A stretch of 46,237 nucleotides of DNA, from contig NZ_RPOH01000063.1 of NCBI RefSeq assembly GCF_003818135.1, forward strand, positions 1 to 46,237. Direction: 5' to 3'. The first letter of the stretch is position 1. Each line of letters begins with the position of its first letter. The notes below the pieces were generated by a model. The model had not been told where the DNA came from. It worked only from the letters and a program-made list of their open reading frames with translations, and did not search any database. This DNA comes from Buttiauxella warmboldiae (GTDB lineage Bacteria > Pseudomonadota > Gammaproteobacteria > Enterobacterales > Enterobacteriaceae). A program made the translations under genes and the position numbers. Of the stretch, positions 1 through 46,237 are shown piece after piece.

Positions 1-7
1 ACAACGC

Positions 8-29
8 AGGAAAAAGCGTGGTTTTTCCT
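8..29. repeat. Perfect inverted repeat (hairpin) at the window edge
   Basis: AGGAAAAA at 8-15 is the exact reverse complement of TTTTTCCT at 22-29, with a 6-nt loop, and ACAA/TTGT at 1-4 and 33-36 could extend the stem discontinuously. The stem is AT-rich and no T-tract follows, so a strong intrinsic terminator is not supported. It may close the transcription unit that lies to the left of the window. Confidence 0.4.
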
Positions 30-249
30 ACATTGTGGCGATCGACCGAAAATCAACAAATTGATTTTGCTTGTTTTTTGGATGGTCTCAGTTCGTTTGG
101 CGAAACTCATGGGATTTGTCATCAGCCTGAAAGTTAATCCCTTTTACTCCAGCGGGTGGCCGTTCTGGCTATCCGCCCATCTGCTGTTTATCACAAACTG
201 TACAAACGGTTACCCGCGCTGCGTTTACGGATAAATCACGCCTGTGATA

Positions 250-264
250 TGTTATACGATAACA
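250..264. promoter_or_regulatory. Candidate Zur box upstream of the SPFH/P-type ATPase operon
   Basis: The sequence TGTTATACGATAACA is a perfect palindrome around a 3-nt centre. It differs at one position from the gamma-proteobacterial Zur core TGTTATANTATAACA, and the flanks (GATA before, ATTA after) partly match the extended GAAA/TTTC arms. It ends 47 nt before the start of the first gene, a normal place for a repressor operator. The match is read from sequence; control by Zur is inferred. It fits a metal-transporting ATPase at the end of the operon. Confidence 0.6.
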
Positions 265-311
265 ATTAATCCTGGTGACGCCGAATCCGGGCGCCTGAAA
301 GTAATGATGCC

Positions 312-2279
312 ATGCAGCCCTCCCAATATTCTCAACCGGCAGATCCCTCGCCGTTAACCTCTCAGGCTTGTTACGCTTTAGCGCCCGCGCAGGCCATATT
401 GGCTGCAAGAGTCGTTTTCGGGTTAAGCGCTGCGATATTTTTGCTGATTGTGACGGCGCTGCTGACAGGCATTTTCGAGCCATCATCACGCTGGATACCT
501 TTATTAAGCGCTAACGCTGCCGTACTCACGTTGCTCGCCGTCTCCTTCTATAATGCGCAGCGCATTTGCCAGTGGCGTGCCGGGAAGTTTGCGCCATCGA
601 TAGAGCCCGAGGCCGTGCTCACGGAGGTTGAACCATCCGCCACGGTTTATCAGCGTCTCGGGGCCCTGATGCCCGTCAACCTTAGCCGTATCAATGATTT
701 TCTAAAAAGTGACGGCGTCTGGCTGGCCTCTATGGCGGCACTGGTGCTGTTTGTCGCCCTGAAGGGGTGGGGAAATCAGTTCCTCGCGCTGGATGAGGGA
801 AGCCTGCGCTGGGTAGCGATAGCTATGATTGCGGCGGCGATGTTTGCTGCGCTGGTGGCGGAGCGCCATCTGGCCGTTACGGTGAACGAGGCGTGGCCAG
901 AAGCCTGCGCGATAGCGCCGATCCTGCGGCTGGTTCTCGCGGTACAGTTCCTCTCTTTACCCGCGCTGATTTTCCCAACGGCGAACATCTCATTATTAAT
1001 CAACCTGCCCGCCATACTTGTGGTGCCGGTGGCGATTGAGTTTTTGCTGCGCGGGCTGTTTTCCCTGTTTACGCCGCCGCAGGCGGAAGAGATCGAGCCG
1101 GCGTTTCTTGCTAAAAGCCAGCTCGCGACCCAGCTTGTCTGGCCGCCCCGGCCGCTGCTGCTGTTACAGCATAATCTGCACCGTCATTTTGGCATTGATT
1201 TGCGCCAGCTGTGGGCCTTTACGGTACTGCGGCGGGCATGCTTGCCGGTGCTGTCGTTGATGCTGCTGTGCGGCTGGCTGTTAACCGGAATGCAGCAGGT
1301 TTCCCCAACCCAGCGCGGCATTTATGAACGCTTTGGCAACCCCGTCGCCGTGCTGCCGCCGGGCCTGCATTACGGGCTGCCGTGGCCTTTTGGCCAGATG
1401 ATGCTGACGGAAAATGGCCAGGTACATGAGTTAGCTGCCGGTGAGGAAGCCAGCGTTGGCGCTGAACCGCTGGCGAGCGCTGAAGGAGAGGCACCGCCGA
1501 ACGCTGACCGCCTGTGGGATGCGATGCACAGCTTTGATAAAGCGCAGATGATTGCCGGTCAAAGCGGTAATCAGCAGAGCCTGCAAATCATTAATAGCGA
1601 TGTGCGTTTTATGTGGCGTATTGGCTTAACCGATAACGCTGCGCTGGCCGCGGTTTATCACAGCATTAATCTGCCTGAGCTGATCCGCAGCACCGCCAAT
1701 CAGGTGCTGGTGCACCAGTTTTCCTCCATGACGCTCGAACAGCTGCTGGGCGAGCAGCGTCATGACTTAGCCCGGCAGATTAAGCAGGCGGTGCAGCAAA
1801 AGCTCGATGGGCTGCACAGCGGCGTGGAGCTGCTTGCTACCGTGGTGGAAGCCATTCACCCACCGGCAGGCGCGGCGAACGCCTTCCACGGCGTACAGGC
1901 GGCGCAAATTTCCGCTCAGGCCCTGATATCGCGCGAACGTGGGCACGCTGCCGAACTGGCTGCCAGCGCGCAAACCAGCGCCAGCACGCGCCAGAATCAG
2001 GCTAAGATCAACGCCACCGATGTGACCAGTAAAGCGCAGTCAACGGCGCGGCGTTTTGCCGCGCAGAAACAGGCGGTGGCGCAATCCGGCCAGGTATTTG
2101 TCGACGAATTATGGTTTAGCCAGCTGCGCCAGACGTTAGGCAAAAGCCCGCTATTAATTATCGACCACCGCATTGGCGCCACCGCGCAGCCGACTATCGA
2201 CCTGCGCGAGTTCCCTTCGTTAAGCCAGGCCGCAGGTAGCGATGCCCCGTCCAAACCGACACAGGAGCCCTCCCGTTGA
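312..2279 (+). CDS. Polytopic membrane protein with C-terminal SPFH (HflK-like) domain
   Basis: The protein has 655 residues. The N-terminal half contains about six hydrophobic segments (near residues 32-53, 60-78, 138-150, 165-185, 205-225 and 230-250). A further membrane segment at about 310-328 is followed by an SPFH/band-7 domain starting near QQVSPTQRGIYERFGNPV and an Ala/Gln-rich coiled coil (about 530-610). SPFH proteins such as HflK/HflC form membrane-anchored ring scaffolds; the added polytopic half makes this longer than ordinary HflK (about 420 residues). ATG 312 is the only ATG in frame here, and its ribosome site is weak. It is the first gene of an operon whose next three genes overlap one another. 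The ATPase context suggests a role in metal uptake or transporter quality control. Family is clear; function is inferred. Confidence 0.88.
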   Translation: MQPSQYSQPADPSPLTSQACYALAPAQAILAARVVFGLSAAIFLLIVTALLTGIFEPSSRWIPLLSANAAVLTLLAVSFYNAQRICQWRAGKFAPSIEPEAVLTEVEPSATVYQRLGALMPVNLSRINDFLKSDGVWLASMAALVLFVALKGWGNQFLALDEGSLRWVAIAMIAAAMFAALVAERHLAVTVNEAWPEACAIAPILRLVLAVQFLSLPALIFPTANISLLINLPAILVVPVAIEFLLRGLFSLFTPPQAEEIEPAFLAKSQLATQLVWPPRPLLLLQHNLHRHFGIDLRQLWAFTVLRRACLPVLSLMLLCGWLLTGMQQVSPTQRGIYERFGNPVAVLPPGLHYGLPWPFGQMMLTENGQVHELAAGEEASVGAEPLASAEGEAPPNADRLWDAMHSFDKAQMIAGQSGNQQSLQIINSDVRFMWRIGLTDNAALAAVYHSINLPELIRSTANQVLVHQFSSMTLEQLLGEQRHDLARQIKQAVQQKLDGLHSGVELLATVVEAIHPPAGAANAFHGVQAAQISAQALISRERGHAAELAASAQTSASTRQNQAKINATDVTSKAQSTARRFAAQKQAVAQSGQVFVDELWFSQLRQTLGKSPLLIIDHRIGATAQPTIDLREFPSLSQAAGSDAPSKPTQEPSR

Positions 2280-3256
2280 GCCATTCACACTCCCATGGTT
2301 GCAGCAGTGGTTGCCATCACCCTGATTCTGACGCTCCGGCCACAAAAGTCTGGAAGCGCCTTGCCGCTGCCGGTTTGCTGCTGGTTATTCTCGCCGCTGC
2401 CGCAAGCCTGGTGCAGGTGCGATCCGGCGAATCACTGATTATCACCCGTTTTGGTAATCCGGTGCGCGTGCTGCTAAACCCAGGCCTTGCCTGGCGAATA
2501 CCCGCACCGTTTGAAATGTCGACCGCCGTCGATTTGCGCCTGCGTACTACCTCGAGCGGCTTGCAGGATGTGGGCACGCGTGACGGGCTGCGGATAATTG
2601 TACAGTCTTATGCGGTCTGGCAGGTGGATAACACGTCGGAGCATGTGCAGCGCTTTATGCGTGCGGTGCAAAACCAGCCCGATGAAGCGGCGCGGCAAAT
2701 TCGCGCTTATTTAGGTTCGGCGCTGGAAACGACCGCCAGCGGGTTTACCCTCTCACAACTGGTCAATACCGACAGCAAGCAGGTGCAGCTCAACCAGTTT
2801 GAAGCCCATTTGCAGGCGCAAATCAGCCAGCCGCTGCTGGAAAGCTACGGTATTCGCCTGGTGCAGGTAGGAACCGAACGTCTGACGCTCCCGGCGGTGA
2901 CACTCAACGCCACGGTAGACCGGATGCGCGCCGAGCGTGAAACCATTGCCACTGAACGCACCGCTGAAGGCAAACGTGCCGCCGCAGAGATTCGCTCGGC
3001 GGCAGAGCGCGATGCGCGTATTGTGGAAGCCCAGGCGCAGGTACAGGCCGCCGATATTGAAGCGCAATCCCAGGCGCAGGCGGCGGAAATTTATGGCAAG
3101 GCATACGCCAGCTCGCCTCAGCTTTACAGCCTGTTGCGCCAGCTTGATGCGCTTAGCGGCGTGGTGAATGCCAGCACTCGCCTGGTGTTACGCACCGATG
3201 CCGCGCCGTTCCGTTTGCTGGTAGAAGGGCCGACGCTGGACAAAACGCATGAGTGA
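2276..3256 (+). CDS. SPFH (HflK/HflC-like) protein with His/Cys-rich N-terminus
   Basis: The protein has 326 residues. The start is TTG 2276, overlapping the upstream TGA, with AGGAG at 2263-2267 at good spacing. The first 16 residues (MSHSHSHGCSSGCHHP) hold five His and two Cys, a plausible metal-binding tail. A single membrane helix at about 28-46 leads into a band-7 domain (VRSGESLIITRFGNPVRV) and an Ala/Glu-rich coiled coil (about 215-275). This is the HflC-like partner of the upstream protein, and the two probably co-assemble. The N-terminus should face the cytoplasm if topology follows HflK/HflC, where it could hand metal to the ATPase encoded two genes downstream. Family assignment is firm; the metal-binding role is inferred. 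Confidence 0.87.
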   Translation: MSHSHSHGCSSGCHHPDSDAPATKVWKRLAAAGLLLVILAAAASLVQVRSGESLIITRFGNPVRVLLNPGLAWRIPAPFEMSTAVDLRLRTTSSGLQDVGTRDGLRIIVQSYAVWQVDNTSEHVQRFMRAVQNQPDEAARQIRAYLGSALETTASGFTLSQLVNTDSKQVQLNQFEAHLQAQISQPLLESYGIRLVQVGTERLTLPAVTLNATVDRMRAERETIATERTAEGKRAAAEIRSAAERDARIVEAQAQVQAADIEAQSQAQAAEIYGKAYASSPQLYSLLRQLDALSGVVNASTRLVLRTDAAPFRLLVEGPTLDKTHE

Positions 3257-4301
3257 GCAGCAAACAACGCAGTCCGCAGGCCCGTGGACGCAGTCGATAC
3301 GCCTGGCTTTTTACGCGCTGTATGCGCTGACGCTGCTGGCGGCGGCAGGTTGGCTGTTTTCAAATATCCGCCAGATCCCTGCTGACAGTCGCGCCGTGGT
3401 GCTCCATTTTGGTGCCCAGCAGCGCGTTACCGAAGCGGGGCTATTGCTGGCCTGGCCTGCGCCGGTTGATGATGTGGTGATGGTGCCCGCACCCGACCGC
3501 GTGATTGAACATCATGTGACAGCGCTGTTGCGCTCGGCCGACGCGCTGCATGCGGATATGCGCGACGATGACAGCAGCGATGCGCTGGCGGGGTCCGGCT
3601 ACCTGCTGACGGGTGATGCTGGCGTGGTGCAGCTGGATATCAGCGTGTTTTACCGCGTGGTGGCGCCAATGGCGTATGTGTTGCAGGGTGAACATGTGAT
3701 ACCGTCACTCGACCGGCTGGTGGAACGTGCCGCCGTTGCGGTTTGCGCCGCACGCGATCTGGATACCATTCTGGTTGCGCGCCCTGAAATGGTCAGCGGC
3801 GATTTAAATGTCGCCCAGCAGCGTGAGCGCCTGCGTGCTGATGTGCAGCACAACGTGGCGCAGAATCTGCAACGCCTCGCGCAATCGGGCAGTGGTTTGG
3901 GGATCGCGCTTGAGCGGGTGACCGTGCAGTCAACGCTGCCATCCACTACCGTCACCGCCTTCAACGCCGTGTTAACCGCCAGCCAGAAAGCCTCGCAGGC
4001 CATTGCGACGGCGAATACCGACGCCTCATTAATACGCCAGAAAGCCACCCAGCTTGCCGACCAGATTCGCCAGACCGCACAGGCGCAGGCGCGTGAAAGG
4101 GTGGCAAAAGCGCAGTCCGATACCGCGATGGTGGCTCGTCTGGCAAACAGCCATCACGACCCTGACCTGCTGGCCCGTATTTATCGGGAACGCATTGCCG
4201 CAATTCTGGCGCAGGCGGGATCCGTGATTACCGTTTCTCCAAAAGATGATGCGAACTTGATCCTGCAAGCTGCCGGACAAAAGGAATCCCCTAAACCATG
4301 A
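3249..4301 (+). CDS. Third SPFH/HflC-like membrane protein
   Basis: The protein has 350 residues and starts at ATG 3249, overlapping the previous stop by 8 nt. One membrane helix (about residues 18-40) precedes an SPFH domain starting near IPADSRAVVLHFGAQQRV, and a coiled-coil tail (about 225-300) rich in Ala, Gln and Thr follows. The order helix, band-7, coiled coil matches HflC, but the sequence is divergent. It probably joins the two preceding SPFH proteins in one hetero-oligomer. Its ATGA overlap with the ATPase gene implies translational coupling. It is not the housekeeping hflKC pair, which normally sits beside hflX and purA. Confidence 0.85.
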   Translation: MSEQQTTQSAGPWTQSIRLAFYALYALTLLAAAGWLFSNIRQIPADSRAVVLHFGAQQRVTEAGLLLAWPAPVDDVVMVPAPDRVIEHHVTALLRSADALHADMRDDDSSDALAGSGYLLTGDAGVVQLDISVFYRVVAPMAYVLQGEHVIPSLDRLVERAAVAVCAARDLDTILVARPEMVSGDLNVAQQRERLRADVQHNVAQNLQRLAQSGSGLGIALERVTVQSTLPSTTVTAFNAVLTASQKASQAIATANTDASLIRQKATQLADQIRQTAQAQARERVAKAQSDTAMVARLANSHHDPDLLARIYRERIAAILAQAGSVITVSPKDDANLILQAAGQKESPKP

Positions 4302-6193
4302 GCACGCATACAGTTAACCCCGGCGGCGCGCTGAGCCCGCAGGAGCAGCGGCAGATTACTCGCCGGCTGATACTGGCGCTGGTCGCAAGCGGCACCTTAG
4401 TTCTTGGCTTGCTCTGGCGCTGGCTGGCGCCGGAACAGGTCGCCGTTGCCGATATTCTGCTGGGCAGCGCCTCGCTGATGGTTGCTATTCCGGTGTTGCG
4501 CCACGCGTTATACAGCCTGCGCTACCCAAGCCTGCACGGGATCGCCGATCGGCTGATTGCTCTGGCTCTGCTGGGGGCATGGGCGACGGGCGATCTGCTG
4601 ACCGCCGCGTTGCTGCCGCTGATCATGATCGTCGGTCATATTCTTGAAGAGCGTAGCGTGATTGGCTCGCAGGAGGCAATTGAAGCGCTGGGTAAACTCA
4701 CCCGCAGCCGGGCACGGCGTTTTGACGCTGAGGGTAACCTGCATGATATCGACAATCACGAACTGGTCGCTGGCGATATCGTTGAAGTACGGGCTGGCGA
4801 CCGGCTACCTGCCGACGGGCGCGTGCTTGAAGGACAGGCGAGTCTCGACACTGCACCCATTACTGGCGAATCCGTGCCGCTGGAAGTCAAAGCGGGTATG
4901 AACGTTTATGGCGGGGCGATTAATCTCGATGGGCGCCTGCGTATTGAAGTCACCCATACCGGTGAAACCTCGACCCTTGGGCGCGTGGTGGCGTTAATGC
5001 AAAGCGCCGAGCAGGCCAGTCCCCCGATTACCCGTTTGCTTGAGCGCTATGCGGGGCGTTATCTGCTGCTGGTGTTACTGATTGCCGCCAGCACCTGGTT
5101 TTTAACGCAAAATGGCCAGGCTATGTTAGCGGTGCTGGTTGCCGCCTGTCCTTGTGCGCTGGTGCTCTCCGCGCCTGCCACCTCTATCGCCGGGTTAACC
5201 GTTGCCGCACGTCATGGCATTTTGATCCGCGGTGCGGCTTTCCTTGAAGAGTTAGCCGAACTTAACGCGGTGATTATTGATAAAACCGGCACGCTTACCC
5301 ACGGCAAACTGCAGCTTTATGAGCTTCAGTCTGAAGCGGGGGAATCTCCTGAAGCGCTGTCGGCTCTGGCGGCAAGTCTCGGTTCTACCAGTAACCATCC
5401 CGTCAGCTGCGCGCTGGCGACTATCGCCCCGCAAAGCGCGTGGCCGCAGCTTGAAAACGTGCATGAACACCAGGGGCTGGGCGTTTCCGCCACTACCCGC
5501 GCGGGTGAGGCGTTCCTTGGGCGCTATGAGCTTCTCAAAGCGCAGGTCGCTGATTTACCGGACGAGCCGCCGCATGACGGCCCGATAGTGGGGCTGGCGC
5601 TGGCGGGGCGCTTCCGTGGCTGGATTTTGCTGGCCGATAGCCTGCGTAGCGAAGCGGCAAGCGTGATGGCTGAGCTACGCGATCTCGGGCTTAAGCAGCA
5701 GCTTTTACTGACCGGTGACCGCGATGCGGTGGCGCAACGTATCGCGAAAAACGTCGGCATCCATGATGTTATCGCCGGGGCGCTGCCTGCCGACAAGCTG
5801 CATCAGGTCAGCGTGCAGATCGACAATGGCTTCCGGCCAATGGTGGTGGGCGATGGTATCAACGATTCGTTAGCGCTCAAAGCGGGCGTGGTGGGGGTGG
5901 CAATGGGCGCAGGCGGCTCGGATATCGCCATGGCATCGGCCGATATCGTATTAATCGGCGGGGACTTGCGCCGCCTGGGAACCTGCGTGCGTTTAAGCCG
6001 CCTCTGCCGCCGCACCCTCCAGGTGAACGTGATGATTGGCCTCGGCTGGACGCTGGTGATGGTTGCCGCCGCAGCTTTTGGCTGGCTCGGGGCATCGGGT
6101 GCGGTGATTGCCGCGCTATTGCATAACATGAGCACCCTGCTGGTGTTAGGCAATGCCGGACGCCTGTTACGCTTTGAGGAAAAGCTCAGTTGA
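4298..6193 (+). CDS. P1B-type heavy-metal ATPase (HmtA-like, probable zinc importer)
   Basis: The protein has 631 residues. Visible P-type ATPase motifs are TGES (actuator domain), CPC in a membrane helix (residues 284-286), DKTGTLT with phosphorylated Asp328, an HP motif in SNHPVSCAL (nucleotide domain) and GDGINDSLAL (hinge). There is no N-terminal HMA metal-binding domain and no CxxC motif ahead of the first helix. The position equivalent to Asp714 of the zinc exporter ZntA in the last helix is His609. Together with the upstream Zur-like box and the HflK/HflC-like partners, this resembles the P. aeruginosa HmtA locus (PA2435 region), where a P1B ATPase imports zinc and copper. Start ATG 4298 overlaps the previous gene by 4 nt. 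Family is firm; zinc import is inferred, and a copper or other metal transporter is the alternative. Confidence 0.9.
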   Translation: MSTHTVNPGGALSPQEQRQITRRLILALVASGTLVLGLLWRWLAPEQVAVADILLGSASLMVAIPVLRHALYSLRYPSLHGIADRLIALALLGAWATGDLLTAALLPLIMIVGHILEERSVIGSQEAIEALGKLTRSRARRFDAEGNLHDIDNHELVAGDIVEVRAGDRLPADGRVLEGQASLDTAPITGESVPLEVKAGMNVYGGAINLDGRLRIEVTHTGETSTLGRVVALMQSAEQASPPITRLLERYAGRYLLLVLLIAASTWFLTQNGQAMLAVLVAACPCALVLSAPATSIAGLTVAARHGILIRGAAFLEELAELNAVIIDKTGTLTHGKLQLYELQSEAGESPEALSALAASLGSTSNHPVSCALATIAPQSAWPQLENVHEHQGLGVSATTRAGEAFLGRYELLKAQVADLPDEPPHDGPIVGLALAGRFRGWILLADSLRSEAASVMAELRDLGLKQQLLLTGDRDAVAQRIAKNVGIHDVIAGALPADKLHQVSVQIDNGFRPMVVGDGINDSLALKAGVVGVAMGAGGSDIAMASADIVLIGGDLRRLGTCVRLSRLCRRTLQVNVMIGLGWTLVMVAAAAFGWLGASGAVIAALLHNMSTLLVLGNAGRLLRFEEKLS

Positions 6194-6198
6194 CGTTA

Positions 6199-6227
6199 GC
6201 TACCGCCGGGGTGAATCAGACGGTAGC
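6199..6227. terminator. Possible bidirectional hairpin between convergent genes
   Basis: GCTACCG (6199-6205) pairs with CGGTAGC (6221-6227) between the ATPase gene and convergent yjdN. The loop is long (15 nt) and no T-run follows, so this is weak evidence for termination. Confidence 0.3.
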
Positions 6228-6241
6228 CGCCCGGCAGCGGT

Positions 6242-6682
6242 TTACATCGGTTTTTCGACATTCACCATCCACGGAATGCCGTATTTATCGGTCAGCATGC
6301 CAAATCCCTGCGCCCAGAAGGTTTCCCCCCAGGGCATGGTGACATCGCCACCGGCCGCCAGGTTATCAAACCAGCGTTTGCCTTCGGCCACATCTTTGCT
6401 GGAAAGACTGAGCGAATAGCCCGTGTGTTTCACTTTATCGGCGCACATATTGCCGTCGCTCATCATCACTTCGCTATCGCCAATGCGCACATTGGCGTGC
6501 ATGATCTTATCGTCAGACCAGTTAAATCCACTGCCGCAACCTTCAGGTGCGCTGTTGGCTTCCTCTTTTGGCATTTCGCCAAACGTCATTTTAAACAGCA
6601 GTTCGGCACCAATAGCCTGTTTATAAAAAGCGATGGCTTCTTCGCAGGTGCCGTCAAAAAAGATGTAGGGGCTTACAGACAT
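6242..6682 (-). CDS. yjdN: VOC-superfamily protein YjdN (PhnB-like)
   Basis: The protein has 146 residues and matches E. coli YjdN/PhnB: it begins MSVSPYIFFDGTCEEAIAFY and contains WSDDKIMHANVRIGDSEVMMSD and the C-terminal KYGIPWMVN. It belongs to the glyoxalase/bleomycin-resistance (VOC) fold and has no established enzymatic activity; despite the old name phnB it is not needed for phosphonate use. In E. coli it lies next to yjdM and phnC; here it is about 5.6 kb from yjdM, beyond ghxP and soxRS. A good Shine-Dalgarno (CCGGAGGAAT on the minus strand) precedes the start. Confidence 0.9.
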   Translation of the reverse strand: MSVSPYIFFDGTCEEAIAFYKQAIGAELLFKMTFGEMPKEEANSAPEGCGSGFNWSDDKIMHANVRIGDSEVMMSDGNMCADKVKHTGYSLSLSSKDVAEGKRWFDNLAAGGDVTMPWGETFWAQGFGMLTDKYGIPWMVNVEKPM

Positions 6683-6819
6683 AGCTGATTCCTCCGGGAG
6701 AGTGTAGAAGAAGTGTAGCTGTGGGGAGTGGGGTAAGCCAGGCGGGGGCTTTTCACTTTTTCCTGAAGTAGCTTCTGTCGCCAGCGCTATCCCTGAGTTG
6801 GGCTGAAGAGCTGCGAAAT

Positions 6820-6846
6820 CTCACTCTGGCAGATTGCCAGAGTGAG
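6820..6846 (-). terminator. Hairpin terminator downstream of yjcE
   Basis: A perfect 12-bp stem (6820-6831 with 6835-6846) has a 3-nt loop and begins 11 nt past the yjcE stop. On the minus strand it is followed by ATTTCG, so the T-tract is short. Placement between yjcE and yjdN supports a terminator. Confidence 0.6.
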
Positions 6847-6857
6847 GGGGAGTTATG

Positions 6858-8504
6858 CTACTGCTGTTCCACCAACAGCGCTTCGAGCAAATCGAGATCG
6901 TGCAGCAGTTTCATCAGCGTTTCGTTGCTGATTTTCTGCGTGGCGCGCAAGTGATAAAGCTCGGCACGTTCAGAACGTAACGCGGCGAGGCGGAAACGGC
7001 GCTCAAGGTTCTCTTCCTGCTCGCTACTTTCCACATCGTTGCGCCCATCGGCACGGCGGCGTAAATTGCCGATCACCCGCGAACTCACCTCTTTTAGCAG
7101 CTGGTCGTCGATGTTTTCGTTAACGTCAGAATGCAGGCGTTCCTCCATTTTCTCAATTGCGACAATCGCCACTTCAGCGGTTGCGGCACGGGCGATACGC
7201 TCCTCCCGACGCGCCATTGCTTTGTCGGGCACTTCCACGTTACGCAGCAAAATTGGCAGCATAATCACGCCCACAAACAGCGAGAACAGAATCACGCCCG
7301 CCGATAAAAAGATAAGCTCGTAACGGGCCGGGAACGGCGTTCCATCACCTAATAGCAGGGGAATGGAGAGCACGCCGGCAAGGGTAATCGCCCCGCGCAC
7401 GCCCGCGAAGGAAGCAATGCACAGCTCGCGCGTTGAGTAGTTGCCAAACTCCAGCGGGCGCTTTTTCATAAAGCGCAGGCTGATGCGTTTCATGGTCCAC
7501 AGCCACAGGAATCGCACGCCGATAAGGGCAAAATAGATAAGCCCGATATCAAGGAACAGCATCCACAGTTCGACGTTAGGATCGGCGTTGGCCGCCGCGA
7601 TGGAAGTGGTCAGAATGCCGGGCAATTGCAGCCCTAACAGCAAAAACACCATGCCGTTAAACACAAACTCAAGCATTGCCCACACGCTGTTAGCACGCAG
7701 GCGCATCGCCAGCGGCGCGCTGCGCAACACGCCGGAACGGGTGATAGTCATCCCCGCCGCGACCGCCGCCAGAATACCCGAAACGCCAATATGTTCAGCA
7801 ATCAGATAAGAGGCGAATGGCAGCAGCAGCAGCAGCAGGATTTGCGTGGCGGGCTCATCGCCACTCCAGCGGCTCATCAGGCGTAATGATTTGCCGTACA
7901 GCCAGCTAACCGCAATCCCCGCCAGCAGGCCGCCAATGGCCACTTTAAAGAATTCGACAGTCGCACCACCGACGCTAAACACCATGGTGCCAACCGCCAC
8001 CGCGACCGCCATTTTTAACGATACCAGGCCGGAGGCGTCGTTCATCAACGCTTCGCCCTGCAGGATGCCCATGATCTTCTTTGGAATGCGCCCTTCGCCA
8101 ACGATGCCGGAAAGCGCCACCGCATCGGTCGGTGAGAGCACCGCCGCCAGCGCAAACGCCGGGATCAGCGGAATGCCCGGCACCAGGAAGTCAATCAGGA
8201 AGCCAATGCCCACCACGGTAACCAGCACCAGTACCAGCGCCAGACCAATAATCTCCCGCCCGTGGTTGAGAAACTCATGGGTCGGCGTTTTCCAGCCATC
8301 GGCAAACAGCAGCGGTGGAATAAACAGCACCAGAAACAGTTCCGGGTTGAAGTCGACATGCAAACCAAAATGCGGCCAGGCAAGCAGCGCGCCAATGGCA
8401 ATCTGCATTAACGGCAGGGGGATCTGGAAAGGCAGCATGCGCGTTGCCACGCCAGAAAGCGAAACCACCAGGGTCATGATGAGAATGGTAAAGAAAATTT
8501 CCAT
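6858..8504 (-). CDS. yjcE: Putative Na+/H+ antiporter YjcE (CPA1 family)
   Basis: The protein has 548 residues, against 549 in E. coli YjcE. The start is the ATG at 8502-8504 (MEIFFTILIMTLVV), preceded by AAGGA; an upstream in-frame ATG at 8561 would add 19 residues not found in the homologue. About 12 membrane helices cover residues 1-420, with the conserved block LSPTDAVALSGIVGEGRIP and GEALMNDASGLV carrying the Asp of the transport site. A hydrophilic cytoplasmic tail (about 430-548) follows. It probably exchanges Na+ or K+ for H+ in the inner membrane. It has its own terminator and lies downstream of ghxP with a 198-bp gap, so it may be transcribed separately. Confidence 0.93.
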   Translation of the reverse strand: MEIFFTILIMTLVVSLSGVATRMLPFQIPLPLMQIAIGALLAWPHFGLHVDFNPELFLVLFIPPLLFADGWKTPTHEFLNHGREIIGLALVLVLVTVVGIGFLIDFLVPGIPLIPAFALAAVLSPTDAVALSGIVGEGRIPKKIMGILQGEALMNDASGLVSLKMAVAVAVGTMVFSVGGATVEFFKVAIGGLLAGIAVSWLYGKSLRLMSRWSGDEPATQILLLLLLPFASYLIAEHIGVSGILAAVAAGMTITRSGVLRSAPLAMRLRANSVWAMLEFVFNGMVFLLLGLQLPGILTTSIAAANADPNVELWMLFLDIGLIYFALIGVRFLWLWTMKRISLRFMKKRPLEFGNYSTRELCIASFAGVRGAITLAGVLSIPLLLGDGTPFPARYELIFLSAGVILFSLFVGVIMLPILLRNVEVPDKAMARREERIARAATAEVAIVAIEKMEERLHSDVNENIDDQLLKEVSSRVIGNLRRRADGRNDVESSEQEENLERRFRLAALRSERAELYHLRATQKISNETLMKLLHDLDLLEALLVEQQ

Positions 8505-8702
8505 GCTTTCCTTGAGAACGATGGGGGTGAAACCCTTTTTGCAGGATGTTGTTATACCCAATAGTAAAACAACTTTTTACACCGGAAGGAAACAGGAAAA
8601 GAGTGGATGTCGTGCGGTAAAGGAGAGGAGGACGGGCAGGCTTACGGCAGGCGCCAGAAGAGAGGGCGGCCGCTGACGCTAAACCACCCTGCTGCTTAAA
8701 GA

Positions 8703-10052
8703 TTAGATAGCCCAGCCGCCCGCATAAAACGCAACCAGCGCGATGGCGATAATCACGGTGCCGAGGTTCAGCTTGCGCCACTCGCCAGAGACGATGCGGC
8801 CAATCACCAGCGAGGCAAAACCGATCATGATGCCGGTCACGATGTTGCAGGTCAGCACGATGAATACCGCGGTAATCAGGCCCGCCATGGCATCCACGAA
8901 ATCAGCGAAGTCGATTTTTGCCACGTTGCTCAGCATCAGCAGGCCCACATACATCAGCGCCGGAGCGGTGGCGTAGGCCGGAACCAGATAAGAGAGCGGG
9001 GAAAGGAACAGGATCAGCAGGAACAATACGCCAACGGTGATAGCCGTCAGGCCGGTTTTGCCACCCGCCGCAGTACCTGCCGCCGATTCGATGTAAACCG
9101 CGGCCGGTGCTGCACCCACCAGGCCTGAGAACACCGAGCTCAGGGAGTCGGTGGTCAGCGCTTTGCCGCCGTCAATAATTTGGCCGTCTTTATCCAGCAG
9201 ATTAGCCTGGCCCGCCACGGCGCGGATGGTGCCGGTGGCATCAAAGACCGCGGTCATCACCAGCGCCAGAACGCTTGGCAACACTACCGGGTTCAGCGCG
9301 CCCATGATGTCCAGGCTACCAATCAGCGAATGACCCGCTTCATCCTTGAGCGAAGGCATCGCGAAGATGCCGGAGAAATGCACCGCAGGGTCAAAGATCA
9401 GGCCGAAGACTGAAATTCCGATGATGGTCAGCAGAATGCCGCCGGGGACTTTCAGTTTTTCCAGACCGATGATCACCGCAAGGCCAATCAGCGACATGAT
9501 AACCGGGAAGCTGGCAAAGTGGCCGAGCGCAACCGGCAGGCCATCGAGTGGGTTTTTGATCACCAGGCCGACACCGTTTGCCGCAATCAGCAGCAGGAAC
9601 AAGCCGATACCGATACCGGTGCCGTGCGCAACGCCCATCGGCAAGTTACGCAAAATCCAGCTACGAATGCCGGTTGCGGAGATAATGGTGAACAGCACGC
9701 CCATCAGGAACACGGCACCCAACGCGACAGGTACGCTGATGTGCTGGCCAAGCACCAGGCTGAAGGCGGTAAATGCCGTCAGCGAAATAGCACAACCAAT
9801 GGCCAGCGGCAGGTTCGCCCACAGGCCCATCACCAGAGAACCCACACCGGCAACCAGGCAGGTCGCCACAAAGACCGCGGCAGGTGGGAAGCCTGCTTTA
9901 CCGAGCATACCCGGTACGACGATCACGGAGTAGACCATTGCGAGGAAGGTGGTTAAACCGGCGACCACTTCCTGGCGAACGGTACTGCCACGTGCAGATA
10001 TTTTGAACCAGGCGTCGATGCCGCTGGTTGCACGCGGAGAATGATTAGACAT
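8703..10052 (-). CDS. ghxP: Guanine/hypoxanthine permease GhxP
   Basis: The protein has 449 residues, nearly collinear with E. coli GhxP (YjcD): an N-terminal [21 protein letters not shown], then about 12-14 membrane segments of the NCS2/AzgA-like nucleobase transporters, including [14 protein letters not shown] and [16 protein letters not shown]. It imports guanine and hypoxanthine with protons across the inner membrane. The gene is monocistronic in appearance, with a 365-bp upstream region that carries PurR-like boxes. No strong terminator is visible after its stop. Confidence 0.95.
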
Positions 10053-10416
10053 AGTGAAAAATCCCCTGAGATTTTTATGATTACGTTGGTATGCGTGGTG
10101 GACAATCCACTGCCAGCTAAACGTTTTAAATCGAATTTATCCCTGTGCTGCGTTTATGGCAAAAAGAGCGCCACAAAAAAAGCAAACGTTTAACTCCGCG
10201 CACACCAACCGGGCGTCAAAATTAAGGCAAACGATTATCCGGCCTTCTTACCCCGGTTTTCAACCGAACTTTGCCGCTTTTTTGCGAAAAAGGGTTTGCC
10301 CGGTCAAATTATCGTCGACCGATGCGCAAACGTTATCGTCGATGCGCAATTTAGCAACAATGCTGCAAGATGCGGGTCACGGTTTCCCCACTCAGAGGAT
10401 TTTTAAATCGAGGAAC
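10053..10416. other. ghxP upstream intergenic region
   Basis: This is 364 nt without a convincing gene, between the ghxP start and the end of the GST-like gene. It is the ghxP promoter region. It contains three PurR-like sites with the GCAAACG core at 10180-10195, 10225-10240 and 10324-10339, and other AAACGTT-like words (for example near 10120). An open frame at 10156-10536 has no recognisable protein and no credible ribosome site, and runs over the GST gene. Confidence 0.6.
10180..10195. promoter_or_regulatory. PurR-like operator of ghxP
   Basis: AAGCAAACGTTTAACT matches the PurR pattern ANGCAANCGNTTNCNT at all but one defined position (A for C at position 14). Two weaker copies with two mismatches each lie at 10225-10240 and 10324-10339. 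The target is a purine permease, so repression by PurR in the presence of hypoxanthine or guanine is plausible. Confidence 0.55.
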
Positions 10417-11079
10417 TCATGGGATCGCGAAAGGCCCGCCTTGCTCAATGGCGCGCTGCCAGGCTGGTCGCATTTGGATTTGCTGGTGCCAGCGCTGCAA
10501 ATTTGGCAGATCGTGGAAGCCACCGCGCGACAGTAGGGCGATGACCGGGAAACTCATCTGAATATCTGCGGCGCTAAAGGTCTGCCCGGCAAACCACGGA
10601 TTTTTTTGCAGTGAATCTTCGAGATAACGCGCATGCGTCGAAATCTGTTTGTTCAGATACGCCTTTTGCACGCCCTGTCCCAACGCATTGCCCACCGGGC
10701 GCAGCAGCCAGGGCACCGGCGCTTTCCCAAGGCGACCAAATACCAGTTTCATCATTAGCAATGGCATCAGCGATCCTTCGGCGTAATGCAGCCAAAAGCG
10801 ATAGCGCAGCTTGTCTTGCGTGCTAATCGGTTTAAGGCGGCTTTCGCTATCGTAAGTTTCTTGCAGATATTCAATGATGGCCCCCGACTCCGCGAGAATA
10901 TGGCCATTATCTTCCACCACCGGTGACTTCCCTAACGGGTGCACGGCTTTTAATGACTCGGGTGCCAGCATGGTGGATTCGCGCTGGTAGCGCACAATCT
11001 GATACGGCAGCTGGAGTTCTTCGAGCAGCCATAAAATACGCTGCGAGCGGGAATGATTGAGGTGATGGACGATAAGCAT
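10417..11079 (-). CDS. Glutathione S-transferase family protein
   Basis: The protein has 220 residues. The N-terminal thioredoxin-like domain (about 1-78) shows HHLNHSRSQRILWLLEEL, the cis-Pro loop in HPLGKSPVVED and the GSH-binding LAESGAIIEYL (Glu-Ser). The helical C-terminal domain contains WFAGQTFSAADIQMSFP, the usual N-capping/hydrophobic staple Asp motif. It probably conjugates or reduces electrophiles with glutathione in the cytoplasm. It lies next to soxR and SraL in an oxidative-stress neighbourhood and is absent at this position in E. coli K-12. The SoxRS link is positional only. Substrate is unknown. Confidence 0.88.
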   Translation of the reverse strand: MLIVHHLNHSRSQRILWLLEELQLPYQIVRYQRESTMLAPESLKAVHPLGKSPVVEDNGHILAESGAIIEYLQETYDSESRLKPISTQDKLRYRFWLHYAEGSLMPLLMMKLVFGRLGKAPVPWLLRPVGNALGQGVQKAYLNKQISTHARYLEDSLQKNPWFAGQTFSAADIQMSFPVIALLSRGGFHDLPNLQRWHQQIQMRPAWQRAIEQGGPFAIP

Positions 11080-11174
11080 GAGTTAACCTTCAGTTGAGCA
11101 GGATGCGTTAACTATAGGAGGAAACGCTGGACAGAGTGGGGCGTTGCATTGGATAAAAAATGTTCAGCTCCGCC

Positions 11175-11203
11175 TTGAAACTGGCCCGGGCGGGACTACA
11201 CTT
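11175..11203 (+). promoter_or_regulatory. Promoter of SraL, sigma-S-like
   Basis: TTGAAA (11175-11180) and TACACT (11197-11202) are separated by 16 nt. The extended -10, CTACACTT, matches the sigma-S preference (CTAYACTT), in line with the known RpoS dependence of sraL in Salmonella. Confidence 0.6.
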
Positions 11204-11209
11204 AAGTTG

Positions 11210-11351
11210 TCAGCGCAATCCGGAACCTCCTGAGAATGTGTGATTGAGGGACGCTGATGTCGGGGGAAACCCTCCTTGCGAAAAGCGGGATAGATCGAAA
11301 GACAAAGACCGGGAATAAACTAAAGCGCCGAAGTCGGGCGCTTTAGTTTTT
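11210..11351 (+). ncRNA. sraL: Small RNA SraL (RyjA)
   Basis: This stretch sits at the 3' end of soxR on the opposite strand, exactly where E. coli and Salmonella encode SraL. It keeps recognisable blocks from memory of that RNA: CCGGAACCTCC near the 5' end, GTCGGGGGAAACCCTCC (a small hairpin), AAAGACAAAGACCGG, and a terminal GC-rich hairpin ending in a T-tract. Length (about 142 nt) agrees with the family. In Salmonella SraL represses tig (trigger factor) mRNA and protects rho mRNA. The start is inferred from the promoter spacing and may be off by a few bases. Confidence 0.8.
11317..11351. terminator. Shared bidirectional terminator of SraL and soxR
   Basis: A perfect 13-bp stem, AAACTAAAGCGCC (11317-11329) with GGCGCTTTAGTTT (11337-11349), has a 7-nt loop. 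On the plus strand it ends in GTTTTTA, terminating SraL; on the minus strand it follows the soxR TAA directly and ends in TTTAGTTTATT. Confidence 0.85.
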
Positions 11352-11808
11352 AGTCGTCCTCAAGAAGACGCGCCCCCGTCCCCTGTTCACCGAGTTTGTC
11401 GCCGGGATTGCGCAGCGGGCAGTCGGCACCGGATAAACACCCGCAGCCGATGCAGCCGTCAAGTTCATCACGCAGCGCCGTCAGCGTATTAATGCGCCGG
11501 TCAAGCTCCTCGCGCCACTGCGAGGACATCTTTTTCCAGTCGTTTTTATTGATTGTATGCCCGTCCGGCAGCACGCCAAACTCTTCGCCAATGGTCGACA
11601 GCGGGATCCCGATTCGCTGGGCAATTTTAATAATGGCGACGTTGCGCAGAACATCACGCGTGTAGCGGCGCTGGTTTCCGCTGTTTCGCCTGCTTTTGAT
11701 CAGCCCCTTGCTTTCGTAAAAGTGCAAAGCCGAAACGGCCACGCCGCTGCGCTTCGCCACTTCGCCCGGAGTGAGTAACGGTTTAAAGCGCGGTAATTTC
11801 TTTTCCAT
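11350..11808 (-). CDS. soxR: Redox-sensing MerR-family activator SoxR
   Basis: The protein has 152 residues. The MerR-type winged helix-turn-helix is at the N-terminus ([27 protein letters not shown]), a dimerisation helix follows, and the [2Fe-2S] cluster loop [12 protein letters not shown] gives Cys119, 122, 124 and 130, all four ligands present as in E. coli. Oxidation of the cluster by superoxide or redox-cycling compounds makes SoxR activate the divergent soxS promoter. Its gene is 86 bp from soxS, and its own promoter overlaps the operator, so it is probably autorepressed. The C-terminus is slightly shorter than the 154 residues of E. coli. Confidence 0.97.
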
Positions 11809-11815
11809 AATGCTC

Positions 11816-11846
11816 TTTACCTCAAGTTAACTTGAGGAATTATACT
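11816..11846 (+). promoter_or_regulatory. soxS promoter with SoxR operator
   Basis: The perfect 18-bp palindrome CCTCAAGTTAACTTGAGG (11820-11837) is the classical SoxR operator. It lies between a -35 (TTTACC, 11816-11821) and a -10 (TATACT, 11841-11846) separated by 19 bp, the overlong spacer characteristic of MerR-family activated promoters. Confidence 0.93.
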
Positions 11847-11894
11847 CGCAGCCAACAGAACCTGCTAATCAACAACCAGGCTTGAGGATGGTTT

Positions 11895-12218
11895 ATGGCG
11901 CATCAGGACATTATTCACACTTTGACCCAATGGATTGACGATCATATCGATCAGCCGCTGAACATTGACGTGGTGGCAAAAAAATCTGGTTATTCAAAAT
12001 GGTATCTTCAGCGGATGTTCCGTACCGTGAAGCGTCAGACGTTGGGCGAATACATTCGCCAGCGCCGTCTGCTGATGGCGGCAAAAGAGTTGCGCAGCAC
12101 CCAGCGGCCGATTTTTGATATCGCTATGGATTACGGTTACGTTTCCCAGCAAACTTTTTCACGTGTTTTCCGCCGTGAGTTTGACCGCACGCCAACCGAC
12201 TACCGTCACCACGCCTGA
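11895..12218 (+). CDS. soxS: AraC-family superoxide response activator SoxS
   Basis: The protein has 107 residues, the family length. It consists only of the two helix-turn-helix motifs of the AraC/XylS DNA-binding domain: IDVVAKKSGYSKWYLQRMF (about 25-43) and FDIAMDYGYVSQQTFSRVF (about 74-92). SoxS binds soxbox sequences and recruits RNA polymerase to sodA, zwf, fumC, micF and other genes. GAGGA (11884-11888) precedes the ATG. Expression depends on oxidised SoxR through the adjacent operator. Confidence 0.96.
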   Translation: MAHQDIIHTLTQWIDDHIDQPLNIDVVAKKSGYSKWYLQRMFRTVKRQTLGEYIRQRRLLMAAKELRSTQRPIFDIAMDYGYVSQQTFSRVFRREFDRTPTDYRHHA

Positions 12219-12244
12219 CGTGATGCAGGGGATGGCGGCAAAGC

Positions 12245-12281
12245 GACAAAGAAGGATAAGCCACGCTTTTCCTTCTTTGTC
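12245..12281. terminator. Hairpin between convergent soxS and yjdM
   Basis: GACAAAGAAGGA (12245-12256) pairs perfectly with TCCTTCTTTGTC (12270-12281) across a 13-nt loop. The T-tract is poor on both strands, so termination efficiency is uncertain, but position between two convergent genes fits. Confidence 0.5.
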
Positions 12282-12292
12282 AGCAAGCCTGG

Positions 12293-12628
12293 CTAGTTCT
12301 TTTTCACAAACTCAGATTTCAGCTTCATCGGGCCAAACCCATCGATTTTGCAATCGATGTTATGGTCGCCTTCAACCAGCCGTATCCCTTTGACTTTGGT
12401 ACCAATCTTCAACATTGAAGAGCTGCCTTTCACCTTCAAGTCTTTGATAACGGTAACGTTATCGCCATCGGCCAGCAGATTGCCGTTGGCATCCTTCACC
12501 ACCAGCACATCGATCTGCTGGGCCGGTTCGGCGTTATTCCACTCGTGCGCACACTCCGGGCAGATAAACATGCCGCTGTCTTCGTAGGTGTACTCGGAAT
12601 TGCACTGCGGGCAATGAGGGAGGGTCAT
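12293..12628 (-). CDS. yjdM: Zinc-ribbon protein YjdM (PhnA)
   Basis: The protein has 111 residues, the E. coli length, starting at the ATG 12626-12628 ([19 protein letters not shown]), eight bases after GAGG; longer starts at 12634 and 12685 are poorly placed or non-homologous. An N-terminal zinc ribbon (CPQC and CPEC pairs) precedes the highly conserved DUF2 PhnA domain ([40 protein letters not shown]). The function is not established; the phnA name reflects only proximity to phn in E. coli. Here it is divergent from phnC. Confidence 0.93.
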
Positions 12629-12899
12629 TGTCATATCCTCAAAAATAAGCTGAAAAATAGCGGTTATCCGCCAAAAGTGGCGCAATTATACATTAAAACT
12701 TTGAATATGATTGATTCGTCGTCCGGGCGGTATTTCGTCCTGCCAGTCAGTTCGAAAGTTAAGCTCCCCTCATTCCCTGCCTGCACGGGTAGATGGCGGT
12801 AAGCAAAGGCAAAAACGAAGCGTGTCGCAATATAACAAGCGTTTGATTAGCCTGCTGTCCTGCCGCAAATCACTCACTCTTCATGATATCGAAATTTAT

Positions 12900-12917
12900 C
12901 TTTAACAAAATCGTCAC
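12900..12917 (+). promoter_or_regulatory. Possible Pho box upstream of phnC
   Basis: CTTTAACAAAATCGTCAC can be read as two 7-nt half-sites (CTTTAAC and TCGTCAC) separated by 4 nt, the spacing of PhoB boxes, but each half matches CTGTCAT only partly. The E. coli phnC promoter has a similar degenerate site at this place. PhoB control under phosphate starvation is expected from the family; the site call itself is tentative. Confidence 0.4.
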
Positions 12918-12960
12918 ATTTCATCGGCACCATGAGGCAACTTTTTAAGGAGCCTGAGTG

Positions 12961-13743
12961 ATGCAAACCATTATTCGCGTCAACAAACTGAGCAAAACCT
13001 TCAACCAGCATCAGGCGTTAAATGCCGTTGATTTAGAAGTCAATGAAGGGGAGATGGTCGCTCTGCTGGGGCCGTCTGGCTCAGGGAAATCTACCCTCTT
13101 ACGCCATCTGAGCGGCCTGATTACCTCCGACAAATCAGCAGATTGCCACGTTGCATTGCTTGGCCGCACCGTACAACGGGCAGGGCGTCTGGCGAGCGAT
13201 ATCCGCAAGAGCCGCGCGCATACCGGCTACATCTTCCAGCAGTTCAACCTGGTCAATCGCCTGACGGTGCTGGAAAACGTGCTGATTGGCGCACTCGGCA
13301 CCACGCCGTTCTGGCGCACCTGTTTTAACTGGTTTTCCCGCGAACAAAAGCAGCGTGCGTTGCAGGCGCTGACCCGCGTCGGCATGGCGCAATTTGCCTG
13401 GCAACGCGTCTCCACCCTGTCCGGTGGGCAGCAGCAGCGCGTGGCGATTGCCCGTGCGCTGATGCAGCAGGCGAAAGTGATCCTCGCCGATGAGCCGATT
13501 GCCTCACTCGACCCGGAATCCGCACGCATCGTGATGGAAACGCTGCACGACATTAACCGCCTGGACGGCATCACCGTGGTGGTGACGCTGCATCAGGTGG
13601 ATTACGCCCTGCGCTACTGCGAGCGCATTGTCGCACTGCGCCAGGGTCATGTGTTTTACGACGGAAGCCGCTCGGCGTTCGACAGCGAACGGCTGGGAAA
13701 TCTTTATCGCAGCATTAATCGCGTTGATGCGGTGGCTGCTTAA
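12961..13743 (+). CDS. phnC: Phosphonate ABC transporter ATP-binding protein PhnC
   Basis: The protein has 260 residues, starting at ATG 12961, eight bases after AAGGAG; a GTG at 12958 is less well spaced. The ATPase motifs are Walker [10 protein letters not shown] (residues 37-45), signature LSGGQQQR and Walker [13 protein letters not shown] with the switch His in TLHQ. It powers uptake of phosphonates (and phosphite or phosphate esters) by PhnCDE. It is the first gene of the 14-gene C-P lyase operon; a degenerate Pho box lies upstream. Confidence 0.96.
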
Positions 13744-13773
13744 CAACTTTGCTATTTATTTCAAGGAATCGTT

Positions 13774-14790
13774 ATGAGCTACAAAAAAGTTGCCGCCCTC
13801 GCTTTTACCGGCCTGTTAAGCGTCAGCACGTTGTTCAGCACGGCCCATGCGGATGAAGCGGAAAAGTCCCTCAACTTCGGCATTATCTCTACTGAATCGC
13901 AGCAAAACCTGAAGCCACAGTGGGAACCGTTCCTGAAGGATATGGAGAAGCAGCTGGGCGTGAAGGTGAATGCTTTCTTCGCCCCGGACTACGCCGGGAT
14001 CATTCAGGGCATGCGTTTTAATAAAGTGGATCTCGCCTGGTACGGCAACCTTTCGGCCATGGAAGCGGTGGATCGCGCCAACGGCCAGGTCTTTGCCCAG
14101 ACGGTAGCGGCAGACGGCTCACCGGGTTACTGGAGCGTGCTGATCGTTAACAAAGACAGTCCAATCAATAATCTGCAAGAACTGTTGGCAAAACGCAAAG
14201 AGCTGACGTTTGGCAACGGCGACCCTAACTCGACTTCCGGCTATCTCGTCCCGGGATACTACGTTTTCGCTAAGAACAGCGTGGCCCCTAATGAATTCAA
14301 GCGTACGGTGAACGCCAACCATGAAACTAACGCGCTGGCGGTAGCGAACAAGCAGGTGGATGCCGCGACCAACAACACCGAAAACCTCGAAAAGATCAAA
14401 AATTCGGCACCGGACAAGTTCAAAGAGCTGAAGGTTATCTGGAAGTCACCGCTGATCCCCGGCGACCCAATCGTCTGGCGTAAAAACCTCTCCGAAGCCA
14501 CGAAAGACAAACTCTATGACTTCTTTATGAGCTACGGCAAAACCACGGAAGAGAAAAGCGTGCTGAGCCGCCTGGGCTGGGCGCCGTTCCGTGCCTCAAG
14601 CGACCTGCAACTGGTGCCGATTCGCCAGCTCGCGCTGTTTAAACAGATGCAAGGCGTGAAGGACAACAAAGGGTTAGCCGAGCCGGAAAAAACCTCCAAA
14701 ATCAGCGCGCTGCAAAACCAGCTCAGCGATCTGGACCGCCTGACCGCCGCCCTCTCTGCGATGAGCAGCGTGAATAAAGCGGTTCAGTAA
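13774..14790 (+). CDS. phnD: Phosphonate-binding periplasmic protein PhnD
   Basis: The protein has 338 residues, exactly the E. coli length. A Sec signal peptide (residues 1-26, ending AHA) precedes the type II periplasmic binding fold with [16 protein letters not shown] and [15 protein letters not shown], which line the phosphonate site. It captures 2-aminoethylphosphonate and other phosphonates and delivers them to PhnE. AAGGA precedes the ATG. A hairpin repeat follows the stop and may stabilise this transcript segment, as is common for highly expressed binding proteins. Confidence 0.96.
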
Positions 14791-14796
14791 AAACAG

Positions 14797-14829
14797 CCCT
14801 AACCCTCTGCCTCAGGGAGAGGGTTAGGG
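14797..14829. repeat. Intercistronic palindromic repeat between phnD and phnE
   Basis: CCCTAACCCTCT (14797-14808) pairs perfectly with AGAGGGTTAGGG (14818-14829) around a 9-nt loop. The CCCTAACCCTCT/AGAGGGTTAGGG motif is of the type seen as dispersed intergenic repeats in Enterobacteriaceae genomes. It could protect upstream phnD mRNA from 3' decay and lower phnE expression relative to phnD. Confidence 0.7.
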
Positions 14830-14855
14830 TGAAAACCCCAAACACGGAGCTCTCA

Positions 14856-15638
14856 ATGCAACAAACCATTCAGGTCGCCGCCCCCAAACGCAGCTGGTTT
14901 TCGCTACTCGCCTGGGCGATTTTGTTAGCGGTCCTCGTGGCCTCGTGGCAAGGCGCGGAAATGGCTCCGCTGACCCTGTTCCGCGATGCGGGCAATATGG
15001 CGACCTTCGCCGCCGACTTCTTCCCGCCTGATTTCAGCCAGTGGCAGCAATACCTCGGTGAAATGGGCGTTACGCTGCAAATCGCCGTCTGGGGCACCGC
15101 GCTGGCCATCGTGCTTTCCATCCCCTGCGGCCTGATGTGCGCCGACAACCTGGTGCCATGGTGGATTTACCAGCCGATGCGCCGTCTGATGGACGCCTGC
15201 CGCGCGATTAACGAAATGGTGTTTGCGATGCTATTCGTGGTCGCCGTCGGCCTCGGTCCTTTTGCAGGCGTATTAGCCCTGTTTATTCACACCACCGGCG
15301 TGCTCTCCAAGCTGCTTTCTGAAGCGGTGGAAGCCATCGAGCCCGGCCCGGTAGAAGGCATTCGCGCCACGGGTGCTAACAAACTTGAAGAGATTATCTA
15401 CGGCGTGCTGCCGCAGGTGATGCCACTGCTGATCTCCTACTCGCTGTATCGCTTTGAGTCGAACGTGCGTTCGGCAACGGTGGTGGGCATGGTGGGCGCC
15501 GGCGGGATTGGCGTAACGCTGTGGGAAGCGATTCGTGGATTCCAGTTCCAGCAAACCTGCGCCCTGATGATTGTCATCATCATCACCGTCAGCCTGTTGG
15601 ATTTCCTGTCGCAACGGTTACGTAAGCATTTCATTTAA
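14856..15638 (+). CDS. phnE: Phosphonate ABC transporter permease PhnE
   Basis: The protein has 260 residues, starting at ATG 14856 ([15 protein letters not shown]), six bases after GGAG; the upstream GTG 14829 lies inside the hairpin repeat. The BPD-type permease has about six helices and the cytoplasmic coupling loop [22 protein letters not shown], which contacts PhnC. The frame is uninterrupted, unlike the phnE of E. coli K-12, which carries an 8-bp duplication that makes phosphonate use cryptic. Confidence 0.95.
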
Positions 15639-15654
15639 CGAGGCTTTGTTGAAA

Positions 15655-16380
15655 ATGCACTTATCCAGACATCCGACCAGTTACCCGACGCGTTACCAGG
15701 AAATCGCCGCCCTGCTCGAAGTGGAGCTGCGTAAAAACTACCGCAGTGGCGACTACCTGCCGGCCGAAAGCCAGCTGGCGGCACGATTCGAAGTCAATCG
15801 CCATACGTTACGCCGCGCCATCGACCAGCTGGTGGAAAAAGGCTGGGTGCAGCGCCGCCAGGGAATTGGTGTGTTAGTGCTGATGCGCCCGTTCGACTAC
15901 CCGTTAAATTCACAGGCCCGCTTTAGCCAGAACCTGCTTGACCAGGGAAGCCACCCCACCAGCGAGCGCTTACTCGCGGTGCTGCGCCCGACCTCCTGCC
16001 ACGTGGCAGACGCACTCGGTTTGAATGAGGGCGAAAACATTATTCATTTGCGCACCCTGCGCCGTGTCAACGGTATCGCGGTGTGCCTTATCGACCACTA
16101 CTTTGCCGACCTCGACTGGTGGCCTGCGCTACGACAGTTCAGTAGCGGTTCGCTGCACAACGTGATTGAAACGCAGCTCGGCATCGGCCTTAAACGTACA
16201 CAAACACGCATCAGCGCGCGCCGCGCTCAGGCCAAAGAAAGTCGCCTGCTGGAGATCCCGAATATGGCTCCGCTGCTGTGTGTGCGCACTCTCAACCACC
16301 GTGAAGGTGACGCTTCGCCTGCGGAATACTCCGTCAGCCTGACGCGCGCCGACATGATTGAATTCACCATGGAGCACTAG
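15655..16380 (+). CDS. phnF: GntR/HutC-family regulator PhnF
   Basis: The protein has 241 residues, the E. coli length, starting at ATG 15655 (MHLSRHPTSYPTRYQEIA). An N-terminal winged helix-turn-helix (YLPAESQLAARFEVNRHTLRRAIDQLVEKGW) is followed by a UTRA ligand domain (about 90-241) typical of HutC-type GntR repressors. It presumably senses a phosphonate-pathway metabolite; in E. coli its role in phn control is unclear because PhoB dominates. The gene lies 16 bp after phnE and its stop abuts the phnG start. Confidence 0.95.
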   Translation: MHLSRHPTSYPTRYQEIAALLEVELRKNYRSGDYLPAESQLAARFEVNRHTLRRAIDQLVEKGWVQRRQGIGVLVLMRPFDYPLNSQARFSQNLLDQGSHPTSERLLAVLRPTSCHVADALGLNEGENIIHLRTLRRVNGIAVCLIDHYFADLDWWPALRQFSSGSLHNVIETQLGIGLKRTQTRISARRAQAKESRLLEIPNMAPLLCVRTLNHREGDASPAEYSVSLTRADMIEFTMEH

Positions 16381-16842
16381 ATGGACGCAACGCATTTTAA
16401 TACCGCACAGCGCCAGCAGTGGATGGCCGTGCTCGCTCACAGCCAGCCTGATGAGCTGGCCGCACTGTGGGCAGAACAAAAACTCAATCCTGACTATCAG
16501 GCGATCCGCGCCCCGGAAACCGGGCTGGTACAAATCCAGGCGCGCATGGGCGCAACCGGGCAACGCTTTTTTGCTGGCGACGCCACGCTAACTCGCGCCG
16601 TGGTGCAGCTTGCCAACGGAACTTACGGCTACAGCTACTTATCAGGGCGCGATAAAGCCCATGCCGAACGCTGTGCGGTGATTGACGCGCTGATGCAGGA
16701 AAGCCTTCAGTTCCAGACCTTACAAGAAACCATCATTGCGCCACTGGCCGCCAACCGGGAGCAGCGTCTCGCTGCCCGCCGCACGCAAATTAACAGCAGC
16801 CGAGTCGATTTCTTCACTCTGGTGCGCGGAGATAACGCATGA
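16381..16842 (+). CDS. phnG: C-P lyase core complex subunit PhnG
   Basis: The protein has 153 residues (150 in E. coli). It starts at the ATG immediately after the phnF TAG. PhnG is part of the PhnG2H2I2J2 core and, with PhnH, PhnI and PhnL, is needed to make alpha-D-ribose-1-methylphosphonate-5-triphosphate from MgATP and methylphosphonate. Conserved segments include [21 protein letters not shown] and [22 protein letters not shown]. The stop overlaps the phnH start by 4 nt, supporting coupled synthesis of a stoichiometric complex. Confidence 0.95.
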
Positions 16843-17423
16843 CCCTGATGACCGCTTTTAACCTGCCCGTGCAGGATGCCCAACAGAGCTTCCGTCGCCT
16901 GCTCAAAGCGATGAGCGAGCCGGGCGCGATCGTCGCCCTGCATTCGCTACAGCATGGCTGGAAGCCGCTGAATATCGCCACCACCAGCGTGCTGCTGACC
17001 CTTGCTGATAACGACACGCCGGTGTGGATTAGCGAAGAGCTGAGCAACGATGTCACGCAGCAAAACGTGCGTTTTCATACCAACGCCCCGGTTGCTACAG
17101 CGCCTGAGCGCGCGCAGTTCGCGGTAGCCGACAGCGCGATTAGCGCACAGCAGCTCAACGCGCTGGCGCAGGGAACCGACGTCGCACCTGATACCAGCGC
17201 CACCCTGATTTTGCAGGTGCCGAGCCTGAGCGGTGGCCGCATGCTGCGCCTGACCGGCGCCGGTATTCGTGAAGAGCGCATGATTGCGCCACAGCTGCCG
17301 GACTGCGTGATCCACGAGTTAACCGAGCGCCCGCATCCGTTCCCGCTGGGCATCGACCTGATTCTGACCTGCGGTGACCGCCTGCTGGCGATCCCGCGCA
17401 CCACTCATGTGGAGGTGTGCTGA
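16839..17423 (+). CDS. phnH: C-P lyase core complex subunit PhnH
   Basis: The protein has 194 residues, the usual length. PhnH is a structural subunit of the C-P lyase core with a PLP-transferase-like fold that lacks the cofactor site. Recognisable parts are [18 protein letters not shown] near the N-terminus and [29 protein letters not shown] at the C-terminus. It starts at ATG 16839, overlapping phnG, and its TGA overlaps the phnI ATG (TGATG). Confidence 0.95.
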
Positions 17424-18487
17424 TGTACGTAGCCGTCAAAGGGGGCGAGAAGGCGATTGCCGCCGCCCATCAGCTTCAGGAGCACAATCGCCGCGGCGAT
17501 CGCAACCTGGCAGAGCTTAGCGTGGCGCAAATCGAGCAGCAGCTTGGGCTGGCGGTTGACCGGGTGATGACCGAAGGGGGCATTGCCGATCGTGAACTCG
17601 CCGCACTCGCCATCAAACAGGCCAGCGGCGATATGGTGGAAGCCATCTTCCTGCTGCGCGCCTACCGCACCACGCTGCCGCGTCTGGCGGTGAGCGAGCC
17701 GCTGGAAACCGCTGAAATGCGTATCGAGCGCCGAATCTCTGCGGTTTATAAAGACGTGCCGGGCGGCCAGCTGCTTGGCCCGACATACGACTACACCCAC
17801 CGCCTGCTGGATTTCACGCTGCTGGCCAATGGCGAAGCGCCGCAGCTTAAAGCTGCGGATGACCACGCCGAGGCCGCTCCGCACGTTTTCAGCCTGCTGG
17901 CGAAACAGGGGCTGGCAAAAGCCGAAGAAGATAACGGCGAAAAGCCCGATGACATCACGCGCCAGCCGCCGGTTTATCCATGTTCCCGCTCCTCGCGCCT
18001 GCAACAGCTGGTGCGCGGCGACGAAGGCTATTTACTGGCGCTCGCTTACTCCACTCAGCGCGGCTACGGGCGCAACCACCCGTTTGCCGGTGAAATTCGC
18101 AGCGGCTATGTCGATCTGGAAATCATCCCCGAAGAGCTGGGTTTTGCGGTGAACATCGGTGAACTGCTGATAACCGAGTGCGAAATGGTCAACGGCTTTG
18201 TGGCCCCCGCCGATGAAGATCCGTACTTTACCCGCGGCTACGGGCTGGTGTTCGGCATGAGCGAACGCAAAGCGATGGCGATGGCGCTGGTTGACCGCGC
18301 GCTGCAGGCGCCGGACTACGACGAAACCATAACCGGCCCGGCGCAGGATGAAGAGTTTGTGCTGGCGCATGCCGATAACGTTGAGGCTGCGGGCTTTGTC
18401 TCGCATCTGAAACTGCCGCACTACGTCGATTTCCAGGCCGAACTGGAACTGCTTAAACGTCTGCAAAAGGAACGCAATCGTGACTAA
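17423..18487 (+). CDS. phnI: Purine ribonucleoside triphosphate lyase subunit PhnI
   Basis: The protein has 354 residues, equal to E. coli. The start is ATG 17423 ([12 protein letters not shown]); a GTG two codons upstream is possible but not needed. PhnI is the catalytic subunit that displaces adenine from ATP with methylphosphonate, and on its own acts as a nucleosidase. Diagnostic stretches are GPTYDYTHRLLDFTLLANGE, PVYPCSRSSRLQQLVRGDEG and EFVLAHADNVEAAGFVSHLK. The stop overlaps the phnJ start by 8 nt. Confidence 0.96.
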   Translation: MYVAVKGGEKAIAAAHQLQEHNRRGDRNLAELSVAQIEQQLGLAVDRVMTEGGIADRELAALAIKQASGDMVEAIFLLRAYRTTLPRLAVSEPLETAEMRIERRISAVYKDVPGGQLLGPTYDYTHRLLDFTLLANGEAPQLKAADDHAEAAPHVFSLLAKQGLAKAEEDNGEKPDDITRQPPVYPCSRSSRLQQLVRGDEGYLLALAYSTQRGYGRNHPFAGEIRSGYVDLEIIPEELGFAVNIGELLITECEMVNGFVAPADEDPYFTRGYGLVFGMSERKAMAMALVDRALQAPDYDETITGPAQDEEFVLAHADNVEAAGFVSHLKLPHYVDFQAELELLKRLQKERNRD

Positions 18488-19328
18488 GGCACTCACCGGC
18501 TACAACTTTGCTTATCTGGATGAGCAAACCAAGCGCACGCTGCGGCGCGCGATCCTCAAAGCCGTGGCGATCCCCGGTTTCCAGGTGCCGTTTGGCGGGC
18601 GTGAAATGCCGATGCCGTACGGCTGGGGTACGGGCGGCATTCAAATTACCGCCAGCGTGATTGGCGAGAATGACGTACTGAAAGTGATTGACCAGGGGGC
18701 GGATGACACCACTAACGCCGTGTCGATTCGCAACTTCTTCAAACGCGTTACGGATGTGGCTACCACGGAATCCACCGCTGACGCCACGCTGATTCAGACG
18801 CGCCACCGCATCCCCGAAATGCCGCTTCGTGAGGATCAAATCCTGATTTACCAGGTGCCAATCCCTGAACCACTGCGTTTTATCGAACCGCGTGAAACCG
18901 AAACCCGCACCATGCACGCGCTCGAAGAGTACGGCGTGATGCAGGTAAAACTGTATGAAGACATCGCCCGCTTCGGCCATATCGCCACCACTTACGCCTA
19001 CCCGGTGAAAGTGAACGAGCGCTACGTGATGGACCCGTCGCCGATTCCGAAATTCGATAACCCGAAAATGGACATGATGCCCGCGCTCCAGCTGTTTGGC
19101 GCCGGGCGCGAAAAACGTATTTACGCGGTGCCACCGTACACCCGCGTCGAAAGCCTCGATTTTGACGACCATCCGTTTACCGTCCAGCAGTGGGACGAAC
19201 CGTGCGCGATTTGCGGCTCGCGCCACAGTTACCTCGATGAAGTGGTGCTCGACGATGCGGGCAACCGCATGTTCGTCTGCTCCGATACCGATTTCTGCCG
19301 CCAGAACAGCGAGGCCGCAAGCTCATGA
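18480..19328 (+). CDS. phnJ: Alpha-D-ribose-1-methylphosphonate-5-phosphate C-P lyase PhnJ
   Basis: The protein has 282 residues. It begins with GTG 18480, preceded by AAAAGGAA; E. coli has one residue fewer. This is the radical-SAM enzyme that breaks the carbon-phosphorus bond to release methane (or another alkane) and ribose-1,2-cyclic phosphate-5-phosphate. Its [4Fe-4S] ligands are in an unusual C-terminal CX2CX21C arrangement: Cys242, Cys245 (CAIC) and Cys267; Cys273 is the thiyl-radical residue. All are present. It overlaps phnI (8 nt) and phnK (4 nt). Confidence 0.97.
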   Translation: MTKALTGYNFAYLDEQTKRTLRRAILKAVAIPGFQVPFGGREMPMPYGWGTGGIQITASVIGENDVLKVIDQGADDTTNAVSIRNFFKRVTDVATTESTADATLIQTRHRIPEMPLREDQILIYQVPIPEPLRFIEPRETETRTMHALEEYGVMQVKLYEDIARFGHIATTYAYPVKVNERYVMDPSPIPKFDNPKMDMMPALQLFGAGREKRIYAVPPYTRVESLDFDDHPFTVQQWDEPCAICGSRHSYLDEVVLDDAGNRMFVCSDTDFCRQNSEAASS

Positions 19329-20083
19329 CTCAACCGTTACTTTCGGTCAATAACCTGACCCACCTGTACGCACCGGGCAAAGGCTTCAGCGATGTATCAT
19401 TCGAGCTGTACCCAGGCGAAGTGCTGGGAATTGTCGGCGAATCCGGCTCCGGTAAAACCACGCTGCTGAAATCTATTTCCGCGCGCCTGGCGCCGCAAAA
19501 CGGGGAAGTGGTTTACCTGGACTCCTCGCTTTACGACATGAGCGAAGGCGAGCGCCGCCGCCTGCTGCGCACCGAATGGGGCGTGGTTCACCAACACGCG
19601 ATGGACGGCTTGCGCCGCCACGTTTCGGCCGGCGGCAACATCGGCGAGCGCTTAATGGCAACCGGCGCACGTCATTATGGCGAGATCCGCGCGACCGCCG
19701 AGCGTTGGTTAGAAGAAGTGGAGATCCCCGCCTCGCGTATCGACGACCTGCCGACCACGTTTTCCGGTGGCATGCAGCAGCGCCTGCAAATAGCCCGCAA
19801 CCTGGTGACGCACCCGAAACTGGTGTTTATGGATGAGCCCACCGGCGGGCTGGACGTTTCCGTTCAGGCGCGCTTGCTTGATTTGCTGCGCGGCTTGGTG
19901 CGCGAGCTTAACCTCGCGGTGGTGATTGTCACCCACGATTTAGGCGTTGCGCGCCTGCTGGCCGACCGCCTGCTGGTGATGAAGCAGGGGCAGGTGGTAG
20001 AAAGCGGCCTGACCGACCGCGTGCTGGACGATCCTCACCACCCGTACACCCAACTGCTTGTTTCCTCCGTCCTTCAGAATTAG
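19325..20083 (+). CDS. phnK: C-P lyase ABC-type ATPase subunit PhnK
   Basis: The protein has 252 residues. ABC ATPase motifs are GESGSGKTT (Walker A), FSGGMQQRLQ (signature), LVFMDEPTGGLD (Walker B) and VIVTHD (switch His). PhnK is not a transporter subunit: it docks on PhnJ of the core complex and, with PhnL, couples ATP turnover to opening of the active site. The ATG overlaps the phnJ stop (ATGA). Confidence 0.95.
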   Translation: MTQPLLSVNNLTHLYAPGKGFSDVSFELYPGEVLGIVGESGSGKTTLLKSISARLAPQNGEVVYLDSSLYDMSEGERRRLLRTEWGVVHQHAMDGLRRHVSAGGNIGERLMATGARHYGEIRATAERWLEEVEIPASRIDDLPTTFSGGMQQRLQIARNLVTHPKLVFMDEPTGGLDVSVQARLLDLLRGLVRELNLAVVIVTHDLGVARLLADRLLVMKQGQVVESGLTDRVLDDPHHPYTQLLVSSVLQN

Positions 20084-20092
20084 GTGCGCACG

Positions 20093-20794
20093 ATGACCAG
20101 ATTACGGGTTGAAAACCTGAGCAAAACCTTTGTGTTACACCATCAGCACGGCATCCGTTTGCCGGTGCTGACAAACGCTTCGCTTGAAGTGAAATCCGGC
20201 GAGTGCGTGGTGCTGCACGGGCACTCCGGCAGCGGGAAGTCCACGCTTTTGCGCTCGCTGTACGCCAACTATTTGCCGGACGAAGGGCATATTTGGGTAA
20301 AGCATAACGACGACTGGCTCGACATTGTGCAGGCTCCGGCGCGTGACGTGCTGGCGGTGCGCCGCCAGACCATCGGCTGGGTGAGCCAGTTTTTGCGCGT
20401 TATCCCGCGAATTTGTGCGCTGGAAGTGGTGATGCAGCCGCTGCTGGATTTGGGCGTCTCGCGTGAGGTCTGTGAAGACAAAGCGTCAATGTTACTGACG
20501 CGGCTGAATGTACCGGAGCGCCTGTGGAGCCTGGCGCCGTCAACGTTTTCCGGCGGTGAGCAGCAGCGTGTCAACATTGCCCGCGGGTTTATTGTCGATT
20601 ATCCCATCCTGCTGCTTGATGAGCCGACCGCTTCGCTGGATGCGAAAAACAGCGCCGCGGTGGTGGAGTTAATTCTGGAGGCCAAAGCGCGAGGCGCTGC
20701 GGTAGTAGGCATTTTTCACGATGAAAGCGTGCGCAGCCTGGTGGCAGACAGGCTGCATGCTATGGCAACCGTCGAGGCCGAAAATGATCGTTAA
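20093..20794 (+). CDS. phnL: C-P lyase ABC-type ATPase subunit PhnL
   Basis: The protein has 233 residues, starting at ATG 20093 ([18 protein letters not shown]); a GTG at 20084 would add three residues. Motifs are [23 protein letters not shown] and [11 protein letters not shown], with the switch His in GIFHDE. PhnL binds on top of the PhnK dimer in the C-P lyase holocomplex and is needed for methylphosphonate activation. The end overlaps phnM by 11 nt. Confidence 0.95.
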
Positions 20795-21920
20795 TAACGT
20801 CAAACTGGTGCTGGAAAACGAAGTGGTGAGCGGCTCGCTGGAAGTGGCCGACGGGGTGATTCGTAACTTTGCCGATAGCCCAAGCCAGCTGCCGCAGGCG
20901 CTGGATGGCGAAGGTGGCTGGCTGCTGCCGGGGCTTATCGAGCTGCATACCGATAACCTCGATAAATTCTTCACCCCGCGGCCAAAGGTGGACTGGCCCG
21001 CCCATTCGGCAATGAGCAGCCACGACGCATTAATGGTGGCCAGCGGGATCACCACCGTGCTGGACGCCGTGGCGCTGGGCGATGTGCGCGACGGCGGCGA
21101 CCGCCTGGAAAATCTTGAAAAGATGATTAACGCGGTGATGGATAGCCAGGCGCGTGGCGTCAACCGTGCCGAGCACCGCCTGCATTTGCGCTGCGAATTG
21201 CCGCATCACTCCACGCTGCCGCTGTTTCAGCAGCTGATTGAGCGCGGCGGCGTGTCGCTGGTGTCGTTGATGGACCACTCCCCGGGCCAGCGCCAGTTCG
21301 CGAACCTGGTAAAATATCGCGAATATTACCAGGGGAAATACCAGCTTAACGACGCCGAAATGGACAGCTACGAAACCGAACAGCTGGCGCTGGCGCAGCG
21401 CTGGTCGCAGCCAAATCGTCTGGTGATTGCCGCCGAGTGCCGCGCGCGCAATATTGCGCTCGCCAGTCACGACGACGCCACAAAGGCGCACGTGGAGGAA
21501 TCTCACCAGCTGGGTAGTGCGATCGCTGAATTTCCTACCACGCTTGAAGCGGCACAGGCTTCGCGCCAGCATGGTTTAAGCGTGTTGATGGGGGCGCCAA
21601 ACATTGTGCGCGGCGGCTCGCATTCCGGCAACGTGGCGGCGCATCAGCTCGCGCAAGCCGGCCTGCTGGATATTCTCTCCTCTGATTATTATCCGGCGAG
21701 TCTGCTGGACGCCGCATTCCGTATCGCCAACGACGAGGCAAACAGCTTCACTCTGCCACAGGCCGTGGCGTTGGTGACTCGCAACCCGGCACGAGCGCTG
21801 AATCTGGACGATCGTGGCGTGCTGGCAGAAGGCAAACGGGCCGATATGGTGCTGGCGCATCGGCACGGCGACCACATTCACATCGGCCATGTCTGGCGTC
21901 AGGGAACACGGGTGTTCTGA
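20784..21920 (+). CDS. phnM: Alpha-D-ribose-1-methylphosphonate-5-triphosphate diphosphatase PhnM
   Basis: The protein has 378 residues, the E. coli length, starting at ATG 20784 ([17 protein letters not shown]); an ATG at 20721 would extend into phnL. It is an amidohydrolase-fold enzyme that removes pyrophosphate from the triphosphate made by PhnGHIL. Metal-binding candidates are in [20 protein letters not shown] and [15 protein letters not shown]. The stop overlaps the phnN start (TGATG). Confidence 0.96.
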
Positions 21921-22507
21921 TGAGCAAAATCGTCTGGTTGATGGGGCCGTCTGGCTCCGGGAAAGACAGCCTGCTCGGCGCGCTGCGCCAGCAGGAAAAT
22001 AATCAGCTGCTGGTGGCGCATCGCTACATCACGCGCGCAGCCGACGCAGGCTGTGAAAATCATATCGCCCTGAGTGCAAAAGAGTTCACGCAGCGCCAGC
22101 AGCAGGGGCTGTTCGCTCTGTGCTGGCAGGCACACCACCAGCGTTATGGCGTAGGGATAGAGCTGGATATCTGGCTTGATAGCGGGTTAGATGTGGTGGT
22201 CAACGGTTCGCGCCAGCATCTGCCCCAGGCGCGGGCGCGTTACGGCGACGCGCTGGTGCCCGTTTGCCTGCATGTTTCCACCGAGGTGCTGCGTCAGCGC
22301 CTGCAGCAGCGCGGGCGTGAAAGCGCGCAGCAGATTGAACAGCGGCTGCAGCGCGCGGCCCTGTATGCCCCGGGTTTGGACGAGTGTCTGATACTGAACA
22401 ATGATGGCAGTCTGGCGGAGTCTGTCATATTGTTTATGCGGCTGATCGAAAGCCAGCGCAACGCCAATATCGTCCACTTTCGCCCGCAGGAACCCCGCCA
22501 TGTCTGA
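21920..22507 (+). CDS. phnN: Ribose 1,5-bisphosphate phosphokinase PhnN
   Basis: The protein has 195 residues (185 in E. coli, so the C-terminus is slightly extended). The P-loop GPSGSGKDS is at residues 9-17 in a guanylate-kinase-like fold. It phosphorylates ribose 1,5-bisphosphate to PRPP, returning the ribosyl product of the C-P lyase pathway to nucleotide synthesis. It overlaps phnM by one base and phnO by 8 nt. Confidence 0.94.
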
Positions 22508-22967
22508 CACCCTTGAATTTCGCCGTGCCACCCTTGCCGACAGCAATGATGTTTATGCTTTGATTTGCGAACTGAAACAGGCGGAGTTTAACCGTCAGGC
22601 ATTTAACGTGGGGTTTGCGGCAAATCTCGAAGACCATAACCTGTGCTACCAGCTGGCGGTACTCAACGGTGAAACGGTGGGAATGGTCGGTTTGCATATG
22701 CAGTTTCATCTGCACCATGTGAACTGGGTGGGGGAAATTCAGGAGCTGGTGGTGATGCCGCAGGCACGCGGCCACGGCGTGGGCAGTAAATTACTGGCGT
22801 GGGCCGAAGAGCAGGCGCGCATTGCCGGAGCCGAGCTGACGGAGCTTTCCACCAGCGCTAAACGGCTTGATGCTCACCGGTTCTATCAGCGCGAAGGGTA
22901 TCAGCATACCCATTTCCGTTTTACCAAAGCCGTGGAGATCCTTCATGAGCCTGACGTTAACTCTTAG
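22500..22967 (+). CDS. phnO: Aminoalkylphosphonate N-acetyltransferase PhnO
   Basis: The protein has 155 residues of the GNAT fold. The acetyl-CoA site is visible in [27 protein letters not shown] (R/Q-x-x-G-x-G/A pattern), followed by [18 protein letters not shown]. PhnO acetylates 1-aminoalkylphosphonates and 2-aminoethylphosphonate, needed for use or detoxification of aminomethylphosphonate. It is about ten residues longer than E. coli PhnO, at the C-terminus, because its frame runs 23 nt into phnP. Confidence 0.94.
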
Positions 22968-23703
22968 CGGTACGGGCGGCGCGCAGCTGGTTCCCGCTTT
23001 TGGCTGTTTTTGTGCCGCCTGCGAGCGCGCCCGCAATCATCCACAATATCGCCGCAAGCCGTGTAGCGCAGTGGTGAAGTTTAACGATGCGGTCACGCTG
23101 CTGGATGCGGGCATTCCCGATTTAATCGACCACTGGCAGCCAGGGGAGTTTCAGCAGTTTTTGCTGACTCATTACCATATGGACCACGTTCAGGGCTTGT
23201 TCCCGCTACGCTGGGGCGTGGGCGATAAGATCCCGGTTTACGGCCCCGCCGATGAACAAGGCTGTGACGACTTGTTTAAACATCCCGGCATTCTGGATTT
23301 CAGCCACCGGCTGGAGCCTTTCGTCGGCTTTACCCTGCAAGCGCTGCGCGTTACGCCTGTGCCGCTCAACCATTCAAAACTGACGCTGGGCTATCTGTTT
23401 GAAACGCCACATAGCCGCGTGGCGTGGCTATGCGATACCGCAGGCCTGCCGGACAAGACGCTGAGGTTTCTGGCGAACAATAAACCGCAGGTCGTGGTGA
23501 TTGATTGCAGCCACGAACCCAGCGCCGAAACGCCCAAAAATCACTGCGATTTAAATACGGTTATCGAGCTGAATAAGCAGATAGGTTGCCCAAGAGTGAT
23601 CCTGACGCATATCAGCCACCAGTTTGACCGCTGGCTGATGGAAAACCCCTTACCGAAAGGGTTTGAGGCGGCGGTTGATGGGATGGTTATTCGGGTGGAT
23701 TAA
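22945..23703 (+). CDS. phnP: Phosphoribosyl 1,2-cyclic phosphodiesterase PhnP
   Basis: The protein has 252 residues, the E. coli length, starting at ATG 22945 ([14 protein letters not shown]); longer in-frame starts lie within phnO. It is a metallo-beta-lactamase-fold hydrolase with the HYHMDH metal motif, a structural zinc site near the N-terminus (CFCAACERA and Cys of KPCSAVV), and later ligands in CDTAG and THISH. It opens ribose-1,2-cyclic phosphate-5-phosphate to ribose 1,5-bisphosphate, the PhnN substrate. It ends the operon. Confidence 0.96.
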
Positions 23704-23789
23704 TACCGGACGGCGCTGCTGTACAGGCTACGTTTAGCGGGTGATTTTGCCGCAGGCGTCAGCACAAACTGGAAAGGCTCCCGCATCCG

Positions 23790-24134
23790 TTACCGAAAAT
23801 CATCGTCCAGACGGCGTTGTTCTTCTTCAAGCTGACGGCGTTGATTATCCAGCTGGCGCTGCTGGTCATCGAGCTGGCGGTGACGCTCTTCAAGCTGGCG
23901 CAGGCGCTCTTCATACTGGCGACGACTTTCATCATTTCTGCGTTGGCTGTCATCGTTCCAGCGCCTCTCCTCGTTATCATCGCTGCGGCTGTTATTCGGC
24001 TGATAAGCGTCGTTAATCGCCTGCGAAATAGATCCTACAATCGAACTCTCAAACAGGCCGTCGAGCGCGTCGGCCCGGGCGGCGGTTGCCACGGTCAGGG
24101 AGCCGAGCAGCAGTACAGTGGAATAACGATTCAT
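23790..24134 (-). CDS. yjdP: Periplasmic coiled-coil protein YjdP
   Basis: The protein has 114 residues. An N-terminal signal peptide (about 1-22, ending ARA) is followed by the SQAINDAYQPN segment shared with E. coli YjdP, and then by a charged heptad-like region (about 55-112) with repeats of QLEERHRQLDDQQRQLDNQR type, predicted to form a single long helix or coiled coil. It lies convergent to phnP, as in E. coli. Function is unknown. Its repetitive DNA makes a misleading long plus-strand frame. Confidence 0.88.
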   Translation of the reverse strand: MNRYSTVLLLGSLTVATAARADALDGLFESSIVGSISQAINDAYQPNNSRSDDNEERRWNDDSQRRNDESRRQYEERLRQLEERHRQLDDQQRQLDNQRRQLEEEQRRLDDDFR

Positions 24135-24481
24135 AAGCCAGTCTCATGAAAGGGAGTCTCTGAACGATAAGAAAAAGGGCTACAGCGCAATAGCGGAGAA
24201 ATCCCAATTTTTCAAGCAACAAAATAATTACAAATATTCTTCCTTTTTAACCATTAACTTAAAATATTCGCTAAGAAACATCTCGCCCGCGTTAACAAAA
24301 AAATTTAAAAAATATGATCGTTATCGGCTATTTAAAAAGAAATACTGAAACGATATTTCAAGTTATGGGGTTGCGTGTTTTAATGTTTCCAATTCAAACT
24401 TTCCCCAAAATAATTCTGGTTACATCGCAGCGGCAAGGATGCAGCTTGAAGTATGAAGGGCATAACTCATAGGGAACTACA
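24135..24481. other. AT-rich upstream region of the symporter gene
   Basis: This is 347 nt without a gene, distinctly AT-rich (about 24180-24430) compared with the flanking genes. It must hold the yjdP and symporter promoters. A KdgR-like palindrome (24346-24360) and a TTGAAGTATGA repeat (24446-24456) are the only structured elements I see. Confidence 0.6.
24346..24360. promoter_or_regulatory. KdgR-like palindrome upstream of the symporter
   Basis: TGAAACGATATTTCA has inverted arms TGAAA/TTTCA and fits the KdgR core AAAYRNYRTTT exactly (AAACGATATTT). The outer positions match the KdgR consensus only partly. A related LacI/IclR-type operator or a degraded Cra site is also possible. If genuine, it would tie the transporter to uronate or pectin breakdown products. 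Confidence 0.4.
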
Positions 24482-26260
24482 ATGTCTTACGATTACATTG
24501 TAATAGCGGGTTATTTCTTACTGATGGTGGCGATTAGCCTCCTGTTCAAAAAAATGGCCAATAACAGCACCAGCGACTACTTCCGCGGCGGCGGCAAGAT
24601 GCTGTGGTGGATGGTTGGGGCAACCGCGTTTATGACGCAGTTCTCCGCCTGGACCTTCACAGGCGCTGCGGGCAAGGCCTTTACCGATGGATTCGCCGTG
24701 CTGGCGGTATTTATCGGCAACATGTTTGCTTATCTTCTGGCGTGGGCTTACTTCGCTCGCCGCTTCCGTCAAATGCGCGTTGATACCCCAACTGAAGCGG
24801 TGCGTCGCCGTTTTGGCCCGGTCAACGAGCAGTTCTTTACCTGGGTGATTATCCCGCTGAGCGTGATTAACGCTGGCGTGTGGCTCAATGGCCTTGGCGT
24901 ATTCGCCTCTGCGGTCTTTAACGCAGATATCATCACCACTATCTGGATTACCGGCCTTGCGGTGCTGGCCATTTCTATGCTCAGTGGCGCATGGGGCGTG
25001 GTGGCATCCGACTTTATTCAGACGCTGGTTATTGCGGTGATTTCCGTCGCCTGTGCTGTGGTTGCCCTGTGGGCCGTCGGCGGTCCGGCAAATATCGTAA
25101 CCGAGTTCCCGTCTGGCTTCTTTACCGGCCCGGACATGAACTATCCGTTACTGATGGTGGGCACCTTCCTGTTCTTCGTGGTCAAGCAGTTGCAAAGTAT
25201 CAACAACATGCAGGAATCCTATCGCTTCCTGAATGCGAAAGACTCCAAAAACGCCAGCAAAGCGGCGCTGATGGCGCTGCTGATGATGCTGGTGGGCGCG
25301 GTGATCTGGTTTATCCCACCGTGGGCAACGGCGATTCTGTACCCGAATGCTGGCGCGCAATACCCGGAACTGGGTGCTAAAGCACGCGATGCGGTTTACC
25401 TGGTGTTTGCTCGTGAAGCAATGCCGCTGGGTACGGTAGGGCTGCTGATGGCGGGCCTGTTCGCCGCTACCATGTCCTCGATGGACTCCGCGCTGAACCG
25501 TAACTCCGGTATCTTCGTGCGTAGCTTCTACGCCACGATCGTGCGTAAAGGCAAAGCGACCGATAAAGAGCAGCTGCGCGCGGGTCAAATCGCCTGCCTG
25601 GTTAACGGCCTGCTGGTTATCTTTATGGCGCAGTTCTTTAACTCGCTCAAGCACCTCAGCCTGTTTGACCTGATGATGCAGGTGGCTACCCTGCTGCAAT
25701 CACCGATTCTGGTGCCGCTGTTCTTCGGTATGCTGATTCGCAAAACCCCTTCATGGGCACCGTGGGCGACCGTTGTCTTCGGCCTGGGCGTCTCCTGGAT
25801 GGTGGTGGATGTGTTCACTCCGCAGTATGTGATGTCCTGGTTCGGCGTTGAGAAACTGACGGGCCGCGAAGTCAGCGAGCTGAAAACCATCATTCCAATC
25901 GTTGCGCACCTTGTGCTGACCGGTGGCTTCTTCTGCCTGAGCGCGCTGTTCTATAAGCCGCAGACAGACAAAAACGTTGCCGCAACTGACGCGTTCTTTA
26001 AAGATGTGGAAACCGAGTGTGTTGAAGATGACGCGCAGGACATCGTTGACCGCATGCAGCGTAACAAGCTGGGCGACCTGACCATCTATATGGCGATTGG
26101 GCTGTCTGCGATGATGCTGATTCCAAACCCACTCTGGGGCCGGTTGCTGTTCCTCGCCTGTGCTGCGGTGGTGTTCGTTGTTGGATACGCCTTAAAACGC
26201 AGTGCGAAGATTGATAGCGAGACGCTGGTACTCAAGCCGTCGGCGCAAACCAATCGTTAA
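24482..26260 (+). CDS. Sodium:solute symporter (SSS family), substrate unknown
   Basis: The protein has 592 residues with about 13 hydrophobic segments. The SSS family is indicated by STSDYFRGGGKMLWWMVGATAFMTQFSAWTFTG near the N-terminus (helix 1 broken by the substrate/Na+ site) and GLLMAGLFAATMSSMDSALNRNSGIF (the helix 8 sodium-site signature with Ser-Ser). A hydrophilic insertion (about 490-535) precedes two last helices. It imports a small organic solute with Na+. AGGGAACTAC precedes the ATG. It stands alone with its own terminator, so context gives no substrate; the KdgR-like box hints at a sugar acid. It is the longer SGLT-like type rather than PanF or PutP. Confidence 0.88.
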   Translation: MSYDYIVIAGYFLLMVAISLLFKKMANNSTSDYFRGGGKMLWWMVGATAFMTQFSAWTFTGAAGKAFTDGFAVLAVFIGNMFAYLLAWAYFARRFRQMRVDTPTEAVRRRFGPVNEQFFTWVIIPLSVINAGVWLNGLGVFASAVFNADIITTIWITGLAVLAISMLSGAWGVVASDFIQTLVIAVISVACAVVALWAVGGPANIVTEFPSGFFTGPDMNYPLLMVGTFLFFVVKQLQSINNMQESYRFLNAKDSKNASKAALMALLMMLVGAVIWFIPPWATAILYPNAGAQYPELGAKARDAVYLVFAREAMPLGTVGLLMAGLFAATMSSMDSALNRNSGIFVRSFYATIVRKGKATDKEQLRAGQIACLVNGLLVIFMAQFFNSLKHLSLFDLMMQVATLLQSPILVPLFFGMLIRKTPSWAPWATVVFGLGVSWMVVDVFTPQYVMSWFGVEKLTGREVSELKTIIPIVAHLVLTGGFFCLSALFYKPQTDKNVAATDAFFKDVETECVEDDAQDIVDRMQRNKLGDLTIYMAIGLSAMMLIPNPLWGRLLFLACAAVVFVVGYALKRSAKIDSETLVLKPSAQTNR

Positions 26261-26281
26261 AGATTGATAGCCTATGAAACT

Positions 26282-26309
26282 AGCCATCGAATATTCGATG
26301 GCTTTTTTT
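26282..26309 (+). terminator. Intrinsic terminator of the symporter gene
   Basis: AGCCATCGA (26282-26290) pairs with TCGATGGCT (26295-26303) over an ATAT loop, followed by seven T (26303-26309). This is a canonical Rho-independent terminator 21 nt after the stop. Confidence 0.93.
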
Positions 26310-26737
26310 ATTGCGAAGATCGGCCTTGTTAACATAAATAAGTCACCAACGATTTCTTTTATCCCTCATACTTCAAATCCCTGAATGAATTGACTGCTGT
26401 TTAAGCAATGAGTTATCTCCTGACTCCTGTGCACTGGCTAACCCTGTTTACAGTGCTGTGCCGCTTGAGAATCATCCCTTGATGCTGATAAGTAACCAGA
26501 AAGAGCAAGGTGGCGGTTATTTATTGTTAACTGCGACATTAATTCAGCGGTTCATTCTGTAGGCGCAGTTTCGTCGTCGAGAGCAAATCCATTGGCTAGT
26601 CTGAAAAATTCACCAGGAATAATCTCAGATACATTCGTAAAAATTATGTAATAAGTGCACTAATACACGTCGAATGATGTAAATCAGATGTATCATTATC
26701 GTTAATGCTATCGAAGCCGCTAACAGAGTGATGCGCT
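26310..26737. other. 428-nt leader/promoter region of the giant adhesin operon
   Basis: No credible gene is present. The region is relatively AT-rich, especially 26630-26715, and must contain the promoter of the five-gene adhesin operon. An inverted copy of the TTGAAGTATGA repeat lies at 26366-26376. I could not identify a sigma-28, CRP, PhoB or RcsB site with confidence. The ribosome site before the adhesin ATG is weak (AGAG at 26725-26728). Confidence 0.5.
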
Positions 26738-29700
26738 ATGTCCAGATCAAGAAACGACAATCCTATCCGTCCACGCCATCACCGTTTCGCCCTGGAATCG
26801 CGCCAGCTGTTTGATGGCGCGGCTGTCGCTGAGGCGGCAAATCATGCGGATAATCCGCTCGATACCACGCATCATGATAAGGCACCAGAGGTCGCCACGG
26901 CGGTATTGGTGCCGCCTGCGCCTGCGTCAATCACCGCACCAGCTGGCAATACTGCGCCGCACGAAGTTTATGTGGTTGATAGCCACGTACAGAACTGGCA
27001 ATCGCTGGTGAATCAATTGCCCGCAGGCAGCCGCGTGCTGGTGCTCGACTCAGCGCAGCCCGGGCTTGAGCAGATTAATGACGAGCTCAAAAATGATAAC
27101 AATATCAGCGCGATGCATATCATCAGCCACGGCGCTAACGATGAAATCACGCTGGGTCGCGACAAGCTTAACGCTCAAAATATTGCCCAGTATCAACAAC
27201 AATTAGCGCATCTTGGCGAGAAGCTCACCGCCGACGGCGATATTTTGCTGTACGGCTGCAACGTCACGGCAAAAGATACGCTGCTGATTACCCGCATGGC
27301 GGATTACACCCATGCTGATGTGGCTGCCTCAAATGACGAAACGGGCAGTGCGGATAACGCCGCTGACTGGTCGCTCGAATCTCATACCGGCGTGATTGAA
27401 ACGCGCTCTTTGTCGTTGGGGTACGCAGGCGTACTGGAGGCGACAGAAATTACGGCAGACGTAAAAGAGATGGTGGTTTCAGAGCCCTCATCTTTACGCC
27501 CGGGGGCGGAGAGTGGGCAATTTAGCGGCCTTGCCATCACCAGCAGCGATGCGAACGTCACGGTGGAGGTCCGGTTAACCAATCCGGGGGCGGGGGATTT
27601 AGTCAGCAGTAGTGAAACAGGAAAATTTCTGACGTTTAGCGGCGAGGTAGCCAGCGTGCAAGCCTGGTTAAATGCCCTCGGATTTACCGCCAGCGATACC
27701 GAACTTGGGCAACAATCCGCTACCACCAATGTCGACTTTTTCGTCTATAGCAGCACGGGTATTGATTATGTCCAGACGCATATCACTATTACCCCAGCCA
27801 ACGATCCGGTGGTGGTCAACGCCAGCCTGTTAGAGGTGCCGGAAAATAACGGCGCCGGTACGATCATCACGCAGGACGTACTTGCGGCGCTCGATCCTGA
27901 ATTACAGATAGGCTCGCAAATTGCGTCGCAGATTATCTACAGCCTGACGGCCATACCGCAATACGGTTATCTGACGCTAAGCGGCACTCGTCTGGGCGTC
28001 GGTTCCGTGTTTTCGCAGCAGGATGTGCGTGATGGCAAGCTGGCATATATCCACACCGCAACCGGCAGCTCACAAAATACCGCCGACACTTTTTCCGCAC
28101 AGGTCAACGATGGCGCAACGCCTATTGCTGATTCCGCACAGGTGACGCTAACGCTGGCGATGACTCCGCAAAACCAGGCACCCAGCGTAAGCGGCAGTGG
28201 GATTGTCTATGAGGGGCAGCCTGCCAATGCCGTGAATACCGGTAATGTCGGGCAATATATTGTGGCTGACAGCGGCGGCGATCCGCAGGATGGCGCTCTG
28301 ACGCTGACGATTACTTCGCTGCCCACTCACGGTACGCTCTATTTTAATGGCGTGCCGGTGATACAGGGCCAGCAAATTGACTATGCCGATCGCCATTTAT
28401 TGACCTATGCGAACAACGGCGAAGAGGGCAATACGCAGGATACGTTTGGGGTGCAGGTGACTGACCAGGGGGGCGGTACGGGCACGCCTGCCAGCAGCCC
28501 TGCGCTTATCCGGCTTGATATTCAACCGGTTGATGATAACCCGTTCTTAATTCCGGGCTCCACGCTGCAGGCACAAGTCACACCGGGCCTGGCAAGCGTT
28601 GTGCTGCTACCTGAAATGCTGGGCGCTCTGGATGATGACTCCCCCGCGAACCGGGTCAGCTTCATTGTTGACGCTGCCGGGCTAACCCACGGTTATCTGA
28701 CGCTAAATGGTTTGCGAATGCAAACCGGCGACACCTTTACCATGGATGATGTCGTCAAAGGTCGGGTTGCCTATGTGCAGTTTCTGAACGCATTCCCCGG
28801 CGGAGTCGACAAGTTTGATTTCCGCGTCATCGACCATTCCACCGCGCTGCACTGGAATCCGGATGGCACCACCTTTACTCGCCAGGGCGGGATTTATGAT
28901 GGCGATGCCGCTACCGACCAGCTAACCCGCACCGCTTTCACGTTGAACCTGGTGACGGTGACAAATAACCCGACGCCAGACGAAACGCCACCGCTGACTA
29001 TTCCGCCAATCGAAAACAACTCCGGGTATATCGGTGTCGATGTCACCAACCCTGGCAATCCCCCGCACGGCACTCTTCTGGAAGGGGGGACATTTACCCT
29101 TTCAGGAACCGGCAATATTAGCGCTGCCACGCCGGGCATGAGCTACGTTGTTCAGGGCGTAGGTCCGGAGCAAATTGTGTATACCTTTTTGGGCAGCGGC
29201 AGTGGCCAAACTGGCCTGACGGTGCTGAAAAGCGACGGCAATGGCGGTTTCACCGTGGTGAACCCTTTTGGCACTTTTACCCAGGCGGACCTGAATAACG
29301 GGTTAATCAGCCTGCGCCATGACGGCGGCGAACATTTCCAGTTTGATGGCCGCTTTTCGGTTTCCGCAGGGCAAGTGAGGCTGAACGCCCTGGGCCGCCC
29401 GGTTGCGGTGACCTGGGAGCCGGAAATGAAAGTTTTCGTGACGCCTGTTAACGATGCCCCTGAGATTAGCGGCTCGTCTAATACCGTGATAGTGGAAGGT
29501 GATACCGTAGTTATCACCCGCTCGCAGCTGCGGCCTGGCGACCCGGATGACGCCAATAGCACAAGCGCGTGGGAGAATGCTTCACAGCTGAATGGGCAAA
29601 ATAACTACGCCTTTAATCACGATGCCTCCGGCCCCGGCGCGCTGAAATTTGCCTTCCTCACATTGCCCGCTGGCGGAGTCCTGCAATATTTCAACGGCAG

Positions 29701-32700
29701 CGCCTGGGTAACAATAACGGATGCCGATATTGGCACATTACGCCTTGATGCCAGCCTGTTAACCGACGATAACAGCAGTGGCCTGCGCTTTGTCAGCAAC
29801 GGCTCGGAGGTGCGCAGCACCGAATTTGTCGCTTATGCCGTCGATCGCTGGGGGTTACAGTCCGCCAGCAACGCCACGGTGGGTATTGTTATCACCAACG
29901 TCAACGACAGCCCGCAAATTCCGCTGACGCCGGACAGCCCGGATATCGTGGTACCGCCCGATGCGCCAAATAATGTGGGTGATCAGCCAGCCAATAACCC
30001 GGCGACGGTGGTCGAAGGCAGTTATGTCCAGCTTGATAGTTCTCTGCTGCAGGCTTACGACCCGGACAGCTCCGCCGAACAAGTGCAGTTTACGTTAACC
30101 TCTGCTCCCGCCCACGGGCGTCTTGCCTATTCACGTGACGGGGTTAATTTCAGCTTTATCGGTAATGGCTCTACTTTCACCCAGACGGATATTAATAACG
30201 GTTATCTCTACTACCTGCACAACGGTGATGAGATCGCCGGCAGCGGTATCAATACCGATGGTTTTAACTTCACGCTGTCCGATGGCGATCGAGAACAAAC
30301 CAATAATCGCTTTGCGATTAACGTCACCCCTGCGAACGATAAACCGCTAGTGACAGCCCCTTCCGGGCCGATTGATATTGGTCTTTCCCATAATGTCAGC
30401 GGCTTTACCATTGCGGACCCGGATACCGCCAGCGGCTCAAGCGCAACCGACGTTCTGCAGACCACGGTGCGTTTGCTGCACGCCAACGGCAGCGCTTTTA
30501 GCCAGGCCGAATATAACGGCATCGTCATGCGGGCTGATACCGCCGGCGGTGCGTTAATCAGCGGCGGGCTCGATGGTTACCTGGTGATAACCGGTAGCGT
30601 CGCACAGATAAACGCAGCGCTTGCCGGTTTAACCGTGCTTTTCCCGAACGACCGCAACGCCAGCTACCAGGTACAAGTCATTACCGATGACCGTTTGCGT
30701 ACCGGTAACGGTCAGCTAGCCTCGGGGGCCAACGGTGGGCCGGTCAACCAGCCTGAGACTCCCGATTTTGGTGCCTCGCCCGGTATGGTTGATAGCCGAA
30801 ACTACAACTGGTATCAGGATAGCGTTCCAGCCAATAACGGCAATATTTCCGCCGGCCAGGTGGTGATTAACGCCTCAGAAATCGACGATCCCGGCGAGCT
30901 TATCGTCACCGATACTAACAAAACGACCTTCGAAGATCAGGCCACTTATATCGGCGGAAATTTTGTCATCAGCGATGTGGAGTCCAATGCTTTTGGTAAA
31001 CCGGTAACCGTGACATTAACCGTCGCGCAAGGTAGTCTGGGCATTGGCGGCGCAACGGGCGATACCGTATTCAATAACGTCACGATCGCGGGCGATAATT
31101 CAGGGACCCTGGTCCTGACCGGTACCGCCAGCGCCATTCAGGCGTTGCTAAACGATCCGACCAGCGGCTTGACATACGCCAGCGCGGCGAATGCCAACCA
31201 CGATCAAAACGGCGCGGCGGCAGGGGATATCACGCTAAATGTTCATCTGGATACCTCGGCTGCCACCGTCGGTGACAACACTGGCAGCGCCCCTCGCGAT
31301 GTGCAGATTGTAATAACGATGACTCCTGTCAACGATCCGCCAACCGTTACCGCGCCATCTGACACGATTTTGCTTGATAACAATGCGCCTGGCGGCAACA
31401 GCGTCAGCGGTTTTGTGATTGGCGATGTGGATGTTACCGATGCAGGCGGCATTGCGGCAGGCGAGCAGGATTGGGTGCAGGTCACCGTGCGGATCACCGA
31501 TGAAAATGGCACGCCGTTCCCCATAGGGCAGTATCGCGATCAACAAAACTCCGCCATCAATATTTCTTCGCTCAATACCACTACCGGCGTCACGGTGCAG
31601 GCTACCAGCCCGGATGGCGTTAACCCGCCTTCCAACGGCGTGAATGCACCGCTGGTGATCACCGGGACAGTTGCACAAATCAATGCTTATCTCGCCCAGC
31701 TGCAGGTGCGAATCAATGGTATCCAGATTGATGATGCGGATCGCTATTTCCGCGTCGAAGTTATCGTTGACGATCGCGTGCGTGATGCTAACGGTAACCT
31801 GACGACTACCGCCAACGGCGGTAACAATATCGGGCCGAATGGCATCGGCACCATACCGGTGCCGGTGGCGGCTGTCAGCCCGTATCAGGCTATTCCTTCA
31901 GGGCTTGAGCAGAACGTAGCCTCGGCTTACCGCACTATTTTCCAGAGCAGTATTAACGATCCGGCGCGCATCGAACTGGGCGGCAGCCCGCTCCTTGCTA
32001 CCGATGAAAGCGGCGCCATCGTTACTTTACCGCCGATTGTCCTCAGCGATGTGGATGCGGGCAGTCAGACCCTCACGGCCACGGTAAAACTTCCGACCGG
32101 GTTTACCTTTGTCGCGCCCGCGGGCAACGGTGGCACTATGACAGGGGCGGGAACAGACACGCTAACCTTTAGCGGATCTTACACGCAAATAAACAGCTGG
32201 CTAACCGGGCTGAAAGTCAGCCTGCCCGATGCGCCAGGCAGCGCCACCACGGCTGACTGGAACGGCAGTTTTGCTGTCACGGTGACCGTCAATGATGGCG
32301 GTAACTCCGGTTCGCGCCCGCTCGTCTTGCCAGGATTTACCGACCCGACGGCCGATCCGGGCCAGGTGGCCTACGAAGATGGTCCTACGGGCACCTCTTC
32401 TGCGCTGATTACCACGCGCACCTTTACCTTTACGGTCAACCCGGTGAATGACGCGCCCGTGGTGGTTGGCACGCCTTCGGCTAGCCTCCCGGCGCTGGAA
32501 GAAGACAAAACCGCTAGTACCATTGCGGGCAGCAGCGTCGAAAGCCTGTTTTCCGGATTCTACAACGACGATCGCGATACCATTGATAACACCGGCACCG
32601 GAGGTGCAGGCGGCAGCAGCGCTGATAGTTTCTACGGCATCGCTATTACACAGCTCGCCCTGGACCCGGCGCAGGGTGAATGGCAATATTCCCTTGATGG

Positions 32701-35700
32701 CGCGACATGGCTGGCGGTGGGCGCACGTAGCGACACCAATGCCCTGGTGTTGAACGGCGATGCGATGCTGCGCTTTGTTCCGGCTGCCGATTACTTTGGC
32801 AATTCGGCATCCCCTGGCGTGCGCCTGATCGAAACCAATAACAACGGCGATGTTTCCACGACGCCTGCGGTTCCGGTTAATGGCAGCGAAGTGGATCTTA
32901 ACGCCACGGGCGGCCACGGCGGCAGCTCTTTGTTTAGTGCAACCGTGATTACCCTGAGTATCGCCGTCACCAACATTAACGACCGCCCGACGCTTGGCAA
33001 CACGACGCTGACCATTGCGGAAGATACCTCAACTGCGCAAACCATCGGGCAGCTGTTCCAGTCGGTATACGGGGATGCAACCGATAATCAAACCGCTATT
33101 GCAGGCGGTGGCAACGCCAGTGGCGCGTTGGGATTTATCGGCATCTACGGCAATAGCACTGACCCGAGCAAAGGCCGCTGGGAATACAGTACGGATGGAA
33201 CCAGCTGGAGCACCGTGCCTTCTGACGTGGCTGAAAATAACGCGTTTGTCCTCGCCAGCACGACTCTGATCCGCTTTGTCCCTCTGCCTGACTACCACGG
33301 TCCGGTGACCGGCGGCTTGCAGATCCGCGCCTCGGACACTGCCGACCCCGCGCTAGCGCAGGTTGTTAATCAGCGCGTCAACTTTTTGGATGTCGCCAAT
33401 GGCAGCGATCCCACCTCGCGCTGGTCAAATACCGCGACGCTTTCCGTCACTATTACGACAGTGGCTGATATTCAGAATGATACCTTCACTACTCACGCCA
33501 ATGTTCCGCTGGTGAAAAACGCCAGCGATCTGCTGGCAAATGATTCGTTTAGCAATACGGATAAAAACGTTATCGTCGCCACACAGCCGGGCCACGGCAC
33601 ATTAACTGATGTCGGCGGTGTGCTGACCTACACGCCGAATGCGGGTTATGTCGGCACCGACAGTTACACTTACACGGTGGTCAGCGGCGGCGTTAGCGAA
33701 ACGGCTACGGTAACGATTAACGTCACTAACCGCGCGCCTGTAGCCGTAAACGATGCGGTCTCGCTGAACGAAGATACCTCCGCTACAGGTAACCTAATCG
33801 GTAATGACAGCGATCCAGATGGCGCGGTTGATACGCTGGCGGTGAAAAGTTTTACCGTTGAGGGGCAAACTTATCAGGCGGGAGCTTCCGTAACCCTGGC
33901 GGGCAGCCACGGCACGTTGCAAATTAATGCCGACGGCAGCTATACCTATACGCCCGGCGGTGACTGGCATGGTGATATTGCGGTGGCTTATATCGTCAGC
34001 GACGGCAATATGGGCGGCGATACTGCCGGAACCCTGGGTATCCACGTTAATGCCGTAAAAGATATCAAAGATGACGTTGAAATCGCCCATACCGGCACCG
34101 TGATTACCACGGAGGTGATGGCGAACGATACCTTTGTCAACAGCGACAGAACCGTGACAAGTTTTACCCAGCCTGAGTTTGGTACGGTCACCCTTGTAAA
34201 TAACCAGCTGATTTACACTCCACAAGCTGGTTTTGTTGGCAGCGACCGTTACACCTATACCGTTACCAGCGGCGGCGTGACCGAAACAGCGAACGTGTTT
34301 ATTCTGATGACCAACTCGCAGCCAACGGCCAGTAACCAGTTTGTTGCAACCGATGAAGACATACCGGTGAGCGGCAACGCCTTACGTGTTATTTTTGACC
34401 CGGATGGCGATGCGCTGGATGTCGTTGATTACCAGGTTAATGGCACGAACTATGCGGCAGGCGTCACCGCGACGATTACCAATGTCGGCTCCTTTGTTCT
34501 GTATGCCGACGGCACATATACCTTCACCCCGGTTGCTGACTGGAACGGCGCGGTACCGACTATCACCTTTAACGTTTCAGATGGCACGGCTCAGCCACCT
34601 ACGCAAAGTTCGCTGGATATTACGGTGCGCCCCGTTGTGGATGTTACCCGCGATACCGCCTCTACCCACGCAGGCACTGAGATCGTTATTGATGTATTGG
34701 CCAACGATCGTTTCAGCAATTCTGATCTGCTGATTACTGGAACGAGCACGCCACAGCACGGCACCGTGGTTATTGTAAACAACCAGCTGGTTTACACCCC
34801 CAATGCTGGCTATGTCGGTGATGACGCGTTTACTTACACAGTGCTCAGCGGCGGTATTGCAGAAACAGCCTCTGTAGATGTCACGATGACCAATACCGTG
34901 CCTGAATCCCGCGACTCGGTGCGGCGTACGCCGGAAGATACTGCCATTGTGAATGGCAATTTGCTGGAAGGAGCCACTGACGCCGACGGCGATAGGCTGA
35001 CGGTGACTGATTTCACCATTAACGGCGTGACGTATCAGGTGGGACAAACAGCCACTATTAATGGCAAAGGCACAATACTTGTCAGCGGCAACGGACTTTA
35101 CACTTTTACGCCAGTCGCTGACTGGAACGGTACCGTTGAACCTATCTCGTTTACCACCAGCGACGGCAATATCGGCGGTGAGGTGAGCAGAACGCTGGTT
35201 ATTATGGTGCAGTCGGTGGAGGATATTCTCCCGGATAATGCCAGCACCCACTCCGATAATGATATTACTATCAATGTGTTGGGTAACGATACCTTTACCA
35301 ACGTCAATCAAACCGTTACGGCTATTCGTGATGTCACAACGCTGGGTCGCGTTCTGGTGCTGAGCGATAACACCATTCGCTATACCCCACCGCCAGGTTT
35401 TGTGGGCACCGATACCTTTACCTATACCGTTACCAGCGGCGGCATCACCGAAACCAGTACCGTGACGGTGGTGGTGGAAAACACAGCACCGAACACCACG
35501 CCGATGAACCTGACGATGAATGAGGACGGCCCAGCGCTGGCGGGTTTACTGACCACCGGCGACGCTGACGGCGATGTACTGCGCGTAACTTCATTCCAGG
35601 TCAATGGCATAACAGGCGTATTTACGCCAGGTAACTTCGGTACTGCCACGGCAGATATTCCGGGCGTCGGCACCTTTACGCTAAGCTACGACCGCCATTA

Positions 35701-38700
35701 CACCTTCACTCCCGTGGCAGACTGGAATGGTACCGTACCGCAAATCACTTATGTCGTCACCGACGATAACGGCGGCGCCAGTGCTAGCGGGACGGTAAAT
35801 ATTGTGGTCACTCCGGTGGTTGATATCACTGATGATTCACTTTCCCTGCAGGCAGGAACCTCTTCTTCAGAGAACCTGCTGACCAACGACTCGTTTGAAA
35901 ATGGCGATAGGACCATTACCTCGGTTACGCAAGGACAACACGGTAGCGTGACCATTGGCAGCAACGGCGAGGTGACCTATACACCGTCATCGGATTATGT
36001 GGGTACCGATAGCTACACTTACACCGTGACCAGCGGTGGCAAAACTGAAACCGCCACGGTGAATGTTACGGTCACTAATACCGTGCCTGCAGCAACCCCG
36101 GACACCCAAACGGATATCGAAGACACAACGCTCAGCGGTAATGTGTTGACCAATGATTCAGACAGCGATGCCAGCGACAGCTTGCGCGTCATCAGTTTTA
36201 CTCTGCCAGGGGAAACCGTGGCGCATCTGGCGGGTGAAAAAGTCACTATTGACGATATTGGCACCTTAAAGCTGAATGCAGACGGCAGCTACGAGTTTGT
36301 GCCAGTGGCTGACTGGTACGGGGCGATCCCCGTGATTACCTACACCATCAGCGACGGTCATATCGATGGCACAGCCAGCAGCACATTAACGCTGGAGGTG
36401 ACCGAGGTGGCCGATATTGTTGATGATAGCAGCGCCACCCACGCGGGTGTGCCAGTAGCCATTGACGTGCTGGCTAACGATAATTTCGAAAATGGCGACA
36501 GACAAATTATTGCCACCAGCAACGGCTCATTTGGCACCACCACCATTGTTAACGGTAAAGTGGTTTACACCCCAGCTGCCGGTTATGTTGGCCGCGATAG
36601 CTTTATCTATACAGTGACAAGCGGTGGCATAAACGAAACAGCTACCGTGACGGTGGATATGACCAACACGCCACCTGTGGCGATCCCGGACACCAGCACC
36701 ACGCCTGAAGACCGCACCGCCTCCGGCAATGTGCTGGCCAATGACACCGATGCGGATGATGCAGATAAAGATGCTCTCACCGTCACCGAATTTACTGTCA
36801 ACGGCACACCGTATACGCCAGGCACTGCGCTCACTCTCACCGGGATGGGTGTATTGACCATGCAAGCTGATGGCCGCTGGAATTTTGTGCCGGTTGCGGA
36901 CTGGCACGGTACCTTGCCGGTGGTGGCTTACCAAATCAGCGATGGCAATACCGGTGGCGTTTCCAGCGCCTCGTTAAGCATCACTATCACACCAGTTCAG
37001 GATGCCTTTAACGACCTGATTTCCGTCAATGGCAATAGTTCGGTCACCAGCGATGTGCTGGCAAACGACACCTTCAGCAACAGTGATAAAGCCATCGTCG
37101 CCATTACCCAGGGCAACCACGGTACCGTCAGCATTGAAAACGGCCAAATTACCTACACGCCAAACCTCGGTTATGTCGGCGCAGACAGTTATACCTACAC
37201 GGTGTTGAGCGGTGGCATTCTGGAAACCGCTACCGTCGTAGTACGCGTTGCCGATCTGGTGCCGATTGTTAACCCGGAAGCGGTGATCACCCCCGAAAAC
37301 ACGCCGATCTCCGGCAACGTTTTAACCAACGACAGCGACCCGAACGGTGACCCGCTGCATATTTCTGTTTTCCAGGTGGGCGGCACTCGCTACAACGCGG
37401 GCGAAACCGCGCTGCTGGCCGGGATTGGCAGCCTGACGGTACAAACCGATGGCCGCTACACTTTCACGCCACAAACCAACTGGCATGGCTTCGTACCTGT
37501 GGTCACTTATACCGTCAGTGACGGCTACCCGGTCGGCGAAACTAACGGCACGTTACGCATTCTGGTGGCTCCGTCAGCAGAAATTCAGGTCAGGGAGTCG
37601 GGACTGACGCCGTTTGATCCGGGCGGGCAGGAGGCGAGCGGCACGCTGGATATATTGTCGCTGGATAAACTGCAAACGCTGACATTCCAGGGGAGGGTCA
37701 TCACCGGCGAACAGCTGCTGCAGCTCAACCCGCTGTCGCCAATCACTATCGAAACCGCGACCGGCACCATCACGCTGCTGGCCTATTACAGCCCGGCGGA
37801 TGGCGAAGCGCGTATTGATTACCGCTTCACTCTGCGTGAAGCCGTGTCGCAGCCGGGACTCGTCAGCACCCATAACGATTACGACGTGCAGGTGAACGGC
37901 GTCACTATCGGCCAGTTGCGCATTACGGTATTTAACGATCGTCCTGGCGCCAGCGATAACAGTGTGGAAATTTTGCAGGATCAAGGTCAGGAGTCGGCGA
38001 GCGGCAACGTGTTTAGCGATGACCGCATCGGTGCCGATGGTGCGGCGATTAATGGTCCTGTCACCGCAGTCGCGTCAGAAAATACCGGCAATACAGGCAC
38101 CCCCGGCGGCAATACCCGCGGGCAATACGGCATCTTGTTACTCGACCGTCAGGGCAACTGGCAATACCAGGTGAACAGCAGCGATCCGCGCGTTGCTGCG
38201 CTTGAAGCGAACCTCACCCTGAGCGACGTGTTTGTTTACACCATTGTCGATAGCGACGGCGACGTAAGCGAAGCACGGTTGACCATTTTTATTCATGGCA
38301 TTACCGCCATGCCAAACACCGACCGCCCTGATGGCGATCAGTTATTTGGTCGTGAAGAAGAGACGCTGCTCGCCGCCTACGGCCAGAGCTATGAGCCGGG
38401 CTTGTTTATTCTGCCACTCGTCTATGATTTACAAAGCGACGCTACGGGTCTGCAGACCCGGCTGAACAGCCGATTTGCCGCCTATGGCTACGGTATAGAG
38501 CATGCCAATGCGCCGGTTATGCAGCAGGCAGTGCTGTTCACCCGGTGGTATAGCGCCAGCCGTGAACAGCGCAGCTTGCCGGGCATAGAGAGCAACGGGC
38601 TTGGGCAAAATTCCCTCGGGAATACGTTTGGCCCGTTTGCTATCGGGCAGGCCGATGAGCGTAGTTCGTTTGCGCAACCCCCAGCGGTGCAGGAAACGCC

Positions 38701-38827
38701 GCAGGATGAGCCAACAGTGCTTATCGCACAGGGAGCACCACCGTTATCCATGCAGCTCGCTGCGCTGGAAAAACACATATTGGCGTCTGGAAAGCAGATT
38801 ACGGTCCCGACAATCACTCGCCGGTAG
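26738..38827 (+). CDS. Giant repeat adhesin with DUF4347 N-terminal domain
   Basis: The protein has 4029 residues (about 410 kDa), acidic and almost Cys-free in its repeats. In order: a basic leader (1-18) with no Sec signal; the motif LESRQLFDGAA (19-29), resembling the LEPR-XLL/LEPRxLFD motif of giant exported proteins; a DUF4347 domain (about 77-232) with HIISHG (His131) and LYGCN (Cys174); CSPG/cadherin-like repeats (about 240-1200, e.g. FTQTDINNGYLYYLHNGDE); a more divergent beta-repeat zone (about 1200-2243); seven tandem supermodules of about 195 residues (2244-3610), each a Big_9/tandem-95 module (LANDxFxNxDR ... YTPxxGYVGxDxYTYTVTSGG) plus a cadherin-like module (NEDT ... GNVLxNDxDxDG); a VCBS-like segment (about 3735-3865); and a unique tail. 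I see no RTX nonapeptides. It is the probable substrate of the export proteins encoded downstream and likely mediates surface adhesion or biofilm formation. Confidence 0.92.
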   Translation: MSRSRNDNPIRPRHHRFALESRQLFDGAAVAEAANHADNPLDTTHHDKAPEVATAVLVPPAPASITAPAGNTAPHEVYVVDSHVQNWQSLVNQLPAGSRVLVLDSAQPGLEQINDELKNDNNISAMHIISHGANDEITLGRDKLNAQNIAQYQQQLAHLGEKLTADGDILLYGCNVTAKDTLLITRMADYTHADVAASNDETGSADNAADWSLESHTGVIETRSLSLGYAGVLEATEITADVKEMVVSEPSSLRPGAESGQFSGLAITSSDANVTVEVRLTNPGAGDLVSSSETGKFLTFSGEVASVQAWLNALGFTASDTELGQQSATTNVDFFVYSSTGIDYVQTHITITPANDPVVVNASLLEVPENNGAGTIITQDVLAALDPELQIGSQIASQIIYSLTAIPQYGYLTLSGTRLGVGSVFSQQDVRDGKLAYIHTATGSSQNTADTFSAQVNDGATPIADSAQVTLTLAMTPQNQAPSVSGSGIVYEGQPANAVNTGNVGQYIVADSGGDPQDGALTLTITSLPTHGTLYFNGVPVIQGQQIDYADRHLLTYANNGEEGNTQDTFGVQVTDQGGGTGTPASSPALIRLDIQPVDDNPFLIPGSTLQAQVTPGLASVVLLPEMLGALDDDSPANRVSFIVDAAGLTHGYLTLNGLRMQTGDTFTMDDVVKGRVAYVQFLNAFPGGVDKFDFRVIDHSTALHWNPDGTTFTRQGGIYDGDAATDQLTRTAFTLNLVTVTNNPTPDETPPLTIPPIENNSGYIGVDVTNPGNPPHGTLLEGGTFTLSGTGNISAATPGMSYVVQGVGPEQIVYTFLGSGSGQTGLTVLKSDGNGGFTVVNPFGTFTQADLNNGLISLRHDGGEHFQFDGRFSVSAGQVRLNALGRPVAVTWEPEMKVFVTPVNDAPEISGSSNTVIVEGDTVVITRSQLRPGDPDDANSTSAWENASQLNGQNNYAFNHDASGPGALKFAFLTLPAGGVLQYFNGSAWVTITDADIGTLRLDASLLTDDNSSGLRFVSNGSEVRSTEFVAYAVDRWGLQSASNATVGIVITNVNDSPQIPLTPDSPDIVVPPDAPNNVGDQPANNPATVVEGSYVQLDSSLLQAYDPDSSAEQVQFTLTSAPAHGRLAYSRDGVNFSFIGNGSTFTQTDINNGYLYYLHNGDEIAGSGINTDGFNFTLSDGDREQTNNRFAINVTPANDKPLVTAPSGPIDIGLSHNVSGFTIADPDTASGSSATDVLQTTVRLLHANGSAFSQAEYNGIVMRADTAGGALISGGLDGYLVITGSVAQINAALAGLTVLFPNDRNASYQVQVITDDRLRTGNGQLASGANGGPVNQPETPDFGASPGMVDSRNYNWYQDSVPANNGNISAGQVVINASEIDDPGELIVTDTNKTTFEDQATYIGGNFVISDVESNAFGKPVTVTLTVAQGSLGIGGATGDTVFNNVTIAGDNSGTLVLTGTASAIQALLNDPTSGLTYASAANANHDQNGAAAGDITLNVHLDTSAATVGDNTGSAPRDVQIVITMTPVNDPPTVTAPSDTILLDNNAPGGNSVSGFVIGDVDVTDAGGIAAGEQDWVQVTVRITDENGTPFPIGQYRDQQNSAINISSLNTTTGVTVQATSPDGVNPPSNGVNAPLVITGTVAQINAYLAQLQVRINGIQIDDADRYFRVEVIVDDRVRDANGNLTTTANGGNNIGPNGIGTIPVPVAAVSPYQAIPSGLEQNVASAYRTIFQSSINDPARIELGGSPLLATDESGAIVTLPPIVLSDVDAGSQTLTATVKLPTGFTFVAPAGNGGTMTGAGTDTLTFSGSYTQINSWLTGLKVSLPDAPGSATTADWNGSFAVTVTVNDGGNSGSRPLVLPGFTDPTADPGQVAYEDGPTGTSSALITTRTFTFTVNPVNDAPVVVGTPSASLPALEEDKTASTIAGSSVESLFSGFYNDDRDTIDNTGTGGAGGSSADSFYGIAITQLALDPAQGEWQYSLDGATWLAVGARSDTNALVLNGDAMLRFVPAADYFGNSASPGVRLIETNNNGDVSTTPAVPVNGSEVDLNATGGHGGSSLFSATVITLSIAVTNINDRPTLGNTTLTIAEDTSTAQTIGQLFQSVYGDATDNQTAIAGGGNASGALGFIGIYGNSTDPSKGRWEYSTDGTSWSTVPSDVAENNAFVLASTTLIRFVPLPDYHGPVTGGLQIRASDTADPALAQVVNQRVNFLDVANGSDPTSRWSNTATLSVTITTVADIQNDTFTTHANVPLVKNASDLLANDSFSNTDKNVIVATQPGHGTLTDVGGVLTYTPNAGYVGTDSYTYTVVSGGVSETATVTINVTNRAPVAVNDAVSLNEDTSATGNLIGNDSDPDGAVDTLAVKSFTVEGQTYQAGASVTLAGSHGTLQINADGSYTYTPGGDWHGDIAVAYIVSDGNMGGDTAGTLGIHVNAVKDIKDDVEIAHTGTVITTEVMANDTFVNSDRTVTSFTQPEFGTVTLVNNQLIYTPQAGFVGSDRYTYTVTSGGVTETANVFILMTNSQPTASNQFVATDEDIPVSGNALRVIFDPDGDALDVVDYQVNGTNYAAGVTATITNVGSFVLYADGTYTFTPVADWNGAVPTITFNVSDGTAQPPTQSSLDITVRPVVDVTRDTASTHAGTEIVIDVLANDRFSNSDLLITGTSTPQHGTVVIVNNQLVYTPNAGYVGDDAFTYTVLSGGIAETASVDVTMTNTVPESRDSVRRTPEDTAIVNGNLLEGATDADGDRLTVTDFTINGVTYQVGQTATINGKGTILVSGNGLYTFTPVADWNGTVEPISFTTSDGNIGGEVSRTLVIMVQSVEDILPDNASTHSDNDITINVLGNDTFTNVNQTVTAIRDVTTLGRVLVLSDNTIRYTPPPGFVGTDTFTYTVTSGGITETSTVTVVVENTAPNTTPMNLTMNEDGPALAGLLTTGDADGDVLRVTSFQVNGITGVFTPGNFGTATADIPGVGTFTLSYDRHYTFTPVADWNGTVPQITYVVTDDNGGASASGTVNIVVTPVVDITDDSLSLQAGTSSSENLLTNDSFENGDRTITSVTQGQHGSVTIGSNGEVTYTPSSDYVGTDSYTYTVTSGGKTETATVNVTVTNTVPAATPDTQTDIEDTTLSGNVLTNDSDSDASDSLRVISFTLPGETVAHLAGEKVTIDDIGTLKLNADGSYEFVPVADWYGAIPVITYTISDGHIDGTASSTLTLEVTEVADIVDDSSATHAGVPVAIDVLANDNFENGDRQIIATSNGSFGTTTIVNGKVVYTPAAGYVGRDSFIYTVTSGGINETATVTVDMTNTPPVAIPDTSTTPEDRTASGNVLANDTDADDADKDALTVTEFTVNGTPYTPGTALTLTGMGVLTMQADGRWNFVPVADWHGTLPVVAYQISDGNTGGVSSASLSITITPVQDAFNDLISVNGNSSVTSDVLANDTFSNSDKAIVAITQGNHGTVSIENGQITYTPNLGYVGADSYTYTVLSGGILETATVVVRVADLVPIVNPEAVITPENTPISGNVLTNDSDPNGDPLHISVFQVGGTRYNAGETALLAGIGSLTVQTDGRYTFTPQTNWHGFVPVVTYTVSDGYPVGETNGTLRILVAPSAEIQVRESGLTPFDPGGQEASGTLDILSLDKLQTLTFQGRVITGEQLLQLNPLSPITIETATGTITLLAYYSPADGEARIDYRFTLREAVSQPGLVSTHNDYDVQVNGVTIGQLRITVFNDRPGASDNSVEILQDQGQESASGNVFSDDRIGADGAAINGPVTAVASENTGNTGTPGGNTRGQYGILLLDRQGNWQYQVNSSDPRVAALEANLTLSDVFVYTIVDSDGDVSEARLTIFIHGITAMPNTDRPDGDQLFGREEETLLAAYGQSYEPGLFILPLVYDLQSDATGLQTRLNSRFAAYGYGIEHANAPVMQQAVLFTRWYSASREQRSLPGIESNGLGQNSLGNTFGPFAIGQADERSSFAQPPAVQETPQDEPTVLIAQGAPPLSMQLAALEKHILASGKQITVPTITRR
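33467..37567 (+). repeat. Seven tandem ~585-bp coding repeats in the adhesin
   Basis: Residues 2244-3610 are seven successive A-B pairs. A modules begin D-I-x-x-D-x-x-x-x-H-x-G and contain LANDTF-x-N-x-D and YVGTDSYTYTVTSGG-x-x-ETA; B modules contain x-x-EDT-x-x-x-GN and TFTPVADWNG-x-x-P-x-ITY. Mean period is about 195 residues. The copies are diverged at DNA level, so simple slippage is less likely than in near-identical arrays, but recombination between copies is possible. Confidence 0.85.
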
Positions 38828-38864
38828 AGGCTCAGAGCAACTGTTTAAGATGGAAATAATCACG

Positions 38865-40772
38865 ATGAACGCAACCATGGTGGCTGGACAAAAAAAACGT
38901 GGTGTGCCGTTAGTCAAACCGATTGCCGGGTTGATTGCGGTACTGATTTTGGCAGGCTGTGGCACCATTAAACCGGAACCGTTAACTCAGGATGAGATAA
39001 CAGCGCGCGTGAATCGCGACAGGGCAGAAATGTACCGTGGGCAAGAGGCGCTTCGTGGCCCGATGACCTTATCCGACGCGATGGCCCGGGCGTTAAAATA
39101 TAACCTCGACTACCGTCTGAAAATGATGGAAACCGCGCTATCGCGCAGTTTGCTGGAGGTTTCGCAACAGGACATGCTGCCCAAACTGATGGCGGATGCG
39201 GGCTATCGCTGGCGTGATAACGACTCGGGGGGCACCAGTGTCGGTATCGACGATGGCGTGATAAGCCTGCGTCCTTCCACCTCTGAGGAGCGCGAACATT
39301 ATCTTTCCAGCGCCACCTTCTCCTGGGACGTGCTCGACTTCGGGATGAGCTACTTCCGCGCCAAACAACAGGCCGATGAGGTGAATATCGCCGAAGAGCG
39401 CCGCCGCAAAGTGCTGCAAAATATTGTCCAGGAAGTGCGTGATGCCTACTGGCGAGCCTTAGGCGCACAACGTTTGCTCGACGAAACCCAGCCGCTGGCC
39501 GAGCAAATTGCCCAGGCGCTGGATAAAACCCGTGAAGCAGAACAGGCCGGGATCCTGCCGCCCATTGAAGGGCTGGAATATCAGCGCGCCCTGCTTGACG
39601 CCATGACGTTGCTCAATCAGAAACGTCAGCAAATGGAGCTGGCGAAAAGCGAGCTGACCGCCCTTATCAATTTACCGCCGGGCACTCCGCTGGTGCTGCA
39701 GGACACGCCAGCGCCGTTGGCTCCTGCACCGACCAATATCGACAAGCTTGAGCAAATGGCGCTGGAACGCCGCCCGGAGCTGCGTGAAGAAGATTACAAA
39801 ACGCGTATCGATAGCTATGAAACCAAACGTCAGATTGCCTCGCTGTTCCCGAACCTCAACCTGTTCGCCGGGTTGAATTATGACTCCAACGACTATCTCT
39901 ACAATAACAACTGGATTGAGGGGGGCATCGGCGTTTCGATGAACCTGTTCAAACTGCTGAGCATCCCGGCCATCAGCCGCGCCAACGATGCCCGTACCCA
40001 AACCGAAGATGCCCGCCGCATGGCGTTAAGCATGGCGGTTCTGACGCAGGTTCGCGTGGCGACCGAGCGCTATAAGCTGGCCTCCTATGACTTCCAGATT
40101 GCAGAGCAGTCGGCACTGGTTGATCAACGTCTGGCGAGTATTTCCCGCGCCGGTTCCGATAACTCCCTGACCAGCGATCTGGAAACGTTGCGCACCCAGG
40201 CGCGCTCCATCGTTTCGCGCTTCCAGGAAGCGTCATCCTATGCGGAAGCGCAGGCGGCTTATGGACGCGTGCTGAACTCCGTCGGTATCGATTTGCTGCC
40301 GGATCGGGTTAATCAAACCGACGTTGCCAGCCTATCACGACAAATTAACGCCAGTTTACGCCAGCAGGAAAGCAGCGTATTTGCCCATACTGCCGGTATT
40401 GCTGTGGAAAAACACCCGATTGCAATCCAGATCGCACGGCTGCCGTCCGGCGTATCACGCGCCAGCATTGAGCAGTCCGTGGGCCGGGTGATTGCAGCCA
40501 ACCACCTGTCGCTTGAGCCGTCGCCGAACAGCCTCAACCTGCAAATGAGCTTTAACATCGGCGCCAGCAACGGCACCCGTAAAGGCGTGTGGACGATGCG
40601 CGTCAGGGATGCGACCGGCGCGGAAGTGTTAACCCGTCGATACACCAGCTACCTACCAAACGAAACCAGCACGCGCTCCATCAGCGCGCTGGCTGAAGCG
40701 GCAACGCTCTCGATTACCAGCGATTTACAAAGGCTTGCTGGGGCAACGCCCGTTCTGACCGCGACGCCATGA
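38865..40772 (+). CDS. TolC-family outer-membrane efflux lipoprotein
   Basis: From ATG 38865 the protein has 635 residues; alternative starts at 38850 and 38877 change only the leader. A lipoprotein signal ends in LAGC (Cys32) with Gly at +2, so outer-membrane sorting is expected. The TolC/OEP repeats follow (about 75-500): MTLSDAMARALKYNLDYRLKMMETALSRS, EVRDAYWRALGAQ, and in the second half NLFAGLNYDSNDYLYNNNWIEGGIGVSMNLFKL. Residues about 505-635 form an extra C-terminal domain not found in TolC or LapE (GIAVEKHPIAIQIARLPSGV ... WTMRVRDATGAEVLTRRYTSYLP). It begins 37 nt after the adhesin and overlaps the next gene region; it is the probable outer-membrane exit channel for the adhesin. Confidence 0.88.
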   Translation: MNATMVAGQKKRGVPLVKPIAGLIAVLILAGCGTIKPEPLTQDEITARVNRDRAEMYRGQEALRGPMTLSDAMARALKYNLDYRLKMMETALSRSLLEVSQQDMLPKLMADAGYRWRDNDSGGTSVGIDDGVISLRPSTSEEREHYLSSATFSWDVLDFGMSYFRAKQQADEVNIAEERRRKVLQNIVQEVRDAYWRALGAQRLLDETQPLAEQIAQALDKTREAEQAGILPPIEGLEYQRALLDAMTLLNQKRQQMELAKSELTALINLPPGTPLVLQDTPAPLAPAPTNIDKLEQMALERRPELREEDYKTRIDSYETKRQIASLFPNLNLFAGLNYDSNDYLYNNNWIEGGIGVSMNLFKLLSIPAISRANDARTQTEDARRMALSMAVLTQVRVATERYKLASYDFQIAEQSALVDQRLASISRAGSDNSLTSDLETLRTQARSIVSRFQEASSYAEAQAAYGRVLNSVGIDLLPDRVNQTDVASLSRQINASLRQQESSVFAHTAGIAVEKHPIAIQIARLPSGVSRASIEQSVGRVIAANHLSLEPSPNSLNLQMSFNIGASNGTRKGVWTMRVRDATGAEVLTRRYTSYLPNETSTRSISALAEAATLSITSDLQRLAGATPVLTATP

Positions 40773-40780
40773 GGCTGTAT

Positions 40781-41608
40781 ATGAATAACCATAAAAAGAG
40801 CATCGCTACGCTGCTATTTACGCTTATCGGTTTTTCCGCGCCGGGCTTTGCCGCGGACCCTGCTGTTGCGGCTCCCGCTGAGGTAAAAGCGCCCGCAGCG
40901 CAAGGCAGCACCAGAGTGCGTTTCCTGGTGCTCGCTAACCGTGAAAGCCCGCTTTCCAGCGTAGTGGCGGGGCGAATGGCGAAAATCAATGTGCAACTGG
41001 GCGATCCCGTCACGCAGGGCAAAGTGCTGGCCAGCATGGACTGTAGCGATTTGGTGGCGCGTAAGAACGCCGCTCAGGCGGAGTTTCAGGCCGCTCAGCT
41101 GCGTTATGAAGCCAAAGCCAAGCTGCAGGGGCTGCAATCGGCAGCCGCGCTGGAAGTGGGGTTAGCCGCATCAGAGGTGAACCGTACCAAAGGCCAGATG
41201 GGGATTTTCGACGCCCAGCTGGCACAGTGCCGTTTTGTTGCGCCGTTCAACGGGCGCGTGGCAAAAATCTACGTCAAAGAGGGGCAGGGAATAGGCGCCG
41301 GTGCGCCGGTGATTGACCTGGTCGGTAACGGGACTCTGCGTGCGCGCTTAAATGTGCCCTCAAGCTGGGTGGCATGGCTGAAAATTGGCTCGCAGCTTAA
41401 TGCGTCAGTCGGTGAAACCGGGAAGCAATATCCCCTGACCGTGACCAACATTAGCGGCAAAGTCGATGCCGTCAGCCAGACCATCGAAATCGAAACCCGT
41501 TTCCCGGAAAAAACCGATGACGTACTGCCGGGTATGAGTGGCCAGGCCGTTGCTATCTGCCCGGCGGATGAAAACCGCTGCCTGACAAGCGGAGCTGCCA
41601 ATTCGTGA
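40781..41608 (+). CDS. Secreted periplasmic adaptor (HlyD/RND membrane-fusion family)
   Basis: From ATG 40781 (six bases after GAGG) the protein has 275 residues; ATG 40769, overlapping the previous stop, would add MRLY. A Sec signal peptide (about 1-25, ending GFAA) is followed by a lipoyl/barrel-sandwich half (VAGRMAKINVQLGDPVTQGKVLASMDCSDL), a short alpha-hairpin (about 85-130), the second lipoyl half (CRFVAPFNGRVAKIYVKEGQGIGAGAPVIDL) and a beta-barrel domain. It is shorter than AcrA-type adaptors. No lipobox is visible, so it may be soluble in the periplasm, bridging the inner-membrane HlyD-like proteins to the TolC-like channel. Confidence 0.87.
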   Translation: MNNHKKSIATLLFTLIGFSAPGFAADPAVAAPAEVKAPAAQGSTRVRFLVLANRESPLSSVVAGRMAKINVQLGDPVTQGKVLASMDCSDLVARKNAAQAEFQAAQLRYEAKAKLQGLQSAAALEVGLAASEVNRTKGQMGIFDAQLAQCRFVAPFNGRVAKIYVKEGQGIGAGAPVIDLVGNGTLRARLNVPSSWVAWLKIGSQLNASVGETGKQYPLTVTNISGKVDAVSQTIEIETRFPEKTDDVLPGMSGQAVAICPADENRCLTSGAANS

Positions 41609-42957
41609 TCTCAAGTACAGCCTTCTACCAGTTAGCTGCAAGGGTAGAAGCCATAAGCAACTCCGCCGAGTTGGGCTTCGCGATATGCAATGAAACACGC
41701 CAGCTGGTGGATTACCGTCAGGCGGCGCTGTTGTCCCTTGCGCCGAACAACCGCGCAAAATTGATCGCGCATTCCGGGTTAAGCGATACCGACAACAATA
41801 CGCCGTATGCCCTGTGGCTTTCTGAGGTGGCCAAAGAGATTGCCCCTGATTGCCGGGCATTACCGCCGGAGGCGCGCGTGCTGGCGCTTTCGCCCACACA
41901 GCTCAGCGCGGCCCTCGCCCCGCAGTGGAGTGAATGGTTACCTGCACACGTCTGGGTATTGCCATTAATCGGCGCCGACGGCGAAATTCATGCGCTCTGG
42001 TTTTTAGGGCGCGATGAGCCATGGCCAACGTCGCTCGCTCCTGCCTCCGCGGAGTTTGCCCTGCTGCAGCTGAGCGGTTTATACGGTTACGCCTGGTGGG
42101 CGTTAACCGCGCGCCCCTCCCGTTTCAGGCAGTTCTGGCAACGCAATATCGGGCGGCGTTCTGGCTATATCGTGCTGGCCGTGCTGCTGGTGTTGTGTAT
42201 CCCGGTGCGTGAATACACGCTGGTGCCTGCTGAAATTATCTCGCTGCACAGCCAGGTGATTGCCGCCCCTGACTCCGGCGTTATCAAGCGTATGGTGGTG
42301 TTGCCCAATAGCAATGTGGTGAAAGGGCAGGTGCTGGCCACGCTTGACGACACCACGCTGCATAACCGTCTGGCAGTGGCGCAGGCGGAGCTGAAAACCG
42401 CGGAGATCACGCTGCATCAGGCATCCCAGCAGGCGATTGAAGATCAGCAGGCGAAGTCAGAGCTGGCCATGGCGGAAGGCAGATGGCGCGAGAAAAAAGT
42501 TGAAGTTGAGTCGCTCAGCCGCGACCTTGAAAAGCTGACGATTCGTGCCCCGGAAAGCGGCGTTTTTGTCTATTCCGACCCGGATGACTGGGCCGGGCGT
42601 CCAGTACAAACCGGCGAGCGCATTGGCTTGCTGGCAGACCCTGGCCGTCTTGGCGTTCGAGCCTGGGCGCCGGTGAGCGAGTCCACTAACCTGAAGCGCG
42701 GCGCGCCGATGAAAATCTTTTTGAAAGTTGCGCCGCTGGATTCATTAAACGCCAGGCTGGGATACGCCGGTTATCAAACGGTGGAAGCGCCAAACGGCGT
42801 GGCCAGCTATTTGCTGCGCGGCACGCTGGAAGATGAGCCTGGCGTCGCCCGTATTGGCCTGCAGGGAACCGCTCGCGTGACGGGGGACTGGGCATTACTC
42901 GGCTACCTGCTGCTGCGCCGCCCGATAGCTACGTTACGTGCCGGGAGCGGCTGGTGA
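41605..42957 (+). CDS. GAF-like/HlyD membrane-fusion protein
   Basis: The protein has 450 residues and starts at GTG 41605 in a GTGA overlap with the preceding stop. Residues about 1-175 look like a cytoplasmic GAF-like sensor domain (ISNSAELGFAICNETRQLVDYRQAALLSL ... VLPLIGADGEIHALWFLGRDEP). One membrane helix (about 192-205, YIVLAVLLVLCIPV) leads to the periplasmic HlyD part: lipoyl half (VIAAPDSGVIKRMVVLPNSNVVKGQVLATLDD), coiled coil (about 250-310), lipoyl half (LTIRAPESGVFVYSDPDDW) and beta-barrel. It probably links the inner-membrane M50 protein with the periplasmic adaptor. The GAF assignment is from pattern and length; the HlyD part is secure. Confidence 0.85.
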   Translation: MISSTAFYQLAARVEAISNSAELGFAICNETRQLVDYRQAALLSLAPNNRAKLIAHSGLSDTDNNTPYALWLSEVAKEIAPDCRALPPEARVLALSPTQLSAALAPQWSEWLPAHVWVLPLIGADGEIHALWFLGRDEPWPTSLAPASAEFALLQLSGLYGYAWWALTARPSRFRQFWQRNIGRRSGYIVLAVLLVLCIPVREYTLVPAEIISLHSQVIAAPDSGVIKRMVVLPNSNVVKGQVLATLDDTTLHNRLAVAQAELKTAEITLHQASQQAIEDQQAKSELAMAEGRWREKKVEVESLSRDLEKLTIRAPESGVFVYSDPDDWAGRPVQTGERIGLLADPGRLGVRAWAPVSESTNLKRGAPMKIFLKVAPLDSLNARLGYAGYQTVEAPNGVASYLLRGTLEDEPGVARIGLQGTARVTGDWALLGYLLLRRPIATLRAGSGW

Positions 42958-45059
42958 TAAGCGGTACGGCAACTGCTCCACCGTGGCCTGCGCTACGTGA
43001 TGAGCTGCGGCTTAATAGCGCGGGCAGCAACCGAGACGGATCTCCGGCCTGGCACCTCGCAGATCCGGTGCGCAACCTGTTTTTCCGCCTCGGCTGGCTG
43101 GAAATTGAGATCCTCAAACGCTGGCAGCTGGCGGATGCCGGGAAAATAGCGCAGGCGATCAACCAGCAAACCACGCTAAACGTCGATGCCGAAGATATCA
43201 AAGCTTTCGTGCTGTTTTTACAACAGCAGCAGCTGCTGCGTAGCACCCGTTACCACCCGGCATCATCGGTTTGGAAGTGGCTGTTACACAGCTATTTGTT
43301 TATCCGCATTCCGCTGGTTCACCCGGAAAAAGCGCTGCGTAGAGCGCTGCCGTGGTTGCAGCCGCTGTTTAGCAAAACTTTTCTGTGGCTAACGCTGTTT
43401 GTGGCGATAACCGGCATAGTGCTTGCGGCACGCCAGTGGGATACGGTGGTCGCTACCCTGCACAATTCGGTGAGCTGGCATGGCGCGCTGGCCTTTGCTA
43501 TCGCACTGGTGTTTTCTAAATGCTGGCATGAAATGGGCCATGCGCTTGCCGCAACACGGCATGGCGTGCGGGTCGGCCATATGGGGATCGCGTTACTGGT
43601 GATGCTGCCGATGGCCTACACCGACACCGGAGAGAGCTGGAAGCTAATTCGTTCGCGCGAGCGGCTAAAGATTGCCGCCGCCGGGATTGCTGCGGAGCTG
43701 GTGCTGGCGGCCTGGGCGACATTATTGTGGTCATTCGCCCCGGAAGGCAGCGTCAAAAACGCGTTGTTTTTCCTTGCCACCACCGCCTGGATTATGACGG
43801 TGGTAGTCAACGCCAGCCCGTTTATGCGTTTTGACGGCTACTATATTCTGAGCGATTGGCTGGATTTTCCGGGGCTACATGAACGCGCGGGAAACTGGGC
43901 GAAACGCGCGCTGCGCTGGCACCTGTTCGGGATTAACGATCCCAAACCCGATAACATTACCCCGGCCTTCGCCCGTTTTCTGACGGTATTTGCCTTTGCC
44001 ACCTGGATCTATCGCCTGCTGTTGTTTATCGGCATCGCGGTCATTATCTACCACGCCTTTTTTAAGGCCCTGGGGGTAATTCTGTTTTTGATAGAGATTG
44101 CGACTTTCGTGGTGCGACCCATGCTCGGAGAAATAAAAACCTGCTGGGCTCGCCGCCAGGAAAGTCAGCCTTTTTACCGTCGCAGAGTGCTGCTGGTGGT
44201 GATGACCGGGATGCTGGTTATTTTCGTGCCCTGGTCGAATAAAGTGAGCCTGCCTGGGGTCATTGAAGCCGGTTTTGTCCAGCCGATCTATACGCCATAC
44301 GGCGCTCGTCTTGAGAAAACTCTCGTCACCGACGGGCAGGAAGTGAAAGCAGGACAGCCGCTGTTTGAGCTTATTGCGCCGCTGCCTGAAACATCGCTGC
44401 GCAAAGCGCAGGAGATGCGTCGCGCCTGGGAGTTCAGCGCACGGGGGGCGTTAGGGCTTGATAAAGATGGGCCGGCAAAACAGATACTCGCTGAACAAAT
44501 GGCGCGTCAGTACTCGCTCCAGCAAAGCGCGGGCAATAATGAGCTGCTCCGTCTGCGGCTAGTGGCTGCCGCTAACGGGCGTATCGAAGATCGCGATGTT
44601 TCTCTGCAGCCCGGAAGCTGGGTCGCGCCCACTACGCACATCGCCACGCTGGTGAACAGCGAACGCTGGCGGGTGAAAGCGCTGGTGGGGGAAGAGGATC
44701 TGGCGCGTTTACGCGTGGGAGCTCAGGCCAAAATTTATCAGCACGGTAAGTGGCAACCGCTTATCGGACGCGTAGTTTCTATCGACCATAGCGTGGTTAC
44801 GCGCCTGCCATCTTTGCTGCTGGCAAAAGATCACGGCGGCCCGGTGCCGCTCAACCCGACGACGCAGGCCAAAGATCTGCGTCCGCAGGGCGTCTGGTAT
44901 CGCGTATCGATTGAAGGTGCAGGCAATGCGGCGACGGTCGGCCGGGAAAATCTTGCGGATATCTCGGTTGCCAGCGAGCGTCAGAGCTTTGCCCACCGCT
45001 GGTTTAATAGCATTTCATTGATGTTGATTCAGCAGACGGGGATGGGGAAAGAGGGGTAA
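42954..45059 (+). CDS. PqqD-like/M50 metalloprotease/HlyD fusion membrane protein
   Basis: The protein has 701 residues, starting at GTG 42954 in a GTGA overlap with the upstream gene. The N-terminus (about 30-105, WHLADPVRNLFFRLGWLEIEIL ... LQQQQLL) resembles the PqqD-like domain seen in YydH-type peptide metalloproteases. A multi-helix M50 (site-2 protease) core follows with HEMGH at 192-196 and the third ligand in SPFMRFDGYY (Asp294), so the zinc site looks intact. After a last helix (about 411-425) comes a periplasmic lipoyl/HlyD-like part (VQPIYTPYGARLEKTLVTDGQEVKAGQPLFEL ... VAAANGRIEDRDVSLQPGSWV). It replaces the ABC ATPase expected in a type I system. Role in adhesin export or processing is inferred from the operon. 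Confidence 0.88.
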   Translation: MISGTATAPPWPALRDELRLNSAGSNRDGSPAWHLADPVRNLFFRLGWLEIEILKRWQLADAGKIAQAINQQTTLNVDAEDIKAFVLFLQQQQLLRSTRYHPASSVWKWLLHSYLFIRIPLVHPEKALRRALPWLQPLFSKTFLWLTLFVAITGIVLAARQWDTVVATLHNSVSWHGALAFAIALVFSKCWHEMGHALAATRHGVRVGHMGIALLVMLPMAYTDTGESWKLIRSRERLKIAAAGIAAELVLAAWATLLWSFAPEGSVKNALFFLATTAWIMTVVVNASPFMRFDGYYILSDWLDFPGLHERAGNWAKRALRWHLFGINDPKPDNITPAFARFLTVFAFATWIYRLLLFIGIAVIIYHAFFKALGVILFLIEIATFVVRPMLGEIKTCWARRQESQPFYRRRVLLVVMTGMLVIFVPWSNKVSLPGVIEAGFVQPIYTPYGARLEKTLVTDGQEVKAGQPLFELIAPLPETSLRKAQEMRRAWEFSARGALGLDKDGPAKQILAEQMARQYSLQQSAGNNELLRLRLVAAANGRIEDRDVSLQPGSWVAPTTHIATLVNSERWRVKALVGEEDLARLRVGAQAKIYQHGKWQPLIGRVVSIDHSVVTRLPSLLLAKDHGGPVPLNPTTQAKDLRPQGVWYRVSIEGAGNAATVGRENLADISVASERQSFAHRWFNSISLMLIQQTGMGKEG

Positions 45060-45742
45060 GGTCAGCGCCTGGCTAATGATAAAGCTGGTGTTTTCGCAAA
45101 ACGTTTTCGCAAAAAAATAGGCCAGTAATCTTAGCCCCTCTTTGCAGAGGGGCTAAGTCCTTGCTACAGGATGATCAATGAGGTGCATATCAATTGATGA
45201 GGCGGCTAAGTTGTATTCCTGAACCCACCCACTTCCTCCCGGGAGACTGGAAGGGGTCTTGCTATTAATGTCTGCTTCTGTACGCCGAGTCAATTGTTTG
45301 CCGATGACCTTTTCACTGATTTGCAAACCTGCCCAAAAATATGACCAATGATGTGCACGAGGTAACATTTGCGTCAGTTTTTGTAGGCCAGGCACGTTTA
45401 CAGCGGCTCGGGACTGCCGATATGACCTGAGTTTGCTGGTTATGATCTGCGAAAAAGAATTGCTTAGGGTGCCAGACGTACCTATGGACCTCACTTTATA
45501 TCCCGCCGTTTATCCTCGTAGCGCCTTAGGACGATGTTTCTGAGCCTGTATTCTATGAAAAGGCGACAGAACTGACGCTATTTTATTAACTAAGCGTGAA
45601 TATTTAAAAAAATATAAAAAATATTTTAGCCATTTTAAGTTCCACCGATATTTAGATAGGTGAATAACATATTACATCACTCTGTTTCAGGCGCTTTATT
45701 AAAAGCCTGGACGTTGCATTATAAATATCTGAGGAACTTCCC
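45060..45742. other. 683-nt intergenic region before the flagellin gene
   Basis: No convincing gene is seen. Features are a tandem pair of TTTTCGCAAAA (45091-45101 and 45104-45114), a strong hairpin at 45131-45156, a very AT-rich block (45590-45630), and ACCGATAT at 45644-45651, which resembles the flagellar sigma-28 -10 (GCCGATAA) at 6 of 8 positions but without a clear TAAA -35 at the right distance. GAGGAAC precedes the flagellin ATG. A 113-residue minus-strand frame (45153-45494) has no recognised homology. Confidence 0.5.
45131..45156. terminator. Hairpin downstream of the M50 gene
   Basis: TTAGCCCCTCT (45131-45141) pairs perfectly with AGAGGGGCTAA (45146-45156) over TTGC. The 11-bp stem lies 71 nt past the operon stop. 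It lacks a T-run, so it may terminate weakly or mark the 3' end of the adhesin operon transcript. Confidence 0.5.
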
Positions 45743-46237
45743 ATGTCACAAGTTATTAATACTAACGCACTGAGCCTGCTGGCCCAGAATAATCTGAACA
45801 AATCCCAGTCTTCCCTGGGAACGGCAATTCAACGTTTGTCATCCGGCGTTCGTATCAATAGCGCCAAAGACGATGCGGCGGGCCAGGCCATCAGCAACCG
45901 CTTTACCGCCAATATTAACGGCCTGACTCAGTCATCCCGTAACGCCAACGACGGGATTTCTATTGCGCAGACCACCGAAGGCGCGCTGAACGAAGTCAAC
46001 GACAACCTGCAGAATATCCGTCGTCTGACCGTGCAGGCTCAGAACGGCACCAACTCTACAACTGACCGCGAGTCCATTCAGTCTGAAATTGACGCGCGCA
46101 TGGCGGAAATCAACCGTATCTCTGAACAGACGGAGTTTAACGGCGTGAAGGTGCTGAGCTCCGACCAGACCCTGGATATTCAGGTTGGTGCCAATGATGG
46201 CCAGAGCATCGGTATCAAACTGAACAAAATGGATGCC
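45743..46237 (+). CDS. fliC: Flagellin (5' part, cut by the window end)
   Basis: The 165 residues visible, from ATG 45743, are the conserved D0/D1 N-terminal part of enterobacterial flagellin: MSQVINTNALSLLAQNNLNKSQ, AIQRLSSGVRINSAKDDAAG, and ANDGISIAQTTEGALNEVNDNLQ. This part forms the inner core of the filament and the TLR5-recognised surface, and is exported by the flagellar type III system. It could be fliC or a second flagellin gene: the expected divergent fliD is not upstream; the adhesin export operon is. The gene is incomplete only because the window ends. Confidence 0.95.
   Translation, partial: MSQVINTNALSLLAQNNLNKSQSSLGTAIQRLSSGVRINSAKDDAAGQAISNRFTANINGLTQSSRNANDGISIAQTTEGALNEVNDNLQNIRRLTVQAQNGTNSTTDRESIQSEIDARMAEINRISEQTEFNGVKVLSSDQTLDIQVGANDGQSIGIKLNKMDA

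Follow-up and report, generated by a model that had tools for sequence, protein, structure and literature searches.

The locus at positions 26738-45059 of the window (the whole stretch of 46,237 nucleotides that was analysed, from Buttiauxella warmboldiae) appears to encode a dedicated export route for a giant surface protein, which would start from an N-terminal leader and work without a dedicated ABC transporter. We consider this reading somewhat better than an even bet (probability of about 0.55). The locus consists of five tightly packed genes on the + strand, as the first-pass annotation had listed them: the adhesin gene (26738-38827; 4029 aa; open reading frame and domain search), whose product is the proposed substrate; a TolC/OEP-family outer-membrane lipoprotein (38850-40772; OEP match and lipobox); an RND_mfp-type periplasmic adaptor with an N-terminal hydrophobic stretch (40769-41608); a protein made of a GAF-like N-terminal domain, one TM and an HlyD adaptor (41605-42957); and an RRE-like/M50/HlyD fusion of 701 aa (42954-45059). 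The TolC-like gene starts at 38850 or 38865, versus an open-frame start at 38601, leaving a gap of 22 or 37 nt after the adhesin gene. The following junctions are three 4-nt overlaps (ATGA at 40769, GTGA at 41605 and GTGA at 42954); the earlier description of the spacing was right on the gap and on both GTGA overlaps, and had left out the ATGA one. The gene set recurs in many Proteobacteria. At 60 of 80 related loci from named genomes the four machine genes all lie within the stretch examined, so it is not a chance grouping, and the same recurrence rules out a frame or assembly artefact. Ten flanking ORFs were scanned, and their sole ABC gene is PhnC (phosphonate importer, 12958-13743), 13 kb from the locus. 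Promoter scans gave scores near the shuffled level. A literature search, with subscription papers largely outside its reach, found no description of this gene set. Its earlier designation as a candidate undescribed system is supported.

The adhesin begins with a proposed export leader (26738-26821, +), composed of a basic tail and LESRQLFDGA, a LEPR-type signature at residues 19-28. The basic tail is short, and the signature has the general form LE-x-R-x-x-F-D-[G/A]-A (LEPR-XLL type). The first-pass annotation had picked up neither this leader nor the RRE-like fold as its would-be reader. Next comes DUF4347 at residues 77-223 (26966-27406, +), then Big_9/cadherin/tandem-95 repeats. DUF4347 has a caspase/CHAT-like predicted fold with a His-Cys dyad (H131, C174), as in clan CD cysteine peptidases, and is a putative cysteine protease. 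C174 (codon 27257-27259, +) lies in an invariant Gly-Cys and is the sole cysteine of the 4029 residues. Neither GGxGxD/RTX repeats nor, in family searches, a known T1SS target domain were found on the adhesin, and its gene contains no tandem DNA repeats. A [FL]SxQLxxA motif is present at the C-terminus of 26 of 45 related adhesins versus 4 of 705 control ORFs. Such sharing is what a C-terminal T1SS-like signal would give, and it counts against leader-directed export. The window adhesin has a near-match, LSMQLAA (38744-38764, +), which fails both the strict and the loose pattern.

The fusion combines three parts on the + strand: an RRE-like domain (residues 10-97; 42981-43244), an M50 core with the zinc motif HEMGH (residues 192-196; 43527-43541) and D294 in RFDGYY (43833-43835) as presumed third zinc ligand, and a MacA/HlyD-like periplasmic adaptor part (residues 428-675; 44235-44978). 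The M50 part reaches 40.1 bits with Pfam M50 (cut-off 27.2), and H192, E193, H196 and D294 are invariant in 73 of 73 sequences. With HExxH and a distal Asp in a membrane core, the fusion has the characters of an M50 site-2-type enzyme and is a putative protease. Its N-terminal part had been called PqqD. Pfam detects no such domain in the window protein, but an RRE (PqqD-like) fold is seen in the predicted model, the match deriving from the model of the whole protein and not from the isolated domain; winged-helix folds are common. PDB sequence profiles gave nothing useful for the RRE part, nor for the GAF region of the second adaptor. Alignments A4 and A5 contain 61 and 33 sequences respectively, window included. 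Matches of the A3 profile to designed TIM barrels cover only about 30 residues and were set aside.

The distribution of leader and fusion was then compared across genomes. The strict leader signature is present in 49 of 66 fusion-positive genomes versus 3 of 330 genomes. It is absent from the 17 other fusion-positive genomes, ten of which were inspected: four have a variant leader beside the cluster, five have none nearby, and in one the adhesin start falls outside the stretch examined. In one set of 51 genomes, the 13 that reach at least 570 bits were counted as the window's clade; the others were treated as a distant clade, and 30 of its loci were inspected. A DUF4347-like ORF occurs at 12 of these 30 loci and a leader, searched with a neutral pattern, at 11, none of them of the FD[GA] form. 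These counts make it well supported, at the sequence level, that the leader on the substrate tracks the RRE protein, i.e. the fusion, and its clade.

The first-pass annotation had noted that the cluster encodes no ABC exporter and that the M50 fusion occupies its place. Both points are confirmed in the window and generalise: in the stretches examined at 80 related loci of named genomes, the neighbourhood survey found no ABC exporter that includes a membrane domain. Candidates for an overlooked ABC were 13 ORFs in 10 of the 80 loci, all limited to the nucleotide-binding part (at L074 a second match of 1 bit was disregarded). In the distant clade, a neighbour at L145 is, from reading its sequence, ABC-F-like and has no membrane part; at L235 the neighbour is MsbA-like, below cut-offs, and separated by a gene on the opposite strand. 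Counting against an ABC-free reading, a T1SS-type ABC gene lies less than 20 kb from the cluster in two genomes of the window's clade, 4.6 kb off on the other strand in G397 and 14 kb off in G443; by eye, each adjoins its own adaptor-like gene.

The adhesin could instead leave the cell as a type I substrate through an ABC exporter from another locus, and the fusion would be only an adaptor with a processing protease. Of the 11 ABC_membrane matches in the window's genome, three have open frames of more than 700 aa, and ABC_membrane is also found in 13 of 14 control genomes. All fusion-positive genomes probably have some ABC exporter, so that one could act in trans. Among the 66 fusion-positive genomes, T1SS-type ABC tests covered sets of 38, 5 and 3 (G000 belongs to the last two). 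The T1SS model matched in 16 of 16 named genomes examined and in 12 of 12 genomes of the genus. With the best 22-26 candidates per genome scored, 44 of 51 fusion-positive genomes have a T1SS-type match, and the C-terminal motif common to the adhesins points the same way. Against this, and with the same scoring, 7 of the 51 have no T1SS-type ABC at E<=1e-90, and 11 more have matches only from model position 113 onwards, which leaves the C39-like N-terminal part uncovered. Conversely, genomes G005 and G010 keep T1SS-type ABCs but have no locus. The lack of an ABC exporter in the stretches examined at the 80 loci and of RTX repeats in the adhesin also argues against this explanation, which we consider unlikely. 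In the co-occurrence test, the genomic half of the check proposed with the first-pass annotation, the earlier suggestion of a borrowed distant ABC is disfavoured for a dedicated T1SS ABC, while it could still hold for a general ABC exporter.

Export in two steps, by Sec or another general route over the inner membrane followed by processing and outer-membrane transfer by the cluster, would account for the lack of a recognised ATPase in the set, SecA being the presumed energy supplier. The leaders do not favour it: a Sec-like hydrophobic core is absent from all 13 that were measured, their highest Kyte-Doolittle means over 16 residues being 0.31-1.44 (0.31 in the window leader). Moreover TolC/HlyD assemblies are normally fed by an inner-membrane partner, and we regard this route as improbable. 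Least likely of all is a type I variant in which the fusion replaces the ABC and reads the [FL]SxQL tail, the LEPR region having a retention role like that of the N-terminus in LapA-type adhesins, which according to PMC9430717 are retained and then cut at the N-terminus; the frequency of the tail motif among adhesins speaks for it, but the N-terminal signature follows the fusion and its clade, the predicted fold of the fusion is of a leader-reading type, and the window adhesin misses the C-terminal pattern.

Under the preferred reading of leader-directed export, the short basic tail and LEPR-XLL-type signature at the adhesin N-terminus would be bound in the inner membrane's fusion protein by its RRE-like domain, by analogy with lasso-peptide RREs; co-occurrence and the predicted fold suggest these steps. 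The fused M50 intramembrane protease would then engage the leader and most likely cleave it, committing the chain to export, as the conserved catalytic residues and analogy suggest. On the basis of gene neighbourhood, the chain would pass a periplasmic channel to which the fusion contributes its HlyD part, together with the MFP and the GAF-TM-HlyD protein; its exit would be the TolC-like lipoprotein. The predicted fold and unique cysteine of DUF4347 are consistent with a caspase-like domain that, placed behind the leader, may cleave or anchor the adhesin once it has been exported. The driving force would come from proton motive force, from the repeats folding outside the cell, or from both. 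In a bolder and rather doubtful version, export would be ATPase-free: the M50 fold would itself be a gate in the inner membrane that opens when the leader is bound or cleaved, thousands of residues would be pulled by proton motive force and outside folding, and the LEPR-XLL-type signals would form a class of their own across Proteobacteria and Nitrospira. It counts against leader-directed export through the fusion that an intramembrane protease fold has no evident route for a chain of this length, and the locus makes testable the old question of whether such a fold can pass a polypeptide. If the link between leader, RRE, M50 and HlyD is right, the locus would to our knowledge be the first known case of a TolC/HlyD-type exporter that has no energised partner of the ABC, RND or MFS class. 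These are the three partner classes named in PMC8277102. On the same condition, widespread giant surface proteins would have their own export route with a recognisable signal, RiPP-style leader recognition would be used for protein secretion, and the LEPR-XLL domain would gain a function and a partner.

Several known systems share parts of this arrangement. In the T1SS giant-adhesin systems LapBCE, BapBCD and SiiCDF a giant repeat adhesin likewise adjoins TolC-like and HlyD-like genes. Unlike them, the locus has an N-terminal leader, no RTX repeats and no ABC exporter, the inner-membrane protein being the RRE-like/M50/HlyD fusion; of the T1SS elements it thus has an adaptor and a TolC-family channel, and lacks an ABC (TMD+NBD) and an RTX or known target domain. 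In PCAT/AMS exporters (C39-ABC) a single inner-membrane protein recognises the leader, cleaves it and carries out export, according to PMC8277102, but with a C39 cysteine protease and an ABC ATPase, where the fusion has M50 and no ATPase. In the lasso-peptide RRE/leader peptidase pairs (B1/B2; 6jx3) an RRE-type fold is coupled to a protease, as here, whereas the protease of the fusion is M50 and not of cysteine type, is joined to HlyD, and would act on a substrate of about 4000 residues and not on a small peptide. The locus does not fit RiPP biosynthesis: the linked gene encodes a 4029-aa repeat protein, and no tailoring enzyme is found among the five genes. The M50 part is related to the epipeptide protease EpeP/YydH (NF058609, E 2.1e-6) and to daptide proteases (NF041824, 7.6e-51), both below curated cut-offs. 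These proteases act on small RiPPs, unlike the case here. We know of no HlyD fusion or TolC-like partner for either. EpeP is thought to cleave and export. Tce1/Tce2 type VI effectors (9qpe; PMC13323088) are T6SS cargo and not part of an adhesin, unlike DUF4347 here.

For the outer components, the TolC-like protein has a lipobox (LAGC) and matches OEP (E 9.7e-36), yet stays under the TIGR01844 cut-off. HlyD_3 was matched in three proteins of the locus, which thus has HlyD/MFP-type adaptors as a T1SS does, and the adaptor at 40769-41608 reaches 109.8 bits with RND_mfp (cut-off 94.9). The second adaptor (41605-42957) consists of an N-terminal region, one hydrophobic segment around residues 182-209 and an HlyD part; Pfam gives no match at the GAF-like N-terminal region of the window copy, and GAF is matched in 6 of 33 relatives. 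The LEPR-XLL domain is known to us by name only. Its NCBIfam model NF012209, a signature of 24 positions, is N-terminal, as is the signature in these adhesins; it has no match at E<=10 in the window copy, and matches 7 of 8 relatives, exceeding the cut-off in L146, L147 and L159.

The last of five genes in this locus (26738-45059, + strand) encodes a 701-aa fusion of a predicted RRE-like domain with M50 and HlyD domains (42954-45059), which occupies the place of an ABC exporter. The first-pass annotation had described five tightly packed genes, and both the number and the packing were borne out on the window sequence. The first gene encodes a giant adhesin of 4029 aa, with DUF4347 at residues 77-223 (window 26966-27406) followed by Ig, cadherin and tandem-95 repeats. 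DUF4347 is predicted to resemble caspase/CHAT-type cysteine proteases, and the whole 4029-residue protein has a single cysteine, which lies in this domain. Directly after the adhesin gene come a lipoprotein of the TolC/OEP family (OMF), an adaptor of RND_mfp type (MFP) and a GAF-like/TM/HlyD protein (41605-42957). The GAF domain was detected in 6 of 33 relatives; its presence on an HlyD adaptor suggests that a small ligand could influence export. Upstream of the adhesin gene, a terminator-like hairpin (26282-26303) lies 3' of a sodium/solute symporter.

Relatives of the fusion were collected in one genome scan, using a four-sequence alignment of the fusion as query. At least 574 relatives were obtained among 594 matched stretches, and the best 80 were retained for reading. 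Hosts among these 80 include Variovorax, Comamonas, Pseudomonas, Pectobacterium, Pantoea, Phytobacter, Aeromonas, Chromobacterium, Caballeronia, Magnetococcales, several desulfo-bacteria and Nitrospira. OMF, MFP, GAF-HlyD protein and fusion are all present in 60 of these 80 loci. Among the other 20 are stretches cut by contig ends, loci whose flank is filled by a giant gene, and three (L075, L085, L091) in which the fusion is the first gene. The reported lack of an ABC exporter holds beyond the window, where PhnC of the phn operon is the sole ABC gene (ten flanking ORFs scanned): the 80 related stretches, which cover up to 10 kb on each side of the fusion (shortest 4.6 kb) and leave farther genes outside view, contain no ABC membrane part. 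In all 13 ABC-like ORFs, found in 10 loci, the alignment is confined to the nucleotide-binding part.

Comparison of adhesin starts across the 80 loci brought out a common N-terminal signature, L-E-x-R-x-[LMVIF]-F-D-[GA]-[AV], often preceded by a basic stretch. A search of six-frame ORFs totalling 1.12 million residues yields this leader only for the window and 12 of the 80 loci. In 60 loci a large + strand ORF crosses the 5' edge of the stretch, so that the start of this ORF is out of sight. A Sec-like hydrophobic core is absent from all 13 leader-bearing N-termini (window and 12 loci). The LEPR-XLL model NF012209 (NCBIfam) matches seven of eight relatives tested, three above cut-off; it does not match the window's leader.

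Written as a DNA pattern, the signature has enough specificity to be counted genome by genome. In the phylum survey it occurs in 52 of 396 genomes: 49 of 66 fusion-positive genomes and 3 of 330 fusion-negative ones (G475, G725, G741). The reversed pattern, used as control, occurs in 3 of the 396, none fusion-positive. In the class survey (323 genomes; reversed pattern in 2) the signature is found in 6 of the 13 genomes with the highest fusion scores against 5 of 310 others. Among 60 relatives, leader and strong fusion match coincide in 13 genomes and are both absent in 47; the genomes being related, these co-occurrence counts are less independent than they look. Ten of the 17 fusion-positive genomes missing the strict signature were inspected. 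Four carry a variant leader (LEPRLLLDAA, LERRIAFDAA, LEQRIAFDAA, LEPRILLDAA) on a large ORF adjoining the cluster, in one the adhesin start lies beyond the stretch, and five have no leader near the cluster. Three genomes (G415, G428, G471) contain four or five signatures and two fusion matches each; several substrates may be served per machine. One leader (G407:C1:963279) lies about 1 Mb from the fusion gene and another (G595:C21:87802) on a different contig, possibly as substrates in trans.

A distant clade of M50-HlyD fusions was read in 30 loci (L142-L151 and L218-L237). An N-terminal LExR signature is present on a large or edge-cut ORF in 11 of them, as LEPRILLSAD, LEPRLLLSAD, LEDRILFSAD, LEQRVVLDAA and similar forms, and DUF4347-like ORFs in 12; the FD[GA] form is absent from the ORFs of all 30. 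Leader and fusion vary together between clades, which is consistent with recognition of the leader by the fusion but does not prove it. At L228:9203-11171 the fusion gene is broken into two overlapping frames.

An exporter could be borrowed from elsewhere in the genome. ABC_membrane matches number 11 in the window's genome, three of them in open frames >700 aa. In the genus, T1SS-type ABCs are kept by all 12 genomes, the 10 with the fusion as well as the two without it (G005, G010). In each of 51 fusion-positive genomes (the class survey's best 13 and 38 from the phylum survey), the 22-26 candidates ranked best at first look were scored against the T1SS model. Seven (G203, G313, G304, G337, G595, G448, G470; completeness 95-100%) have no match at E<=1e-90 among these candidates. 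In 11 more all matches start at or after model position 113, without the C39-like N-terminal part, and the remaining 33 have a match; 16 further genomes all match, 13 with the N-terminal part covered. Since, among the candidates scored, seven of the 51 lack a match and 11 the C39-like part, a dedicated T1SS ABC is not required. The co-occurring exporter that the first-pass annotation had named as counter-evidence is disfavoured in its dedicated form; use in trans of MsbA or another general exporter is possible. A C-terminal T1SS-like signal is kept alive as an alternative by the C-terminal motif [FL]SxQLxxA, whose strict form is present in 26 of 45 adhesins versus 4 of 705 control ORFs (background 1.6% of 900 internal windows). 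This motif could be such a signal or a stop/anchor element; that of the window adhesin (38744-38764) is a near-match which fails the pattern.

Building on the conserved gene set without linked ABC, the leader-fusion co-occurrence and the conserved protease residues, we propose that the fusion, through its predicted RRE-like fold, would bind the leader, that M50 would cut it, and that the adhesin, with its predicted caspase-like DUF4347 fold, would travel via the HlyD/TolC parts, driven by the proton motive force and folding outside the cell. The nearest working analogy is the PCAT exporter, in which one membrane protein recognises the leader, cleaves and exports; however, it uses C39 where M50 is found here, and an ATPase where there is none. 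What defines a type I secretion system is missing from the locus, and our literature search results contained no account of this gene set. This putative export system would have a distinct signal and a distinct inner-membrane component. One comparative study (PMC6963963) describes a "peptidase M50" confined to Pectobacterium aroidearum. Among the best 80 of at least 574 relatives the cluster is found in P. aroidearum (L061), P. versatile and P. carotovorum (L049, L056), so the M50 gene of that study is possibly a different one.

Elsewhere in the window are an HflK-like open frame (312-2279) upstream of a heavy-metal P-type ATPase (4298-6193), and phosphonate (phn) genes, PhnC and PhnM among them (12958-21920). 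A flagellin gene (FliC/FljB, 45743-46237) lies 3' of the locus, cut by the contig end; the ORF adjoining the locus in G003 (L010) is unlike it.
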